Source: Lachnospiraceae bacterium
GTDB lineage: Bacteria > Bacillota > Clostridia > Lachnospirales > Lachnospiraceae
Reading direction: 5' to 3'
Assembly: GCA_017387565.1 (NCBI GenBank)
Contig: JAFOEY010000018.1
Span: 1 to 64,000 of the forward strand
DNA length: 64,000 bases
The notes beneath the pieces were generated by a model, which saw only the letters and a program-made list of their open reading frames with translations, ran no database searches and was not told the DNA's origin. Positions 1 through 64,000 of the stretch are shown here, one piece after another (position 1 is the first letter of the stretch; every line of letters begins with the position of its first letter). A program made the position numbers and the translations under genes.

Positions 1-202
1 CCTTTCAATCCCAGTCAAAATCAACTTGGCTAATTTTAACCGTTCTTTCTTTACTGTTTTTGGTTTGTCTCTTTCGAGACGTTCTGAAATTTTCTCTTGG
101 AATTTTTCAGGGTTGCATTGCTGTTTAGTTTTCAAGGTTCTGGCTTCTTTTATAAAAAGAAAACCGTTTTTTTGCCGCATGCTTTTCACACGCGGCTCAT
201 TT
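1..202 (-). ncRNA. rRNA operon leader (partial)
   Basis: On the minus strand this is the transcribed leader of an rRNA operon that continues past the left edge of the window. It follows a strong consensus promoter and contains the sequence ACCTTGAAAACTAAACAGCA, a leader motif typical of the region before 16S rRNA genes in Firmicutes. No 16S sequence itself is inside the window. A small open frame on the plus strand here has no ribosome binding site and is not a gene. Confidence 0.75.
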
Positions 203-231
203 ATAGTATCATTTCATTTTTTTGTTGTCAA
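203..231 (-). promoter_or_regulatory. rRNA operon promoter
   Basis: Read on the minus strand: -35 TTGACA (226-231), a 17-base spacer and -10 TACTAT (203-208). A/T-rich DNA lies upstream, as expected for an rRNA promoter with an UP-like element. It drives the leader that runs off the left edge. Confidence 0.8.
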
Positions 232-394
232 CAACTTTTTTCAGTTTTTTTAAAATTTTTAATGTAGTAGTTGATTCGCAGTTAATTTAACAAAAAAATT
301 CGGAAAATTATGACAGAAAATAAGTTCCCGGTCGCAACCGAGAGACTTATCGTTTTTGTGGTAATATAAGTTCTTCTTAGGAAGAGTTTATTTT

Positions 395-943
395 TTATTG
401 TTTCATATAGGAGGATAAATCAATAAAAAGGTCTTCATATACAGACACTTTCATAAGTTCAGGATATATATATGCGACAGGCACATAATCTTCAGCGGCT
501 AAATACCGAAATACCATTTTTCTTTGTATATCCACAACCCAATATTCCTCTACCCCGATTTTTCGGTAAATATTCAGCTTTTCTCCATAGTCTGTTTTTT
601 TAGTTGATTCTGAAGTGATTTCTGCCACAAAAAGGGGAGCAATATGAACACCATCCTCATCAATCTTGTTTTCATCACAAACCACCATAAGGTCGGGCAA
701 AAAGTAATTCATGTTTTCATCGCATAACTCACTAACATAGAGTGCAACGTTTTCCGTAAACACTTTACATGTTCCACTTTTGCCGGAAATATAATTTTTA
801 AACGAGGTCGCAATATCATTCATAACCAGATTGTGAGTAACAGATACCCTGTCTTCAACAACGATAGTTCCATCGATTAACTCTACATGTCCTTGCATCG
901 AAGCAACCTGCTCTATGGTGTAATGTTCTTTTTTTATATCCAT
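395..943 (-). CDS. Uma2 family (DUF820) endonuclease-like protein
   Basis: A 182-residue protein of the Uma2/DUF820 family, which has a PD-(D/E)XK nuclease fold and whose cellular role is generally unknown. Visible family features are the LPDLMVV strand, the VAEITSEST strand with its conserved Glu, and the helix KLNIYRKIGVEEYWVVD near the end. The ATG at 943 is preferred over the one at 949 because AAAGGGG lies seven bases before it. It stands alone between the rRNA leader and a palindromic repeat. The family call is firm; the substrate is unknown. Confidence 0.8.
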   Translation of the reverse strand: MDIKKEHYTIEQVASMQGHVELIDGTIVVEDRVSVTHNLVMNDIATSFKNYISGKSGTCKVFTENVALYVSELCDENMNYFLPDLMVVCDENKIDEDGVHIAPLFVAEITSESTKKTDYGEKLNIYRKIGVEEYWVVDIQRKMVFRYLAAEDYVPVAYIYPELMKVSVYEDLFIDLSSYMKQ

Positions 944-980
944 ATGCATACCCCTTTCATTCTTTTTATTGTTAGTAATA

Positions 981-1165
981 TGATACCAGGGTCAAAAGGT
1001 CATACTTTTCATGCTCACATGAAAAAGTATGACTTTGGGACCCGCAAAACATGAGAAAGTAGCCCGATTAGGGCGGATTTCGATTGTTTACGGATTGCGA
1101 GAGCACAAAGTGCGTAGCAATCCGTTGGTATTATGGGGTCAAAATACCTTTTGACCCCAACATCA
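981..1165. repeat. Palindromic TIR element, copy A
   Basis: An element with imperfect terminal inverted repeats: TGATACCAGGGTCAAAAGGT at the left and, in reverse, TGATGTTGGGGTCAAAAGGT at the right. It holds two internal modules: a long hairpin (1000-1038) shared with copy B, and the hairpin CGGATTGC/GCAATCCG (1091-1124) shared with copy C. A 6-bp direct repeat GTAATA flanks it (975-980 and 1166-1171), which fits a target-site duplication. It has no coding capacity and resembles a MITE or REP-type element. Confidence 0.7.
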
Positions 1166-1235
1166 GTAATATTATAACATTGCGAAATTGCAACTTCAAG
1201 AATAGGGTATTAAGGAACAGTGGTGAAAAAAGCCA

Positions 1236-1739
1236 TTATACACTAATTTGTGTAAACATTTCCATAAGAAATTCTACAAAGTTATGCTCATATAGAAAAG
1301 AAAGAAAAGGCTTCGTCATAAGCTGCCCATGGCAAAGTTCGAAAAACGGAACGGTCGGAAATACAGCTATAAAAAACATGATAAGCCAGATAAGCATGGT
1401 CCCTTCAAAAAAACCTGCTGCCGCACCAAGGATACGGTTAAGCCCATGTATAATCGGAAGCTTCGTCAAAAGGCAGAGTGCTTTAACAACCCAACGAAAC
1501 AACAAAGAGCCCAGTACAAAGGTCAAAAGAATGACCACAATTCTTGACAGAATATGCTCTCCTTGAAAAACCGCCCACAGAAACAGAAATCCAAATGCCC
1601 AGTTTTTTAGCAAAAGCATTAATAGAAGAGACAATATTCCGGATACAAGCGGTGTCAACACACGGACCATCCCCAGGAAAAACCCAAGAATAGTCATGAC
1701 AATCAAGATCCCATAACAAATTACAACAAATACTTCCAT
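1236..1739 (-). CDS. CvpA family membrane protein
   Basis: A 167-residue integral membrane protein with four to five predicted hydrophobic helices. The segment LNRILGAAAGFFEG (about residues 98-112) matches the conserved Gly-rich motif of the CvpA/colicin V production family, whose members in Firmicutes are linked to cell-envelope and division functions. Its start overlaps the DUF5711 stop by one base (TAATG), so the two are translationally coupled. It is the last gene of a three-gene minus-strand run. The exact role is not known. Confidence 0.72.
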   Translation of the reverse strand: MEVFVVICYGILIVMTILGFFLGMVRVLTPLVSGILSLLLMLLLKNWAFGFLFLWAVFQGEHILSRIVVILLTFVLGSLLFRWVVKALCLLTKLPIIHGLNRILGAAAGFFEGTMLIWLIMFFIAVFPTVPFFELCHGQLMTKPFLSFLYEHNFVEFLMEMFTQISV

Positions 1740-2899
1740 TATTTTAATTTCACCGTTTCCACGCCGCCATCTCTGACAACAATGAACTTCATCTCATTTT
1801 TTGTAGGAATAATTGCTTTGATGTCGGTGCCGAGTTCTCCGTTATATTTCTCTAAGCCTTTCAAATTCCACATCAAAACTTCTGCACTATTATATATCAG
1901 TATATTTTTATTGGATATCACAATATTATCATATTCCATATTAAATGTTTTTGTGAGTACCAATTTAGCATTTAAGTCATAGATATCCGCACGATATTTA
2001 TCTTCACTTTCTTCATTGCGGTAAACAAGCACGGTATATCCTTCTCCGTAAAAAACACTTTGAATATCTTTTTCTACTTCCACTTGTGTTTTTAATTCGG
2101 GGATCTGCTTTCCATAATAAATCTGCAGTACATCCTCCCCTACACAGACCGACGTATTCTCATCCACATAATGCAAAAACGGAATCACCTTTTCGGCATA
2201 ATCATAGCCGCTGACAATTTTATCCGTCATGTTCTGACCAACATCCCCAAAATTGTAAAAGGCCAAACTGGTCTGAATTCCGTTTCCTCTTGCCTTTAAA
2301 TAGGAGACCATCATTTTTTTATTGTCGGGAGACATTGACAATTTAACCGGAAATCCCGTCTGATCCATGGTTGTACGAATGGTTGCAAGACTGGTTCCGT
2401 CTGAGGCATACAACTCTAACCAGGTCACGGAAGAATCATCCAATGTTGCAATCACGACTCCACCCTGTGAAACATTGACATCCACAATGATCTTGTTGCA
2501 CGTGATGGTGGCACAAGGTCCTGATGCATTCATCAGATAAATTTCGTTTCCTTTATAATCTCCGGCGACAACATATTCGCCACTTGTACGGATAATCGGA
2601 GACTGCATTTCAAATGTCCTGTTCCAAAGTTGTTCGCCTTTGGCATTGTACGCAGAAACGCCATCTCTGCTGTAACATAACATATTATTTTGATTGTACA
2701 CCTCAACTTTGCTATCTTTGGAACCTATTGAATCATAGGTTTTTGCCACCTCATATTCGGTATATACCTTTCCCTCTCTGTAGAAATGAATACCGGTGGC
2801 AATCACGATCACCAAAACAACGCAAAGTATAACGCGATATATTTTCGTCAGATGATGCTTTATGATTTTATCCTGAAATGAGAGCTTTTCTTCCCGCAT
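1739..2899 (-). CDS. DUF5711 family membrane-anchored beta-propeller-like protein
   Basis: A 386-residue protein with an N-terminal cytoplasmic stretch, one transmembrane helix (about residues 20-40, IYRVILCVVLVIVIATGIHF) and a long extracytoplasmic domain. The domain contains repeated short strand patterns (SRDGVSAYNAKGEQLW, SGEYVVAGDYKGNEIYL, SPDNKKMMVSYL) resembling WD40/PQQ-like propeller blades. This layout matches DUF5711, common in Lachnospiraceae. It lies between a LysM protein and CvpA, which points to a cell-envelope role. Function unknown. Confidence 0.72.
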   Translation of the reverse strand: MREEKLSFQDKIIKHHLTKIYRVILCVVLVIVIATGIHFYREGKVYTEYEVAKTYDSIGSKDSKVEVYNQNNMLCYSRDGVSAYNAKGEQLWNRTFEMQSPIIRTSGEYVVAGDYKGNEIYLMNASGPCATITCNKIIVDVNVSQGGVVIATLDDSSVTWLELYASDGTSLATIRTTMDQTGFPVKLSMSPDNKKMMVSYLKARGNGIQTSLAFYNFGDVGQNMTDKIVSGYDYAEKVIPFLHYVDENTSVCVGEDVLQIYYGKQIPELKTQVEVEKDIQSVFYGEGYTVLVYRNEESEDKYRADIYDLNAKLVLTKTFNMEYDNIVISNKNILIYNSAEVLMWNLKGLEKYNGELGTDIKAIIPTKNEMKFIVVRDGGVETVKLK

Positions 2900-2945
2900 A
2901 CTACTACTCCTTTACAACAAGGATATTGTAGCATATCTGACTATT

Positions 2946-4412
2946 TTATGGAAGAACGATGTTAACACCGTATCGTATTTCATTTTTATCTGAAATCTGA
3001 TTCAGTCTGCAAATCTCATCAATATGATACTCATCTCCATAAAATTTCAAACTGATTTTACTTAAGGTATCACCCTTTTCTATCCTATAAGTTTGATTCT
3101 GAATAGTCTGATCCGATGATCCCTGCGAATCTGCAAGAGTTGTATCTGCATTTTCCTGTTCTGTAATCTCCACCGAATCATCATTTGATATAAGGACTTC
3201 CTCATCGCTCGTTTGCAAAACAACTTTTTCTGTTGAACTATCTGCCGTTTCATCTGCGCTATTTTGAGGTGCACTATTTTCAGAATCGGCTACTGGGGTT
3301 TGCCCTATACTTGTTTTTGATGCATCCTGCACGCCATCTGTTATTTTATCTGTTACTTTTGTCTCATCTTCTGCTGATGCATCCGTTTCAGGATCTGCCA
3401 AAGCCAATTCTCCGTTTTGTAAATCTGCCGAACTATTCGTATCGCCATCCGCGTTTTCATCTGCCATGCCATCTGCATCTTTATTCGCAATCTCATCCGT
3501 TTCCAGTCCTTCTGTGTTTTCTGTTAAAAGATCTTGCTGAGGCAATGCATCCTTATCTGCAAGAACCGAATCCGAAATGGCATTTGTCTTTTCAAGATCA
3601 TTCCGGTTACTTTGTGACATCTGGTTGGAAATGTCAGAGAGCACCTTTTCCATGTCCTGCATCTTATTATAATTGTTCAACAAAGTCACTCCGACAATCG
3701 TGATTACCAAAAGCATTGCCATGCTTGTCCCATACAACATTCCCATGGTCTGTTTATGCTTCAATTCTTCTTTTTTGCCCCTGACAATTCCCCTGCATTT
3801 TTTGGCAGCAAGATCAACTTCAGGTTTAATTTCTTCCGGTTCATCCTGCTTCATGGTAACCATATAATTCTGCATCGGCTCATTTCTTTCATAATAGATA
3901 AAATGTCCGCTCTGCTTTTCCATAATCTCATTTTTAACCAAAAAGACTTCTTCCTTTTTTTCCACTGCAGAATATTCCAGATACACATTCTGCTCTTTTC
4001 TAAAACAACGATTGTGGGTATATTGCACCTTACCCTGCGCAAAATCTGCTAAATCATATCGGATATAAGCCCATCCGACGACCTGAAGATTCGGAAAAAA
4101 ATGTTCCGCCTTCCAGTTTACGTCTTTCCATATCGAATCCCGGAAAATCATTTTTTCATCAGTCAGAATTTCCTCTGCGAGAATCGCGCCACAAACATAG
4201 TGGTGAAGCATTTCATCTTCCTGCCGGTTTTCTCCATATAAGATTAACACCTTGGGGGAATCGTCCTTAACCGCAATTTGTTTAATAAACGTTTCAATAT
4301 AGTCTTCAATATATATTTTTTCATTTCCCTTTGGGTCTCCCACCGGTCTTAAGTTGGCCGGAATTTCTCTCTTGTCAACCTCATTTCCGTTCTCTTTCAC
4401 AATCTCTATCAT
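2946..4412 (-). CDS. LysM domain membrane protein
   Basis: A 488-residue protein in three parts. The N-terminal part (about 1-200) is cytoplasmic and contains KVLILYGE and FPNLQVVGWAYI; this resembles a degenerate MPN/JAB-type fold, but that is a guess. One transmembrane helix follows (about 228-248, MAMLLVITIVGVTLL). A long acidic, low-complexity linker rich in Asp, Ala, Ser and Glu then leads to a C-terminal LysM domain (YRIEKGDTLSKISLKFYGD). The LysM domain should bind peptidoglycan outside the cell. It is the first gene of the run LysM-DUF5711-CvpA. Confidence 0.75.
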   Translation of the reverse strand: MIEIVKENGNEVDKREIPANLRPVGDPKGNEKIYIEDYIETFIKQIAVKDDSPKVLILYGENRQEDEMLHHYVCGAILAEEILTDEKMIFRDSIWKDVNWKAEHFFPNLQVVGWAYIRYDLADFAQGKVQYTHNRCFRKEQNVYLEYSAVEKKEEVFLVKNEIMEKQSGHFIYYERNEPMQNYMVTMKQDEPEEIKPEVDLAAKKCRGIVRGKKEELKHKQTMGMLYGTSMAMLLVITIVGVTLLNNYNKMQDMEKVLSDISNQMSQSNRNDLEKTNAISDSVLADKDALPQQDLLTENTEGLETDEIANKDADGMADENADGDTNSSADLQNGELALADPETDASAEDETKVTDKITDGVQDASKTSIGQTPVADSENSAPQNSADETADSSTEKVVLQTSDEEVLISNDDSVEITEQENADTTLADSQGSSDQTIQNQTYRIEKGDTLSKISLKFYGDEYHIDEICRLNQISDKNEIRYGVNIVLP

Positions 4413-4588
4413 ACGATTACCCTCTTTCTATATTACTGTATCTTTGATCATTGAAGATGCTTGTGGGGATATTGTATCCGGTAAAAAGCCTGTCTCAATT
4501 TCCTTACTATGTATATAGCACATGCGGGTGGGCGGATTTTATCATTTTCTGGCAGGCATTTTTTCTTTTTTATGACAAAAAGAGAAAT

Positions 4589-4622
4589 AAAAAAAGACCG
4601 TTCTATCGAAACAGTCTTTTTT
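4589..4622. terminator. Bidirectional hairpin terminator
   Basis: AAAAAGACCGTT and AACAGTCTTTTT form an imperfect stem with A/T tracts on both sides. It lies in the 390-bp gap between galM and the LysM gene. The rest of this gap holds no convincing gene. Confidence 0.55.
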
Positions 4623-4746
4623 ATACATAAAAACATAGGATACGAAAGAGATTTCCTTTTCATTTTGTCGATAACAAAATGAATCAAATATGCACTCTAT
4701 CTATAGATATGCGTCACATCTTTTGAAAATACCAACAAGCCAAACT

Positions 4747-4791
4747 AAAAGCCATGTTTTTACATATAGAAATGAAAAAACACGACTTTTT
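4747..4791 (-). terminator. galM terminator
   Basis: AAAAGCCATGTTTTT (4747-4761) pairs imperfectly with AAAAAACACGACTTTT (775-790 of the same kilobase), just downstream of the galM stop on the minus strand. Confidence 0.5.
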
Positions 4792-4805
4792 AAGCATCAT
4801 TTTAG

Positions 4806-5849
4806 CTACACAAATTTATAAACCGTTGTAGATTTAAATACCTTGCCTGGCTCGAGCAAAGGTCTGGTAAAGTGCTCATCATTTGCACTATTCGGGAAGA
4901 ACTGTGTTTCGAGCGCAACACCACATCTTCTTTTGTAATGTGCCCCGCCTTTTCCCAAGTGTCTTCCGATATGGTTACCCGTATATACCTGGATACCGGG
5001 CATATCCGTATAGACTTCCATCGTCCTGCCGGCTTTTTCGTCGGATAATACGGCTATTTTTTCTATTTTGCCGGGTTTGGCATCGCTGACATAGTTGTGG
5101 TCATAACCGCATACCATGGTCATCTGTTCAAAATGGCGACGAATACGTGCCCCCAAAGGCATCTCTTTGGTATAGTCAAGCGGTGTACCCTCTACACTTA
5201 TAAGCTCTCCTGTCGGAATTGCACCGGGAACAATCTCCGTATATTTTGAGCAGTTTAACCAAAGTGTTTCATCTAAAACACTTCCTGCATCATGCCCTTT
5301 TAAATTAAAATATGAATGATTGGTCGGATTGAAAATTGTCTTTTTGTCTGTCTTTCCCGTATAAACAATTTTTAATCCGTTATCATCTGTTACGGAATAT
5401 GTAACTGAAAACTCTCTGTTTCCGGGAAGTCCAAGTTCGCCGTCTTCCATTGCCAGCAAAAAAATGACACTGTTATTTTTTTTGTCAACTTTGGCTGTCC
5501 AAAGCTTTTTGTGAAAACCTGCGTCATAATCGGTATGCAGATTGTTCACGCCATCGTTTACTTTCAATTGATATTTCGTGCCATCAATTTCAAAAACGGC
5601 ATTTGCAGTCCTATTTGCAATCGGCCCAACCGATGCACCGAAAAAGCTACCGTTTGTGAAATATTTTTTTAAATTGTCGTAACCAAGAACCACGTCGGCA
5701 ACCTTTCCCCTCTTGTCCGGCACAAACAAATTGACAAGAATCGCTCCGTAATTCATAACATCTGCCTGAAATCCACATTCATTGGAAATCGAATAGAGTG
5801 TGACCGTCTGTCCGTCCTGCGTCTGTCCAAAAACCTTTTCTGTAATCAT
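4806..5849 (-). CDS. galM: Galactose mutarotase (aldose 1-epimerase)
   Basis: A 347-residue enzyme that interconverts alpha and beta anomers of galactose or glucose in the cytoplasm. Family motifs are visible: the catalytic-His region NPTNHSYFNLKG (about 178-189), a second His in VCGYDHNYV, and ALETQFFPNSAN near the C-terminus, which holds the catalytic Glu. Length is normal for the family. A clear GGGAGG precedes the start. It begins 26 bases after recR, at the end of the pfkA-dnaX-ybaB-recR run, and has its own terminator. Confidence 0.9.
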   Translation of the reverse strand: MITEKVFGQTQDGQTVTLYSISNECGFQADVMNYGAILVNLFVPDKRGKVADVVLGYDNLKKYFTNGSFFGASVGPIANRTANAVFEIDGTKYQLKVNDGVNNLHTDYDAGFHKKLWTAKVDKKNNSVIFLLAMEDGELGLPGNREFSVTYSVTDDNGLKIVYTGKTDKKTIFNPTNHSYFNLKGHDAGSVLDETLWLNCSKYTEIVPGAIPTGELISVEGTPLDYTKEMPLGARIRRHFEQMTMVCGYDHNYVSDAKPGKIEKIAVLSDEKAGRTMEVYTDMPGIQVYTGNHIGRHLGKGGAHYKRRCGVALETQFFPNSANDEHFTRPLLEPGKVFKSTTVYKFV

Positions 5850-5875
5850 ACGGTTCCTCCCTTATGGTACTCTTA

Positions 5876-6475
5876 TTATAACTCTGTCCGCCCTTCCAGA
5901 GCGCGCAAAAGAGTAATTTCATCGATATATTCCAAATCTCCTCCGACCGGCACTCCACTTGCAATCCGCGTCACCTTGATTCCCGTCGGTTTAATCAGTT
6001 TGCTGATGTACATAGCCGTCGTTTCACCTTCGAGACTGGAATTTGTCGCAATAATAACTTCTGTGACATCGTCTGTCTGTAAACGCTGCATCAATTCTTT
6101 GAGTCTGATATCTCCGGGACCGATTCCAAGCATTGGAGAAATCGCACCGTGAAGAACATGATACACACCCTCAAATTTTCCTGTTTTTTCATAGGCTGCC
6201 AAATCACGCGGATTTTCCACAACCATAATCGTGCTATGATCCCTTTTTTCATTAGCACAAATGGGACATATTTCACGATCCGTCAATGTGCAGCAACAAG
6301 AGCAGTAGCGCACTTTATCTCTGGCATCCACAATGGCGTCCGAAAGCTTTTTCACCTTTTCTTTGGGCTGATTTACCAGATAAAACGCCAGGCGCTGTGC
6401 GGATTTATTACCGATTCCGGGCAAAGCAGACAATTCTTCAATCAACCGGCTGATATATCCACTATATAAATCCAT
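5876..6475 (-). CDS. recR: Recombination mediator RecR
   Basis: A 199-residue protein of the normal RecR length. Domain order is a helix-hairpin-helix (LSALPGIGNKSAQRLAFYL, about 16-34), a C4 zinc finger (CSCCCTLTDREICPIC), a TOPRIM domain (IMVVENPRDLAAYE onward) and the C-terminal Walker-B-like part (VTRIASGVPVGGDLEYID). RecR acts with RecF and RecO in loading RecA at gaps. The start overlaps the ybaB stop by one base (TAATG), so the pair is translationally coupled, a widely conserved arrangement with dnaX. Confidence 0.97.
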   Translation of the reverse strand: MDLYSGYISRLIEELSALPGIGNKSAQRLAFYLVNQPKEKVKKLSDAIVDARDKVRYCSCCCTLTDREICPICANEKRDHSTIMVVENPRDLAAYEKTGKFEGVYHVLHGAISPMLGIGPGDIRLKELMQRLQTDDVTEVIIATNSSLEGETTAMYISKLIKPTGIKVTRIASGVPVGGDLEYIDEITLLRALEGRTEL

Positions 6476-6822
6476 TAGAAAGGAAATCCTCCCAGACCAC
6501 CTGTCATTTTGCCCATAATTGCCGCATTGGCTTCTTCTGCCTGATGAAGCGCGTCATTTACGGCAACCATGATCATATCCTGCAGCATTTCTGTTTCATC
6601 CGGATCAACGGCATCTTTATCAATGATAACCTTTGTAACTTCCTTTGCACCGGTCACGGTTACTTCAACCGCACCACCACCTGCTTTTGCAGTAAATTCT
6701 TTTGTCTCCAGTTCTTTCTGACTTTCTTCCATCTGACGCTGCATTCTCTGCGCCTGTTTCATCAGATTGTTCATGTTGCCGGGCATTCCCATTCCTCCGG
6801 GATATCCTCCACGTTTTGCCAT
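6475..6822 (-). CDS. ebfC: YbaB/EbfC nucleoid-associated protein
   Basis: A 115-residue YbaB/EbfC family DNA-binding protein. After a Gly/Met-rich N-terminus (GGYPGGMGMPGNMNNLMKQA), the long helix QRMQRQMEESQKELETKEFT and the strand AKAGGGAVEVTVTGAKEVTKVIID are typical. It sits between dnaX (3 bases upstream) and recR (1-base overlap), the usual bacterial order dnaX-ybaB-recR. Confidence 0.95.
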   Translation of the reverse strand: MAKRGGYPGGMGMPGNMNNLMKQAQRMQRQMEESQKELETKEFTAKAGGGAVEVTVTGAKEVTKVIIDKDAVDPDETEMLQDMIMVAVNDALHQAEEANAAIMGKMTGGLGGFPF

Positions 6823-6825
6823 TTT

Positions 6826-8397
6826 TTAATCCTCCACTTCACTTACAGGTATTGATATAACGGAATCAAAATCCACCGTATCGCTATCTTCCCTGTTATT
6901 TCTTTTTCCTGATTCGATCATAAAATAATGGATAGAAACCTTTTTCCCAATGGCCTCATTGATATAGGCATTCAATGTTTCCTTCAGGCTGGTCGTATCC
7001 TTTGTGATTACATTATACTCGATGGGATTGAGAAAAATCTCTAAATCCCCGTTTTTCCCTACGCGCGGGTCAGCACTTTTCATCATGGCTTTTGCACCTT
7101 TACGCGGGAAATTTATCAAAATTTCCTGAAAACGATTGACAATTTTAACGACATCATCTGCATCTGCATCAGGAAGTTCCGGCTGCGGCGAAAGAACCGC
7201 TCCTTCCTGAGCACCGGAAGGCATCAGTGCCGATACAAACTGTCCGCTTTCTAATTTTTCTTCTAACAAACGCACCCTGTCTAAAACCGAATCCGCATCG
7301 GTCTCCATCTGCGGTCTACACGCCTTAATCATAGCCATTTCAATTAAAACTCGCTTTGATGTGGAAAACCGAAGCTGCCCTGATAATTCGGAAAAAATAC
7401 GAATCAGGCGCATGATGGTATGGATATCTGCCATTTCTGCTTCTTCTTTCAGCAATACAAGATGCTCTTTTGAGACATCCAGCACATCTTCCACATCATC
7501 ACAATTTTTGACCAGTAATAAATTGCGCAAATACCAGGTATAATCCGTAACAAACTGTGCCAGTTCGCGTCCCTGCATCACAATTTCTTCCAAAAGTGTA
7601 ATACATCCGATGACATTGCGTTCCAACATATTTCTAAGCAGTCTGCTAAATACTTCTCCGTCTACGGCACCTAAAACATCCAATGCCATATCATAGGTCA
7701 GTGTCTTCCCAAAATGAAAAGCCAGACACTGGTCTAACAGACTCAGTGCATCACGAAGAGAGCCGTCAGCAGTTTTGGCCACGTAACGCAGGGCTCTATC
7801 TTCTACTTCAATATTTTCTATCTGCATCAGCTCACGCAGACGCGCGGTAATGGTCTCAATATCAATCCGTTTAAAATCATAACGCTGACAACGGGACATA
7901 ATGGTAATCGGAATCTTGTGCACTTCGGTTGTGGCCAGAATAAAGATTACGTATTCCGGCGGCTCTTCCAATGTTTTTAGCAATGCATTAAAGGCTCCGA
8001 TGGAAAGCATATGCACTTCATCGATAATATAAACCTTATATCTTCCCTCTTGTGGTGAGTAGGTAACCTCTTCCACAATTTCACGAATGTTATCAACACC
8101 ATTATTGGATGCGGCATCAATTTCAATAACATTAAGACTTGCTCCCGAAGCAATTGCCTTACATGTCTTGCACTCTCCACAAGGACTTCCATCTACCGGA
8201 TGTTCACAATTGACAGCTCTTGCAAAGATTTTTGCAATAGTTGTCTTACCGGTACCACGTGTACCGCAAAAAAGATATGCATGTCCAATTCTGTCGGCCA
8301 TTATTTGATTTTTCAGTGTTTCAACAATATGTCCCTGTCCCTTAACATCTTCAAATGCAGCCGGACGGAACTTCCGGTACAATGCCTGATAAGCCAT
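6826..8397 (-). CDS. dnaX: DNA polymerase III subunit gamma/tau
   Basis: The clamp-loader ATPase of the replicative polymerase, 523 residues from the chosen start. The AAA+ core shows Walker A (GTRGTGKTT), the zinc-binding cysteines (CGECKTCKA), Walker B (VYIIDEVHM) and sensor 1/SRC (LATTEVHKIPITIMSRCQRYDF). The C-terminal part (about 370-523) is the short tau-type region. The start MAYQALYRKFRP at 8397 matches the universally conserved N-terminus. An in-frame ATG at 8418 lacks a ribosome binding site. No obvious internal frameshift signal for a separate gamma form was recognised. Confidence 0.96.
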   Translation of the reverse strand: MAYQALYRKFRPAAFEDVKGQGHIVETLKNQIMADRIGHAYLFCGTRGTGKTTIAKIFARAVNCEHPVDGSPCGECKTCKAIASGASLNVIEIDAASNNGVDNIREIVEEVTYSPQEGRYKVYIIDEVHMLSIGAFNALLKTLEEPPEYVIFILATTEVHKIPITIMSRCQRYDFKRIDIETITARLRELMQIENIEVEDRALRYVAKTADGSLRDALSLLDQCLAFHFGKTLTYDMALDVLGAVDGEVFSRLLRNMLERNVIGCITLLEEIVMQGRELAQFVTDYTWYLRNLLLVKNCDDVEDVLDVSKEHLVLLKEEAEMADIHTIMRLIRIFSELSGQLRFSTSKRVLIEMAMIKACRPQMETDADSVLDRVRLLEEKLESGQFVSALMPSGAQEGAVLSPQPELPDADADDVVKIVNRFQEILINFPRKGAKAMMKSADPRVGKNGDLEIFLNPIEYNVITKDTTSLKETLNAYINEAIGKKVSIHYFMIESGKRNNREDSDTVDFDSVISIPVSEVED

Positions 8398-8428
8398 GTG
8401 CTCACTCTTTTCAATCATAATTTAAAAT

Positions 8429-9505
8429 TTATTCATCTCCAAAGCTGATGCCAAGCATCTTTGCTTCCTGAATGATGGATGCGTCCGGAGAAACATATTT
8501 TAATTTGCCGGCAACATCTTCCAAAGGAACTTTTACAATCTCACGATTTTTGTAACCTACCATAAATCCGTATTCGCCATTCATAATCAGCTTGCCTGCC
8601 TCGGAACCGAGACGGGATGCAAACACACGGTCATACGGACAGGGGCTTCCACCTCTTTGTGTGTGTCCGGGTACGGTTACTCTTACCTCGCATTTGGATT
8701 TTTTCTGAATCTTGTCCGCAATTTCATAAGAAACTGACGGATAAGGATAATTTTTCATCTTTTCTTTGTATTCTTTTTTGGATAATGCGGCATCTTCTTT
8801 GGAAATTGCACCTTCCGCAACAGCCAGAATGGTAAATTTGCTTCCATTTTTATGACGTCTTTCAATCGCTTCAATGACTTTGTCAATATCATAAGGAATC
8901 TCCGGAATCAGAATGATATCCGCACCGCCTGCAATGCCGGCATTTAAGGTAAGCCACCCAACCTTGTGTCCCATAACTTCCACAATAAATACACGGCCGT
9001 GGGAAGCTGCTGTTGTATGGATGCAGTCAATGGCATCGGTCGCAACATTTACAGCACTCTGGAAACCAAAGGTCATATCCGTTCCGTATAAGTCATTATC
9101 GATTGTTTTGGGCAGTGTAACAACATTTAGGCCTTCTTCTCTTAAAAGGTTCGCTGTCTTGTGCGTTCCGTTACCACCCAAGATAACCAGGCAATCTAAA
9201 CGAAGCTTATAATAGTTTTGCTTCATTGCCTCTACTTTATCCAAACCGTTTTCATCGGGATCTTTTATCGTCTTAAAAGGAGTACGACTGCTTCCGAGAA
9301 TGGTTCCGCCCTTTGTCAGAATACCGGAAAAATCTTTGCTGGTAAGCATCGTAAAGTCACCATAAATCAATCCTTTGTAACCATCTATAAAACCATAAAT
9401 CTCAACATCCTCTTTGGAATTTGTGACACTTTTTACTACACCTCTCATAGCAGCATTTAAAGCCTGGCAGTCTCCACCGCTGGTCAGCATACCAATTCTC
9501 TTCAT
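8429..9505 (-). CDS. pfkA: 6-phosphofructokinase
   Basis: A 358-residue phosphofructokinase that phosphorylates fructose 6-phosphate in glycolysis. It shows the N-terminal loop GMLTSGGDCQALNAAMRG, the phosphate-donor motif GGNGTHKTA, the substrate motif PKTIDNDLYGTDMTFG and MGHKVGWLTL. The donor site has Gly at the position equivalent to E. coli 104 and Lys at the position equivalent to 124 (PKTIDND). Gly favours ATP, while Lys is typical of the PPi/group III branch, so donor specificity is not certain. AAAGGAGG precedes the ATG. It is probably the promoter-proximal gene of the dnaX-recR run. Confidence 0.9.
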   Translation of the reverse strand: MKRIGMLTSGGDCQALNAAMRGVVKSVTNSKEDVEIYGFIDGYKGLIYGDFTMLTSKDFSGILTKGGTILGSSRTPFKTIKDPDENGLDKVEAMKQNYYKLRLDCLVILGGNGTHKTANLLREEGLNVVTLPKTIDNDLYGTDMTFGFQSAVNVATDAIDCIHTTAASHGRVFIVEVMGHKVGWLTLNAGIAGGADIILIPEIPYDIDKVIEAIERRHKNGSKFTILAVAEGAISKEDAALSKKEYKEKMKNYPYPSVSYEIADKIQKKSKCEVRVTVPGHTQRGGSPCPYDRVFASRLGSEAGKLIMNGEYGFMVGYKNREIVKVPLEDVAGKLKYVSPDASIIQEAKMLGISFGDE

Positions 9506-9572
9506 ATTACGTCCTCCTTTTATGTCTTTTATTATGTAAGATCCGGATGATCCAACGACCTTTTTCTAAAAT

Positions 9573-9601
9573 ATTTTATCATCTCTGATTATAAATTTCA
9601 A
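9573..9601 (-). promoter_or_regulatory. pfkA promoter
   Basis: Minus strand: TTGAAA (596-601 of this kilobase), 17-base spacer, TAAAAT (573-578). It lies about 70 bases before the pfkA start. Confidence 0.5.
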
Positions 9602-9620
9602 ACTCTAGTGCAATGATTTC

Positions 9621-9649
9621 TTGGCGATTTCTCAAGAATTTGTTAAAAT
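9621..9649 (+). promoter_or_regulatory. Promoter for the RluA-type gene
   Basis: Plus strand: TTGGCG (9621-9626), 17-base spacer, TAAAAT (9644-9649), about 45 bases before the start of the pseudouridine synthase gene. It is divergent from the pfkA promoter. Confidence 0.45.
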
Positions 9650-9695
9650 GATGCAATAATAATCATTTTTCGAAAAGGAAATATTACACTGCCAT

Positions 9696-10628
9696 ATGAC
9701 AAAAGAAAGAATTATTCATTATCAGATACAGGACATATATGAAGGTCATAAAATATCTGAATTTTTAAGAAATCAGGGGATTTCCACCAAGTCTCTGATT
9801 AAATTAAAAAGTGATGTATCCAATGTCTGTCTCAACAACGAAGCCGGATTTATCAACCGCATTCTTTCAAAAGATGATTTGCTGACTATTTATGTAAGAG
9901 AGCAGGAATCATCCAAAAAAATACCGCCGGTTGATTTACCTTTGTCCATAGTTTATGAGGACGAAGATATTCTTGTATTAAACAAGCCTGCCAACATGCC
10001 AATTCATCCTTCCATGAACAATTACGAAAATACCTTGGGAAATGCAGTTGCCTATTATTTTAAAGAAAAAAAGGAACCTTTTATTTTTCGCTGCATCAAC
10101 CGCTTAGACCGTGATACTTCAGGATTGACGATTTTAGCAAAGCATTATTTGAGTTGTGGAATTCTATATGATGAGATGGAACAAAGAAGAATTGACAGAA
10201 CTTATTATGCCATTGTTTTACAAAATACGGTTCCCAATGCCCCTTTTTCGTGTGAACTCGCATCCGATGGAACGATTGATCTGCCTCTTGGAAGGAAACC
10301 CGATTCGGCAATTGAACGGATGGTTGATTCAAAAGATGGCGATAAGGCCATCACTCATTACCGTATTCTGGCAACGAGCAATGGCCTTTGTCTTTTAGAA
10401 TTACATTTAGATACCGGGCGAACCCATCAGATCCGTGTCCATATGCAGGCAATCGGGCATCCTCTTATCGGAGATTTTTTATACAATCCCGAAGATACGC
10501 ATATGACTCGTCAGGCTCTGCATGCGGGAAAATTGTCCTTTCGGCATCCGATTACAAAAGAAGTCCTTTCTTTTATTGCACCCATGCCGGAGGATATGAA
10601 ATTATTTTTTCCTGCTTTTTCTCTCTAA
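9696..10628 (+). CDS. RluA family pseudouridine synthase
   Basis: A 310-residue RNA pseudouridine synthase. An N-terminal S4-like region (EGHKISEFLRNQGISTKSLIKLKSD) precedes the catalytic core with the RluA motif INRLDRDTSGLTILAKH, whose Asp is the nucleophile. Later motifs are ERRIDRTYYAIVLQ-type and LDTGRTHQIRVHMQAIGHPLIGD. The exact RNA target (23S rRNA or tRNA position) cannot be told from sequence reading. It is the only plus-strand gene in this region and converges on the ABC transporter. Confidence 0.93.
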   Translation: MTKERIIHYQIQDIYEGHKISEFLRNQGISTKSLIKLKSDVSNVCLNNEAGFINRILSKDDLLTIYVREQESSKKIPPVDLPLSIVYEDEDILVLNKPANMPIHPSMNNYENTLGNAVAYYFKEKKEPFIFRCINRLDRDTSGLTILAKHYLSCGILYDEMEQRRIDRTYYAIVLQNTVPNAPFSCELASDGTIDLPLGRKPDSAIERMVDSKDGDKAITHYRILATSNGLCLLELHLDTGRTHQIRVHMQAIGHPLIGDFLYNPEDTHMTRQALHAGKLSFRHPITKEVLSFIAPMPEDMKLFFPAFSL

Positions 10629-10637
10629 GAAATGTAA

Positions 10638-11372
10638 TTATTCAACCGCTTTCTTACGAATCATTTGCCAAGAGATTATTAAAAACACAGCAAGCACTGC
10701 TAATCCAAGCAAAATCCATACCGGTTTTGGAACTCCTATAACAGCCATCACCATCCTAAACAGGACTTCCTGCATGCCATTTTGAGGCCCTTCTTTTATA
10801 ATATCATGAATATATCCGGGAGCCATACAACCAACCATCCAAAGAGCCCAGATAATCCAGAAGCCCTTTGAATTGCCGTATTTAAGCAACAATGCTCCCA
10901 AAAACATCCGAAAGACAGGCGCACAAATGACAACACAAAGTAAAACTACCATAAGAACTTTAGTAGAAAACAATTCCTCATAGACATACTGTCTGTAAAA
11001 AGGAATTTTTAATATCGCCAGCTCAATATAATACAGAACGCAAATTGCCAGCATACTGATGCCGATAAAAGCATAAGAAGAGAACATTTCCTGTAAAAAG
11101 AATTTCTTTCTTGTCATACCAAAGCCAATGAATTTATTAAAGTTGGTATTTATCTCACTCATTCCCCAAAATACATAGACTGCAAAGAATAAAATCAACG
11201 ACATCAAAGTCCCTACAACTGCAACTGTATATTCATTATCTTTTACAATACCCGCATTGTATAAAATGCTCATAACCAGCAAAAGTATGGAGCCGAATGC
11301 AAACCCGATTAACATGGTTAAAAGATATATATTTAACGTGTTTTTTCTCAATTGAATTCCCTGTATTAACAT
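10638..11372 (-). CDS. ABC-2 type transporter permease
   Basis: A 244-residue membrane protein with about six hydrophobic helices and no soluble domain, fitting an ABC-2 permease. It is the last gene of the run GntR regulator-ATPase-permease-permease. The substrate is unknown; YtrA-linked transporters often respond to envelope stress or antibiotics. It ends with a charged tail (MIRKKAVE). Confidence 0.7.
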   Translation of the reverse strand: MLIQGIQLRKNTLNIYLLTMLIGFAFGSILLLVMSILYNAGIVKDNEYTVAVVGTLMSLILFFAVYVFWGMSEINTNFNKFIGFGMTRKKFFLQEMFSSYAFIGISMLAICVLYYIELAILKIPFYRQYVYEELFSTKVLMVVLLCVVICAPVFRMFLGALLLKYGNSKGFWIIWALWMVGCMAPGYIHDIIKEGPQNGMQEVLFRMVMAVIGVPKPVWILLGLAVLAVFLIISWQMIRKKAVE

Positions 11373-11394
11373 ATCATCATCTCCTGTCCAAAAT

Positions 11395-12036
11395 CTATCT
11401 GACCGAATACTTTTTCAGTCTTATTGTATGGAACACAATACCAAATAGCAGCACAACGACAGCAATGAAAAAGGATGTCGAAAAAATTCCATCTGATACA
11501 GATCCAACTTTTTGCGCAATAATTTCTGCGTTTTCTGTAGTTTTTGTAAAGGCAACCGTTCCAATTCCTATTCCGGCTGCAAAGAGACATCCGAATATTA
11601 CACCAATCCATCGATTTGCATCCCCGATAACAACGATTACTGAATTGAGTCCCAACATCATCATGAATGTGGAAATCTGGGTAATAAACAATTTCATTGT
11701 CAGCATTTCCGGATAAAGAATGGCACAAACCAGTGCATAGATACCGATAGAAATCAGAAGCAAGAGAAACCATCTGATCCAAATGGCAACGCTGACACTC
11801 TTTCTGGTGCATCCCATTCCAATGTAAGTTGGTATACTGTTTGAAATATCCTGCATCGACAGCATATAAATCATAATTGCCTGACTCCAGATTAACAACA
11901 TACCAAGATTAATAAATGTACCGCCACAAAAAAATTTGAAATAGATAAAAAAGAACGCTACCATCATCAACGATCTCAGATATACAAAAGCGGCACCTTT
12001 GAAATCTGCTTTCATAATACGAAACACCTTACTCAT
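11395..12036 (-). CDS. ABC-2 type transporter permease
   Basis: A 213-residue membrane protein with about six transmembrane helices, beginning MSKVFRIMKADFKGAAFVYLRS. The start at 12036 is chosen because AAGGAGGAG lies directly before it and because it overlaps the ATPase stop by 8 bases (ATGAGTAA), a sign of translational coupling. The longer open frame to 12129 runs inside the ATPase gene and reads poorly. It is likely to pair with the second permease to form the channel. Confidence 0.75.
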   Translation of the reverse strand: MSKVFRIMKADFKGAAFVYLRSLMMVAFFFIYFKFFCGGTFINLGMLLIWSQAIMIYMLSMQDISNSIPTYIGMGCTRKSVSVAIWIRWFLLLLISIGIYALVCAILYPEMLTMKLFITQISTFMMMLGLNSVIVVIGDANRWIGVIFGCLFAAGIGIGTVAFTKTTENAEIIAQKVGSVSDGIFSTSFFIAVVVLLFGIVFHTIRLKKYSVR

Positions 12037-12910
12037 AGCTCTCCTCCTTGCCGCAAAGGGCAACAAATACATCCTGTAAAGACAGCGGACGAATATCCAC
12101 ATCACGTCCTTTTGTGTCCGGTTCTTCACCCGGATTCAGTAAAACTGTCACGCCTTTACTGCGTCCGAGTTTTTCCACATGATGCACTTTTTTACCATCA
12201 CAGATAGCATCTACATCTTCTTCTTTTCCACTGATATGAATGGTTCTTTGCAATAAAGAATCAGTTTCTTCTTTTAATAAGACCTTGCCCTCATGAATAA
12301 AGATAACCTCTTCAAATACATTAGCCGCTTCTTCGATAATATGTGTGGAGATAACAAAGGTTCTTTCTCCTTTTGCATATTCATCCAAAAGCACCTTGTA
12401 AAAATATTCTCTGGCAACCACATCCAGTCCGGTTACAGGCTCATCTAAAAAAGTAAATCTTGCACCGCTTGCCAAAGCCACAATAATGGTAACCATGGAC
12501 TGCATACCTTTTGACAATTTGTTCATCCGCATTTTGCGGTCTAAACCAAATTCATTTATCAATTCATCTGCAAGTACTGCATTCCAGTTTGGGTATAAAA
12601 TCGATGCAATTCTTAAATACTCGCAAACCTTACTGGTATTACGACTGTCGGTTGCAGTTGTTGCGATTTCTCTTGAGAAACAGATATCTTTTAACGCTTC
12701 TTCATTTTCCCAGACCTTTTTTCCATCCAGAAGAACTTCTCCGTTTGTTGCTGCATTTTGTGCACTCGCAATGGACAATAACGTTGTTTTACCGGCTCCG
12801 TTTCTTCCGATCAAGCCATAGATTTTTCCATCCTCTAATTCCAAGCTTAATTGATTTAAAGCAACTTTCTTACCATATACCTTACTAACCTGATTTATTG
12901 TCAAACTCAT
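12029..12910 (-). CDS. ABC transporter ATP-binding protein
   Basis: A 293-residue ABC ATPase. Walker A is GLIGRNGAGKTTLL (about 33-46), the signature is a variant LSKGMQSMVTI (normally LSGGQ), and Walker B is ARFTFLDEPVTGLDVVARE, followed by the switch His in VISTHIIEEA. A C-terminal extension of about 70 residues follows. The variant signature is common in the YtrB/BcrA-like branch. It is directly downstream of the YtrA-type regulator. Confidence 0.92.
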   Translation of the reverse strand: MSLTINQVSKVYGKKVALNQLSLELEDGKIYGLIGRNGAGKTTLLSIASAQNAATNGEVLLDGKKVWENEEALKDICFSREIATTATDSRNTSKVCEYLRIASILYPNWNAVLADELINEFGLDRKMRMNKLSKGMQSMVTIIVALASGARFTFLDEPVTGLDVVAREYFYKVLLDEYAKGERTFVISTHIIEEAANVFEEVIFIHEGKVLLKEETDSLLQRTIHISGKEEDVDAICDGKKVHHVEKLGRSKGVTVLLNPGEEPDTKGRDVDIRPLSLQDVFVALCGKEESYE

Positions 12911-13276
12911 TTATTTATCCTCCCTTTCAATCATACGGATTAATTCCGCCTTATCAATTCCAAGTCCCTCTGCTTCCTGCAAAAGGCTTTTGATATATTT
13001 ATCATAAAACTCCGCTTTTCTGCTTTCCCTGATTGCCGCTTTGGCACCACTACTTACAAACATTCCAACACCCCTCTTTTTATATAAAATTCCATTGTCA
13101 ACCAAAAGATTAATCCCTTTGGCAGCAGTTGCCGGATTGATGGTATAAAGCTTTGCCAGCTCATTAGTACTTGGAACACGTTCTTCTTCCATAATGACAT
13201 CCCGCAAAATATCATTTTCAATCATCTCGGCAATCTGTATATAAATCGATTTTTCCTGATTTAGTATTTCTTTCAA
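12911..13276 (-). CDS. GntR family regulator, YtrA type
   Basis: A 121-residue regulator with a GntR winged helix (SIYIQIAEMIENDILRDVIMEEERVPSTNELAKLYTINPATAAKGI) and only a short C-terminal dimerisation helix. That short form is the YtrA subfamily, which usually represses the ABC transporter next to it. Start codon is TTG with AAGGAG six to seven bases upstream. A palindrome right behind the -10 box (13,301-13,324) is the likely self-operator. Confidence 0.88.
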   Translation of the reverse strand: MKEILNQEKSIYIQIAEMIENDILRDVIMEEERVPSTNELAKLYTINPATAAKGINLLVDNGILYKKRGVGMFVSSGAKAAIRESRKAEFYDKYIKSLLQEAEGLGIDKAELIRMIEREDK

Positions 13277-13300
13277 TGCTAACTCCTTTCTTTGTTGTAC

Positions 13301-13350
13301 GGTTCATTACTTATGTAACTAACCATAGCACCAATGAACTGTTATGTCAA
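13301..13350 (-). promoter_or_regulatory. Promoter and operator of the YtrA-ABC operon
   Basis: Minus strand: -35 TTGACA (13,345-13,350), 17-base spacer, -10 TATGGT (13,322-13,327). A 24-bp imperfect palindrome (13,301-13,324; GGTTAGTTAC-ATAA-GTAATGAACC) overlaps the -10 edge and the start point, an ideal place for a repressor. Confidence 0.7.
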
Positions 13351-13411
13351 TATGTTTATTAATATTTTTTTAAACACCATTTTTCGGATTTGTGTTCCCT
13401 CTTTGGGGGAC

Positions 13412-13647
13412 GCAAGTCGTTCTCACAGGATAAAATATATCTTTGCCGCTTCATACTTCGGTTTCCGGTATTTCTAAGCGGCATGCTCACAAAATATATA
13501 TTAAATGCCCGGTTTCAAAACTCAGACTTCGTCTTCGAACAGTTGAAACCGGGCATTATTTTGTTCGCTTATGCCGCTAAGAAATACCAAGAAACCTCGC
13601 CAAATTCCGCGGTCAAAGATATATTTTATTCTGTGAGAGCGACTTGC
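13412..13647. repeat. 236-bp nested inverted repeat
   Basis: The outer arms begin GCAAGTCG and end CGACTTGC, with about 35 paired bases each (13,412-13,446 with 13,613-13,647). Inside are a middle stem (GGTATTTCTAAGCGGCAT with ATGCCGCTAAGAAATACC) and an inner stem (AATGCCCGGTTTCAA with TTGAAACCGGGCATT). It codes for no credible protein. It could be a MITE-like element or a long structured RNA. Confidence 0.75.
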
Positions 13648-13700
13648 TATCCATGATATCTACGAATTGTTTCGCGCTCTGCGCAAGTATGAGAATTTAA

Positions 13701-13771
13701 TAATACCAGGGTCCCAAAGTCATACTTTTTCATGCGAGCATGAAAAGTATGACCTTTTGACCCTGGTATCA
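13701..13771. repeat. Palindromic TIR element, copy B
   Basis: A nearly perfect palindrome from ATACCAGGGTC to GACCCTGGTAT with inner arms AAAGTCATACTTTTTCATGC and GCATGAAAAGTATGAC. In reverse it matches the left half of copy A. It lies behind the stop of the MBL-AroA gene and could act as a terminator. Confidence 0.7.
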
Positions 13772-13786
13772 TATCATATTGCTATA

Positions 13787-15964
13787 TCACAATTTTTTTA
13801 AGGTATCTTCCAACACGTCAAAATATTGTGCAAAGGTCTTTTTGCAACAGGCGGGATTCATAATGTAAATCCCCTCTGTCCGCAAGCCGGTCAGGGCAAA
13901 TGACATCGCCACACGATGATCATCATATGTTGCGACGTCGCAACAGTGTGGAAGCCCCGGATAAATGGTAACAGCATCCTCTTTTTCTTCGACTTGGATG
14001 CCCATTGCGGTCAAATTATCGACAATGGCCCGAATCCGGTCACATTCCTGCAAACGGATATGACCAATTCCGACAATAGAAATAGGAGCATCCGCAAAAG
14101 GGGCAATGGCAGCAAGCGTAAGTGCCTGATCGGAAAACGCAGACATATCTATGGTAAATCCGCCTTTTAATTTTCCGCCTGCAGGACCTTCTAACAGAAT
14201 ATTTCCCAGACACGAATCGGAAAGTTTTTGTGCATCTATTAAAGTCTGATCTATCAGCTTTTTCCTGCATCCCATCTTTTCTAAGAGATCCAGAAACTGC
14301 GTATCTCCCTGAAGCATATCCTCTCTAACACCACTTACCGAAATCTTTGCTCCGAGAATCGCTGCAAGTGCATAAAAATACGCAGCTGCCGACATATCCG
14401 GCTCAACATCATAGGTTAGCGCATGATAACAGTCGGTTCCGGAAAGTTCATAAAATACCTGACCATCTACCTCTTTTTTGATAACAGAAACACCGAAACT
14501 TTTCATCATATCTGCCGTCAAATCCACATAGCTTAATCCATGAGAGCCGACAACTTCAATTTCTGTTTTTTTGCCAAAAGTTCCGGCAGCAATCAGTAAC
14601 GCACTCAAAAATTGAGAACTTTTATCAATATTTACGGATATTTTTTCCGGAATCTTTTCTTTCTTTCCAATACCGACGATATGTAACGGAAAATGACCTT
14701 CTTCTTCCATGCACTCTACAAAAGCACCGGCATTTCTCAAGGTCTCAATCAACGGCTGCATGGGGCGCTTTTTCATCTGGTTGGAAGAATTGACCACATA
14801 GTCTCCTTGTGAAAAAGCAAGCATAGCCACCAAAAATCTGGCTGCGGTTCCTGCGCTTCCTACATATATTTCTGCCTTTTTATTGGGAATATCCCCACCA
14901 AATCCGGTAATCGTAATATCGCTACCAAGTTGTCCATCGCTAACTACTTCTACCGGAAAGCCCAAAGTCCTAATGCACTCCAAAAAATGAGTGGCATCCT
15001 CACTGGTCAGACAACCTTTCAAGGTACTCTTTCCATTTGCCATGGCTGCGATTAAAAGTGCCCTGTTTGTAATCGATTTTGAACCCGGTACCACAACGGA
15101 CACGATTTTATCCGTGTTGGCATTCTCAGCCTTTTTTATCGGATAAAACTCTATGATATCGCCGCTGTTTACCATATGAAGTTTTTCTCCCATAATCGGT
15201 TTCATCATCTCATATGCAGGTATGCCGGTGCAATGACAGGTAAAAAATTGTGTATTACATCTTGCAAGTTCTTTTGCCGTATCCGTAATAATCCGGACTT
15301 CTTCTTCCGAGTAAGCCGTTTTTTTCATATAGTGAAATCCACTGATGACCACATCCGGCTCGCATCCGTAAATTTCCCTAAAACGATCCAAGATGTTCAA
15401 AACACCGTTGTGCGCACAACCGGAAAACAGATATTTCTTCCCTTCCTGCTCTACCACAAGATATTGCTCATGCAAAAATGAATCCTGTCTGATGTCTTTG
15501 CCTACAATTTCCTTTAACCTGAGATTGCTCTTTGAAAAACCTCTTCTTCCGGTAACACTGGAAAATAACGATAATTCTTCATCAATCTTCAGATTTCCAT
15601 CTACTTTTTGAACCTGTCGAAGCTTTGTAATTTCTTTATCAATTCCGATATACTCATTTTCGTTTTCAGCAATTGCATAATACTCTCCATCCGCTGTCGA
15701 CTGCATATAAATCGTTGCATCCGGATTCAAACCTGCAAATCCCAAAATACCACCGGCATGATCATAATGCCCGTGGCTTAGTATCATAACATCCACTTGT
15801 GTCAGATCCACTCCAAGCACCTTTGCATTTTTCAAAAACGATGCATCCGCTCCGGAATCAACCAAGACCTTATGTTTCTTTGTTTCAAAATAGAAACTCA
15901 AGCCATGCTGTGCAATACAGGCCGGATTTCCAATATTATTCTCAATCAGGTTCACAATTTTCAT
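13787..15964 (-). CDS. aroA: Metallo-beta-lactamase / EPSP synthase (AroA) fusion
   Basis: A 725-residue fusion. Residues 1-about 275 form a metallo-beta-lactamase-fold hydrolase with SHGHYDH (His64, His66, Asp68, His69), SGCAHNG (His185) and HCTG (His244). This is the branch that contains the 7,8-dihydropterin phosphate synthase-like enzymes. From about residue 288 to the end is a full-length 3-phosphoshikimate 1-carboxyvinyltransferase with PGSKSITNRALL, GSAGTAARF, NSSNQMKKRPMQPL and DDHRVAMSFAL. AroA makes EPSP in the shikimate pathway. The frame is open throughout, so the fusion is seen directly; what the hydrolase part does is unknown. Confidence 0.92.
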   Translation of the reverse strand: MKIVNLIENNIGNPACIAQHGLSFYFETKKHKVLVDSGADASFLKNAKVLGVDLTQVDVMILSHGHYDHAGGILGFAGLNPDATIYMQSTADGEYYAIAENENEYIGIDKEITKLRQVQKVDGNLKIDEELSLFSSVTGRRGFSKSNLRLKEIVGKDIRQDSFLHEQYLVVEQEGKKYLFSGCAHNGVLNILDRFREIYGCEPDVVISGFHYMKKTAYSEEEVRIITDTAKELARCNTQFFTCHCTGIPAYEMMKPIMGEKLHMVNSGDIIEFYPIKKAENANTDKIVSVVVPGSKSITNRALLIAAMANGKSTLKGCLTSEDATHFLECIRTLGFPVEVVSDGQLGSDITITGFGGDIPNKKAEIYVGSAGTAARFLVAMLAFSQGDYVVNSSNQMKKRPMQPLIETLRNAGAFVECMEEEGHFPLHIVGIGKKEKIPEKISVNIDKSSQFLSALLIAAGTFGKKTEIEVVGSHGLSYVDLTADMMKSFGVSVIKKEVDGQVFYELSGTDCYHALTYDVEPDMSAAAYFYALAAILGAKISVSGVREDMLQGDTQFLDLLEKMGCRKKLIDQTLIDAQKLSDSCLGNILLEGPAGGKLKGGFTIDMSAFSDQALTLAAIAPFADAPISIVGIGHIRLQECDRIRAIVDNLTAMGIQVEEKEDAVTIYPGLPHCCDVATYDDHRVAMSFALTGLRTEGIYIMNPACCKKTFAQYFDVLEDTLKKL

Positions 15965-16020
15965 GATATAATCCTCTGTTCAACCAAAATTCCTTATATT
16001 AAGTAATTAATATACACTAA

Positions 16021-16095
16021 AACAAAACGGCGGTCAACGCTCGTTTGTGTCAATTCACCGCCGTTTGTTTGTGTCAATTCACCGCCGTTTTGTTT
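16021..16095. terminator. Bidirectional terminator with duplicated arm
   Basis: AACAAAACGGCGGT (16,021-16,034) can pair with either of two ACCGCCGTTTTGTTT-like arms, because a 24-bp unit ending in CACCGCCG is present twice in tandem (from 16,044 and 16,068). It serves the isochorismatase-like gene on the minus strand. Confidence 0.65.
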
Positions 16096-16126
16096 ACAAT
16101 AAAATTCTGCTTAAAAGGAAATATAA

Positions 16127-16630
16127 CTATAAAATAACTGCACCTTTTTCCTGCAATTTCTGATAATACTTATCCCTCTGCTTTTCAAATACTGTTCCTA
16201 TATAAGATGTATTTAGAGTAACCTTAAAACCACACTCCAGGGCTCCTAAAGCCGTAAGAGCTACGCATCCTCCTCCATCTACACCAATAACCTCAATCTC
16301 AGTAATTTTCTCTTTTTTTAAAAAAGATATCAATTCCGTATTTGAGAATGCATTACCTTCATATTTCTCAAACACATTATTGCTAACCACCTTTAATTCT
16401 GCTACAAGTTCGGCTTCTTTTGTTCCTTCAAAGCATTTAAAAGGAGCCAACTTGTTAATCAGATTATTTTTCATCAGATTTCTAATATAGATAACAATAT
16501 CTGCATCTGTATTACCAATTGCTGTATTAACCTTATCCAGAAAATCTACTGGATAGTCAAATATTTTTGCATGATTTTTTCCCACAGTTACTTCCTGCAT
16601 ATCAATAACTAATAGCGCTTTACTCATCAT
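16127..16630 (-). CDS. Isochorismatase-like cysteine hydrolase
   Basis: A 167-residue cytoplasmic hydrolase of the isochorismatase superfamily. The catalytic triad can be placed as Asp in LLVIDMQE, Lys in FEKYEGNAF and Cys in VIGVDGGGCVALTALGALE. The substrate is not predictable; related enzymes include nicotinamidases and N-carbamoyl hydrolases. Either of two adjacent ATGs (16,630 or 16,627) could be the start, with GGGGAG just upstream. Confidence 0.88.
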   Translation of the reverse strand: MMSKALLVIDMQEVTVGKNHAKIFDYPVDFLDKVNTAIGNTDADIVIYIRNLMKNNLINKLAPFKCFEGTKEAELVAELKVVSNNVFEKYEGNAFSNTELISFLKKEKITEIEVIGVDGGGCVALTALGALECGFKVTLNTSYIGTVFEKQRDKYYQKLQEKGAVIL

Positions 16631-16665
16631 ATCTCCCCTCGCTGTGAATCGTATTTTTCTTTTGA

Positions 16666-17280
16666 TTATTCTTTAGTAATCATTTTTTTCTGATAGCTTC
16701 TTTTTCCGCAATTAGGACATTTCATATAACGGGTACGACCATAATGCGGTGCCATAAATACCTGAGAGTATGTCGGAACATAACAATGGTTACATTCCTT
16801 ACACTGATAATAGCCGGCTGACTGCTCAATCCGAATTGCAAGCGGGATAAAACCAATCAGAAGCACCAGACTCAACAATATCAATCCTGTCCCCAAGATG
16901 TGATTTTGATTCATCAGATAGGCGCCAACTAAAATTATTGTTGTAAAAGTAATGATGACCAAAATCCCCATGGAAGTCTCCACTTTTAATAAAAACCTTG
17001 TTTTTTCCTCATCTCTCTTTTTGAAATCCAAAATAATTTCCTGTGATGCTCTTGCATATTCTTCCATATCCATATGCTCTCCTTTCAATAACTCATTTAC
17101 GTTAATGGAAAGAAGCTCACAAAGCTCTAACATAATCGACGAATCCGGTAATGATTTTCCGGTTTCCCATTTTGATACAGCACGGTCAGTAATACCTAAC
17201 TCCTCGGCCAATGAAGCTTGTGTATATCCTTTTTCTTTTCTACATGCCGCAATAAACTTTCCAATCTTAATTTGATCCAT
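16666..17280 (-). CDS. XRE HTH protein with membrane helices and zinc ribbon
   Basis: A 204-residue protein. An XRE helix-turn-helix occupies about residues 1-65 (IGKFIAACRKEKGYTQASLAEELGITDRAVSKWETG). Two hydrophobic helices follow (ILVIITFTTIILVGAYL and GLILLSLVLLIGFIPLA). A C-terminal zinc ribbon has CKECNHC and CPNCGKR. The start at 17,280 is preferred because GGAGAAAGAA precedes it; the open frame runs on to 17,394 without a good site. It is probably a membrane-tethered regulator. Confidence 0.8.
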   Translation of the reverse strand: MDQIKIGKFIAACRKEKGYTQASLAEELGITDRAVSKWETGKSLPDSSIMLELCELLSINVNELLKGEHMDMEEYARASQEIILDFKKRDEEKTRFLLKVETSMGILVIITFTTIILVGAYLMNQNHILGTGLILLSLVLLIGFIPLAIRIEQSAGYYQCKECNHCYVPTYSQVFMAPHYGRTRYMKCPNCGKRSYQKKMITKE

Positions 17281-17415
17281 TTCTTTCTCCGTCCTTTCGT
17301 TCGCGTTTGGCTTCTTTCTGATGTGAGCATATGATTTTTTTGTAAAAAAGAACACGAACTGTTGGTTGAATCCCTTGTAAAACAGGCAACTCAACTACCA
17401 GTTGGATAAATTGTT

Positions 17416-17456
17416 TCAAAAAACGGCATAGCCTGGTAAACACCTAACTATGCCGC
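17416..17456 (-). terminator. Aconitase terminator
   Basis: On the minus strand CGGCATAG pairs with CTATGCCG across a 16-base loop, followed by TTTTTT. It is 28 bases after the hydratase stop. Confidence 0.75.
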
Positions 17457-17483
17457 ACTTCTTAAGAATAAAACGTTAATTAT

Positions 17484-19793
17484 TTACGATACTCTATTGT
17501 AATTAATCAGGCATCCCTTCAAGATGATTTCACGTTCTTCATCTGTCAATTCACCAAGTTTTAAGGTGAATTCTTTCAGTCCGTCTTCTTTTACAACATA
17601 TGCAGGAATTTCTGTCTTTTTATCAATGACAGCCTGTCTGATGTTGGGAACAAAAATGTAATCCAGATTTTTGAATGGAAGTTCACCTTCATCAATGATG
17701 AAAGGAAGCATACCCCAGTTAATCAAATTGCTGCGATATCTCTTGGTAGCATATTCATTGGCAATATTTGCCCAACCGCCAAGTACTTTCTGGCAGCTTG
17801 CTGCCTGTTCTCTGGCAGAACCGTCACCGGGTTTTACTGCAAAGATGGTTGAACCGATACCAAAGCTTTCGTGTGTCAAATCCGGGAACATCTCTTTGAT
17901 TTTATTCATAACGGGCTTGATTTCCGGCAATTCTTTGCAAGGATGTACATCGCTTGTTCCGGCAATCAGTGCTTCTCTGGCTTTTTCTGCCTTCTGCACC
18001 TCTTTTGCGCGTCCTACATATGCAGGGTCCTTACGGGAAAGTGCAAACTCAGCAAGTCCCAACGGATTAGAACGATAAGAACTTGTTTCACCGGAAGGAA
18101 TTAATTCATCGGTTGTTGTAACCGGATCATGTATTTCGGATACAACTTTTAAAACCAAGTTATCTGTCAGGGCAACCATAGCAGGCCAGTCCTTGATATT
18201 GGGGCCAAACTGGATTTCTACGGAAGGATCTGCAACGCCCTTTGAATCAAATACGCGGTTTTTGTAAATATTTGCATCAAAGTGATATTTGTATTTACCG
18301 ATTTCGCCATCAAATTCTGTTGCCGGTGTCAGGACACCTTTATTGGCTGCAGTTGCTGCGATGGAACGAGCATCCATCAATGCAACGGAAGAAATCTGAC
18401 CATTCTGTAACTTGGAACCTTCTCTGTTGGGGAAGTTACGGGTTGAATGTCTGATGGAAAAAGCATTGTTGGCAGGTGTATCTCCGGCACCAAAGCAAGG
18501 TCCGCAGAATGCTGTTTTCATGACTGCACCTGTTTCCATGATAGTTGCGGCACAACCGTTTTTGATTAATTCCATATAAACAGGCATAGATGCGGGATAT
18601 ACGGATAAGGTAAATCCGTCGGAACCGATATATTTTCCTTTTAAGATATCCGCTGCGGCACAGATGTTTTCAAATCCGCCGCCGGCACAACCTGCGATAA
18701 TACCCTGATCAACCATAAATTTGCCGTTTACAACTTTGTCCTGTAAAGAATAAGGAACAGCACCGTCTAAGGATACTTTTGCTCTTTCTTCCACATCGTG
18801 TAAAACATCTTTTAAGTTCGCATTGACTTCATCAATGGTATAGGTATTGCTGGGATGGAACGGCATCGCAATCATAGGTCTGATTGTAGAAAGATCGATT
18901 TCGATGACGCCATCATAATATGCAACGTTAGCAGGTGCTAACTCTTTGTATTCTTCTGCTCTTTCATGAATTTCATAGAATTCCTTGACCTGATCGTCTG
19001 TCTGCCAGATAGATGAAAGACAGGTTGTCTCCGTCGTCATTACATCAATACCGATACGGAAATCGGGGGTTAAGCTTGCCACACCGGGTCCTACAAATTC
19101 CATGACTTTATTTTTAACATATCCGTTGCCAAAAACTGCACCGATAATAGCCAGAGCAACGTCCTGAGGTCCAACACCGGGAATCGGCGCACCTGTCAGA
19201 TATACGGCAACTACACCGGGCATATTGATATCATATGTCTGATTTAAGAGCTGTTTTACAAGCTCGGGGCCGCCTTCACCCATTGCCATGGTGCCAAGCG
19301 CTCCATAACGGGTGTGGGAATCGGAACCCAAAATCATCTTTCCTCCGCCTGCAAGCATTTCTCTTGCAAACTGATGAATAACTGCCTGATGAGGAGGAAC
19401 ATAAATTCCACCGTATTTTTTGGCACAGGTAAGACCAAACATGTGGTCATCTTCATTAATCGTACCGCCTACCGCACAAAGAGAATTATGGCAGTTGGTC
19501 AAAACATAGGGAATCGGAAACTTTTCCAGTCCTGATGCTCTTGCTGTCTGAATAATACCGACAAATGTAATGTCATGTGATGTCAGTTTATCAAATTTAA
19601 TTTTCAGCTTGTCCATATTGCCGGACGTATTGTGACTTTCTAAAATTCCATATGCAATGGTACCTTTTGCCGCATCTTCTTTTGTAATAGTTTTTCCTGT
19701 CTTAGCCGCAACAGCCGATAACGCTTCTGCACTATCGGGAATGATTTCGGTGCCGTTTACTAAATATGCACCGCCTTCTAACAATGAAACCAT
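17484..19793 (-). CDS. Aconitase-family hydratase
   Basis: A 769-residue enzyme of the aconitase/isopropylmalate isomerase superfamily, an iron-sulfur dehydratase acting on citrate-like acids. Visible features are [18 protein letters not shown], the Fe-S ligand region with AGCAGG and [15 protein letters not shown], and the swivel-domain [16 protein letters not shown]. The start at 19,793 ([14 protein letters not shown]) has a perfect AGGAGG before it. Length fits the single-chain hydratase common in Lachnospiraceae. Aconitate hydratase is the best guess; other substrates are possible. Confidence 0.82.
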
Positions 19794-19806
19794 GAATATA
19801 CCTCCT

Positions 19807-19849
19807 AAAAAACACATAGATACCCGCCGGCTATTCATCGGCGGGTATC
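19807..19849 (-). terminator. Hairpin between glgP and hydratase
   Basis: GATACCCGCCG pairs with CGGCGGGTATC, followed on the minus strand by TATGTGTTTTTT and then AGGAGG of the hydratase. It could end the glgP transcript or attenuate the hydratase. The U tract is six bases away from the stem. Confidence 0.6.
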
Positions 19850-19868
19850 GCATTTGATACAGAATTAT

Positions 19869-22364
19869 TTATTTTGTAGATACTTTCTTTTTCGGTAATG
19901 TAACTTTATCTAAGTGCCAGATCTCATCCACGTATTCCTGAATGGTTCTGTCTGAAGTAAACTTACCGCAGCATGCTACATTTAAAATAGTGCTCTTAGC
20001 CCAGCCTTTTTCATCTCTGTAAGCAGCTTCTACACGTTTCTGTGCTTCTGCATAGGACTTGAAGTCTTTTAAGATGAAATAGGTATCTGCCTTTGCCGTA
20101 CATTTTGTATTTAATAATGAGTTGTATAAGTCACGGAACAACTCTGTATCCTGGCTGTATGTACCGTTAATTAACTGCATTAAGACTTTACGGATATCGG
20201 CATCGTTGTTGAAAATATCCATGGGGTTGTATCCGCCGTAGTTTTCGTAACGGATAACTTCATCGGAAGAAAGACCAAAAATAAATGCGTTTTCTTCGCC
20301 AACCTCTTCAACGATTTCCACATTGGCACCATCCATAGTTCCCAATGTCAGCGCACCGTTTAACATGAACTTCATGTTACCGGTACCGGATGCTTCTTTG
20401 GAAGCTGTAGAAATCTGTTCGGATACATCTGCTGCCGCAAAAATCCACTCTGCATTGGATACGCGATAGTTTTCAATAAATACAACTTTAATCTTTCCGT
20501 TGATGGATTCGTCGTTGTTGATAACATCTGCAACAGAGTTGATTAATTTAATGGTAAGTTTTGCATTTTTGTATCCGGCTGCTGCCTTTGCACCAAAGAT
20601 AAAGGTACGAGGATAAAAATCCATTTCCGGATGTTCTTTGATCTCGTTGTATAAATACATTACATGAAGGATATTTAACAACTGACGTTTGTACTCATGT
20701 AATCTCTTAACCTGTACATCGAAGATGGAACGAGGATCCACTTCAATTCCGTTGTGTTGTAAAATATATTCTGCCAGACGTACTTTATTCTGGTATTTGA
20801 TATTCATGAATTCCTGCTGAGCTTTTTCATCTTCCGCAAATACTTTTAATTTTTTGATCTTGGGAAGGTCTGTAATCCAGTCAGCCCCAACATGGTCGGT
20901 TACCCATGCAGCCAAAAGCGGGTTACCATGTAATAAGAAACGTCTCTGTGTGATACCGTTTGTTTTATTGTTGAATTTTTCAGGCATTAATTCATAGAAA
21001 TCTTTTAATTCCTGATTCTTTAAGATTTCCGTATGTAATCTTGCAACACCGTTTACAGAGTAGCCTGCTGCAATTGCAAGATGTGCCATCTTAACCTGTC
21101 CGTCATAAATGATTGCCATTTTGCGGATTTTTTCCTGATTGCCGGGATAAGCAGCGGAAATCTTCTGGCAGAAACGACGGTTGATTTCTTCAACGATCTG
21201 ATAAATACGGGGAAGCAGACGGCTGAATAATTCAATCGGCCATTTTTCAAGTGCTTCTGACATAATGGTGTGGTTGGTATATGCACAGGTCTTGGTTGTA
21301 ACTTCCCATGCTTCATCCCACTCTAAATAATATTCATCCAGTAAAATACGCATCAACTCTGCTACGGCAACGGTCGGATGAGTATCATTTAACTGGAATG
21401 TAACTTTTTCATGGAATTTGCGAATATCATCATGATTTCTCATGTATTTTGCAACAGCTTCCTGAACAGACGCAGATACAAAGAAATACTGCTGTTTTAA
21501 GCGGAGCTCTTTGCCGGAATAGTGATTGTCGTTGGGATAAAGTACTTCTACGATATTTTTTGCCAGATTTTCCTGCTCAACCGCTTTCTGATAATCACCT
21601 TTGTCAAAGGAATCAAGCTGGAAACACTCAACCGGCTGAGCATCCCAGATACGAAGTGTATTTACAATACCATTACCGTAACCTACGATAGGCATATCAT
21701 AAGGAATGGCTGTTACGGACTGATAACCTTCCTGTGTAAATACATTACGTCCGTTTTCATCCTGATGTACTGCCACATAACCACCGAATTTAACGGTCTT
21801 TGCATATTCAGGACGACGAAGTTCAAAAGGGTTACCGTCTGCTAACCAGTTATCCGGCACTTCTACCTGATAACCGTCACGAATTTCCTGTTTGAACATA
21901 CCATATCTGTAACGAATTCCGCATCCGTATGCGGAATAACCTAATGTTGCAAGTGAATCAAGGAAACATGCGGCAAGTCTTCCCAAACCACCGTTACCTA
22001 ACGCCGCATCCGGTTCCTGATCTTCAATCACATTTACATCCACACCTAATTCATCAAGTGCTTCTTTTACCACATCATATGCCTGTAAATTGATGATGTT
22101 GTTACCAAGTGCACGACCCATTAAAAATTCCATGGACATATAATAAACTGTCTTGGGGTCTTTTTTCTCATATTCTTTCTGTGTCTCTAACCAGTTATCA
22201 ATGATTGCATCTTTAATTGCATAGGATACAGCTTGAAAAATCTGCTGGTTGGATGCCTCTTCAAGAGTTTTACGATAAAGAGTCTTTACATTGTAAAGAA
22301 CGCTTCTTTTAAACAACTCTTTGTCAAAGTTAGATAAAACGGTTGTTTCTTTCTTTGTTGCCAT
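19869..22364 (-). CDS. glgP: Glycogen phosphorylase
   Basis: An 831-residue glycogen/starch phosphorylase that releases glucose 1-phosphate from alpha-1,4-glucan using pyridoxal phosphate. The N-terminal part has YYMSMEFLMGRALGNN and DAALGNGGLGRLAACFLDS. The PLP site is EASGTGNMKFMLNGALTLGTMDGANVEI, and VQVKRLHEYKRQLLN is present. Length is normal. Ribosome binding site GAGGAGG precedes the ATG. A possible extended -10 (TATAAT, 22,425-22,430 in reverse) lies upstream. Confidence 0.97.
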   Translation of the reverse strand: MATKKETTVLSNFDKELFKRSVLYNVKTLYRKTLEEASNQQIFQAVSYAIKDAIIDNWLETQKEYEKKDPKTVYYMSMEFLMGRALGNNIINLQAYDVVKEALDELGVDVNVIEDQEPDAALGNGGLGRLAACFLDSLATLGYSAYGCGIRYRYGMFKQEIRDGYQVEVPDNWLADGNPFELRRPEYAKTVKFGGYVAVHQDENGRNVFTQEGYQSVTAIPYDMPIVGYGNGIVNTLRIWDAQPVECFQLDSFDKGDYQKAVEQENLAKNIVEVLYPNDNHYSGKELRLKQQYFFVSASVQEAVAKYMRNHDDIRKFHEKVTFQLNDTHPTVAVAELMRILLDEYYLEWDEAWEVTTKTCAYTNHTIMSEALEKWPIELFSRLLPRIYQIVEEINRRFCQKISAAYPGNQEKIRKMAIIYDGQVKMAHLAIAAGYSVNGVARLHTEILKNQELKDFYELMPEKFNNKTNGITQRRFLLHGNPLLAAWVTDHVGADWITDLPKIKKLKVFAEDEKAQQEFMNIKYQNKVRLAEYILQHNGIEVDPRSIFDVQVKRLHEYKRQLLNILHVMYLYNEIKEHPEMDFYPRTFIFGAKAAAGYKNAKLTIKLINSVADVINNDESINGKIKVVFIENYRVSNAEWIFAAADVSEQISTASKEASGTGNMKFMLNGALTLGTMDGANVEIVEEVGEENAFIFGLSSDEVIRYENYGGYNPMDIFNNDADIRKVLMQLINGTYSQDTELFRDLYNSLLNTKCTAKADTYFILKDFKSYAEAQKRVEAAYRDEKGWAKSTILNVACCGKFTSDRTIQEYVDEIWHLDKVTLPKKKVSTK

Positions 22365-22540
22365 TTGTTTCCTCCTCAGGTTTTCTCATTCAAAAATCAT
22401 TTGTTCATGTTCATACCAAGAAATATTATACAATAGAACGCTTTAAATAAAAAGAGTTTTCAAAAAAAGTTGCTTATCTTCTACATGATTTTTACTTTGA
22501 TTTTATTATCTTTCTATACAAGGTTGTAATTTTCGACAAT

Positions 22541-22593
22541 ACACAGCTTTATTACTTACGAATTATTCTGTTTGTGTGTCAGAAAAACTATCC
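22541..22593 (-). pseudogene. Duplicated 3' tail of sseB
   Basis: About 53 bases here match 25,860-25,915 (the sseB terminator arm and 3' end) with roughly 80% identity. Read on the minus strand it ends S-D-T-Q-T-E-stop against S-D-T-Q-A-E-stop in sseB. Only the tail is present. Confidence 0.6.
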
Positions 22594-22605
22594 ATGCTGA
22601 CTAAG

Positions 22606-23583
22606 TTAATTAAGTATCAAGAATGGGTTGTTTAATAATTCATCTACCATAAGATGATACATTGTTTTATCGTCTATTTTTGTGATAGACGTAATTTTCT
22701 TTCCTGCGTCTTTTGAAGATGCTCCACAATGATATATTTTTTCTGTTCTTGTATTGTAATCGAGGATAATATATCTGTCGTGATACTTTCCATTTGTCTT
22801 TTGAAAAGTAATAGGCGGATGCCCATACTGCGACATATAATCATTATAATCGGTAAGTCTTAGCATATTGTGTATATTATCACTAAATACTATTGCTGTA
22901 ACTCCTGACTGTGCTGTTTTTAACAAACTTAGGGTTTTAAGACCTATATAATTATCTACAATATAAATTGTTTTCTTTGCCAATGAATATATTTCGGAAT
23001 ATGCCAAATCAGCCTCAACAGTTTGTCCATTTAAGATGACATATTCTTTTGCAATTCGTTTATCATTAAAAGATTTAATAAATTTATCAAGCTCTGATTT
23101 TGTAACAATTTCTTCTTTGATTTTTGCTATGTCAGAAGTATTTTGAGCTGTTATGGTAGAGAGATGGCAAAATTCATCAGATGTGACAAGCATTTTGTTG
23201 TCAGATAAATAATCTTTCATAGCTTTGAAAACTCGAATTAATACAATGCTTTGGGCGTATGCCAATTCACCTCTTAACACAGTCATTAACATATAAATGC
23301 CCTGTTCTGTAAAAACAAAAGGGTTACTTCGCGACATTGAATTTATATTTGCGGTCGCATTTTGCGACCACAAATTTTTCACTTCTTCATCTATAAGCTG
23401 AAACATAAAATCATCTGGAAACTTGCGTTTATTACGCTTTACCTGCTCATTTAATCTTTTTGTTTCATACCCATATATCTTTGCCAAATCAGAATCTAGC
23501 ATTACCTTCTGTCCTCGTATTGTATAAATAAGTTTTTCTACATCTGATTGATTGACAATCTTTATTTCATTTGTATTTTCCAT
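22606..23583 (-). CDS. ORF6N domain protein with PLD-like C-terminus
   Basis: A 325-residue protein. The N-terminal ORF6N domain (about 12-110) has TIRGQKVMLDSDLAKIYGYETKRLNEQVKRN and RFPDDFMFQL, a DNA-binding domain common in phage and mobile-element proteins. The C-terminal half has HDRYIILDY followed by GASSKDAGKK, resembling one HKD motif of phospholipase D-like nucleases (H-x-R/K-x4-D). It belongs to a small island with an XRE regulator and a lipoprotein. The cellular role is unknown. Confidence 0.75.
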   Translation of the reverse strand: MENTNEIKIVNQSDVEKLIYTIRGQKVMLDSDLAKIYGYETKRLNEQVKRNKRKFPDDFMFQLIDEEVKNLWSQNATANINSMSRSNPFVFTEQGIYMLMTVLRGELAYAQSIVLIRVFKAMKDYLSDNKMLVTSDEFCHLSTITAQNTSDIAKIKEEIVTKSELDKFIKSFNDKRIAKEYVILNGQTVEADLAYSEIYSLAKKTIYIVDNYIGLKTLSLLKTAQSGVTAIVFSDNIHNMLRLTDYNDYMSQYGHPPITFQKTNGKYHDRYIILDYNTRTEKIYHCGASSKDAGKKITSITKIDDKTMYHLMVDELLNNPFLILN

Positions 23584-23992
23584 TAATTCTCCTTTGTGGC
23601 ATTTTTTCTTTATCGCAATATTGATTTTTATTCAGAGGCGTTCCAAAATAAGATAAAAAGCATATGAATTAAGAATTGATTTTAGAAAAATAGATTAGAA
23701 CTTTTATGTAATCGAATAATATGTTATTTGTTCTTTTTTCTTACAGGACGTTTTGTAAGAAAATACACCATTTCGGCCAGTTTTTCTATTTGCTTCGAAG
23801 ACAATTGGGATATGATTTTATATCTTCTTACATCGTCTCTTTCACATATTTTCATCTACAAAACTTCCTTTATAGAAATAATTTTTCTTAATTATAATAT
23901 ATTATCCCAGAATATACAACAAATAATACATTTAAAAACTTTTTTTCGACTCTCATATTAATAACATAAACATAATAATAATTCGTTATTTT

Positions 23993-24313
23993 CTACAACA
24001 CACGGATAATTCGAAGTACTTGTTCTTTTTGAACTATGGGCATCTCTTTTACACATTTCATAATTTCCAACTCTAAGACTTCATTTTTATCAGAAAGCTG
24101 ATCACTTAATAAATAATCCATCGTAACTCCCAATACATCAGCAATGGAAAAGAGTACATTCAAAGAAACCTTCGTATGATTATTTTCTATATTAGAAACA
24201 TGTGATACATTACAACCGATTGCATTTGCAATATAATCTTGCGTAAGATTTTTTGATTGCCGGATCGATTTAATTTTATTTCCTAACTTTTCATAATCAA
24301 TTACTGCAACCAT
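23993..24313 (-). CDS. XRE family transcriptional regulator
   Basis: A 106-residue protein with a single N-terminal XRE helix-turn-helix (GNKIKSIRQSKNLTQDYIANAIGCNVSHVSNIENNHTKVSLNVLFSIADVL) and a short C-terminal helix. It is divergent from the lipoprotein gene. Three copies of a TTGTCTGTGT motif lie between them, which suggests that it controls both. AAAGGAG precedes the ATG. Confidence 0.88.
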   Translation of the reverse strand: MVAVIDYEKLGNKIKSIRQSKNLTQDYIANAIGCNVSHVSNIENNHTKVSLNVLFSIADVLGVTMDYLLSDQLSDKNEVLELEIMKCVKEMPIVQKEQVLRIIRVL

Positions 24314-24324
24314 ATGAACTCCTT

Positions 24325-24452
24325 TTGTCTGTGTGTATATATTCTTTACTCAATTGTATAAATATATTCATGTTCCAAGAATAATCTGCATAAATAAAAA
24401 GTATTTACACAGACAAGTATATGGTGGTAAAATTTGTCTGTGTAAATACTTT
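24325..24452. promoter_or_regulatory. XRE operator: 19-bp inverted repeat plus third half site
   Basis: AAAGTATTTACACAGACAA (24,398-24,416) and its exact inverse (24,434-24,452) are separated by 17 bases. A third, partial copy TTGTCTGTGTGTATA lies at 24,325-24,340 next to the XRE start codon. This is a strong operator candidate for the divergent pair. Confidence 0.7.
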
Positions 24453-24544
24453 ATATAAACTAAAGCAAATTTTTGCTGAGCAAAAAAGTATTGCAAATCA
24501 TTAATAATTATCAACTATCTTTATAGTACTTAAGGAGGATTTTT

Positions 24545-25633
24545 ATGAAAAAAAAGAACCTGGTTTCCAAAATTCATTTACTTGTTTTGACAGCAATGAT
24601 ATCTATGATGCTTTTTGGTTGTGGAAATTCGCAGACAGAAAGCACATCTACAACTGCAACAAATGAACAAGAGCCCGCGGCTACAGAAGAAACAACGGTA
24701 GAAGAGACGAGTACCGAAATTACTGAAGATGTTCAGGAAGAAACAACCGAGACAAAAGAAGAGAATCAGGAAACTGTAGAAAAACCTGCTGCTGAAACAG
24801 GACCTTATGAATTTGTTCAAAGCGGAATTGAAATGAATGAAGAAAATTATAACAAATATGTGGAAATGGGTAGAAGTTTAAAAGATAAAAAGACTTTTAC
24901 AGATTATGAACTTTTTAAAATGCTCGCAGCATTGTCATATCAATATGATTGGGCAGAAGATAGTTCAGAACAATTAGCAGGTGTTCAGGAATTCATGGAT
25001 AATGCAACTTATTTTTGGGCTAATATGGAACCTACAAGTGCAGCGCTTTTATCAGAAACATTTATTGCAATTGATGAAACAACAGTTCAAGATGGTATTA
25101 CAGATGTATTATTCTCAAAATATATAGACCCTTCTACTTATTCTGGTATGGAATTAACATATAACGATTTATTGTATACAATGTATATCTATTATATTAA
25201 TAATGTAGATGACTATACAGATACAAATACTTTGCTTAGAACAATGCAGGATAAAAATAATATTATAACTTATCCATTTATGGAAGAAGAAAGATTTCAA
25301 TATTTTGATCAGTTATATCTTTATTCAACAATTATTAATACAAAATATTTAATTGATAATGGATATACTATGAATCATATTTTTGAATTAAAAAATCCGG
25401 TAAAATTCTTTAAAGCTTCAGAAAATGGACAAGAAATTGAATCTGAGATTGAATGTAAATATGTAGTTCCAATTATTAAAGATACAGAAAATGAAAAAGA
25501 AACAAGAATGATTTTCTATGCATTTTTAGATGATAATTATAAAGTTGCAAATATTATTTCTTATAATTTTGAAGGAGAAACAGAAGTTACAGAAGGAGAA
25601 GAATCATTTCTTGCTTACTTATTTAAAAATTAA
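24545..25633 (+). CDS. Putative lipoprotein
   Basis: A 362-residue secreted lipoprotein. A signal peptide (KIHLLVLTAMISMMLFGC) ends in a lipobox with Cys at about residue 26. A Thr/Glu-rich linker of about 60 residues follows, then a globular domain of about 270 residues that I do not recognise. AGGAGG precedes the ATG. The globular part is very AT-rich, suggesting a foreign origin. It is divergent from the XRE regulator and likely under its control. Confidence 0.75.
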   Translation: MKKKNLVSKIHLLVLTAMISMMLFGCGNSQTESTSTTATNEQEPAATEETTVEETSTEITEDVQEETTETKEENQETVEKPAAETGPYEFVQSGIEMNEENYNKYVEMGRSLKDKKTFTDYELFKMLAALSYQYDWAEDSSEQLAGVQEFMDNATYFWANMEPTSAALLSETFIAIDETTVQDGITDVLFSKYIDPSTYSGMELTYNDLLYTMYIYYINNVDDYTDTNTLLRTMQDKNNIITYPFMEEERFQYFDQLYLYSTIINTKYLIDNGYTMNHIFELKNPVKFFKASENGQEIESEIECKYVVPIIKDTENEKETRMIFYAFLDDNYKVANIISYNFEGETEVTEGEESFLAYLFKN

Positions 25634-25812
25634 ATAGAAACCCCTTGGGTAAAATACCCTTGGGGTATTCTATTGTAGATGGTCCCACAAATCAATATAA
25701 ATTGGATTATTCGAATTTTGATTCCAATAAAAAATTCGAACTCAGAAAAATATTGAAAGATGGAGAATTAGAACATATCGTTTCTTGCTGTCTTGATCCA
25801 CCCACCGAATAG
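25627..25812 (+). pseudogene. Start-less open frame, possible gene remnant
   Basis: The frame ends ...FELRKILKDGELEHIVSCC...PPTE-stop and looks protein-like, but it has no start codon and overlaps a hairpin. No family recognised. Confidence 0.25.
25640..25666 (+). terminator. Hairpin behind the lipoprotein gene
   Basis: ACCCC/GGGGT and GGGT/ACCC arms form a stem seven bases after the stop. The T tract is weak. Confidence 0.5.
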
Positions 25813-25832
25813 TCATAACCCAGTTATAATAG

Positions 25833-25869
25833 AAAAAGCTGTGCACGAAGTCCTCGCGCACAGCTTTTT
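25833..25869. terminator. sseB terminator
   Basis: AAAAAGCTGTGC and GCGCACAGCTTTTT form a strong stem, active for the minus-strand sseB gene and possibly in both directions. Confidence 0.8.
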
Positions 25870-25882
25870 GTTACTTTACAAA

Positions 25883-26386
25883 TTATTCAGCTTGTGTGTC
25901 AGAAGATGTATCCTCAATCTCCCCGCTTGCAACCTTATCCCGATGAATAATGGACTGCTTTACGGCTTCCGTTGTCAGACGGATATTGTCAGTACCGGGA
26001 TTTAGGATCACGCCGCGGCAGACTGCAGTGGGTCTTAACAGCATGACGGCAATTTCATCAAATTCTGCCGTAAATATGTCATGTTTTTTCCCATTGGCCC
26101 ATGCCTTATAGGCATCTTTATCCGTAAAAGCGATGTGATAACTGATATCCTGTCCGTTTACGGTATGATGTGCAAATATCATGCTGACTTTGTGCTTGGG
26201 CGTAACCACATATTCTCCCTTCGGGGTCTTAATGGGAGCCGGAGTAACCTTTGCAGGAACCCACAATCTGCTCTTTAAGACCTCATCAAAAAGGGCTCTC
26301 TGTGTATCTGCATTTTCTTCTTCTTTCACTTTTTGAATACATGCGATGAGCGCTTCGTTTTGAAGCTCTTCTTTTTTGAATTTCAT
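25883..26386 (-). CDS. SseB family protein
   Basis: A 167-residue protein with an SseB N-terminal domain (LFDEVLKSRLWVPAKV, then KVSMIFAHHTVNGQDISYHIAFTDKDAYKAW and FDEIAVMLLRPTAVCRGVILNPG). Enterobacterial SseB enhances a sulfurtransferase, but the role in Firmicutes is unknown. It follows ileS by 13 bases on the same strand and is followed by its own terminator. A copy of its 3' tail lies at 22,541. Confidence 0.82.
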   Translation of the reverse strand: MKFKKEELQNEALIACIQKVKEEENADTQRALFDEVLKSRLWVPAKVTPAPIKTPKGEYVVTPKHKVSMIFAHHTVNGQDISYHIAFTDKDAYKAWANGKKHDIFTAEFDEIAVMLLRPTAVCRGVILNPGTDNIRLTTEAVKQSIIHRDKVASGEIEDTSSDTQAE

Positions 26387-26399
26387 AAAGTCTGCTCCC

Positions 26400-29300
26400 T
26401 TATGCTTTCTCTAAAGATATTGTAACCTTTTCTCCGTTAACGCTCCACTCTTTACTGATCGCAAATGCACCTTCCGTTGTCATTTCATCTGCAAGTACTT
26501 TCGTAGCAATGGCATCTTTGTTGTCCATAACAATCTTTCCAAGCTTTTCATTTCCGGTAACCGCAATCTTGATATGATCCATAACTTCAAAATTGGAATC
26601 TTTACGCATTGTCTGAATCTTACTGATTACTTCTAATACAAATCCTTCTTCGATTAATTCTTCTGTCAGATTGGTATCTAAAACAACGGTTACATAGTTA
26701 TCAGCTTCTGTTACAAAACCGTCTTTCTTTTCTGTTGAGATTAACAGGTCTTCTTCGGCAAGGCTGACTTCTACACCATCAACCTCAAATTTAATGACAC
26801 CGTTTGCTTTTAATTCTTCCATTGCCTTGCTGCCGTCTAAGGATGCAAGTGTCTTCTGGATGCCGCCAAGCTGTTTGCCGTATTTGGGTCCTACGGTACG
26901 AAGCTGAGGTTTGAAGCTGTATGAAGCAAAATCAGAAACATCATCGGTAAAGGTTACTTTCTTTACATTCAATTCGTCTTCGATGATATCCACATAGAAA
27001 TCATCCAGTACATTGGCTGCTTTGACATACATGTTTCCAATCGGCTGACGGTTTTTGATGTTGGCTGCATTTCTTGCCGCACGTCCCATAACAACGATCT
27101 TTAAGACTTCTTCCATGCTGTCTTCAAGTTTTGTATCAATGTAGTCTTCGTTTACCGTCGGGAAATCGCATAAATGGATACTTTCGGGAGCTGAAGAATC
27201 AATGCTGCAAACTAAATTGCGGTAAATTTCTTCGGTCATGAAAGGTACCATGGGGGCTGCTGCCTTGGCAATGGTTACAAGTGCGGTATAAAGAGTCATA
27301 TAAGCATTGATCTTATCCTGCTCCATGCCCTTTGCCCAGAAACGCTCACGAGAACGGCGAACATACCAGTTACTCATTTCATCGGTAAAATCATCCAATG
27401 CTCTTGCAGCTTCCGGAATACGATAATTTTCAAGGTTTGTATCAACTGCTTTTACAGCTGAATTCAATTTGGACAATAACCATTTATCCATGACGGGAAG
27501 TTTGTCATAATCCAATGTGTATTTTGTCGCATCGAACTGATCGATTTCTGCATACAGAGCAAAGAATGCATAAGTATTCCATAAAGTTCCCAGGAATTTA
27601 CGTGATTTTTCCTGTACGGCTTTTCCGTCAAAACGGTTAGGAAGCCAGGGAGCCGAATTGATATAGAAATACCAACGTACGGCATCTGCACCGTATTTTT
27701 CCAGCGCTTCAAAAGGATCTACTGCATTTCCTTTGGATTTTGACATTTTATTTCCGTTTTCATCTAATACAAGACCCAGAACGATGACGTTTTCATAGGG
27801 TGATTTATTAAACAACAGCGTTGATTCTGCCATTAAGGAGTAGAACCAACCACGTGTCTGGTCAACCGCTTCGGAAATGAACTGCGCCGGGAACTGCTGC
27901 TCAAATAATTCTTTATTTTCAAAAGGATAATGATGCTGTGCAAAAGGCATTGCACCGGAGTCAAACCAGCAGTCAATAACTTCCGGAACACGTTTCATGG
28001 TCTTGCCGCAATCCGGACAGGTAATGGTCACTTCATCAATATAAGGTCTGTGTAATTCCACGGTCTTTGCATCGACATTGCCGCTCATCTTTGCAAGTTC
28101 TTCACGACTTCCGATACATTCCATATGTCCACAGCCTTCACATTCCCAGATATTTAAAGGAGTTCCCCAATAACGGTTACGGGATACACCCCAGTCCTGA
28201 ATGTTTTCCAGCCAGTTACCAAAGCGGCCTTCACCGATACTCGGTGGAATCCAGTTTACAGTCTTGTTGTTTTTCACAAGATCGTCTTTTACTGCTGTCA
28301 TCTTGATAAACCAGGATTCTCTTGCATAGTAAATAAGTGGTGTATCACATCTCCAGCAGAACGGATAATCATGCTCAAATTTAGGAGCATCAAACAGTAA
28401 GCCTCTGCTATCCAAATCAACTAATACTTTCGGATCTGCATCTTTTACGAAGAGACCTGCGAAAGGAGTTTCTTCTGTTAAATTACCTTTTCCATCTACA
28501 AACTGAACAAAAGGCAAATCATTTTCGCGTCCTACTCTGGCATCATCCTCACCAAAAGCAGGTGCAATATGTACAATACCGGTACCGTCTGTCAATGTTA
28601 CATAGCTGTCTGCGGTAACAAAGTGTGCTTTTTTATGCTGTTTTTCGGCAACATCTGCAGCACAGGAATATAAAGGTTCATACTCAGTTCCGACTAAGTC
28701 ATTTCCTACATAGGTCTCAACCACTTCGTAAGCAGCTTTTCCATCCTCAGCCAGTTTTCCAAGTACAGTGTCAAGTAATGCTTCTGCCATGATATAGGTA
28801 TATCCGTCAGCTGCTTTGACTTTTGCATAGGTTTCAACCGGATTTACGCAAAGCGCGGTATTGCTCGGCAGTGTCCAGGGAGTTGTCGTCCATGCCAGGA
28901 AATAAGCATCCTGATCTTTGATTTTAAAACGTACTGTTGCAGAACGTTCTTTTACGGATTTGTAACCCTGTGCTACTTCGTGTGAAGATAACGGAGTTCC
29001 GCAGCGAGGGCAATAAGGAACAATCTTAAAGCCTTTATATAATAATTTTTTATTCCAGATTTCTTTTAATGCCCACCACTCAGATTCGATGAAATCATCA
29101 TGGTAAGTAACATAAGGATCATCCATATCTGCCCAGAAACCAACCGTACCGGAGAAATCTTCCCACATACCTTTGTATTTCCAAACACTTTCCTTACATT
29201 TCTGAATGAAAGGATCCAGACCATACTCTTCAATCTGCTCCTTACCGTCTAATCCCAACAGTTTTTCTACTTCCAACTCAACCGGAAGACCATGGGTATC

Positions 29301-29555
29301 CCATCCGGCTTTTCTGGGAACCATATAACCTTTCATGGTACGGTATCTGGGAATCATATCCTTGATAACACGTGTTAAAACATGTCCGATATGTGGTTTT
29401 CCGTTAGCAGTCGGAGGTCCGTCATAAAAAGTATAGGTAGGTCCGTCTTTGCGGGCTTCCATACTCTTTTTGAAAATGTCATTTTCTCTCCAGAATTTCT
29501 CTGTCTCTTTTTCATGTTCTACAAAATTTGCATTTGTCTCAACTTTCTGATACAT
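26400..29555 (-). CDS. ileS: Isoleucyl-tRNA synthetase
   Basis: A 1051-residue class I tRNA synthetase charging tRNA-Ile. HIGH is present as GPPTANGKPHIGH, and KMSKS as GNKMSKSKGN. The CP1 editing domain contains WTTTPWTLPSN and GTGIVHIAPAFGEDD. The protein is the long Clostridial/eukaryote-like form (about 1040 residues), without the C-terminal zinc finger of the E. coli type. The start at 29,555 (MYQKVETNANF) has AAAGGAG before it. Expression is controlled by the T-box leader upstream. Confidence 0.97.
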   Translation of the reverse strand: MYQKVETNANFVEHEKETEKFWRENDIFKKSMEARKDGPTYTFYDGPPTANGKPHIGHVLTRVIKDMIPRYRTMKGYMVPRKAGWDTHGLPVELEVEKLLGLDGKEQIEEYGLDPFIQKCKESVWKYKGMWEDFSGTVGFWADMDDPYVTYHDDFIESEWWALKEIWNKKLLYKGFKIVPYCPRCGTPLSSHEVAQGYKSVKERSATVRFKIKDQDAYFLAWTTTPWTLPSNTALCVNPVETYAKVKAADGYTYIMAEALLDTVLGKLAEDGKAAYEVVETYVGNDLVGTEYEPLYSCAADVAEKQHKKAHFVTADSYVTLTDGTGIVHIAPAFGEDDARVGRENDLPFVQFVDGKGNLTEETPFAGLFVKDADPKVLVDLDSRGLLFDAPKFEHDYPFCWRCDTPLIYYARESWFIKMTAVKDDLVKNNKTVNWIPPSIGEGRFGNWLENIQDWGVSRNRYWGTPLNIWECEGCGHMECIGSREELAKMSGNVDAKTVELHRPYIDEVTITCPDCGKTMKRVPEVIDCWFDSGAMPFAQHHYPFENKELFEQQFPAQFISEAVDQTRGWFYSLMAESTLLFNKSPYENVIVLGLVLDENGNKMSKSKGNAVDPFEALEKYGADAVRWYFYINSAPWLPNRFDGKAVQEKSRKFLGTLWNTYAFFALYAEIDQFDATKYTLDYDKLPVMDKWLLSKLNSAVKAVDTNLENYRIPEAARALDDFTDEMSNWYVRRSRERFWAKGMEQDKINAYMTLYTALVTIAKAAAPMVPFMTEEIYRNLVCSIDSSAPESIHLCDFPTVNEDYIDTKLEDSMEEVLKIVVMGRAARNAANIKNRQPIGNMYVKAANVLDDFYVDIIEDELNVKKVTFTDDVSDFASYSFKPQLRTVGPKYGKQLGGIQKTLASLDGSKAMEELKANGVIKFEVDGVEVSLAEEDLLISTEKKDGFVTEADNYVTVVLDTNLTEELIEEGFVLEVISKIQTMRKDSNFEVMDHIKIAVTGNEKLGKIVMDNKDAIATKVLADEMTTEGAFAISKEWSVNGEKVTISLEKA

Positions 29556-29580
29556 GAAATGTACTCCTTTCCTTTTTCCA

Positions 29581-29850
29581 TAAAAAAGGCTCCCGTCCGT
29601 AAAAGGACGAAAGCCATACATTCGTTACCACCTATTACAGCATACTCTCCGAAACCGGATTTATATGAGCTCCTTTAACGCAAGAAAACGTCGGCACCTA
29701 CAGATCCTTCGATGTTCAGGCCGCAACTCGGAAGTGATTTTCCATAGTTTCTTACTCATACCGGACTTCCACCATCTCCGGCTCGCTTTGACTTTCCAAA
29801 ACTGTGTACTCTCTTCGTCAACGTCTTTAAAACTATCAAACTGTTTGTAT
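29581..29850 (-). promoter_or_regulatory. T-box leader (isoleucine) of ileS
   Basis: Minus-strand leader with the GACGAAGAGAGTA element (about 29,807-29,819), a stem I whose specifier loop contains ATC (29,736-29,738), the T-box core AATAGGTGGTAACGAA (29,621-29,636) and the terminator GGCTTTCGTCC/GGACGGGAGCC followed by TTTTTT (29,581-29,614). The ATC codon matches isoleucine, so uncharged tRNA-Ile should allow read-through. Confidence 0.9.
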
Positions 29851-29914
29851 TATAATTCTCAAAATCGGGCATTGTCAAGCATCATCAGCACAAAACCGCC
29901 TTTTCCATGCATTT

Positions 29915-30368
29915 TTACTGCTCCATCTGTCTTCCCAAAAATGCTGCTGCCGATTGCGCCAGTTTCTTTTCCACTTCACCCATTTTTCCTTTTTCATTCG
30001 TATCCAGTAAAATTACGGCACCGATGACATCCCCTTCACAGATGATGGGTGCAATCATTTCCTGCTCATAAGCATCCTGCATCTCATGGGCAATTTCTAA
30101 AAACTGCTTTTCGCCTTTTCCCGCAAGAATGGTCTCTCTTCGCTCCAGGGCATCCTCCAAATGTCTGGAAAGACCTTTTCCATTAAAGGCTTTTCCACCT
30201 CCGGCTGTCGCAATAAACTGATCGCGGTCGGCAATGAGCGCCACCTTCCCGGAAACCTGTGCCAGGCTTTCCGCATATTGTTTTGCAAACGTACTCATTT
30301 CTCCAATAGGCGAATATTTTTTTAATATGATTTCTCCTTCTTTGCTTGTAAAGATTTCCATCGGATCG
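29915..30368 (-). pseudogene. spoVT: spoVT 3' part (interrupted by the mobile element)
   Basis: The GAF-like C-terminal part of the stage V sporulation regulator SpoVT (EIFTSKEGEIILKKYSPIGE onward, 148 residues). The N-terminal AbrB-type DNA-binding domain is missing here. The frame upstream of the first ATG meets a stop inside element DNA. The missing part lies 23.8 kb away at 54,137-54,231 on the same strand. Joining the two at the shared TCG core gives a continuous protein of about 181 residues, close to the normal SpoVT length. Any product from this fragment alone would lack DNA binding. Confidence 0.93.
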
Positions 30369-30390
30369 GGGTTGGATACCTAGTACTAAC
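30355..30390. other. Left attachment site of the element
   Basis: Core TCG at 30,366-30,368. To its left is spoVT; to its right is a 22-base arm (30,369-30,390) that includes GGATACCTAGTACTAA. This arm is the inverse of the arm at the right end with a few mismatches. Confidence 0.85.
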
Positions 30391-30394
30391 ACGC

Positions 30395-30422
30395 AAAAAA
30401 CCTTGAAAAATCAAGGTTTCTT
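30395..30422. terminator. Hairpin at the element's left end
   Basis: AAACCTTGA and TCAAGGTTT form a short stem just inside the left end, with T-rich DNA after it on the plus strand. It may insulate the element from spoVT. Confidence 0.5.
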
Positions 30423-30489
30423 ACACGTAACATTTTAGCACACTCTCAAATATCTGCCAATATGTAATATTTTATTTGTTTGATGGCAT

Positions 30490-31266
30490 CTAATAATCCA
30501 CTTCCTTATCATAAGGTATAAATTCCATTATTTTTTCTGGCATCACTGACACCTTTGTAGTTCCATCAAAGTTTACTTGATAATTATATTTCCAAAAATA
30601 CTTTCCTGCAACATAACTTATAAATTGAAACAAAATCGAATCTCGCTGATACCAAACTATATCCCCAAATGGCAATTTGAACTTTACTATTATCTGTTCA
30701 CCATTATCTTTAAGTACTTTATATATACTAGGCTCTTTTTCTTTTAACGCCCATCTTGCCAATTCACCACCAATATTTTCACAAAACTGTTCATAACCTG
30801 CTGATTCACCGTCATCTATAAGTGATAAATCCGAATAGAAACATAATGCCGGTTCTCTATTTATGTATTTCCTATCATATTCGTGCTTTATCAAAGTTAT
30901 TGCTTTGTTCAAATCTTCTTCACTAACATCGAGTTCTTTTAATGTTTTTGTCAATGTTTTTTCATACCAATTCCACTCATTTGGTTGTAATCCATCATTT
31001 ATAAAGCAAGCCTTGTTAAGTACCTTTGTGGAATGATAAACAATTATCTCATAGTCTTTCATAATATCAACCAACTCATTATATAATGACTCTGCTTTGA
31101 ATGGCCCCACATAATCTTCTATTGCACATCTAACATCAATTTCATATTCGATTTCTTCTGCTTTAATTTTTGCTTTAACCTCATCTGACAGTTTTGAAAA
31201 ATAATCAACCACAACATTTTCCAATTCAGCCGGATATGTACTAGGACGTGATACATCAACAACCAT
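30490..31266 (-). CDS. Unknown protein, possible ADP-ribosyltransferase fold
   Basis: A 258-residue protein. After a helical N-terminal part, IIVYHSTKVLNKACFINDGLQ resembles the first motif of PARP-like ADP-ribosyltransferases (Y-H-x-T and a following GL). ALCFYSD would be the second strand motif, and VMPEKIMEFIPYD holds a possible C-terminal Glu. This is a weak, motif-level match, and no catalytic claim is firm. The start at 31,266 has TAGGAGG before it. It is the cargo gene nearest the left end of the element, a common place for toxin or defence genes. Confidence 0.5.
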   Translation of the reverse strand: MVVDVSRPSTYPAELENVVVDYFSKLSDEVKAKIKAEEIEYEIDVRCAIEDYVGPFKAESLYNELVDIMKDYEIIVYHSTKVLNKACFINDGLQPNEWNWYEKTLTKTLKELDVSEEDLNKAITLIKHEYDRKYINREPALCFYSDLSLIDDGESAGYEQFCENIGGELARWALKEKEPSIYKVLKDNGEQIIVKFKLPFGDIVWYQRDSILFQFISYVAGKYFWKYNYQVNFDGTTKVSVMPEKIMEFIPYDKEVDY

Positions 31267-31337
31267 TTTATTACCTCCTACATCATCCAATATTTATATA
31301 TTGCTTCTATAAGAATAGCATAAAAAAGCATTTATCT

Positions 31338-32543
31338 CTATCTGTTTATATCCATTCGTTCAAATTTATCTTTTAACCTATCCATCGCTCTTAATTTTTC
31401 CATCGTGCCGGTTAGCACCATCTTAATATCTGAATATATTTTAGGAAATTTATATTTAAGTGGTTCAATAATCTTTCCTATTGTATCAAGTGCCATAATC
31501 AAAATATCCCTTTTGGACTTATTCACGACTGCATCAAAATCCTGCTTTGTCATACCATCATCCACAAGGTCATCTATGTAATCTTGAATATCCTCCTCAA
31601 TTCTATCCTTTGCTTCATCTACATCGCTTTTCGCAAGTAATACCTCCCTTGCTTCCGCTTCAATCTGTTCTAATTGACGTTCATTATCTTTCTGTGCCTG
31701 CTTAATCAATCTCTGAATACGCTCTTGGTCTGTGTCCTTCTGCCACTGTTCCAAACCTTTTACAACAGGATGCTCCTCCGGTTCTTTATCTTCATATATT
31801 TCGCCACGTTCAAATCCATATCGTTTATCCAACTTTTCAAATCGTCTATCATTAAATTCTCTGTAACTGGAATTATATCTGCCTGATTCTGCTTTCCACA
31901 CATCACCACGACTTAATTTTAAAAATTCTAAACCGTCTTTATCTTTACATTTCTTTGTTGTAATTACATCAACGTGCATATGTGGTTTAATATATGCGTA
32001 ATCATCACGTTCCCATTCTTCAAGTACTCGTTCTGTTCCATCCGGCATCGTAATACTTTCTGGTCTATACCATTCATCCAAATGGATATATGCCCCTAGC
32101 ACAATGGAATCAGAATATACATCCCCCTTAACAAATGCCAATGCATCTTCAAAATACTTGTATTCTGGACTATTGATAAAGTCCTCTATTTGGTCTTTGC
32201 GAATTTTAAATGGCGGACAAAATGTCATTGTTTCCAAAAATGTAGTAGTTTTCTTACCACCTTTTTTCTTATAAACACGTGGGGCGTAAAATTCCCCTTC
32301 CTTCAAAGTTCTTTTATCAAACTTTATCCCTGTTCTTAAATTATCCCATATCATCTTTCTATATCGCTTGCCATCCGTACCCACATCAAAAGAATAATTA
32401 TATTTTTGCAACTCCGGACGTGCGTTATTTTTTAATAGGTATCTTCTGTTATGTGCCTCCACATTATTAACTTCCGACCTACTGATATGTTCTTGTATCA
32501 CTACCACAGATACATTACTGGTTCTTTCAAATGTTCCCATACT
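31338..32543 (-). CDS. MobV-type relaxase (Mob_Pre family)
   Basis: A 401-residue relaxase that should nick the element at oriT for transfer. Motifs are EAHNRRY (His30-Asn31-Arg32-Arg33) at the N-terminus and GAYIHLDEW followed by IKPHMHVDVITTK, the metal-binding motif III of the MobV/Mob_Pre family. The C-terminal half is a long coiled coil (about 255-330). The start at 32,543 follows GGGAGG. The structured region immediately upstream is the likely oriT. Confidence 0.85.
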   Translation of the reverse strand, partial: SMGTFERTSNVSVVVIQEHISRSEVNNVEAHNRRYLLKNNARPELQKYNYSFDVGTDGKRYRKMIWDNLRTGIKFDKRTLKEGEFYAPRVYKKKGGKKTTTFLETMTFCPPFKIRKDQIEDFINSPEYKYFEDALAFVKGDVYSDSIVLGAYIHLDEWYRPESITMPDGTERVLEEWERDDYAYIKPHMHVDVITTKKCKDKDGLEFLKLSRGDVWKAESGRYNSSYREFNDRRFEKLDKRYGFERGEIYEDKEPEEHPVVKGLEQWQKDTDQERIQRLIKQAQKDNERQLEQIEAEAREVLLAKSDVDEAKDRIEEDIQDYIDDLVDDGMTKQDFDAVVNKSKRDILIMALDTIGKIIEPLKYKFPKIYSDIKMVLTGTMEKLRAMDRLKDKFERMDINR

Positions 32544-32572
32544 ACCTCCCCCTTTCATAAACTAATATGATT

Positions 32573-32659
32573 TACGGTCAGCACATCTAACAGGAAAATC
32601 TCTGTTAAATGTATCCCAATACTTTGAAAATACTTTTCAAAATTGGGCTACTGACCGTA
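32573..32659. other. Three-way-junction structure, oriT candidate
   Basis: The outer stem TACGGTCAG/CTGACCGTA (32,573-581 and 32,651-659) is perfect. It encloses two hairpins: TAACAG/CTGTTA (588-593 and 602-607), and CCCAAT plus TTTGAAAA with TTTTCAAA plus ATTGGG (615-630 and 634-647). It lies 30 bases before the relaxase start, where MobV oriTs are found. Confidence 0.55.
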
Positions 32660-32696
32660 GGGGCTTGAAAGTTGTATAAAGCACAACTTCCATTTA

Positions 32697-32724
32697 AGAA
32701 ATACCAAACTGCCGGTATTTCTTA
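32697..32724. other. Perfect 10-bp hairpin
   Basis: AAGAAATACC and GGTATTTCTT around an 8-base loop, between the oriT candidate and the dyad array. It could be a terminator or part of the transfer origin. Confidence 0.4.
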
Positions 32725-32731
32725 TTTGAGC

Positions 32732-32845
32732 ATACCACCAAGATGATATGCTCCTGCAACAATATATACCATCTAGGTGATATATTATTGCAAATACCAC
32801 CTTAGTGATACAAAAGCGATTCTTTTTATATCAGCAAGATGGTAT
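32732..32845. promoter_or_regulatory. Array of four 18-bp dyads
   Basis: Four imperfect palindromes of form ATAYCA-N6-TGRTAT start at 32,732, 32,766, 32,794 and 32,828 (spacings 34, 28, 34). They precede the small gene at 32,944. Likely binding sites for an element-coded regulator, or replication-control iterons. Confidence 0.6.
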
Positions 32846-32881
32846 TTTTATCAACTTTTTGCAAAAGTTGACAGATATGTC

Positions 32882-32919
32882 ACCTTTACAAATGTCGTAT
32901 TGCGATGTATTGTAAAGGT
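32882..32919 (+). promoter_or_regulatory. 5' hairpin of the 32,944 gene
   Basis: ACCTTTACAA and TTGTAAAGGT pair across an 18-base loop, 24 bases before the start codon. Probably an operator or an RNA leader structure. Confidence 0.4.
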
Positions 32920-32943
32920 ATCACATCTATAAAGGAGGGGCGT

Positions 32944-33351
32944 ATGAAAGAATCTGAACGCATCCAAGCATTTCTTAATCAACACAAATCATTATTAGAA
33001 GCAAATCATATTGATGTAGCCCATTCTGTCGTTAATGACGAATGGTTTATCTATTGCTACGAACCGGTATATGGACATTATGAATACTTTATTAAATTTA
33101 CTACCGTGGAACAACTAATTAACATCATAATAGAAGAAATGTCTTTTATGCTTCGGCTTTTCTTAGATGATGAACTTGAAACTCCAGAGTGCGAAGAAGA
33201 CCCAGAACTTGCTGACCGTATCGAACGCTATCACAAAGAAGATAGAAGCATCCCAGAACTGATTGCTTGTATCGACCACATCCTTGAAACCGATTTAGGG
33301 CAAGATGTAGATTTCTTCAAAGCATTAAAAAACTTAATTACATATAAATAA
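32944..33351 (+). CDS. Small acidic hypothetical protein
   Basis: A 135-residue acidic protein, not recognised. It opens with a charged helix (MKESERIQAFLNQHKSLLEANHIDVAHSVVND) and ends in helices. AAGGAGGGG lies four bases upstream of the chosen ATG. The pattern of a helix followed by 'HID' and a strand recalls the small proteins at 51.7-52.4 kb in the same element, so it may be a distant relative. It is controlled by the dyad array and hairpin upstream. The group II intron 3' end lies within about five bases of its stop. Confidence 0.65.
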   Translation: MKESERIQAFLNQHKSLLEANHIDVAHSVVNDEWFIYCYEPVYGHYEYFIKFTTVEQLINIIIEEMSFMLRLFLDDELETPECEEDPELADRIERYHKEDRSIPELIACIDHILETDLGQDVDFFKALKNLITYK

Positions 33352-33355
33352 GCAA

Positions 33356-35203
33356 TCGAGTAGGAGAAAATTTCTCGATTGAGAAATTTTCGACCTCTCA
33401 CACCACCGTGCGTACCGTTCGGTACACGGCGGTTCAATCAACTTAACAAGTAACACACCTTTCGGTGTAGTAATCTAACATTGAGACTAATCCAAATTGG
33501 GTTAGTCTCTTGTTCGTTATAGCTACATTTACAGCTCCACATTTACATACATGTGCATATGCCCTTGTACAGTATGCTACTCTGTATGCTATATGTTTAT
33601 TTATTCCCAGTTTTCTAAGGTTCTTCGCTCTATTCTTTGGCGTTTTCCAATGTTTCCAAATACACATTCGAAGTCTGTAGCGTATGTTGCTATCTAACTC
33701 TCGACATAGTTCTTTCATGCTGCCGATTTTGAAATAGTTTATCCATCCTCGGATTAACTGATTAAGTTTCTCAACCTTATAACTGTTACTGACTCCCCAG
33801 CTTCGGCTCGTCAGTTTCTTCATTTTCATCTTGAACTTTAGTACGGATGTCTGATGTGGTTTTGCCTTGTACTGTTTTGCATGGCTATCAAAGTAAAATC
33901 CAAAACCAAGGTATTTCAGTCCTCTTGGCTTGTCTATTTTGCTCTTTGTCATGTTCACTTTGAGGCCTAGTTTTTCTTCAATAAAACGGGTAAGATTTCT
34001 CATCACTCGTCTTGCTGACATTTCACTTCCTACCATGATGATACAATCGTCTGCATATCTTACGAAGTTCAATCCTCGTTTTTCAATTTCCTTATCAAGT
34101 TCATTGAGCATGATGTTCGCTAAGAGTGGCGATAGGTTTCCACCTTGTGGTGTTCCTATAACCGAATCTTCGTATTCATCATCAATCATGATGCCACTCA
34201 CCAAGAACTTTCGAATTATGGAGATAACATCTCCATCCTTGATAGTCCTTCCAATGAGTGTCATGATTTTATCATGATTTACTGTGTCAAAGAACTTTTC
34301 CAAGTCAATATCCACAATCCAATCATTTCCATCATTCATCATATCAAGTGCCTTTAGTATTGCCTGCTGTGCACATCGATTTGGACGGAATCCGTAACTG
34401 TGATTATGGAACTGTTCCTCGTAAATAGGTGTAAGCACTTGTGCAATCGCTTGTTGCACAAATCGGTCAGTTACTGTTGGTACTCCTAGGTTTCTGACTC
34501 CACCATCAGGTTTTGGTATTTCTACCCTTCGTACTGGTTGAGGTTTGTATTTCCTTGTCCTCAACTGTTCTTTGATGCTTTCGCCGTTTTCTGCAAGGTG
34601 TTCTTTTAGTTCTGTGTACTTCATTCCGTCCACTCCCTCTGCACCTTTGTTTCTTACGACTTGCAGATACGCTTGGTTTAGATTTTCATTTGAGAGTATC
34701 TGCTCCATTAGATTACTTGTGTCCATGCGTTGTTTCCTTTCCGTCTCGCTAAGTTTGACCACCTTTAACCCATTCGGCAGATGTATGTCTTCTCTGCAAT
34801 ACGAGACTTACTCCAACTGATTGATTGTTCAGCCCTTCGCTCCATTCCCATTACAGGAACTTCTTCACTACTATGGCTTCTGCTGACTTCTCACAGTTCG
34901 TTGTTACTAGGTTTTACCCTCTGTGAGACCTCCACGCTTAAGGTGCACGCTCTTTCACTCCATATATCCGCCGCATTTACTCTGCTACTACAAACGTGGT
35001 AGTTATTAGACTTTGTTGTATTTAGCCAACTTATCTCTCGTAGCCTAGCCTTATATGCGATTTCTGTCCGTCGGACCAGAGATTTGCTTACAGCTTCCTT
35101 CAGATTCCACCTCACGATGAACACCCTTGCTGTTCAGCTATACATTTCCCACTACCTGGGCATGCTCGGGACTTACACCCGTTAGAGCGCGCCCATGGCG
35201 CGC
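33356..35203 (-). mobile_element. Group II intron, class C-like
   Basis: About 1.85 kb on the minus strand. The 3' end carries domain V (paired ACCGCCGTGTACC/GGTACGCACGGTGG, about 33,395-33,437) and domain VI (GAAAATTTCTC/GAGAAATTTTC, 33,366-33,391). The 5' end begins near GCGCGCCATGGGCGCGC (about 35,185-35,203). It sits directly behind a hairpin terminator (35,214-35,244), the known target type of class C introns. Ends are accurate to about ten bases. Confidence 0.85.
33443..34762 (-). CDS. ltrA: Group II intron reverse transcriptase/maturase
   Basis: A 439-residue intron-encoded protein. Reverse transcriptase motifs are visible: RRVEIPKPDGGVRNLGVPTV, SYGFRPNRCAQQAI, IVDIDLEKFFDTVNHD, GTPQGGNLSPLLANI and the active site FVRYADDCII. 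The maturase (X) domain follows (LNQLIRGWINYFKIG). There is no HNH endonuclease domain, and the length (about 420-440) fits class C intron proteins. It splices the intron and drives its mobility. All motifs are intact. The start could also be at 34,726 (MDTSNLMEQIL). Confidence 0.95.
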   Translation of the reverse strand: MVKLSETERKQRMDTSNLMEQILSNENLNQAYLQVVRNKGAEGVDGMKYTELKEHLAENGESIKEQLRTRKYKPQPVRRVEIPKPDGGVRNLGVPTVTDRFVQQAIAQVLTPIYEEQFHNHSYGFRPNRCAQQAILKALDMMNDGNDWIVDIDLEKFFDTVNHDKIMTLIGRTIKDGDVISIIRKFLVSGIMIDDEYEDSVIGTPQGGNLSPLLANIMLNELDKEIEKRGLNFVRYADDCIIMVGSEMSARRVMRNLTRFIEEKLGLKVNMTKSKIDKPRGLKYLGFGFYFDSHAKQYKAKPHQTSVLKFKMKMKKLTSRSWGVSNSYKVEKLNQLIRGWINYFKIGSMKELCRELDSNIRYRLRMCIWKHWKTPKNRAKNLRKLGINKHIAYRVAYCTRAYAHVCKCGAVNVAITNKRLTQFGLVSMLDYYTERCVTC

Positions 35204-35213
35204 AAACTAAAAT

Positions 35214-35244
35214 AATCCGGCTGCGAATACTCGCAAGCCGGATT
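35214..35244 (-). terminator. Terminator used as intron target
   Basis: AATCCGGCTTGC and GCAGCCGGATT form the stem just behind the stop of the 35,248 gene on the minus strand, followed by ATTTT and then the intron. Confidence 0.75.
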
Positions 35245-35247
35245 TCT

Positions 35248-35571
35248 TTAATCATCTTCGTCGAACCAACTAATCTTTTCAATTCCTCTATCTAGCACTT
35301 GTTTATACCACTTCAAATCATATTCATCGGCTGTCTCATATCCATAATGTATATGTCCATCATCCGAACTCCAGTAACGATATACCCTTTTTATCGTACT
35401 ATACGGTGTTCTTTGAAACAAAACATAATCATCCGTCCAATTCGCCACATACATTATCAAAAAACCTTCATCTACTTTATTATCACCAATTATATCAAAA
35501 CCATATGCCCCACTGACAAATTCTTTATATGTTTCTAATGTGATTATTTTCTCATAACTAATATCTATCAT
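35248..35571 (-). CDS. Hypothetical protein
   Basis: A 107-residue acidic protein with many aromatic residues and an acidic C-terminus (SWFDEDD). Not recognised. TAGGAGGTACG precedes the start. It lies between the Rep gene and the intron in the element and reads in the same direction as Rep. Confidence 0.6.
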   Translation of the reverse strand: MIDISYEKIITLETYKEFVSGAYGFDIIGDNKVDEGFLIMYVANWTDDYVLFQRTPYSTIKRVYRYWSSDDGHIHYGYETADEYDLKWYKQVLDRGIEKISWFDEDD

Positions 35572-35697
35572 TATCGTACCTCCTAATATTTTCTCGAATT
35601 ATTGCGTTTTTTATTACCTTTTTCCCTTTACCGGACATTTCCCTTACTTCACACTTGAAACCTTCAAATTTTGGAAACACTTCGACGTTTTTCGACC

Positions 35698-36711
35698 TTA
35701 ATCATCAAATATCGTCTTACCTTCATACCTGCTTTCATTGATTGCCTGCTTAACAGTCCTTGGCATCGAATATTCAATCAATGCTTTTTTTAACTTCGTA
35801 GCATAGGAAGAAGAAAAACCCATATAATCTACATAGTCATATCTATTTTCTGGTGCTTTACGACTGATATTAAACAATAAAGATGTTACCTTTTTCATTT
35901 CATCGCCATTACGATTTAAAGGATGATTCTCCATAGAAGCAACAATTATTTCAACTTCTTCCTCGTCTGATATACCGGTGCAACCATTTTCTCTGTATTT
36001 CTTTATAAATAGTTCCTGATACTTCACGTGATGCCCCATAATGGTAATATCTGTCTTTTCATTGATTTCTTTGACCGCTTTTAATAGATGCTTCTGCTTT
36101 AAATTACCATATCCATAGGTAGCACCTATCATCTTTTTCAATCCATCCACTGAAACCGATGTATGCCCCACTGACATAAACGAACGCAAGTACTCATATA
36201 GCACCTTTGCCAACTTGTCCTTTAACGAAATATAATGACCCACTTCTATTTCTGTATATTTACCTTCTTTTGTGCATACAAAATCCCTTAACGTAGGCGA
36301 TAGCCTCACACTACATTCTTTTGTTGCTTCGTCATATTTCACCGCATCAATATACTGGCAGTTATAAATCTGTATTACTTCCTGACCGAACTCCACTTTA
36401 CGAACCGGTATTTCAAATTGTACCTTTTGCATATCCTTAAATATCTGCACATAGTTCTCTCTGGCTTCGTTGGAATACTTCGACCAATCTTTACTTGCCC
36501 TATATCGCCAAAAACTTGGAAAATGAAAGTGAATCCACTCTGTAAAATCCTTTCCTGCACGTACATTTTCCATCGCACACGCCACCGCCCAGATAAATAA
36601 ATCCTGTTGCATCTCCGTTAATTTTACCTTTGTGCCATTACGCACATTTCTAACAAAGTCATTTGTCATATATGCCCTTTGCTTTAAATTATAAACATCA
36701 TAATTTGCCAT
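35698..36711 (-). CDS. Rep_3-like replication initiator
   Basis: A 337-residue protein resembling plasmid initiators of the Rep_3/RepB type, with paired winged-helix-like regions: LKDKLAKVLYEYLRSFM and VSVDGLKKMIGATYGYGNLKQKHLLKAVKEINEKTDI. The start at 36,711 (MANYDVYNLKQRAYM) has AAGGAGG before it. Iteron-like repeats lie about 100 bases upstream. This suggests that the element can replicate when excised. The family assignment is from pattern, not a search. Confidence 0.65.
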   Translation of the reverse strand: MANYDVYNLKQRAYMTNDFVRNVRNGTKVKLTEMQQDLFIWAVACAMENVRAGKDFTEWIHFHFPSFWRYRASKDWSKYSNEARENYVQIFKDMQKVQFEIPVRKVEFGQEVIQIYNCQYIDAVKYDEATKECSVRLSPTLRDFVCTKEGKYTEIEVGHYISLKDKLAKVLYEYLRSFMSVGHTSVSVDGLKKMIGATYGYGNLKQKHLLKAVKEINEKTDITIMGHHVKYQELFIKKYRENGCTGISDEEEVEIIVASMENHPLNRNGDEMKKVTSLLFNISRKAPENRYDYVDYMGFSSSYATKLKKALIEYSMPRTVKQAINESRYEGKTIFDD

Positions 36712-37407
36712 TTTCAGACCTCCTTTTATATTTTTCATTAGTAATATGACAGACGATAACCATTTTGAAAGAAAAACTTTTAAAAAGTTATCATATTTTT
36801 TTCTCCATACGGTTATTCAACTGCTCCAACCGGTTATCAATAATTGCACCAATCCGGTATCAACATAAAAATAGCGATGAACTGCAACAATGCTAAACAA
36901 CAGCATTTCATTCAGATCACCGCAAAAGTCAGAATAGTAAATATTATAGAAGTATAAGAACAAGTTTTAAATTCACCAGATAATACGCACATCAATATCA
37001 ATGAATAATCTGGTGCTTCCAGATGTTCATTGGACTGTCGTGTTAATCCGCACCCAATACAGCAACTCTATTTATTTCTACCTTGCATATCAACCCCCTG
37101 CCCCCACGCTTGGGGGAATATTGTAGAGTGGTTAGAACACACCTATTAGTTGATTGCCTGTCCGTGGTAGGTTCAAATATAAATCTTTTTTCCGTGATGC
37201 ACGCCAAGTTGCTGTTGGGTCTGACTTTCTGGTTTGCTAAGCGTAACGCCAATCCAAATGAACCGGATAACAAAACAAGCACACCAAGAAGGTATGCTCG
37301 TGTTTGTGATTATAAATATTAAATTCATTTGTTCCGCTTTTCAGATTTCCCCCACAACAAATTTATTAGTTCTGCTTTCACTCGTAGACCCCTTAAAGAA
37401 AGAAGTA
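36712..37407. other. Replication origin candidate and gene-free gap
   Basis: Three imperfect iteron-like repeats of CCGGTTATCAA lie at 36,809-36,820, 36,830-36,840 and 36,854-36,863, spaced 21-24 bases. Further on are a dyad CACCAGAT/ATCTGGTG (36,974-37,015) and a short hairpin CCCCCA/TTGGGGG (37,101-37,116). No credible gene is present; small open frames here lack ribosome binding sites. Confidence 0.5.
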
Positions 37408-37923
37408 TTAAGGCTTTTTATTTAATACAGTACTTCTTAATAAGTCCAAAGCATTACCTTCAAATTTAATCTCCTGTGTAGGACAAACCTTTGCTTGTAA
37501 TTCTCTATACTTTCTATAATTAGACATAAAATCACTTAAATGAATTGTATCTTTTGTTTTAACCGTATTACTTGATACAGTTAATTCTATTTCCTTAGAT
37601 GATTCACATTCTTCCTGACTGGAACTGATAAGACTATCCAAATCCCTATCATCATATACATCCGGCATCGAACTAAGGTAAGAACAGATTCTACTATACA
37701 CTTTATGCTTATCACGTAGATATATCACTAATTCGCTTCTATTCATAGAATACAAAGGGGTATCTGTTTCATATTCACTTATGATTCTATTTACCAACGC
37801 CATATCAAAACCAGTTTCTTTTAATTCACGACACTTTATTTCAATACCCAATTTGACAATGCTGATTTCATCAAGAATTTCATTCTCTGTCATTGCGTAC
37901 ATTGGTTTCACTGTTTCGTCCAT
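37408..37923 (-). CDS. Hypothetical protein
   Basis: A 171-residue mostly helical acidic protein, not recognised. The start at 37,923 is favoured because GGAGG lies nine bases upstream; an ATG at 37,932 is too close to it. It overlaps the 3' end of the next gene upstream by about 44 bases, which suggests co-translation. It has a Ser/Glu-rich stretch (SSSQEECESSKE) in the middle. Confidence 0.55.
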   Translation of the reverse strand: MDETVKPMYAMTENEILDEISIVKLGIEIKCRELKETGFDMALVNRIISEYETDTPLYSMNRSELVIYLRDKHKVYSRICSYLSSMPDVYDDRDLDSLISSSQEECESSKEIELTVSSNTVKTKDTIHLSDFMSNYRKYRELQAKVCPTQEIKFEGNALDLLRSTVLNKKP

Positions 37924-38170
37924 ATGCACCATCCTCCAATCCTGCTTCTATTTCATATTCATAAAATAAGGTAAAACCTTCTATATCCTGCTCCATCAAT
38001 TCAATCGAATCATAGGAACTAATTTTCTTTGCTTGCAACCAACGTCTGCCTATATCATCTTTTATAATTTCATAAAAACAACATTTATATTTTGTGTATC
38101 GTTCCATAGGCTTCTTTTGTGCCGGTTCAACACTAATTACAATTTTAAATCCATCATTTTGCATTATCAT
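37880..38170 (-). CDS. Hypothetical protein
   Basis: A 96-residue protein, not recognised, containing KYKCCFYEIIKDDIGRRWLQAKK. GAAAGGAGCG precedes the start. It follows the DUF5688 gene after a terminator hairpin and overlaps the following gene. Confidence 0.55.
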   Translation of the reverse strand: MIMQNDGFKIVISVEPAQKKPMERYTKYKCCFYEIIKDDIGRRWLQAKKISSYDSIELMEQDIEGFTLFYEYEIEAGLEDGAYGRNSETNVRNDRE

Positions 38171-38186
38171 ACGCTCCTTTCAAAAA

Positions 38187-38212
38187 AGGGAATTCCAACA
38201 GGAACTCCCCTT
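38187..38212 (-). terminator. DUF5688 gene terminator
   Basis: AAGGGGAGTTCC/GGAATTCCCTT stem followed by TTTTTT on the minus strand. Confidence 0.75.
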
Positions 38213-38215
38213 GTA

Positions 38216-39202
38216 TTATCTTGCTTCACTGTAATATCTATCTTCATAACTTGGTACTGGATTCTCTACTACTACCGACAAGCCTTTTTCATTATAAAAA
38301 TAAATAGAATCTGACAAATACTCATCTGGGCGTAATTTTTCTTCATTCACAAATGCCACCATTTCTTTTAATTCCGCAACATTATATCTTTCGTCATAAG
38401 GTACTACTATTAGTTCGTGAATACTACTTGGCAAAACAAAAAAATCACTTCCAAGTTGTTCTCTAACCGTATTCATTGCATTTTCATACATAAGAACACT
38501 TGCACCATATACATCACCGCCACGAATAACCCAAGCAGGAATTGAATTACCATCATCCCTACTTTGAATAAGCATTTGCTTAAATTCTTCATCCGGCATA
38601 TCCTCACAACCCATTTCATATTTTACCGCAAACAACATTCCATCCTGTTCCATCATCTCTATGGTTAATTCTGTTAAAGAATGTATTTCCATCGGTTTCA
38701 TATTTGGTGTATTCACATCGGCAATATCAAAAAGCATTTCTTCTGTAATACCCCAAACATCAATAATTTTATTTTGAATTGTAACTGTTGCACCATTTCC
38801 CAAATCAAGATAACATACAACCGCTAAATCCTCTGCTACTTCTATCCAAGGAACTTCCTCTAATAGTTCTGCATTGGCATCTTTATTGATAACACGATAT
38901 GCAATTTTGTCCTTCATAGCATCGAAATTAAGTATTTCAGATACATCAAATGGAATTTCTTGGTCTTTGATTCTTTGAAAACGCTCAACCACTTCCACTG
39001 CTGTTTCAAATGGTGTCATACCGCTCATATAATCATCATCTAGATATATGACCGGCGAAATATTACTTGCTCTGTTATGAATACATATACCATTCAATTC
39101 CATACCATTATTTTTTCTTGTTAGATTATAAGTCACTTCATACTGATTTGATGTAAGTTCCTTAATGCCATCTATCACTTCACTAATATATTTTTCATCC
39201 AT
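38216..39202 (-). CDS. DUF5688 family protein
   Basis: A 328-residue cytoplasmic protein matching the DUF5688 pattern common on Lachnospiraceae integrative elements (ISPVIYLDDDYMSGMTPFETAVEVVERFQ, IAYRVINKDANAELLEEVPWIEVAEDLAVVCYLDL, GASVLMYENAMNTV, SSIHELIVVP). The function is unknown. It lies between the ArdC-like gene and small unknown genes and has its own terminator. Confidence 0.8.
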   Translation of the reverse strand: MDEKYISEVIDGIKELTSNQYEVTYNLTRKNNGMELNGICIHNRASNISPVIYLDDDYMSGMTPFETAVEVVERFQRIKDQEIPFDVSEILNFDAMKDKIAYRVINKDANAELLEEVPWIEVAEDLAVVCYLDLGNGATVTIQNKIIDVWGITEEMLFDIADVNTPNMKPMEIHSLTELTIEMMEQDGMLFAVKYEMGCEDMPDEEFKQMLIQSRDDGNSIPAWVIRGGDVYGASVLMYENAMNTVREQLGSDFFVLPSSIHELIVVPYDERYNVAELKEMVAFVNEEKLRPDEYLSDSIYFYNEKGLSVVVENPVPSYEDRYYSEAR

Positions 39203-39282
39203 ATTATCAGCCTCCTCTATTATTATTTCTTTACTATAAATATGACATTTAGAAGGGCTTGAAGGTGCGAAAAAGTATTAAA

Positions 39283-39305
39283 AAAAGTGGCTCTTTCGCC
39301 ACTTT
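39283..39305 (-). terminator. ArdC gene terminator
   Basis: AAGTGGCGAAAGAGCCACTT stem followed by TTTTT on the minus strand, four bases after the stop. Confidence 0.75.
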
Positions 39306-39308
39306 ATA

Positions 39309-40553
39309 CTATCTGGATTCTTCCCATTCTTGATACTTTACATCGCCACTTATGATTTCCATAAATTCATCTACATCTATTGCTTCTATGTTCTTTTCCG
39401 GAATGTTATAACCGTCCAATATATCAGCCAAGGCATCATACAAGTTTTGTATGTCCTGTCCTGATTCAATGATTCCGCCATCCACTTGTTTTAATATTTC
39501 TTGTAGTATATCAAACTTATGTATATCAAATTCAAAATCCCCATCATCATTAACCCACATATGGATATACTTATCTTCTGCTTTTACTACAATTTCTTCC
39601 TGTTCCTTTGCCTGTTGCTTCAATAGTTCCATTTGCACAACATCCATAAAGTGTTGTGCAACCTTCCAAGCCTTGCCGGACATTGAAACGATGTAACTAG
39701 GACGCTCCTCGGCAACCTTCTTACTCCAACCTTTGATGTATTCTGTCGAATTACGCATTGAATCATCATCACTAATATAAAGCATATTACAAATCAAGGC
39801 ACTTCCTATCTCAGCAAGTAGTTCTCCATCAGAATAAGGGTCTTGTTTAAATTCCATTTCTGCATCCTGTTGATTTCTTGCACGCATAGTTGTTAGTCCC
39901 ATATATTTGTCGATGTAGTGACAACATTCGTGATAGCACACTCCAAAATATCGCCTGATACTTTGAAATTGTGATTTATCCGGTATAACGATTGTGTCAT
40001 TACTAGGGTCAAAATATGCCTGTTGCATACCTTTCTTGATTACTAAATTTACACCCATCGCTTGACAATATGTTTTTAAATACATTTCTGCCTTTTTCAT
40101 TGTTTCATCCAAAGTATGCTCTACTTCATTATATGGCATCCTAGATTCCACGCCATCAATAGATGCAATCGAAAATACCTTATAAAATTTAAGAAATGGT
40201 ATTTTTTTAGGATTTCCTTCTTCATCTAATTCTGGGTTTCCATCTGCATCCTTTTTCTGCATAAAGTTAAAGTAAAAAACCGTTTCAGCCCTTGCACCTT
40301 TCTGTAATTTTATTTGTTTGTCTGGGTTCTCTTCTTGCATCTGTTGTATCTGATTCCAAGTACAATATTCCCCTGGCTCCAATAAAATTGCATTACATCC
40401 AGAATAAAAAATATCTTTATCTGCAACTAACGATTTTGGTAAAGGGCAGTTCTTTTTCCATGGGCGACACCATCTTATAACACCAGTCTTTTCACTTTCA
40501 GCAAGCATATCTAATATCTTGGTCTGTACCATTTTATAAACTGTATCTTGCAT
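39309..40553 (-). CDS. ArdC-like antirestriction / zincin metallopeptidase
   Basis: A 414-residue protein. The N-terminal ArdC single-strand DNA-binding-like domain (GVIRWCRPWKKN, FYSGCNAILLEPGEYCTWNQIQQM, LQKGARAETVFYF) is followed by a zincin domain with the metal motif VCYHECCHYIDKYMG (H-E-x-x-H). Proteins of this build are used by mobile elements to protect incoming DNA. The start at 40,553 is preferred over 40,616. Notably the same element carries its own type I restriction system. Confidence 0.78.
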   Translation of the reverse strand: MQDTVYKMVQTKILDMLAESEKTGVIRWCRPWKKNCPLPKSLVADKDIFYSGCNAILLEPGEYCTWNQIQQMQEENPDKQIKLQKGARAETVFYFNFMQKKDADGNPELDEEGNPKKIPFLKFYKVFSIASIDGVESRMPYNEVEHTLDETMKKAEMYLKTYCQAMGVNLVIKKGMQQAYFDPSNDTIVIPDKSQFQSIRRYFGVCYHECCHYIDKYMGLTTMRARNQQDAEMEFKQDPYSDGELLAEIGSALICNMLYISDDDSMRNSTEYIKGWSKKVAEERPSYIVSMSGKAWKVAQHFMDVVQMELLKQQAKEQEEIVVKAEDKYIHMWVNDDGDFEFDIHKFDILQEILKQVDGGIIESGQDIQNLYDALADILDGYNIPEKNIEAIDVDEFMEIISGDVKYQEWEESR

Positions 40554-40634
40554 ACAATCACCTCTTTCTTTTAGTCTTAATAATAGTATGACTGCCAGAA
40601 ACAGTTCATAATTCAAACTTCAACATATTTTTAC

Positions 40635-40670
40635 AAAAAAATAGAACAGGAACGTTTCCTGCTCTATTTC
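40635..40670. terminator. Terminator of the restriction-modification run
   Basis: AAATAGAGCAGGAAA pairs with TTCCTGTTCTATTT and is followed by TTTTTT on the minus strand. Confidence 0.8.
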
Positions 40671-40702
40671 ATCTACCTATATATTAGATATAATTTTAAT
40701 CC

Positions 40703-41263
40703 CTACCATTCTTCCGGCGTTGTGCCTTCGATTCGACATATCATCACTTCTAAAACATCTACATCAATATCCGAAGTTGCGATTTCTGCAATATCTTCAT
40801 CTTTCTCAATATCCGAATCGTCTACAATATTCCATAACGGAAATAACGGATATTCTCCCCAATCTTCTGCATCAATGCAAACAACCATTTTGGTTTTATC
40901 ATCATATAAAAATTTATCCTGCCAATGCGATTCAATCTTTGGGTCTGGTAAGGATTCATCTTCAATCGCTTCATCAAGATATTCTTTCGGCAATTCAGTA
41001 AGATAGATTTCTTTAAATTCTAATGGTGTTTTATAACCGTCATTGTACTCTAAGCAATAGATATCATAATCAAATTGTATCACTTCCTCTATTGATGTAC
41101 GCACTTCATTTCCTTCTCTTCTTACCTTCACCACATACCTATTATTGTGACTGTAAAAGAACATATCGGTGCTTTCATCGTTACCGTTACCATCAAAACT
41201 GTCCACACGCCCCAGATAGTACTTTTTGTGTACCCATTCTGGACTAAATATATTATTTATCAT
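40703..41263 (-). CDS. Hypothetical acidic protein
   Basis: A 186-residue very acidic protein (DDSDIEKDEDIAEIATSDIDVDVLE), not recognised. The start at 41,263 follows GGAGG by six bases. It is the last gene of the hsdR-hsdM-hsdS run and ends at a strong terminator. Strong negative charge is common in DNA-mimic antirestriction proteins, but nothing else supports that here. Confidence 0.55.
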   Translation of the reverse strand: MINNIFSPEWVHKKYYLGRVDSFDGNGNDESTDMFFYSHNNRYVVKVRREGNEVRTSIEEVIQFDYDIYCLEYNDGYKTPLEFKEIYLTELPKEYLDEAIEDESLPDPKIESHWQDKFLYDDKTKMVVCIDAEDWGEYPLFPLWNIVDDSDIEKDEDIAEIATSDIDVDVLEVMICRIEGTTPEEW

Positions 41264-41277
41264 TGTGACCTCCATTC

Positions 41278-41493
41278 CTAATTACATTCCTGTTCTTTTA
41301 GTGCTTGATACTGCTTTTTCCAAGCCCTAGAAGGTTGCTTGCAAACACAATCAGCATTTGCAAATGCACAAACACCTTCCACACCATTCCATTTGCATAT
41401 ATCAGGGTTATTTTGCCGACACCCAAATGTCTGTGTTTCACTATCCACTTCATTAAGTGGAGCAGAAAATTTCACTTTAATACTATTTCTCAT
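41278..41493 (-). CDS. Small cysteine-rich protein
   Basis: A 71-residue protein with six to seven cysteines: GCRQNNPDICKWNGVEGVCAF then DCVCKQPSRAWKKQY, which suggests a zinc- or iron-sulfur-binding knuckle. The ATG at 41,493 lies within the hsdS end (overlap ATGAGAAATAG, about 11 bases), so it is translationally coupled to hsdS. It may belong with the restriction system. Family unknown. Confidence 0.6.
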   Translation of the reverse strand: MRNSIKVKFSAPLNEVDSETQTFGCRQNNPDICKWNGVEGVCAFANADCVCKQPSRAWKKQYQALKEQECN

Positions 41494-42742
41494 ATATTGA
41501 CACCTGTCCATTCATCACTACCGGCAACAGATATTTTTCAATACTTTTTAATTCTATATTCTCTTCACTATTCTTAAGTATTAACGCAAATATCTGCTCT
41601 ACTGTTTCATCATACTTCTTCATCAGTTCTACTGGTGGTATTACTATTTTAGATTGCTGTAAATGGCTAGTAGTAATATGCCCCATCGTTGTCTTTCTTG
41701 ATTCAGCAATTTTTACCAGATTTCTAATATATGCGTTCAAGTGCATATAGACATAATATTTATATCCTTGCTTCGGTACAACCTTAAAAATATGCTGATT
41801 AAGTCCACCTTCACCACCATACCAAAACATTGTTTCTAATGAAGCAGACCACGAAAACAAAATATCTCCATTTTGAATTTTATATTTTTCTGGAATATTT
41901 ACCGATACTTTTTCAGTTGCATCTGTTATTCCTTCGTGCATTTCCGTTATTTTTATAACCGGAAGTTCATCTTCTCCCTCTTTTGGACGGTATTTTTGGC
42001 AAGCCAGTCCGTTAATAAAATCTGCAATATCATATAGATTTCCTACATTCCAACCTTTACTGTTCGGAATGTAGTTCTCAATCTCATCATTCCAAATCAT
42101 TTTACCATCAGAAATTTTATAAGGTTTTCCCTGCTCGTCTGGATAATTATATTGCAAAAACCAAAAATCAAAAATCTTTTTTGCAAGTTCGTGCAGTTCT
42201 TCATTGATTGCAACATTATTATTGTATTTTCTTTCCAAATTATAAAGACGTTCACCAATTATCTTTTGTTCTGGATAGTCATGAATCCAAACATCTACGT
42301 CATACATTTTATCAGGGGATGTATTCCTTTGCTTAGTTGCTGATGCGGTCGCTTCAATCTGTTTCCTTACTAAATTTGTAGCCAACAAATAATGTAAATA
42401 GTACTTATCAGCCTCTCCTTCTTTGGGTATTATTTTCCCCACTCGTTGATTTAATACAAATTTATATCCTACTGTTTTAGGAACAAAAGCAGAATTTCCA
42501 AACAAACCTATCACCTGTTCTGTTAGTGGAACAATTAAATCTTCCTCTTCCAAAATATACTCATGCGGAAAATCATCCGGATAATAGCATCTTTTCTTTT
42601 CGTCAACGTACTTGAACCTATTATCTTCGCCAATATTACCAAGGGTACACAATAAATATTCTCCCTGTTCAATATATTTTTCACTTTTGAACGCATAACC
42701 TTGTTGTATTTTAAACAAGTCACCTAATTTACATTTTTTCAT
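41483..42742 (-). CDS. hsdS: Type I restriction-modification specificity subunit
   Basis: A 419-residue HsdS. Two target-recognition domains are seen (KLGDLFKIQQGYAFKSEKY and NVGNLYDIADFINGLACQKY starts), each followed by a conserved helix (EQKIIGERLYNLERKYNNNVAINEELHELAKKIFDFWF and VELMKKYDETVEQIFALI). It determines which DNA sequence is cut and methylated. Its start overlaps the hsdM end by 14 bases. Confidence 0.93.
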   Translation of the reverse strand: MKKCKLGDLFKIQQGYAFKSEKYIEQGEYLLCTLGNIGEDNRFKYVDEKKRCYYPDDFPHEYILEEEDLIVPLTEQVIGLFGNSAFVPKTVGYKFVLNQRVGKIIPKEGEADKYYLHYLLATNLVRKQIEATASATKQRNTSPDKMYDVDVWIHDYPEQKIIGERLYNLERKYNNNVAINEELHELAKKIFDFWFLQYNYPDEQGKPYKISDGKMIWNDEIENYIPNSKGWNVGNLYDIADFINGLACQKYRPKEGEDELPVIKITEMHEGITDATEKVSVNIPEKYKIQNGDILFSWSASLETMFWYGGEGGLNQHIFKVVPKQGYKYYVYMHLNAYIRNLVKIAESRKTTMGHITTSHLQQSKIVIPPVELMKKYDETVEQIFALILKNSEENIELKSIEKYLLPVVMNGQVSIYEK

Positions 42743-44321
42743 ATATCAGTTCTCCTAGTCCTGACACTATCTTATCCTGCAATATTTTTCCGTCACTAAA
42801 TAGTTTGTTCAAACATTCCTTATGTTTTCTTATCTCTTCCTTGAAATCTTCCTCTGTCAATTCAACAAATTCCATTTTTGCCTTAAAATATTGCCCTGCG
42901 GTATAGGAATAGTCCTTCTCAGCAATCGCATCATTATCAACATACACAGAAACATCTTCTATTATCTTCTTACTTTTAAAAATGTTGATAATTTCTGCAA
43001 TTTCTTCATCTGAAAGCAAAGTTCTTTGTCCGTCATCCAAACTGACCTTTGTTCCAAATTTTGAAGCATCTAAGAAAAATGCACCATCATCCGTTTTTGT
43101 CTTATCAATAAATAATATTGATACATTCGTTCCGGTAGTTGCAAAAATATTACTCGGCATTGAAATTGTTCCAACTAACCAATTCTGGTCTACGATACGT
43201 TTTCTAATTTCATATGCTATTTTAGATGAACGCTTATTTTTATCAAGAAAACCAGTCGGTACTACAACCGCTGCTTTTCCTGTTTTTGATAAGGATGCCA
43301 ATATATGCTGTAAGAATGTCAAATATATTGCCATATCGGATTTATCTTTATTCGGAATATTTGGAATCCCTGCAAAAAACCTATTATACTTATCAGTTTT
43401 CATCTCTTCAACATCGGCAGAAAAATCCACATTAAAAGGTGGATTACTAACGATAAAATCAAATCCCTTTAATCTATCACCATCTAAATGTGCTGGGCTT
43501 GTCATAGTATTACCTTCTACAACATTTGCCAACGAATGTGCTAAATTGTTTAATATCAAATTTATACGCAAAAATTGTGTAGACTTCTGTGCACGGTCTT
43601 GGCTATACAAAGTGCAATTTTTTACGCCAATTACATTCGCCATTGAAAGAAGCAGTGTTCCCGAACCGGCCGCAGGGTCATAAATAGTCACTTTATCTAC
43701 CGGTGTATCGTTATACAATATAGATGCCATTATTGAACCTGCAAATGCCGGTGTAAAGTATTCAGCATATTTCCCTGAATCCTTATTAAAATCCTTAATT
43801 AAATACTCAAATATTGTAGAAAAATAATCCCAACCTTTTGCATATATATCCTCGAACTTATACTTGCACAAAATGTTAATTGCCCTTTTTGCTAATTCAT
43901 TTTCTTTATCTTCATCTCGCAAATAAACCGCTAGTGGCTCCATCAAAGGTTTCTTCTGTCCTGTCGAAGTTTCAATAGAATAAACATCCTTGTTTAATTC
44001 ACTAACTGTTTCCAGTGCCTTGTCGAACAACTTATGAAACTTAGGGTCATTCTGCTTTTGAAATAAATTTGTTAACAAGTGATCTTCTTTAATCCTTGCA
44101 GTACCAGAATCAGCATAATCAACGAAATCTTCAAAACTTTCGCTCTTATCTTCCCTTTGTTCAAATTCATATAGTAACTTATCATTTAAAAATTTATATG
44201 TAAAAAGTTCAGATATGATTTTATATTCATCGCCGGTATTTGCCAACCCTAAATCTGCTGTCATCGCTTTCAGGTCATCAATCATTCTTTTTACACTATC
44301 TAGGTATTCTTCATATCCCAT
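42729..44321 (-). CDS. hsdM: Type I restriction-modification methyltransferase subunit
   Basis: A 530-residue N6-adenine methyltransferase. The helical N-terminal domain is followed by the SAM motif YDPAAGSGTLLLS and the catalytic motif FDFIVSNPPFNVDF (NPPF). The frame is intact and the length typical. It follows hsdR by 20 bases and overlaps hsdS by 14 bases. Confidence 0.96.
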   Translation of the reverse strand: MGYEEYLDSVKRMIDDLKAMTADLGLANTGDEYKIISELFTYKFLNDKLLYEFEQREDKSESFEDFVDYADSGTARIKEDHLLTNLFQKQNDPKFHKLFDKALETVSELNKDVYSIETSTGQKKPLMEPLAVYLRDEDKENELAKRAINILCKYKFEDIYAKGWDYFSTIFEYLIKDFNKDSGKYAEYFTPAFAGSIMASILYNDTPVDKVTIYDPAAGSGTLLLSMANVIGVKNCTLYSQDRAQKSTQFLRINLILNNLAHSLANVVEGNTMTSPAHLDGDRLKGFDFIVSNPPFNVDFSADVEEMKTDKYNRFFAGIPNIPNKDKSDMAIYLTFLQHILASLSKTGKAAVVVPTGFLDKNKRSSKIAYEIRKRIVDQNWLVGTISMPSNIFATTGTNVSILFIDKTKTDDGAFFLDASKFGTKVSLDDGQRTLLSDEEIAEIINIFKSKKIIEDVSVYVDNDAIAEKDYSYTAGQYFKAKMEFVELTEEDFKEEIRKHKECLNKLFSDGKILQDKIVSGLGELIYEKM

Positions 44322-44341
44322 AGCAATATCTCCATTTCTTT

Positions 44342-47300
44342 CTATTGTGCAAACTTATCATCTATAAATATGTAGATGATATTTTCTACTTGACGCTTTG
44401 ACACATCTGTAAATCCTTGTGAACGCAGTGCATCTCTTACCGGTCTAAGTAATTCACGCATAACTACATTCTTTGAAGGTGTTGCCATATGTCCTAACAA
44501 ATCATCAATAGATTTAATTATCTCCACCATCAATTTATATGTAGTCATATCGTTAAGATTATCCGAATAATTTTCCCTTATACGCTTATGGATACGCATA
44601 TATTCCTCATACCCACGGTAACGATTCACAAGACTATTATTATTCTGATTCAGCACTTCAATTTCTAATGTCAAATCCTTTATCTGAACCATAAAAGACT
44701 GAACCTTTTCTGTGGTATCTGCTTCCTGCTTAAAGGTTTTTAGCATCTGCTTATAACGGTTATATATCTCTTGATAAACAGGGTCTTGCTTATCAATATT
44801 CTTTGACTTGGCATTATTAAACTTCGCCAGAAGTTCCATTATGTCATTTTCTGTCGTAAACTCTAAGTCAATCTCACCATTACGAATAAAATCTACAATC
44901 AAATCCGTAAAATCAACTTCTTCCACATCTTCACAATCTTCATCTAATAAACGCTGTTGTACTAAGACTTGGATTCTGTGTGAAGTTTCGTGCTGTGCCT
45001 TAACAATCCGGTCAATCGGAATATTACTTACATCCTCGTGCGACATACGAAGTTCATTATAACATTCCCTATATTCCGTTAAAGCGTGGTCTATTTCTCT
45101 TACCGTCTTTTCATTTAATGGTTCTATCTGCTTTCTAAATGCTTCCAGATTATTTTCAATGTTACCCATATAAATAAACAGCGAATTTTCCAACTCTACT
45201 ATTTTTCTACGGACTTCCGCAACATCTACAAACATATCTTCCACATCTGCTCGACCATCTTCATCTTCTATATCATTACGAAGTTCTTCCAAATACCTTT
45301 TATTGGTTTCTTCATACTCTTCTGTAATATCCACAAAGTCTACAACATATCCATAACGCATGGATTTATATGGTCTATTCACACGTGCCAATGTTTGAAG
45401 CAAATTATGTTCTCTGATTGTACGAAGCAGATATAATCGTTTCAATCTTGGTGCATCGAATCCGGTCAACAGCATATTGAATACTATTACACCTTTGTAT
45501 TTAATTTCTATCTCACCGGTTTCAGTATTTCGCTTACCACGGAATAATTCCTGCTTTGCTTTATTATCTTCTTCGTCATACAAAACTAACGCAGTGGAAA
45601 TATCGGTGTTATCCTCAAACCACGATTGTATCATTCTTGCCTGTTCTGACGATGATGCTACCACCATAAAACCCATACTTTCATCGTTCTGCACTTCTTC
45701 AAAATTAGCAAAATCATCTACAATATACTGACATAACTGCTCAACATATTTTTCTGACTTCGTTACATCTTCCCATTTTTTTGCCGGAATCTGTTTACCG
45801 TCAGGAATACCCAACATTCCTCGCAAATCATTTCTAAATTGCGTATCTATGTTTTCCTTTTTTATCTTTAAAGTATATCCATCTGCAATCGACTTATTGT
45901 AATAATATTTATGGATATATTTGCAGAACAAATCCGTGGTTTTGAAATCACGTTTAGGTTTATTATGTTTCTTGCCATTTTCATCCTGCACAGTTTCCAA
46001 TATTGGTGTACCAGTTAAACCAATAAATATACCGTTAGGGTCTGAACCAAGAAGATTTCCTAAAAATGTTCCCTTTGGCTTATATCCTCTATGCACTTCA
46101 TCCATAAAGTAAATACGCTGAATAACCGTATCACCATCTGGAATTGCAGTAGAATCCTCAGAAAACTTTTGAATATTCACTACATTCATTGTTTCTGTAT
46201 ATTTTCCTTTTTGTGAACTACCATCCATAACAACCGGCGATTGCATATTGTTCACAAAGTCCTCTTTTGAGTTAATAGATGCTATTGTCATTCCTCTTGC
46301 TGAAAATTCCGCAGAAGCCTGTGTAAGCAAATCCAATCTATCTACCACAAAATAAAACTTTGTAATAACATCCTTTCCCTGAAAATAATCTCTTAGCATA
46401 TTCGTAGCAAAATATGAATATGCTGTCTTTCCAGAACCTTGTGTATGCCATAATACAGAACGCTTAACTCCACTCTTTACATCTTTCAGCATTTCTTGTA
46501 ACGCAAAATACTGTGGATAGCGGATAATGTGTTTATGAAATCCATCCACCGGACTGTCAACATATACCAATCCATATCTGATAAAGAATATCAGCCTTTC
46601 CTTGCTGAATACAGATGTCAGAAAACGATTAGCATAGGTATCAATCTTCATGTTTTCCAAAAATTCCGCATCATTCTTAATAGACATGGCATTATTATCC
46701 GATAGCACCATATCTATGTCTGCATCTGAAATATATTCACTTACCGGTATTTCCTGTTCTTCTCTAAAATGATTATATTTAGTACTTTTTGCACCATTTG
46801 GTGTTGTATAATAACTACCCAATTTCTTGGTCTTTGAATCATCATCGTAATCTTGATTATTAGTAAAACCAAGCACTTGCAACTGATTGAAGAAATGTAC
46901 CAATTCTTCCCTATTCAGACGTTCTTCTCGCATTCTCTTGAACTCTGCCTGAATACCATTCTGATTATTTGGTTTCTTCACTTCAACAAAGGCTAACGGA
47001 ATACCATTAACTAATATAGTAATATCTGGACGGAACTTAACATCACGTTCCCCTTTGAACGTTAATTCACTAACAACACGAAAATCATTCTTTTCCGGTT
47101 CTTCTAAGTTTATCAGTCGCATTTCACTATATGCACGAAGTCTATTAAAAAAGCCCTGTCCTTTATCCTTCTGGTTATCTGTCAGAATTTCAATCTCTTT
47201 AATAGTTGCATCCAACTGTTCATCTGAATAATCCTTACCATTGATTTCTCGAATAGATGCTTTAAACACATCAACAAAAATATTATTGTGTTGCTGTATA

Positions 47301-47392
47301 TTCTGATTCTTCTTTGTCTGATAAGTAAAACCCAATCTACGAAAATGAAGCAATCCCGGTAATTTCACCCTGCTATCTTCATTAAATGCCAT
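44342..47392 (-). CDS. hsdR: Type I restriction endonuclease subunit
   Basis: A 1016-residue HsdR. The N-terminal PD-(D/E)XK nuclease motif is FRPDITILVNGIPLAFVEVKKP. The helicase motor has Walker A HTQGSGKTAYSYF, motif II YFMDEVHRG, and motif VI TLARVNRPYKSMRYGYVVDFVD. It moves along and cuts unmodified DNA together with HsdM and HsdS. All motifs appear intact. A recombinase-fold gene lies 54 bases upstream in the same direction and may be part of the same transcript. Confidence 0.96.
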   Translation of the reverse strand: MAFNEDSRVKLPGLLHFRRLGFTYQTKKNQNIQQHNNIFVDVFKASIREINGKDYSDEQLDATIKEIEILTDNQKDKGQGFFNRLRAYSEMRLINLEEPEKNDFRVVSELTFKGERDVKFRPDITILVNGIPLAFVEVKKPNNQNGIQAEFKRMREERLNREELVHFFNQLQVLGFTNNQDYDDDSKTKKLGSYYTTPNGAKSTKYNHFREEQEIPVSEYISDADIDMVLSDNNAMSIKNDAEFLENMKIDTYANRFLTSVFSKERLIFFIRYGLVYVDSPVDGFHKHIIRYPQYFALQEMLKDVKSGVKRSVLWHTQGSGKTAYSYFATNMLRDYFQGKDVITKFYFVVDRLDLLTQASAEFSARGMTIASINSKEDFVNNMQSPVVMDGSSQKGKYTETMNVVNIQKFSEDSTAIPDGDTVIQRIYFMDEVHRGYKPKGTFLGNLLGSDPNGIFIGLTGTPILETVQDENGKKHNKPKRDFKTTDLFCKYIHKYYYNKSIADGYTLKIKKENIDTQFRNDLRGMLGIPDGKQIPAKKWEDVTKSEKYVEQLCQYIVDDFANFEEVQNDESMGFMVVASSSEQARMIQSWFEDNTDISTALVLYDEEDNKAKQELFRGKRNTETGEIEIKYKGVIVFNMLLTGFDAPRLKRLYLLRTIREHNLLQTLARVNRPYKSMRYGYVVDFVDITEEYEETNKRYLEELRNDIEDEDGRADVEDMFVDVAEVRRKIVELENSLFIYMGNIENNLEAFRKQIEPLNEKTVREIDHALTEYRECYNELRMSHEDVSNIPIDRIVKAQHETSHRIQVLVQQRLLDEDCEDVEEVDFTDLIVDFIRNGEIDLEFTTENDIMELLAKFNNAKSKNIDKQDPVYQEIYNRYKQMLKTFKQEADTTEKVQSFMVQIKDLTLEIEVLNQNNNSLVNRYRGYEEYMRIHKRIRENYSDNLNDMTTYKLMVEIIKSIDDLLGHMATPSKNVVMRELLRPVRDALRSQGFTDVSKRQVENIIYIFIDDKFAQ

Positions 47393-47446
47393 AGTCCTTC
47401 CTCCTTTGATTCAACTATACATTATGTATTGTCCTATAAACCTCTC

Positions 47447-48331
47447 TTAGTCATTCCGCACTTTCAGTTCTTCTTGGCAATATTCAAAAAGTGCCTGTGA
47501 CAATGCCTTACGCCCTGTCTTTAATTTGTATCGTTTATAGTCAATATCTGTCATTCTTGGAATCCCTAACTGCTCACACGCCAGTAGAAGTTCAACACCC
47601 TGCACATCTACCAGATGCACTAATTCATCAAACATTTCGTGGCGTTTACCGTGACGTTTAGGCTTCCTGCTGATACCATATAATTCTTCCTGTTCCAGTT
47701 GTGCAAAGCCATAATTAAACAACGGATGGTTATTTAATTCGTATTCCTTCGCCCACTTATAAAACACCGTCTTAGATACGCCACCGGCTTCTTCAAATGC
47801 AGTATCTTCCTTTGTGAAGAAGTTTTCATATCGCCAATAAGCATCAACAAATTCCTGTGTCATCGGTGCAGAAAACTTTCCACGATTATCTTTTATAGGT
47901 ACAGACTGCAACTCTTCATATAACATCATTAGTTCCTGTGTGCTATGTACACTATATCCCCCAAAGTCACAAGTGCTATATTTGTTCAATCCTGTTTCTT
48001 CATTGGTCTTATCCGGTATCAATAGATTTATTCGTCTGTCTATAACAGTCTTATAAAACTCCGCAACTTCTGTACTATTCTTTCCTGTGGCGTTCAAGTC
48101 CACAAGCACCAAAATATCATCTTCTTCCATAGTGTTTAGTAGTTCTTCCAACTTCCTACGTTTTGGATTATTGCCATTCAACACATCTACAATCAGATTT
48201 TCCGTATCAAAGAACATCTCTTGGAACTGTGTCTGCAAGGATTTATATGCCTTGGTGCTTTCTATCCTTGTTTCTATCTCTTTTTTAGTTTTTCCAGTGG
48301 TAATACATCCATATCCATACATTGTACTCAT
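47447..48331 (-). CDS. Serine-recombinase-fold protein without catalytic residues
   Basis: A 294-residue protein. The first 110 residues follow the resolvase fold: a first strand YGYGCITTG, then KRRKLEELLNTMEEDDILVLVDLNATGKN and VIDRRINLLIPD. Compared with the element's integrase (ARIS, LTRFGRR), the catalytic Arg and Ser are replaced by Cys9 and Thr11, and both Arg of the second motif are Asn and Lys. The C-terminal part has helix-turn-helix-like stretches (GGVSKTVFYKWAKEY and RKALSQALFEYCQEEL). It is more likely a regulator than a recombinase. It is divergent from the integrase side and upstream of hsdR. Confidence 0.65.
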   Translation of the reverse strand: MSTMYGYGCITTGKTKKEIETRIESTKAYKSLQTQFQEMFFDTENLIVDVLNGNNPKRRKLEELLNTMEEDDILVLVDLNATGKNSTEVAEFYKTVIDRRINLLIPDKTNEETGLNKYSTCDFGGYSVHSTQELMMLYEELQSVPIKDNRGKFSAPMTQEFVDAYWRYENFFTKEDTAFEEAGGVSKTVFYKWAKEYELNNHPLFNYGFAQLEQEELYGISRKPKRHGKRHEMFDELVHLVDVQGVELLLACEQLGIPRMTDIDYKRYKLKTGRKALSQALFEYCQEELKVRND

Positions 48332-48425
48332 ATATTTATCCTCTATCTAAAAAACTATAAGTTAATAATAATATACTATATTCTCTAAGAAAAAGCAATA
48401 TAGTTTTTTAATATTACTTCATCTC

Positions 48426-48454
48426 TTGACAAAGCAAATTACACCTGATATGAT
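48426..48454 (+). promoter_or_regulatory. Promoter 1 of the integrase side
   Basis: TTGACA (48,426-48,431), 17-base spacer, TATGAT (48,449-48,454), preceded closely by a 22-bp box. Confidence 0.7.
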
Positions 48455-48492
48455 GGTAGAAAAGAATATAGTATTTTTTTATTACTTTTCTC

Positions 48493-48521
48493 TTGACAAA
48501 GAAAAAAACATCTGATATTAT
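48493..48521 (+). promoter_or_regulatory. Promoter 2 of the integrase side
   Basis: TTGACA (48,493-48,498), 17-base spacer, TATTAT (48,516-48,521). Promoter and box are a tandem duplicate of promoter 1, about 67 bases apart. Confidence 0.75.
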
Positions 48522-48577
48522 AGGCTTACAACGATATAGTATTTTATTGTTACTCTCTCGTTGAAAGGAAATTGAAA

Positions 48578-48625
48578 ATGTTTGATTCCGGTTGTGCTGC
48601 CTTATCAGAAGCACAGCCAGAATAG
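48578..48625 (+). CDS. Possible 15-residue leader peptide
   Basis: ATG preceded by AAAGGAAATTGAAA encodes M-F-D-S-G-C-A-A-L-S-E-A-Q-P-E and a stop. A hairpin (GGTTGTGCT/AGCACAGCC) lies over the coding part, and a second hairpin (AACAC/GTGTT) with a weak T tract follows at about 48,651-48,670. The layout is that of an attenuator or a small RNA. No direct proof of translation. Confidence 0.35.
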   Translation: MFDSGCAALSEAQPE

Positions 48626-48782
48626 AACTAAACCATTTCCATCATTAAATCACAACACCTAGCGTGTTGCTTATTTTAAAACTTAATATAGTATTTTATT
48701 GTTACTCTTTTAAGGATAAAAATTGATAACCGTATATTTCCAGTGCCTACGGGCAAAAATAACCAAAGAAAGGAGATTGCCT

Positions 48783-49004
48783 ATGAAGATAGTTCAAAAC
48801 GATGCTGAAAAACGTTGCGAAATCTGGATTTTCAACTCAGAAAAAGCAACTTACAAACAAGATGACAATTACATTACTGCTGTTGCAAATGCAACCGCCA
48901 AGAAGTATTTGGTATGTACCTTTATTTCCGGTGAAGAAGAATTGCTTCCCTTGATGCACCAGATACTTGATGCACACAACTACACATTACCAAAAGCAAG
49001 TTAG
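48783..49004 (+). CDS. Small hypothetical protein
   Basis: A 73-residue protein with strands (CEIWIFNSEKATY, KKYLVCTFISG) and a C-terminal helix, not recognised. AAAGGAG precedes the start. It is the first gene downstream of the box array and directly upstream of the integrase, so it may be an excisionase-like or regulatory partner; this is position-based inference only. Confidence 0.55.
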   Translation: MKIVQNDAEKRCEIWIFNSEKATYKQDDNYITAVANATAKKYLVCTFISGEEELLPLMHQILDAHNYTLPKAS

Positions 49005-49070
49005 TAATGCAGGGTTATCCCCTGCACTACATACCATATATCAAAACAAAAGCAAAGGAGAATCATAATT

Positions 49071-50819
49071 ATGTTAAATTTCAAAGACTTAAAACTTACC
49101 GATGTAAGACCTTGCAGTTACGCAAGAATTTCCGTAGATACCGATGAAGCAAGGGATGAAAATGCTTCTATCGAAAACCAGAAACTTATCAATAGCAACT
49201 TCATAAAGAAGAATTTTCCTAATTCTAAATTTGATATGGAAAAGGACACCTTCACCGATAGGGATAGAAGCGGTTGGACATTCAGCCAACGTACCGGCTA
49301 TCAGCAGATGAAAGCCCTTTGTCTTGCAGGCGTTTATAACGTGATTGTCGTAAAAGACTTAACACGTTTTGGACGAAGAACCTCGCAGGGTGCTAGTGAA
49401 CTTGAAGAACTGCTACGTGCAGGTATTCATATTGTAATGTCATCTGACAATAGCGAAATCGAAGAACTTGACCTTATCACTGTTGTTAAGTTAGCACTTG
49501 CTGAAAACGCTGTAACCGAAGCAAGCAAAAAGGTTCGCAGGGTTATCAAAGAAAAGCAGGAAGCCGGCACGTGGGTGACGAATGCCCCCTATGGGTATTA
49601 CTTATCCGGCTACAAGAACCAGACCCTTAACATTGACGAAGAAGGTAAAAAGGCGGTTCAAAAGATTTTTGAGATGTACGCCAACGGTTATGGCTATAAA
49701 GCCATAGCACACTATTTGACTGAACATAACTATCCTACCGGACGTGCATTGATGTTAAAACATATGATTGAACGTGAGGCTGATACAGAAAAGTTTCTAA
49801 AAACCCCTATCAATCCAGTTTGGAGTGTCGTGTCAGTCCAGAAGATTGTCACCAACGATTTCTATATTGGTACATTTACAACCGGTGTATGGTCACGTGA
49901 AGAAATCCACGGTACTGAAAAGCGTACCGACCCATCTACTCATCACAAGTTCCCAGACCATCACGAAGCGATGATTAGCAAGGAACTGTTTGAAAAGGTG
50001 CAAAAACTTAATAAAAAGGCTTCCAAAGGGCAGGCCGCTAAAACACAGAAGAAGTACAAGAACACCTACACCGGATTCTTATTCTGTGCAGATTGCGGAC
50101 AACCACTTTTCGGTACATCCAATGGTAAGAAATTCATGGGTTACATTTGCAGTAACTATATGAAGAACGGAATCAAAGGCAGTAATGCTGAACGATTACA
50201 GAAAAAGTGGATGAAGCAGGAAAACGACAATATCCACGTTCTTAATGCAAAAGAACGCAAGGTTGACTATTCCCACGAATTACTTGGTTGTAACGGTTCG
50301 CATCGTATTCACGAACACGAACTTAACGCAGTCATCAAATCCTATTTGACCGTCGCACGTGACCGTCTGGCATCTGCACTTGGTAATCTTGACCTTGCAA
50401 AATCGCAGGAACGCATTTACAAAAACAACTTGGAAATCGCAGACCTACAAAAGCAAATCGCAGAACACCAAGAAGCCCTTAAACTCACTACCAGACAGCG
50501 TTTGCAACAGATTCTTCAAAAACCGGATATGGAAGATTCCATTAACCAGACTTTTGATGAAATCGAATCTGAATACTACCAAAAAATTGCTACTTGCAAA
50601 GCAAGAATCAAAGCCCTTTCTGATGAAGCAGAAACCAGAAAGGAATTAAAAAGCAATCTCTCCAGTGTAATTGCCACCTTTAATCGTCTGATTGATAAAG
50701 ACGAATTTACCAAAGAAGATTTGGCTAAAATCGTAGAACGTATCGAAGTCGGCAAACACAAAGAACTGGAAGTTACCCTTTGTGCAAACATTGATATGAT
50801 GTTTGACCTTACAAATTAA
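49071..50819 (+). CDS. Large serine recombinase (integrase)
   Basis: A 582-residue site-specific recombinase. The N-terminal catalytic domain has SYARISVD (Arg19, Ser21), DRDRSGWTFSQRTGYQQM and VVKDLTRFGRR. The recombinase domain follows (APYGYYLSGYKNQTLNIDEEGKKAVQKIFEMYANGYGYKAIAHYL), then the zinc-ribbon domain (FCADCGQPLFG, with CSNYMKNG and LGCNGSHRI) and a coiled coil (about 440-540). It should integrate the element by cutting at the TCG core in spoVT. AAAGGAG precedes the ATG. Confidence 0.95.
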   Translation: MLNFKDLKLTDVRPCSYARISVDTDEARDENASIENQKLINSNFIKKNFPNSKFDMEKDTFTDRDRSGWTFSQRTGYQQMKALCLAGVYNVIVVKDLTRFGRRTSQGASELEELLRAGIHIVMSSDNSEIEELDLITVVKLALAENAVTEASKKVRRVIKEKQEAGTWVTNAPYGYYLSGYKNQTLNIDEEGKKAVQKIFEMYANGYGYKAIAHYLTEHNYPTGRALMLKHMIEREADTEKFLKTPINPVWSVVSVQKIVTNDFYIGTFTTGVWSREEIHGTEKRTDPSTHHKFPDHHEAMISKELFEKVQKLNKKASKGQAAKTQKKYKNTYTGFLFCADCGQPLFGTSNGKKFMGYICSNYMKNGIKGSNAERLQKKWMKQENDNIHVLNAKERKVDYSHELLGCNGSHRIHEHELNAVIKSYLTVARDRLASALGNLDLAKSQERIYKNNLEIADLQKQIAEHQEALKLTTRQRLQQILQKPDMEDSINQTFDEIESEYYQKIATCKARIKALSDEAETRKELKSNLSSVIATFNRLIDKDEFTKEDLAKIVERIEVGKHKELEVTLCANIDMMFDLTN

Positions 50820-50823
50820 GACA

Positions 50824-50900
50824 CCCCAAGGGCTACCAAGCCCTTGGATAACAATACTAACGTGTTGGACGTACTCCAACAGAAAGCGAGGTTAATAATG
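50824..50900 (+). promoter_or_regulatory. Repeated 5' leader, copy 1
   Basis: Two hairpins: CCAAGGGCT/AGCCCTTGG (50,826-50,847) and TGTTGGA/TCCAACA (50,863-50,881), then GCGAGG and the ATG. The 76 bases from 50,825 to 50,900 are identical to copy 3. Confidence 0.7.
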
Positions 50901-51284
50901 ACTACTGGAAAATATTACACAACTTTACACAAGAACTTAAAAGGCGTATCTGAAAATTTTAAGAACGATGGCATCTATGATGTTTGTATCGTTAAGATGC
51001 CGGAAACCTTTGCATATCTATTCTGTGGATTTGACAGCAACTATTTATTCGAATTTCTCTGTGATGACAGCACGGACGAATCACTTTTTACAGAGTTCAC
51101 AGACGAACAGGTTGATGCACTATATCACATCGCAGATATTTATAAATTAACTGGCTCAGATGAAGAAGAAGCCACCACCAAGGCTACTACATATCTCGAC
51201 AAAAAACTTCTAGCATTGGCAAAAAAGGCTATCCATTCCTTCGGAAACGATAAGCGTGCTGCCCTTTCAGGTATGCACTGCTAA
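50898..51284 (+). CDS. Hypothetical protein behind leader copy 1
   Basis: A 128-residue protein, not recognised, with an acidic middle (CDDSTDESLFTEFTDEQVD). The start follows GAGG by six bases inside the repeated leader. It opens a cluster of small genes downstream of the integrase. Confidence 0.6.
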   Translation: MTTGKYYTTLHKNLKGVSENFKNDGIYDVCIVKMPETFAYLFCGFDSNYLFEFLCDDSTDESLFTEFTDEQVDALYHIADIYKLTGSDEEEATTKATTYLDKKLLALAKKAIHSFGNDKRAALSGMHC

Positions 51285-51367
51285 TATAACCGGAACTGCC
51301 AAGGGTGTATGCCCTTGGCTGATCCTAAACAACTATAAATAATACCAATGAAAGGCAGGAATAACTT

Positions 51368-51697
51368 ATGTATTTTAAAAACAAAGAAACAAGAACACAA
51401 TTTTTTAATCTAAAAAACGAAATTGAACACAACACCATATGCTCTGCATATCTTTACATCGGCAAAATAGAAGAAGAAGTACACATTGCATTCCTCGGAA
51501 GCGACGGATATATCCTTGCATCTGTATTCAATGACAAACCAACTAGTCTTCGTTCCATAAAGGCAGAAGAATTACTGCAAATTGTAATCAAATGGACAGA
51601 ACCTTATTCGAATATTTATGACTGTCCAATGGTCGTAATTAAGGATATTGATGATATTAAAACTCTATATAAATTATTAGTCAAAGATGCGTTTTAA
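51368..51697 (+). CDS. Small hypothetical protein (paralog family a)
   Basis: A 109-residue protein with a helix, strands (SAYLYIGKIEEEVHIAFLGSDGYIL) and a closing helix (IDDIKTLYKLLVKDAF). Layout and length resemble the two following genes, suggesting tandem duplication. GAAAGGCAGG precedes the start, and a CCAAGGG/CCCTTGG hairpin lies upstream (51,298-51,318). Function unknown. Confidence 0.55.
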   Translation: MYFKNKETRTQFFNLKNEIEHNTICSAYLYIGKIEEEVHIAFLGSDGYILASVFNDKPTSLRSIKAEELLQIVIKWTEPYSNIYDCPMVVIKDIDDIKTLYKLLVKDAF

Positions 51698-51718
51698 CAA
51701 AAGGAAGGCGGTACATAT

Positions 51719-52039
51719 ATGAAAAGCAATATTATAACTGATTCTAAAACATTATTTTCTAACCTCGAAAGTGATATAGCAAACAACCATATTCGTTACA
51801 TTCATTCATACCACGATAAAAAGGCAGACGTGTTCCACCATATTTTTTACGGAAATGAAGACACATTTACCAAGGTGATATATCACACAAAATCCGGCAC
51901 TCTTTCCATCTGCAAAATTTCCAACCAAGAACGACTTAATACGGTTGTTAAATGGGCTCACGGAAGCGGTACACTCGTTTGCTTTGATGAAAAGAAAGAT
52001 ATTCTTGCTATCTTTAATACTCTGAAAAAACTTATTTAG
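51719..52039 (+). CDS. Small hypothetical protein (paralog family b)
   Basis: A 106-residue protein with LFSNLESDIANNHIRYIHSYHDK near the start, similar in pattern to LCSVIQNAISEHHIDFIYSYRCD of the next gene. AAGGAAGGCGG precedes the start. The function is unknown. It is part of a tightly spaced run (about 15-20 bases between genes). Confidence 0.55.
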   Translation: MKSNIITDSKTLFSNLESDIANNHIRYIHSYHDKKADVFHHIFYGNEDTFTKVIYHTKSGTLSICKISNQERLNTVVKWAHGSGTLVCFDEKKDILAIFNTLKKLI

Positions 52040-52054
52040 AAAGGCGGTGCTTAA

Positions 52055-52399
52055 ATGCAAACACAAGAATTTTCTCTTTGTTCTGTAATACAGAACGCAA
52101 TTTCTGAACATCATATAGATTTTATCTATTCATACCGTTGTGACGGAAATGCAATTTTTATTATTCTTGCCAACGACAAGAACCTAGAAAGTGACGGTAT
52201 CGACCAAAAGGCTTTTCTTATTGAAGCCACTGACGATACTCACGATTATCATTTATCCATTCTTTTAGCAGAAGAATGGTTTGACCTCACAACAGAATTA
52301 CCAAATTGTGAAGGACAATATGTTTGCTACGGAAACGAAACTATAAACAATGTTCTACCGGAAATCGGCAGAATCTTAACAACTTATACAGAAAGGTAA
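52055..52399 (+). CDS. Small hypothetical protein (paralog family c)
   Basis: A 114-residue protein with the same pattern as its neighbour: a helix ending in HHIDFIYSY, a strand (AIFIILANDK), then an acidic part and a closing helix. GAAAGGCGG precedes the start. It is likely a diverged duplicate of the preceding gene. Function unknown. Confidence 0.55.
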   Translation: MQTQEFSLCSVIQNAISEHHIDFIYSYRCDGNAIFIILANDKNLESDGIDQKAFLIEATDDTHDYHLSILLAEEWFDLTTELPNCEGQYVCYGNETINNVLPEIGRILTTYTER

Positions 52400-52410
52400 A
52401 GGTGATTTAT

Positions 52411-52938
52411 ATGTTCATTTTAACAGATGATATTAAAGCAAAATTAGTACGTGACTTATCACGCAATTACAAACTAAAAGGATTTACTTATGAATTTATG
52501 GGTGATGCTTTATTATGTACCCACAAAAATGGTACAAGCACACTTATTGATTATTCTGATATTCCTGCTCGTTTCAGTTATAACAAACTTTTAAACGGAA
52601 CTTCCACTTACTTATCAGATATTCCGATGGCAATAGATAACATTTATCACAACCTCAAAATGCTATCTTATCCTGCTTTTATTAAAAAGATTAAAGCAAT
52701 CAAATCAGAAGCACCAAACGATAATGCAATCGAATATAAAATTAACGGATGCACTTTCTATTTTACCGCAACCGCTATATACAACGACAGAACCGGCACA
52801 CATCAACTTATGGTATGTATCACCCCTGAACTTCTGGAAGCACAGGGCGTAAATGTTGATGTATTCTTCCAAGATGTTGCCAAATGCTATTTAGATGATG
52901 ATGTAGATATACTTGACCCTACATATACAATTTCTTAA
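52411..52938 (+). CDS. Hypothetical protein
   Basis: A 175-residue protein, not recognised, with two strand-rich halves (KGFTYEFMGDALLCTHKNGTSTLIDY and EYKINGCTFYFTATAIYNDRTGT) that resemble each other loosely. The start at 52,411 has AAAGGTG before it. It ends just before leader copy 2. Confidence 0.55.
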   Translation: MFILTDDIKAKLVRDLSRNYKLKGFTYEFMGDALLCTHKNGTSTLIDYSDIPARFSYNKLLNGTSTYLSDIPMAIDNIYHNLKMLSYPAFIKKIKAIKSEAPNDNAIEYKINGCTFYFTATAIYNDRTGTHQLMVCITPELLEAQGVNVDVFFQDVAKCYLDDDVDILDPTYTIS

Positions 52939-52950
52939 TGATTCAAGACA

Positions 52951-53029
52951 CTCCCAAGGGCTACCAAGCCCTTGGATAACAAATACAAACGTGTTGGACG
53001 TACTCCAACAGAAAGTGAGGCTATATATG
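52951..53029 (+). promoter_or_regulatory. Repeated 5' leader, copy 2
   Basis: Same two hairpins as copies 1 and 3 (first at 52,954-52,975), with a few changes near the start codon and one extra base between the hairpins. It ends at the ATG of the 53,027 gene. Confidence 0.7.
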
Positions 53030-53662
53030 GCAAATTGGTGCACAAATACAATTAAAATTTACAGTGAACACAAAGACAAGTTAGCAGAATTAGAAAAATC
53101 ACTTAATGAATGGACAAGCAAAAACTATATGGATAACGGTTTTGGCGAAAAATGGCTTGGTAATATTGTGCTAGGTTCTGGATTAGGAACGATTGATGAA
53201 GATGAAGAAGATATTGACACAGATTTAGAATGTCGTGGGGCATTAGTCGACATAGACTTAACCAACGAATGTCTTTGGATTTCGACTGCAACGGCTTGGA
53301 AACCAATGCTTCAAATGTGGGTAAGATTGCTTGAAAAGTATCTTCCCGATGGAAAAATTATTTACTATGCAGAAGAACCGGGTTGGAACGTATATTGTTC
53401 AAATGACCCTGATATGAAGGATGTATATTTGTTAGGATTTTCAAACGTCAATGAAATCAATGAGATTATAGGATATGATATCAACGACTTTATGAATGGA
53501 TACGAAATTAAAGAAAAAGACCTTCGAAAATGTCTACAACTTCTTTTAAAAACGGATGAAAACGATATTGAAACATTAATAGAACAAATCGCATCAAAAT
53601 ACGATGAAAACCATCTTTGCATACTCAAATATGAGTTTATCGAACCGGAAGAATTAGATTAA
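53027..53662 (+). CDS. YubB/Api92-like (DUF1281) protein
   Basis: A 211-residue protein whose N-terminus MANWCTNTIKIYSEH matches the W-C-x-N signature of the YubB/DUF1281 ferredoxin-like family found on plasmids and phages. The middle holds TATAWKPMLQMWVRLLEKY and YYAEEPGWNVYC, also typical. The function of the family is unknown. It is translated from leader copy 2. Confidence 0.65.
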   Translation: MANWCTNTIKIYSEHKDKLAELEKSLNEWTSKNYMDNGFGEKWLGNIVLGSGLGTIDEDEEDIDTDLECRGALVDIDLTNECLWISTATAWKPMLQMWVRLLEKYLPDGKIIYYAEEPGWNVYCSNDPDMKDVYLLGFSNVNEINEIIGYDINDFMNGYEIKEKDLRKCLQLLLKTDENDIETLIEQIASKYDENHLCILKYEFIEPEELD

Positions 53663-53678
53663 AAATCACATAATAACT

Positions 53679-53754
53679 CCCAAGGGCTACCAAGCCCTTG
53701 GATAACAATACTAACGTGTTGGACGTACTCCAACAGAAAGCGAGGTTAATAATG
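53679..53754 (+). promoter_or_regulatory. Repeated 5' leader, copy 3
   Basis: 76 bases identical to copy 1 (50,825-50,900), including both hairpins, the GAGG and the ATG. Confidence 0.75.
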
Positions 53755-54054
53755 AATGAAGAACGTAGAAGAAAACAACTAATTGGCGAAATTAAAATGG
53801 CACGCTTAACCAAAGAAATTCAATCTATAATTATGCACGCAGATGACACAGATAAAGAATTTATATTAAAACTTCCATTTAAGACTATCTATATACATGC
53901 AACCATTCACGACGAAACATCCTCGATTGGCGTCTTATTCGGTGTAATATCAGAAGATGATGCTCTTGAATACTTAATGGACTGGTTTTTTGATGGTTTT
54001 GAAATTTTAGATTTGAACGAATTTGATACCTTAATTTCACCCTTATTAGTATAA
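53752..54054 (+). CDS. Small hypothetical protein behind leader copy 3
   Basis: A 100-residue protein with a basic N-terminal helix (NEERRRKQLIGEIKMARLTKEI) and a strand-rich rest, not recognised. It starts inside leader copy 3 and is followed by a strong terminator 2 bases after the stop. It is the last gene at the right end of the element. Confidence 0.6.
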   Translation: MNEERRRKQLIGEIKMARLTKEIQSIIMHADDTDKEFILKLPFKTIYIHATIHDETSSIGVLFGVISEDDALEYLMDWFFDGFEILDLNEFDTLISPLLV

Positions 54055-54055
54055 T

Positions 54056-54092
54056 AAAGAAAGGAAGCAGATTTCTCTGCTTCCTTTCTTTA
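54056..54092 (+). terminator. Terminator at the element's right end
   Basis: AAAGAAAGGAAGCAGA pairs perfectly with TCTGCTTCCTTTCTTT around a 4-base loop. Confidence 0.85.
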
Positions 54093-54114
54093 TATACTGG
54101 CATATTAATAATAA

Positions 54115-54160
54115 TTAGTACTGGGTATCTAGGCGGTCGCTTTCACGAATGTGTAACGTA
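54115..54160. other. Right attachment site of the element
   Basis: Core TCG at 54,137-54,139. The arm to its left (54,115-54,136; contains TTAGTACTGGGTATCTAGG) is the inverse of the left-end arm. To its right is spoVT. Confidence 0.85.
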
Positions 54161-54231
54161 CGTCGGATTTCTTTGGGAATTACGATTCTCCCCAAATCAT
54201 CAATTCTTCGAACGATTCCTGTTGCTTTCAA
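54115..54231 (-). pseudogene. spoVT: spoVT 5' part (interrupted by the mobile element)
   Basis: The AbrB-type DNA-binding domain of SpoVT: KATGIVRRIDDLGRIVIP then KEIRRTLHIRESD, after which the frame enters element DNA and stops (RLDTQY-stop). The canonical SpoVT N-terminus (MKATGIVRRIDDLGR) indicates a TTG start at 54,231 with GGAGG eight bases upstream; an in-frame ATG at 54,246 has no such site. As it stands, a 38-residue product could be made that keeps the DNA-binding domain but not the sensor domain. Confidence 0.93.
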
Positions 54232-54322
54232 GACCTTTTCCTCCATTTTTCTAAAATTTTAACAAGGTGTTTTTCTCTATGATTACAAAAACATCCTGTC
54301 TGACTTTTATTTACTCTGGAGT

Positions 54323-54352
54323 TATTATGTGGAAAATGGGAAAATAATATTC
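54323..54352 (-). promoter_or_regulatory. Sigma-G-like promoter of spoVT
   Basis: Minus strand: -35 GAATA (54,348-54,352), 18-base spacer, -10 CATAATA (54,323-54,329). This fits the forespore sigma-F/sigma-G consensus, and spoVT is sigma-G-dependent in Bacillus subtilis. Confidence 0.6.
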
Positions 54353-54375
54353 GTTACAGGTTGATGAAATCATTT

Positions 54376-54408
54376 CGACTAATCTAAAGTCAGATTTTAG
54401 ATTAGTCG
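54376..54408. terminator. Perfect 13-bp hairpin between MFS gene and spoVT
   Basis: CGACTAATCTAAA and TTTAGATTAGTCG with a 7-base loop, 35 bases after the MFS stop on the minus strand. There is no strong T tract, so termination is likely but not sure. Confidence 0.55.
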
Positions 54409-54442
54409 TGGTCTACACACTTTGCCGCATAGCTTAATGTTT

Positions 54443-55684
54443 TTAATTTGTTTTTTCTTCCTTCACAGCACATCTGAATATAAGAATTCCTATCACAAAC
54501 ATCAAAGCCAGCATCCCAACTCCTTTATTGATATCACCTGTCAATTGGGAAACCGCGCCGACAATGGCTGTTCCTATAAAAGACGCTCCCTTACCACAGA
54601 TATCCATCAGTCCGAAATACTCTCCTGACTGATTTGCCGGAATTATTTTCGTAAAATAGGAACGGGACAGTGCCTGCATTCCCCCCTGGAACATTCCAAC
54701 AAAAATCGCCAGAATCCAAAACTGTAACTGTGTCTTAAGAAACATGGCAAAGACCGCAATGAAAAAATAAGCCACCAGACATAGCATTATCAACTTTTCT
54801 GATTCATATTTCTGTGCCAGACGCCCAAATGCGATAGAACAGGGAAATGCCACAATCTGGGTTGCTAAAAGTGCCAGCAAAAGTCCCGTACTGTCAAGCC
54901 CAAGGGCAGAACCGTAAGCAGTTGCCAAATCAATAATGGTATAAACACCGTCAATGTAAAAAAAGAAGGCCAATAAAAATAAGAATATCTTTTTTTCTCT
55001 GCGCACATTCTGAAAAGTTCTTCCAAGCCTTAAGAAACTCTCCTTTATCGCATAAGACTTCTTTTCTACATAGTATTTCTGTTGATAGGTCTTTAATAAA
55101 GGCAATGCCATACTAATCCACCACAAAGCTGTGATTACAAATGCGATTGTCATAGCCGTCTCCATAGGCATTCCAATCTTATCGGAACCAAGCACAATGA
55201 TTAGAGAAAAAACAAAAGGAACACAACTTCCGATATATCCCCATGCATATCCCTGGGAAGACACCTGATCCATCCGCTCTGTTTCGGTAACATCGGAAAG
55301 CATGGAATCATAAAAAATGATACTTCCCGATAATCCCATTTTTGCAATAATGAAAATAATTAAAAACAATAACCAGTTTTTTGCAAATCCCAGACTAATA
55401 CAGCCCACCGCACCGATAATAAGAGATATGATAAAAATAGGCTTTTTATATCCTTTGGTATCTGCCAGAGTACCGCATATCGGTCCCATCAAAGCTACAA
55501 CCAAAGTAGCTGCAGAGGCTGCATAGCCCCAGTATGCCAGATATTCCACATCTGACAATCCCGCATTCCCTGCCAAATAGTTAAAATAAATCGGTATAAT
55601 TGTAGAGATTAAAAGTACAAAAGCAGAATTTCCCACGTCATACAATATCCAGTTTCTTTCTTCCTTCGTCAATTTAAACGACAT
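54443..55684 (-). CDS. MFS transporter, UMF1/Atg22 type
   Basis: A 413-residue membrane protein with twelve predicted helices. The N-terminus ILYDVGNSAFVLLISTIIPIYF and FYDSMLSDVTETERMDQVSSQGYAWGYIGS are typical of the UMF1 (Atg22-like) branch of the major facilitator superfamily. The substrate is unknown; eukaryotic relatives export amino acids from the vacuole. It follows the phospholipase-like gene by four bases and is likely co-transcribed with it. Confidence 0.85.
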   Translation of the reverse strand: MSFKLTKEERNWILYDVGNSAFVLLISTIIPIYFNYLAGNAGLSDVEYLAYWGYAASAATLVVALMGPICGTLADTKGYKKPIFIISLIIGAVGCISLGFAKNWLLFLIIFIIAKMGLSGSIIFYDSMLSDVTETERMDQVSSQGYAWGYIGSCVPFVFSLIIVLGSDKIGMPMETAMTIAFVITALWWISMALPLLKTYQQKYYVEKKSYAIKESFLRLGRTFQNVRREKKIFLFLLAFFFYIDGVYTIIDLATAYGSALGLDSTGLLLALLATQIVAFPCSIAFGRLAQKYESEKLIMLCLVAYFFIAVFAMFLKTQLQFWILAIFVGMFQGGMQALSRSYFTKIIPANQSGEYFGLMDICGKGASFIGTAIVGAVSQLTGDINKGVGMLALMFVIGILIFRCAVKEEKTN

Positions 55685-55688
55685 CTTT

Positions 55689-56504
55689 TTACTCCTTTTT
55701 TTCTAAAAGTTGTGAACCAAATGTATAATTGTATATTTGATTCAAATCCTTTTCGCCTTCCAGATAACTTCGATATTCAGTAATCAATGTTACGGCAAGC
55801 TCTTTTGCCTGCTGGTATAAAGACCAAAGTCTCTCGGTACTGTCTTCACATTGGGGATTGTTCTGATAGTTAATTAACAGTCCGTGCATTTCTTTATAAT
55901 TGCCTGTCATCTTCATAAATGTATAAATCAACATACGTTTCGCCTTGGAAGGTGCCGTGAGCAGATTACTGTTTCGTATCATCCCCTTCAAAGCCCCGCA
56001 CACCTCAACACTATCTACTTCTTCAAAAAAAGCCTGTATGATGTCTGCATTTTCCATGGAAGGAACAATATGGTCTGCAAGTCTGTGTCTGATGGGATCG
56101 TAGCCATCCTTTATCATCAACATTCTGTCAAATTCCGCTTCTATCTCCGTATGGCTGACACCACTGGCAGCAGTTTTTTCACCAATATACCCATGACAGG
56201 TCTCATCTAATGCAAAATGGCAGATAAAGCCGTACACATAAGACAAATAAGCAGCTTTATCCGGATGCTTTTTTATCACTTCAGCAGCATTTGCAAAAAA
56301 CTCTTTGCCGGCTTTGTCATGCATTCCATGCCCAATCCGGTTAACCTTATTTCGTATAAGCGGATTATAAAAAAACAACACATCCGGTCCATGCAGGCCA
56401 ATCAGGAATAACTCCGGATATTCCTCCACGATTTTCTTCTCATCATTTTCAAGGCAGCCTCTCACTTCCTGCCCCATCCGATAATGCGCATAATTTGACG
56501 GCAT
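55689..56504 (-). CDS. Zinc-dependent phospholipase C family protein
   Basis: A 271-residue protein related to bacterial zinc-dependent phospholipase C. Zinc ligands fit in NYAHYRMG, LHGPDVLFFY, GHGMHD and YGFICHFALDETCHGYIG. It has no signal peptide, unlike secreted phospholipases, so it may act inside the cell. AAGGAG precedes the ATG. It lies between the MutS-like gene and the MFS gene. Confidence 0.85.
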   Translation of the reverse strand: MPSNYAHYRMGQEVRGCLENDEKKIVEEYPELFLIGLHGPDVLFFYNPLIRNKVNRIGHGMHDKAGKEFFANAAEVIKKHPDKAAYLSYVYGFICHFALDETCHGYIGEKTAASGVSHTEIEAEFDRMLMIKDGYDPIRHRLADHIVPSMENADIIQAFFEEVDSVEVCGALKGMIRNSNLLTAPSKAKRMLIYTFMKMTGNYKEMHGLLINYQNNPQCEDSTERLWSLYQQAKELAVTLITEYRSYLEGEKDLNQIYNYTFGSQLLEKKE

Positions 56505-56564
56505 TTTTAATACTCCTTTCCGACTATAAATCTATGAATAATTGTTCTGATTTGCAATTCACTA

Positions 56565-56656
56565 TCATCTTTTCAAACTAATATGATCAATTACCCAGCT
56601 TGAATCTTCCATGTGATATTCACTATTACAATGGGGACAAATTGACAGTTTCTTTA
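56565..56656 (-). pseudogene. Zinc-ribbon fragment behind the MutS-like gene
   Basis: An open frame without a start codon encodes LSICPHCNSEYHMEDSSW and ends DHISLKR-stop. It is in the -1 frame relative to the MutS-like stop and starts at an A-rich stretch. It is either a remnant or an extension made by frameshifting. Confidence 0.3.
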
Positions 56657-58381
56657 TTTTTCTTCCATCAGCATTTCATAGGTCACGCCATATTTTTCTG
56701 CTATATCCTTCGCGTAACTCATGCCCTCCGGCGGAGCTATTTCTACTTTAAAGGATCTTTGACCGGTCTTTGCTTTTACAATCAGGGAAACCGCCTTGCC
56801 TTTCGTATCCTCCTCATTAAAGGAATCAATATCGAAAGCCAATTTATGCATATGGGTATTATACAAGGTCCGGATTCCCTTATGGAGAACCGCCCTTACG
56901 GCATCTTTTGCGATAAAGTATCCTTCCTCGAAGGATGTAGTTGAAAAAGTCTCGTTTAATAAAAGCAGACTGTTTTCTGTGGCTGCAAAATACAGTTCCT
57001 TAAAGCGTTTACATTCTTCCCCGAGACGTCCAAGATCCATTGTTTTATCTTCATCTGCAGGAAAATGTGTATATACCGCATCTACCGGTTGAAACAAAAA
57101 GGATTCACCCGGAATTCGGATTCCGCCCTGGGCTAATACAAATAACTGTCCGATTGCCTGCGTAATGGTCGTTTTTCCTCCGCGGTTAGCACCGGTTAAA
57201 ATATAGACCAAATGCTCTTTATCATAATCTAAATCATTTGTGATGATTTCCGTTTGCTCGGAGATAGCAACCGATGCAAGCTTCATATTATAAATTCCGC
57301 GAGCCCTCATCATACAATCCGGCTCTTTTTCGTCCGCAATCTGAGGCTTACAAAATTTCAGCCCATGTTTTTCCAGCTTTTTGATATACTCTGCAAAACG
57401 GATATAATAGGAAAACTCCGGGATCAGATTTGTAATTTCCGTAATGGAAATAGACACATATTTGTTGAGCGTGTCCCGTAGATTTTTAACTACAAGCGAC
57501 AGCATATGATTTGTTACACGATCCATATAACGTGTGACATCTTCAGCAGCATCTCCTGCCGGCACGGCTGCCAGTTGCCCAACCAAAAGCGGATTCTGCG
57601 ATGCCACGCTTACCATCACACTTTTTTCAAGTGCATTCTGAAAATCCTCTTTTACCGGATTTATGGGATGAAATTTATAAGAACCGTCCCATGTGGTTCC
57701 ATCCTTGATTGGACTTTTGGATGCTATCTTATCATAGAAGTTCCCGATTACATTGGATTTGGTAAAATACTTATTGTTAATTGAGATCAGGCCGATACTA
57801 TCCGTTTCAAAACGTTCATTTAAATTAATGCCGACTGTCACACTCTTTAAATCCTGTGTTGAAGATTTCAATTTGGAAATATCCTTTTTAAGGGCTTCGA
57901 ATCCGTTATCGTGATAAATCTCATTGATATATTCCCGCAATCCAAGCAGTCCCTCTGACTGAATATCCGCTGTGGATAAACATTGATAAATCGCTTCCAC
58001 GTATCCGATATATTCATTAATTTCTTCCAATCTGTGCATCAGTTCCCATATACCTGAAGCTTCCTCATATTTCTTTTTAAAGCTTCCATAATCCCTAAGG
58101 AAATTGATTTTATCCAGAATTTCCATCATTCTTTTACACATATCCGGATTTTTGTAGATATCCTCAAAAATATCGGATCGATACCTAGCCACATAAGGAT
58201 CATCCGTCATCTTCGAGAGGACACGCATAATCATGGCCTGCTGAGTATCCTTTTTATCTGCAACTGCTTCGCAAATGGTATCAAATCCCAAATCATGCAT
58301 GGTAATCTCAGACATTACCCGAAAACCGTTGCTCTCTCCTTTGGGATATAACAAACTCATTTTTTTATCAACAAATTCCAT
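56654..58381 (-). CDS. MutS-like ATPase
   Basis: A 575-residue protein with the MutS core and ATPase domains but no mismatch-recognition domain. Walker A is LTGANRGGKTTITQ, Walker B is LLLNETFSTTS (normally DE), and the dimer part carries YNTHMHKLAFDID. It lacks the Smr domain of MutS2. Relatives have unknown roles. The start at 58,381 follows AAAGGGAG. It lies downstream of a TetR regulator and upstream of the phospholipase-like gene. Confidence 0.82.
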   Translation of the reverse strand: MEFVDKKMSLLYPKGESNGFRVMSEITMHDLGFDTICEAVADKKDTQQAMIMRVLSKMTDDPYVARYRSDIFEDIYKNPDMCKRMMEILDKINFLRDYGSFKKKYEEASGIWELMHRLEEINEYIGYVEAIYQCLSTADIQSEGLLGLREYINEIYHDNGFEALKKDISKLKSSTQDLKSVTVGINLNERFETDSIGLISINNKYFTKSNVIGNFYDKIASKSPIKDGTTWDGSYKFHPINPVKEDFQNALEKSVMVSVASQNPLLVGQLAAVPAGDAAEDVTRYMDRVTNHMLSLVVKNLRDTLNKYVSISITEITNLIPEFSYYIRFAEYIKKLEKHGLKFCKPQIADEKEPDCMMRARGIYNMKLASVAISEQTEIITNDLDYDKEHLVYILTGANRGGKTTITQAIGQLFVLAQGGIRIPGESFLFQPVDAVYTHFPADEDKTMDLGRLGEECKRFKELYFAATENSLLLLNETFSTTSFEEGYFIAKDAVRAVLHKGIRTLYNTHMHKLAFDIDSFNEEDTKGKAVSLIVKAKTGQRSFKVEIAPPEGMSYAKDIAEKYGVTYEMLMEEK

Positions 58382-58476
58382 ACAAATTCTCCCTTTCCGC
58401 CACCCTTGACCGGTGGCACAAATAGTAAAGAAAATTCTACACACTATTTTCTCTCTGTTTTCTTTAGTTATCCAAT

Positions 58477-59076
58477 CTAATCTGCAATTGCATATTCTTT
58501 TACAAAATGAGCAAGATGCGCATCCATCCGCTGCAGTGCTTCCTGCTCCCGTTCCGGTTCTCTGTCACACATATGTATCCAGAGGGTAATGGGAGCCACA
58601 AATAACATGGCTACTACAGCCGAATCTTCCCGACGCATCAGGTTTTGATTCATCATTTCTTCAAAAATTTTCTGATAAATCCCTTGTATCCCTTCTGTGG
58701 TATATCGCGTGGCAAGCTTGGCAATACGCTGATTGCGAAACTGTTCCATCATCAGAATCTTTCTCGTTTTCCGGATAATTTCGTCATGCATGGTAAATTG
58801 AATTCGTTTCTTGGTAATCTCAATCAGCTCATCCATGGAAGAAGGAATTGTTCCCGGATGAAGCTCGGAACCAAAATTCATTTCATAATAGTTTTCAACA
58901 TTGTCAATCAGAATCTCTAAAATCTCTTCTTTTCCTTTAAAATGCTTGTAAATGGAAGGTCCCTTTAAGCCCACTTTCTCTGCAATCAAATCTACACCTA
59001 CACCGTCATAACCCTTTTCAGAAAATAGCGTAAGCGCTGAATTCAAAATCTTTTCCTTTGTTGTTAAATTACTCAA
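58477..59076 (-). CDS. TetR/AcrR family regulator
   Basis: A 199-residue regulator with the TetR helix-turn-helix (TKEKILNSALTLFSEKGYDGVGVDLIAEKVGLKGPSIYKHFKGKEEIL) and a ligand-binding C-terminal domain. A TTG start at 59,076 is favoured by GGAGGG about nine bases upstream; an ATG at 59,091 overlaps that site. It probably controls the genes downstream (MutS-like, phospholipase-like, MFS) or itself. Confidence 0.92.
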   Translation of the reverse strand: MSNLTTKEKILNSALTLFSEKGYDGVGVDLIAEKVGLKGPSIYKHFKGKEEILEILIDNVENYYEMNFGSELHPGTIPSSMDELIEITKKRIQFTMHDEIIRKTRKILMMEQFRNQRIAKLATRYTTEGIQGIYQKIFEEMMNQNLMRREDSAVVAMLFVAPITLWIHMCDREPEREQEALQRMDAHLAHFVKEYAIAD

Positions 59077-59091
59077 CTTTGATCCCTCCAT

Positions 59092-59324
59092 GCTAAAGAT
59101 ATCTATTATCGGGGGTGCAATTGGTATTTTGACCTTTCCCCTCTTTCATCACTCATAATATGATGTATATGGATTACTACATTACTGCGCAATCCACAAA
59201 CACCTCATATTATTATATTAGTTAACGCCCGTTTTCTTTGTCAAGTGTTTTCATATTCTCTTCTGTTATTGATCTCTGTCGGCACATATTTTGAAATCTT
59301 AATCTGTATCTCCACCATGATATG
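59092..59324. other. Gap between the TetR and hemerythrin genes
   Basis: No gene seen. It should hold the tetR promoter. A short repeated ATATTA stretch near 59,210 is not a clear operator. Confidence 0.3.
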
Positions 59325-59357
59325 TAAAAATACCGCAGGAAATTATTCCCTGCGGCA
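59325..59357 (-). terminator. Hemerythrin gene terminator
   Basis: GCCGCAGG pairs with CCTGCGGTA on the minus strand, followed by TTTTT. Confidence 0.75.
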
Positions 59358-59361
59358 AATT

Positions 59362-60183
59362 CTATCCTTGTGCGATTTTTTTATCCGAATACAAAATATG
59401 ATTAATCAGCCAGCCAAGCAAAAATTCCATCAGGCTTTCTAAGTATTCACGCGGATTTTGATCAATATCTTCCTTGCGAATTCCCTCGATTTTGTCAATA
59501 AAGGCCGCATGTGCTCTTTTCTGTGCTTCCAATCCGGCATACTGAATACTCTCCATATATTCCTCTTCATCCGAAAAATGACAGACGGTGTACTGCTTGA
59601 GCTCCTGTAAAATATCCATAATGGAATCATACGTGTCACCAACCACATAATCATGAATCAATTGATTCGCCCGCCCCATAATTTCAAACAAGGTCTGATG
59701 CTCTTTATCAATTAACTCGATTCCGGTCATATACTCCTCTGTAAATTCACAAGGGTTCTCCCGAAGCATCCACTCTTCAAGAGGCGGCAGTTTTCCAATC
59801 ATGATATCACTGCCTAAAATATGATGATACAGCCACTTTGCCAGAAACTGCATCAAATTATCCAAAAGTTCTTTTTGACTTTCTTCCTCATCGATATTGC
59901 AAAACGACCACTCCCTGATCTTCTCCCTAAAAAACATATGCTGTGTCCTTTGCAGAATCAGTTCAGGATCACGTATTTTTTCCATATAGGCTTCCTCATG
60001 GGCGAAATGCTCCTCTGCATATTCTTCTAACTCTGCCAGCAGTTCCTTAATCTCTCTATAGCGCTCTCCTACATATTCATTCTGCAAAATTGCAATTCCA
60101 TCATTAATCAGTTCAAACAAATGTTGATGCTCTTTATCAATCTGCTCGATTCCAAGCATACAGTCTTTCGTAAATTGAAACAT
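59362..60183 (-). CDS. Double-domain bacteriohemerythrin
   Basis: A 273-residue protein made of two hemerythrin domains (about 1-130 and 145-270). Each shows the di-iron ligands: IDKEHQ, EHFAHEEAYM, QHMFF and WLYHHILGSD in the first, and IDKEHQ, CHFSDEEEYM, AHAAF and WLINHILYSD in the second. Such proteins bind oxygen or nitric oxide and help anaerobes sense or buffer oxygen. AGGAGG precedes the start. Confidence 0.93.
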   Translation of the reverse strand: MFQFTKDCMLGIEQIDKEHQHLFELINDGIAILQNEYVGERYREIKELLAELEEYAEEHFAHEEAYMEKIRDPELILQRTQHMFFREKIREWSFCNIDEEESQKELLDNLMQFLAKWLYHHILGSDIMIGKLPPLEEWMLRENPCEFTEEYMTGIELIDKEHQTLFEIMGRANQLIHDYVVGDTYDSIMDILQELKQYTVCHFSDEEEYMESIQYAGLEAQKRAHAAFIDKIEGIRKEDIDQNPREYLESLMEFLLGWLINHILYSDKKIAQG

Positions 60184-60223
60184 TTCCTTTCCTCCTCTCG
60201 GGCAATATTATTTTCAATTATTA

Positions 60224-60241
60224 TGATGTTGGGGTCAAAAG
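60224..60241. repeat. TIR fragment of the palindromic element, copy D
   Basis: TGATGTTGGGGTCAAAAG matches one terminus of copies A and C. Its TTGA supplies the stop codon of the HAD gene. Confidence 0.6.
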
Positions 60242-60885
60242 ATAAAAAAGTTCAGCAATTCAGAAGGCTTATGGATTACAAATTCCGCTCCCTGGCTTTT
60301 TATAAAATCTTCATCGCGAAATCCCCATCCTACCATAATCACATCCATTTCAGCATTTCTTGCCGTTTGTAAATCGACTTCGGAATCACCGATGTATACA
60401 GCTTCGCTCCGATTCATCTGAAAGTTTTCCAAAATGGAATTGATATTATCCGGATATGGTTTTCTGCGACATCCCTCGCGATCTCCGATTGCAAAATCAA
60501 ACAAACCTTTAAAATAGTCATCACAAAGACTTTTTACCGCATAGTCCGCCTTGTTGGAAACCACAGCCGTCAGTATCCCATTCTCTTTCATTTCCCTTAT
60601 CACTTCATTGATACCATCGTACGGCCTTGTTTTGATTGCACAGTGATCTTTATAATAGTCATTGAAGGTTTGAAAAACTTTTTCAACTTCTTCTTTGCTT
60701 ATCCCTGCGGGCACGGCTCTTTCCACAAGCTTTTTAATCCCATTTCCTACAAAGCTTTTTACTTCATCAATCGTTCTTAGTGGATAGCCATACGCTGCCA
60801 GGGAATAATTCATGCAATCTGTCAAATCCTCCAGTGTATTTAATATCGTACCATCCATGTCAAATATTGCAAGTTTATATTTCAT
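60235..60885 (-). CDS. HAD family hydrolase, phosphoglycolate phosphatase-like
   Basis: A 216-residue HAD phosphatase. Motif I is FDMDGTILNT, the cap domain is helical (type C1), motif II is AVVSNK, the Lys motif is GRRKPYPD-like (CRRKPYPDNI), and motif IV is YIGDSEVDLQTA. Closest in layout to Gph/PgmB-like enzymes; the substrate is not certain. The C-terminus ends in a repeat fragment that gives the stop codon. Confidence 0.9.
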   Translation of the reverse strand: MKYKLAIFDMDGTILNTLEDLTDCMNYSLAAYGYPLRTIDEVKSFVGNGIKKLVERAVPAGISKEEVEKVFQTFNDYYKDHCAIKTRPYDGINEVIREMKENGILTAVVSNKADYAVKSLCDDYFKGLFDFAIGDREGCRRKPYPDNINSILENFQMNRSEAVYIGDSEVDLQTARNAEMDVIMVGWGFRDEDFIKSQGAEFVIHKPSELLNFFIF

Positions 60886-61210
60886 TACTTCTTTCTCTCA
60901 ATCTTTTATACTTTGTTCTCTTTTTGCAATTATGTTCCTACGAGATTTGCATATTCTATCACAGAAATTGTCATACAGTCTGTGAGTAGAATAGCAAACT
61001 TTCTCAGCCACACGCCTTGATACCTTCGTATTGCTTTATACTCTTTACTCTCGCAATCTAAAGACACTTAAAATCCGCCAACTACGAGCTAACAAATTTT
61101 GTATTACCATCGCTAATTTTTAATAACCTTCCACAATAAGGACAAACCTCATACCTTTTACTTATTAAGTTTCTTCATTCCAGCATTTATTTATCCACTA
61201 CCAACTTTTC
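60886..61210. other. Gene-free gap with zinc-ribbon remnant
   Basis: On the minus strand, 61,082-61,165 encodes RYEVCPYCGRLLKISDG followed by NTKFVSS-stop without a start codon, the tail of a lost zinc-ribbon protein. Nothing else recognised. Confidence 0.35.
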
Positions 61211-61879
61211 TTAATCCGGAGAGTCCAATCTTTCGTATTTTGTTTTTAATTCAAACAGTAATGCATTAATTGAATCAGCATGTTCAAAATAAGGTTCTAA
61301 TGCTAAGATCATTTGTTCTGTTTGCTGTCCAATCATTAACGCTGTTTGTTGATCCAAATTGCCATCATTATTTTCCCAACAATCCTGAAGCATTTTTTGA
61401 ATTGAAATTCTGGCATGATCATAACCTTTTATCCTTCTTGCTCTTTGCAAAGAATCGATGTCAAGAAATTTTCTCAGCTCACTTATATATCTTCCATAGC
61501 CATATGCCATCGGGAATCTTTCTTCATTTCTCAATAGTTCTATGTAAAGAGTATTCAAATATTCTTTTACTTCATTGAAGTTCTCATCATATCCCGTTAC
61601 AGCCTCGTCAAACAATCTCATGACAACAACCGGATTATTATCTGTATTCTTGCAAAGTCTATCGATTTTACCTTTAAAATCTTTAATATTCTTCGCAAAT
61701 AACTCGGCTTTTTCTGATTGTTCAAGTATTTTTCCAATTATCTCTTTTTCCTTTTCACGATTATCCTGTTCTATTCGTTCCTCTTTCCGTGCTCTTTTTT
61801 CACCTAATAACTGGATTATTGCAATAATCAGGGCTAAAACAGCCAGAACAGTTTCAATTACAAGACTTAAAATATCCAT
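61211..61879 (-). CDS. Membrane-anchored coiled-coil protein
   Basis: A 222-residue protein with one N-terminal transmembrane helix (ILSLVIETVLAVLALIIAIIQ), a charged coiled coil (about 28-75) and a helical domain. Not recognised. The ATG at 61,879 is preferred; a TTG at 61,888 lies only two bases from the GGAG. It may be an anchor or a phage-defence-like small membrane protein, but nothing beyond topology supports that. Confidence 0.6.
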   Translation of the reverse strand: MDILSLVIETVLAVLALIIAIIQLLGEKRARKEERIEQDNREKEKEIIGKILEQSEKAELFAKNIKDFKGKIDRLCKNTDNNPVVVMRLFDEAVTGYDENFNEVKEYLNTLYIELLRNEERFPMAYGYGRYISELRKFLDIDSLQRARRIKGYDHARISIQKMLQDCWENNDGNLDQQTALMIGQQTEQMILALEPYFEHADSINALLFELKTKYERLDSPD

Positions 61880-62118
61880 AATTTCCAATTCTCCTTATTG
61901 ATAATAATTATGATTATTATATTTTATTTTTGATATCAATACAACCATCTCAACATGCATTGACTTTACTTTGCATTAACATTCACGGCAACTTTGTGTT
62001 TTATCATTTATGCACCTTTCCCACCTTTTCCATTAATATCTTTTTATCTATTACATCTGCCATTTTTTAGACGCAAACATTGTGGCTATAATATACTAAA
62101 TCATATAAATGTATTATT

Positions 62119-62221
62119 TGATACCAGGGTCAAAAGGTATGACTTTAGGATTGCGAGAGCACAAAGTGCGTAGCAATCCGTTGGTATCATGGGGGCAAAA
62201 TACCTTTTGACCCCAACATCA
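62119..62221. repeat. Palindromic TIR element, copy C
   Basis: TGATACCAGGGTCAAAAGGT at the left and the inverse of TGATGTTGGGGTCAAAAGGT at the right. Inside is the hairpin GGATTGC/GCAATCC (about 62,148-62,179). ATTATT flanks it on both sides (62,113-62,118 and 62,221-62,226). Confidence 0.7.
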
Positions 62222-62261
62222 TTATTATCGGGGAATGTATTTCAAAATCGGGGGAAAACAT

Positions 62262-62952
62262 ATGTGTAAAGAATTCATAGTTAATAAAAAGAAACTGATT
62301 CACATGCTTATCAGCAATACACCAATTGCGTACATCATAATGGATGATCGTAATCGCATCCATTATGTGAATGACAGCTTTTTAAAACTTCGCGGTCTGG
62401 AATGGGATAAAACGATCGGAGAGCTCTGCTATAACATTTCAAACGGAGGAACACATTGCCCATATTGCGCCATATCACAGGCTATGGAAACCGGTTGTAA
62501 AACAATGCTGCAACGCAAGGATATTCTTCCTAACGGACAGGTCCGCTATATTGATGATTATGCAATTCCTTTATATCGTGACAAGCGCACAGGTCCCCTG
62601 AGGTTATGTACTGGTTTGCGAAAGCAATATTGTAAAATTTGCAAATGATCTGATTCGTAAGGACTGTATCAGAATGCAGCGCAATGTACCATCCGGAACA
62701 TGTATATTTGATTTATACCAAAAAGAATTGTCAGATGGTTCAAATATTTATACGATGTATGTAATAATTAATCGTACGGAAGAAGTTACGATGCGTTCAA
62801 AACTCCAGCGCGGATATTTACAAATAGTAAATATCCTACAGGATATGTTACATAGCGACATGATTGATGCGGATATTGTATCTCAGGAAAAACTGAACGA
62901 AATAAAAGACCAGGCGGAAGCAATTGCATGTAAATATGGATTGTATCATTAA
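62262..62952 (+). pseudogene. PAS domain protein with frameshift
   Basis: The first frame (62,262-62,648) encodes a PAS domain (MLISNTPIAYIIMDDRNRIHYVNDSFLKLRG) with a cysteine pair (HCPYCAI). After about 62,600 the protein continues in another frame (GYVLVCESNIVKFANDLIRK) into MQRNVPSGTCIFDLY and a helical C-terminus ending at 62,952. The two frames together give one protein of about 229 residues. A one-base insertion, a sequencing error or a programmed shift could explain it. GGGGGA precedes the ATG. Confidence 0.7.
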
Positions 62953-62959
62953 ATGGTCT

Positions 62960-63742
62960 TTACATCTCAATCATTATAACAGACAGATCATCTTTCGATT
63001 CACCTTCCAATGCAGCCTCCACAAATCTCTCCAGGACAACCTTTGGATCTTCATGACTAGTGAATAGTGCTGCAAATTCATCCGCTGGCAAATGACCTAA
63101 ATGATCATGAATTCCATCGCTTGTCATAATAATCCTTTCCCCTGCGTTCAGTTCTGCCATTGTGACATCCAGCTCCTCTTCTATTATGTGCGGATTCATT
63201 CCCAGATGGGTTGTGAGCATAAACTGTTGTGGAGATCCGATAATATCATCCACAGATATCCCCTGTGGTGCACCTGATATCTTTTTGTCATTTAGCAAAT
63301 CCCTATATACGTTGCGGTCTGTTGTCAGGCAGATTGGCCCCATTTCATTCACCTTGTACAGTCTGCTGTTTCCAAGCTGGCAAATAAACATACCTTCCTC
63401 CAGCTTTGCCAAAAGAGTAAGAGTGCTGCCAGTTCTGCTACAACATGTGGTCAAATCACCGATCTCGTAAATCACTCTGTTCTGCTCGAATATTTTGTCG
63501 CAGATTTTGTGAATTGTAAGCTCACTTCTGTCAAGGGACGCAAGGCCAAGGAGTGCAAGCCCAGATGCAACCTCCCCTCTGTTGCTGCCACCTATTCCAT
63601 CAGCCACAGCCACCAGACAATGATCTGAAAGATCAAACTCATGATATCCACCTTTAATCACAGTATCATTAATTAATACTGCATCCTCACAAACTCCTTT
63701 TTCATGAGATAATCCTTTTTTTACATAAGCATATGCCTTCAT
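62960..63742 (-). CDS. PP2C-type Ser/Thr protein phosphatase
   Basis: A 260-residue metal-dependent phosphatase. Visible motifs are CEDAVLIND, VAVADGIGGSNRGEVAS (the DG metal motif), SRTGSTLTLLA, LGNSRLY, MTSDGIHDHL and SKDDLSVIMIE. It overlaps the AAA+ gene by four bases (ATGA), so the two act together, probably in a kinase/phosphatase-controlled AAA+ system whose other genes lie beyond the window. Confidence 0.92.
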   Translation of the reverse strand: MKAYAYVKKGLSHEKGVCEDAVLINDTVIKGGYHEFDLSDHCLVAVADGIGGSNRGEVASGLALLGLASLDRSELTIHKICDKIFEQNRVIYEIGDLTTCCSRTGSTLTLLAKLEEGMFICQLGNSRLYKVNEMGPICLTTDRNVYRDLLNDKKISGAPQGISVDDIIGSPQQFMLTTHLGMNPHIIEEELDVTMAELNAGERIIMTSDGIHDHLGHLPADEFAALFTSHEDPKVVLERFVEAALEGESKDDLSVIMIEM

Positions 63743-64000
63743 AATCTAATTCCCTCTACGTCTATAACTACCTGCGCCGAATCAGTATCAATTCCTTTTA
63801 CAGTAATAATGGTATCATGTAACATATCATTATCAAGCATGTAAGCGGCCAGCGGATTTAGCAACAGCTTCTCCACTACGTTGCCTACGCCTCGGCCACC
63901 ATTGTCAAGGTTTGAAAAGGATTTCTCCAAAAGCAAATGAACTGCCTCTTCCTCTATATGCAGTTCCACTCTGCTTTCATCCTTTAGCTTGTTCTGTATC
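63739..64000 (-). CDS. AAA+ ATPase C-terminal end (partial)
   Basis: The last 86 codons of a gene that enters from the right edge. VELHIEEEAVHLLLEKSF, then DNGGRGVGNVVEKLLLNPLA and a final strand VVIDVEGIRL match the C-terminal small domain of Clp/HSP100-like AAA+ proteins (G-G-R-G motif). A GTG at about 63,969 is only an internal codon. What the full protein does cannot be told from this window. Confidence 0.7.
   Translation of the reverse strand, partial: IQNKLKDESRVELHIEEEAVHLLLEKSFSNLDNGGRGVGNVVEKLLLNPLAAYMLDNDMLHDTIITVKGIDTDSAQVVIDVEGIRL

Follow-up and report, generated by a model that had tools for sequence, protein, structure and literature searches.

Our results suggest that a large serine integrase has inserted a mobile element into codon 32 of the sporulation gene spoVT of a Lachnospiraceae bacterium, that integrases of the same clade have returned repeatedly to this point, and that SpoVT is off while the element is integrated; we put the probability of this joint reading at about 0.8. 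The exchange between attP and attB would fall on the G|A dinucleotide within that codon. The window (the whole 64,000-nucleotide stretch of DNA that was analysed) carries spoVT in two pieces, both on the minus strand, with the element between them:

29915..30368, minus strand: spoVT 3' half, codons 32-181, the remainder of the DNA-binding domain and the entire C-terminal domain (Pfam SpoVT_C, 155 bits)
30366..54136, no strand: integrated element of 23,771 bp inside spoVT codon 32 (junctions; uninterrupted site of congeners G004 and G008)
30366..30390, no strand: left attachment junction, carrying one attP half-arm, with the dinucleotide of exchange at 30366-30367
54115..54139, no strand: right attachment junction, carrying the other attP half-arm, with the dinucleotide of exchange at 54137-54138
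54137..54231, minus strand: spoVT 5' half, codons 1-32, continuing into the element as a 38-codon frame

The junctions have TCG in common (30,366-30,368 and 54,137-54,139). Joining the flanks produces one open frame containing ...HIRESDPMEIF..., which is 181 aa long when counted from the TTG start codon of the N-terminal half; an in-frame ATG is present at 54,246. A sequence-only reading had proposed a 23.8-kb element splitting spoVT, an intact in-frame gene with IRESDPMEI at the join, and a search of close relatives for an uninterrupted copy. Such copies are present in two congeners. Over 1,616 bp at 98.1%, the G004 alignment passes straight across the junction, and a single base of 546 separates its gene from the rebuilt spoVT; the G008 alignment is likewise unbroken (1,033 bp at 97.5%), with 15 base differences in 546, and no amino acid changes in either case. 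The single base difference from G004 makes the insertion in the window look recent. SpoVT was matched over its full 181 residues in six of the eight other genomes of the genus and was absent from G001 and G007. The 3' half is the sole above-cut-off match in the window's own genome, indicating a single spoVT. The main elements of the earlier reading, namely the element, its attachment sites, the intact gene and the integrase, are thus supported by junctions, protein domains and the empty site in relatives. The recurrence of the site, the fusions seen in most relatives, the inverted and unfused form of the window's element and its replication and mobilisation-type genes, all described below, go beyond that reading.

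When the inner ends of the element are joined, a dyad is formed with its centre between the T and the C of TCG and with 16 of 26 positions paired, a score reached by 18 of 20,000 joins made at random within the window (four centres allowed). Pairing about T|C is 7/26 for attB. The attP site is therefore an imperfect dyad about a non-palindromic central dinucleotide, unlike attB, as expected for a large serine integrase. The symmetric attP and the shared TCG core anticipated from the sequence are both there, but the two arms match imperfectly, and the dinucleotide T|C (G|A when read along the coding strand) describes the point of exchange better than a 3-base core does. The dyad of all seven relatives for which both spoVT halves were fetched has the same centre, G|A of codon 32, which is the best among 34 centres tried (14-21 of 26 pairs), and the rebuilt SpoVT of these relatives is 177-181 aa long. 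Random joins drawn from each relative's own contigs matched the dyad in 0-1 of 5,000 cases for six relatives and in 50 of 5,000 for G682.

Splitting of spoVT at codon 32 was observed in at least 10 of the 265 genomes with a SpoVT match. The 16 large serine integrases assigned to the spoVT site, including that of the window, form one clade against 23 others tested (support 99/99); at sequence level, codon 32 is a recurrent target of a single integrase clade in the order. Most members of this clade encode the integrase and SpoVT residues 32-181 in a single ORF: the integrase frame of 12 relatives whose ORFs are complete crosses the attachment site into the C-terminal part of SpoVT, and all 12 remain open to the end of SpoVT. 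One fusion was confirmed by Pfam (Resolvase, Recombinase, zinc ribbon and SpoVT_C) and the domains of two by NCBIfam. Three loci (G106, G170 and G333), considered as integrases beside other genes, were rejected as such when read-through translation showed a SpoVT fusion. The integrase of the window ends 3.3 kb from the junction, on the strand opposite to spoVT, and is not fused in frame to SpoVT. Its branch is long (2.06 changes per column) and its identity to the fused class is approximately 31-35%; it shares the G|A crossover at codon 32 and falls within the clade. The window's element is a divergent, inverted and unfused member of this group. Its integrase module is arranged as follows:

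48426..48521, plus strand: two vegetative-type extended -10 promoter-like sites in tandem, within a 68-bp repeat, directed at the integrase module
48783..49004, plus strand: 73-aa partner protein, candidate directionality factor or regulator (profile match)
49071..50819, plus strand: large serine integrase, 582 aa, unfused, directed at the spoVT N-terminal half (Pfam domains; tree)

Resolvase, Recombinase and zinc-ribbon domains occur together in the protein starting at 49,071, which had been called a large serine integrase from its sequence and is one. The 73-aa partner was detected at E 1.4e-9 among 19,483 ORFs by a profile built without the window's copy. A simple pattern search had found this protein at 0 of 11 loci; the later profile recovered most, showing it to be common to most spoVT-site integrase loci, but did not find it beside the integrases of G535 and G543. 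Large serine integrases join attP to attB unaided and require a directionality factor for excision. This small protein is the most likely candidate for a directionality factor or regulator. Each promoter-like site has 11 of 12 consensus positions and a TG ahead of the -10. Over the whole region, 19 such sites were found versus 21.0 in shuffles, which is no excess. Loosely defined sporulation-promoter motifs are spread across the element approximately in proportion to length and are not enriched; none occurs between 48,331 and the integrase start.

The remainder of the element has the following content:

30490..31290, minus strand: 266-aa ORF, unmatched in Pfam, NCBIfam and PHROG; one weak HTH match in PADLOC
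31338..32558, minus strand: MobV-type relaxase-like protein (Pfam Mob_Pre, 30.3 bits, cut-off 25.5)
32905..33351, plus strand: 148-aa ORF, no function assigned
33443..34762, minus strand: group II intron reverse transcriptase/maturase (RVT_1, GIIM)
34832..35121, minus strand: group II intron RNA domains D1-D4 (Rfam RF01998, RF02001)
35698..36738, minus strand: Rep3-type plasmid replication initiator (Rep3_N and Rep3_C above cut-off)
36805..36871, no strand: three repeats resembling iterons, each 21-23 bp long, upstream of rep, spotted by eye and not returned by repeat tools
38216..39202, minus strand: DUF5688 protein (Pfam, 235 bits)
39309..40616, minus strand: ArdC-like antirestriction protein (ArdcN, MPTase-PolyVal)
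41483..42742, minus strand: HsdS, type I restriction specificity subunit
42729..44321, minus strand: HsdM, type I restriction methyltransferase
44342..47392, minus strand: HsdR, type I restriction endonuclease
47447..48331, minus strand: resolvase N-domain-like protein (Resolvase, 24.9 bits, cut-off 23.3)
50825..54054, plus strand: row of small ORFs, three of which have in common a 77-nt leader with two hairpins

The presence of both an integrase and a relaxase would make this a mobilizable-type integrative element, with the reservation that the MobV match is weak; the protein appears divergent, since no individual Mob_Pre stretch passes the cut-off alone. Pfam matched no conjugation machinery among the 25 element ORFs scanned. 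Nothing pointed to a prophage: no phage structural family was matched by Pfam in these 25 ORFs or by PHROGs in 10 element ORFs.

In the integrated state, SpoVT would be severed within its DNA-binding domain and not made. Late sporulation should then fail, and precise excision would restore the gene, to judge by the joins and by published spoVT mutants; the inactivation of spoVT is thus predicted to be reversible. Because vegetative cells probably transcribe the window's integrase, excision is expected at low frequency during growth and not tied to sporulation, and the excised circle is perhaps maintained by its own Rep3 origin. Set against the two biological alternatives below, we hold excision during growth only tentatively, at somewhat less than even odds.

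One alternative is a timed element of the skin or SP-beta type, in which sporulating cells trigger excision and spoVT is restored on schedule. The single spoVT, its exact in-frame rebuilding and the retention of other sporulation genes (sigF-, sigG-, sigE- and sigK-like genes and a SASP gene) are consistent with this proposal, as is the constraint on split copies. For the SpoVT half, dN/dS between split and same-genus intact copies was 0.00-0.09 in the 9 of 20 pairs for which it could be computed (dS was too high in the other 11, and the window's own copy is outside this table), as compared to 0.00-0.07 among intact pairs. Of 36 conserved positions, defined from 19 intact copies, some of which were scored afterwards as well, 32-36 are retained in 11 of the 12 split copies. 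However, this constraint may predate insertion, and the split copy of G679 is unusually diverged: all seven of its comparisons were saturated, and its dN is 0.113-0.133 versus 0.010-0.051 among intact copies of its genus. The G535/G543 pair, in which both copies are split, has a dN of 0.006 and a dS of 0.43 for the SpoVT half and a dS of 0.18 for the integrase; this difference in dS suggests that the element probably moved between the two lineages, and hence the pair is not decisive on selection while split. A timed element also sits poorly with the vegetative appearance of the sites ahead of the integrase and the lack of a loosely defined sporulation motif between 48,331 and the integrase start. 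Moreover, in those species that have been studied, spoVT belongs to the forespore genes, being under sigma-F and sigma-G control in C. difficile (PMC3789822), so that excision there would strip the element from the spore genome; almost all known cases are in mother-cell genes (PMC6957869). We consider scheduled excision unlikely, though worth weighing.

A plain loss of function, whereby sporulation is permanently shut off in the strain and the split gene will decay, seems to us equally doubtful. The insertion looks recent and may have left merely a dead sporulation gene. Sporulation loss is tolerated in the genus, since congener G007 lacks both sporulation genes and SpoVT. The split copies of G679 and MT836658.1 are more diverged, the latter keeping 25 of 36 conserved positions. 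Against permanent loss, the integrase, partner gene and attachment sites appear intact, and the clade returns to the exact point, leaving the SpoVT halves in frame; all 12 of the complete fusions stay open to the end of SpoVT. It is a good deal less probable still that the fused class is a hard-wired switch by which the element times its exit from a forespore gene, which would be the first forespore (germ-line) intervening-element system. Under such a switch, the integrase frame of the circle would pass attP into a tail of 25-38 residues, integration would swap this tail for the sensor-type C-terminal domain of SpoVT, and the integrated integrase may use this host forespore-regulator domain to hold or release excision; self-replicating forms such as that of the window would persist as a circle in the spore and reinsert at germination. 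Finally, an assembly or binning artefact fusing unrelated DNA into spoVT is extremely improbable even for a draft assembly in 69 contigs whose contamination is 1.7%, as both flanks are collinear with congeners, the join restores the exact gene, and the single-contig genome G679 shows the same split structure.

Intervening elements described in sporulation genes include skin/sigK, SP-beta/spsM, phi3T/kamA, vfbin/spoVFB, vrin/spoVR, gin/gerE and yin/yabG (PMC4191935, PMC5595907, PMC6957869, PMC10747680). Like these, the window's element lies in a sporulation gene, carries its own recombinase and leaves an exact in-frame join, and like gin it is non-phage. The known elements interrupt almost exclusively mother-cell genes, with no compartment stated for yabG in the passages cited, whereas SpoVT acts as a regulator of the forespore in the species studied, and in most relatives described here the integrase is joined to the protein that it targets. 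The element resembles the integrative mobilizable elements of gut Firmicutes, as outlined in PMC6907783, in its serine integrase, relaxase-like gene, accessory cargo and absence of detected phage structural genes, but differs in its target and in adding Rep3-type replication and type I restriction. A single clade with a single target site and varied cargo recalls the one-gene-targeting integrase clades sketched in PMC10111431 and PMC10083194; here, in contrast, the target is a sporulation regulator to which the integrase frame is fused. Laboratory fusions of integrase and directionality factor, as summarised in PMC5737554, also join a protein to a serine integrase and thereby set its direction, but ours are natural fusions with a host transcription factor domain. 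No publication on spoVT as an integration site or on an integrase-SpoVT fusion was present among the matches listed, in agreement with the earlier remark that spoVT was not known to be described as the integration site of an element of this build.

For many gut anaerobes, spores are the route between hosts. If a key spore regulator is broken, and possibly mended, by an element that keeps recurring, sporulation would come and go with mobile DNA, which could account for patchy sporulation in close relatives. The spoVT site departs from the reported mother-cell-gene pattern, and the natural fusions of integrase and host protein provide material for testing the control of integrase direction.

The backbone of the window's element is rare. 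Exact-peptide searches with its integrase returned distant large serine integrases only, with a best identity of 29% in named bacterial genomes and 30% in viral contigs, and no plasmid or phage record matched it at ≥60% identity. At E 1e-20, matches in other genomes of the family numbered 0 of 396 for the MobV-like protein and 0 of 298 for the Rep3 protein; plasmid records gave weak Rep3 matches and no MobV match. The leader hairpin and the window's attP arm were both absent from the viral_contigs set, in which a scan for SpoVT identified 80 loci, mostly matching the AbrB-like N-terminus alone.

The sequence-only reading had spoVT split by an element at a site that could be rebuilt from the flanks, and this was borne out. 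The C-terminal part of the gene (C-half) lies at 29,915-30,368 and the N-terminal part (N-half) at 54,137-54,231, TCG is common to both junctions, a large serine integrase (LSR) lies where it had been placed, and joining the flanks restores an in-frame spoVT encoding 181 aa. The element between them is 23,771 bp long. An intact gene with the predicted join had been expected in close relatives and was found there: SpoVT was matched over all 181 residues in six of the eight other genomes of the genus, with no match in G001 or G007 and with 99% identity in G004 and G008 (query written with M as first residue), and the empty-site sequence aligned through the junction in G004 (1,616 bp, 98.1%) and G008 (1,033 bp, 97.5%). 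The rebuilt gene differs from that of G004 at 1 of 546 bases and from that of G008 at 15 of 546, without amino acid changes in either case. A second SpoVT over the cut-off was not found in the window host, where one further match reached 21.1 bits versus a cut-off of 27.5. Joining the inner ends of the window's element gives a dyad whose centre falls between T and C, with 16 of 26 positions paired. Of 20,000 joins drawn at random from the window with four centres allowed, 18 scored as well, and so did 18 of 2,000 in a looser test with a free centre.

The host genome (2.9 Mb, 69 contigs) encodes a SigG-like protein scoring 405 bits; the family cut-off is 457, and the SigG-like proteins of the six congeners that have one (405-417 bits) likewise fall below it. 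It also has one SASP and SigF-like, SigE-like and SigK-like sigma factors, names that are our reading of graded scores, none of them over a cut-off. G007 (91% complete) had no profile matches for sigG, sigF, sigE, sigK, SASP or SpoVT, and G001 none for SigG or SpoVT.

Insertion at spoVT recurs in relatives. A search with the window's integrase in 397 genomes of the family found three relatives at E 1e-60 (G106, G170 and G333), while a class-level draw of 371 genomes gave G106 as the sole match at E 1e-80; weaker LSRs occur in four of six congeners searched. In each of the three, a single ORF encodes an LSR with 32-34% identity to that of the window along its length and then, without a change of frame, a SpoVT match spanning residues 28 to 181. 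An order-level search matched SpoVT in 265 of 392 genomes at E 1e-18, with one group scoring lower. Among 12 low scorers chosen from it, five had a full-length spoVT and seven a split one, fused to an LSR in G528, G535, G543, G604, G627 and G679 (open frames of 720-738 aa) and unfused in G682. With G000 (the window host), G067 and G106, at least 10 of the 265 genomes thus have a split spoVT, the call resting on the C-half in G067, G106 and G543; this is a floor, because the count is drawn from the matches listed and leaves out eleven other low scorers. G170 and G333 are additional to it. The same fusion is present in MT836658.1, a human-faecal scaffold filed as phage, and complete in one viral contig (L212); it is cut by the contig end in two others, L214 (identical to G333 over 631 compared residues) and L215. 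The LSR record of MT839487.1 stops just short of the join, viral contig L213 stops at the core and L216 is cut too early to assign. In all, 12 complete fused ORFs were found, in 10 genomes, MT836658.1 and L212.

MT836658.1 and MT839487.1, both filed as Bacteriophage sp., encode integrases of the spoVT-site clade. MT839487.1 also encodes a MobV relaxase with a strong match (178 bits), and is therefore likely to be a mobilizable element rather than a phage.

The crossover point is the same in the window and in the seven relatives for which both halves were retrieved (G679, G627, G528, G604, G535, G170 and G682). In each of these relatives SpoVT rebuilds to 177-181 aa and, among 34 dyad centres tried, G/A of codon 32 pairs best (14-21 of 26 pairs), a score equalled by random joins of the same contigs in 0 of 5,000 for five relatives, 1 of 5,000 for G170 and 50 of 5,000 for G682. 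The plus-strand T/C of the window is this same coding-strand G/A. All of them except G682 are fused, and these six have common arms close to TGTCAATGTTATC. G682 (contigs C190 and C252, loci L186 and L187) has different arms and an unfused C-half at the same dinucleotide, and a recombinase-like frame on its C-half contig is 26-31% identical to the others; it is another kind of element at this site. Cargo varies among the elements looked at, and the start-to-start spacing of the halves on one contig is 33.9 kb in G679 (a single-contig genome), 12.6 kb in G627 and 77.9 kb in G528. The integrase points toward the C-half in the fused class whereas it points toward the N-half in the window, so the window's element is inverted.

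A tree of 39 LSRs separates the 16 spoVT-site rows, the window's among them, from the rest with branch support of 99/99; the spoVT labels of L213 and MT839487.1 are putative, as their contigs stop at the core or just short of it. Named bacterial genomes supplied the remaining 23 LSRs; closer LSRs of other sites, if any, lie outside this sample. G067 (fused) splits off first and the window second, and the fused state may therefore be the older, both being long branches of unsure order. A 73-aa protein encoded ahead of the integrase occurs widely in the clade. Built from eight relatives with the window's copy left out, a profile recovered that copy at E 1.4e-9 (19,483 ORFs searched), together with copies outside its build in G528, G627, L212 and L213. 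By this profile the protein is present in 8 of 10 fused genomes and was not found in G535 or G543; L216 also has it, and the next match was L040 at E 0.004. In a pairwise test, no comparable score was seen at any of the 25 other LSR loci.

The contents of the window's element are as follows (Pfam scan of 25 ORFs unless noted).
Within the element: MobV-type relaxase (30.3 bits)
33443-35121: group II intron protein (maturase), with intron RNA (Rfam)
Within the element: Rep3 initiator
Upstream of rep: three iteron-like repeats, picked by eye
Within the element: DUF5688 protein
Within the element: ArdC-like protein
Within the element: HsdS, HsdM and HsdR
47447-48331, strand opposite to the adjoining integrase module: resolvase N-domain-like protein
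49,071-50,819, plus strand: LSR

The catalytic motif of the resolvase-like protein looks degenerate. Phage structural genes were not found among 25 ORFs scanned with Pfam or 10 scanned with PHROGs. Ahead of the 73-aa gene and the integrase lie two near-consensus vegetative promoter-like sites; across the region as a whole such sites are no commoner than in shuffles.

On these sequence comparisons, the spoVT insertion is real, site-specific and recurrent. After excision, the integrase of a fused element would end in an N-side tail, which in the six rebuilt fused elements extends 25-38 residues past the core. As core and frame are shared, integration would therefore exchange the integrase C-terminus for the SpoVT domain, an exchange that may matter functionally. 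Of 36 conserved positions, 10 of 12 split copies retain 34-36 in their SpoVT half, G170 retains 32 and MT836658.1 retains 25; L212 and the window's copy were left out of this scoring of split copies. Between split and same-genus intact SpoVT, dN/dS could be computed for 9 of 20 pairs and lies at 0.00-0.09. Against such constraint, the split copy of G679 has a dN of 0.113-0.133 to seven intact copies of its genus, with dS saturated, and the intact copies have 0.010-0.051 among themselves. The overall pattern fits a SpoVT still in use, and it also fits recent insertion.

What the sequences establish is anatomy; switching of spoVT by the element, and its timing, are inferred. Almost all known sporulation-gene elements interrupt mother-cell genes (PMC6957869), a pattern explained by excision being kept out of the spore genome (PMC4191935). 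In C. difficile spoVT is dependent on sigma-F and sigma-G (PMC3789822), and in B. cereus complete sporulation requires SpoVT, which is made in the forespore (PMC5061766). The elements gin in gerE, which is non-phage, and yin in yabG are described (PMC5595907, PMC10747680), SpoV genes mentioned in passages of PMC6907783 are cargo, and SpoV and AbrB are absent from the main text of PMC10083194. Neither a spoVT site nor an integrase-SpoVT fusion was reported among the literature matches listed.

Downstream of the integrase, three small ORFs that differ from one another are each preceded by a 77-nt leader containing two hairpins and a ribosome site (50825-50901, 52954-53030 and 53679-53755); the other two copies are 100% and 70% identical to the first. 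Its hairpin core was not found in the viral contigs. Elsewhere in the window, 981-1133 matches Clostridiales-1 RNA (116 bits).
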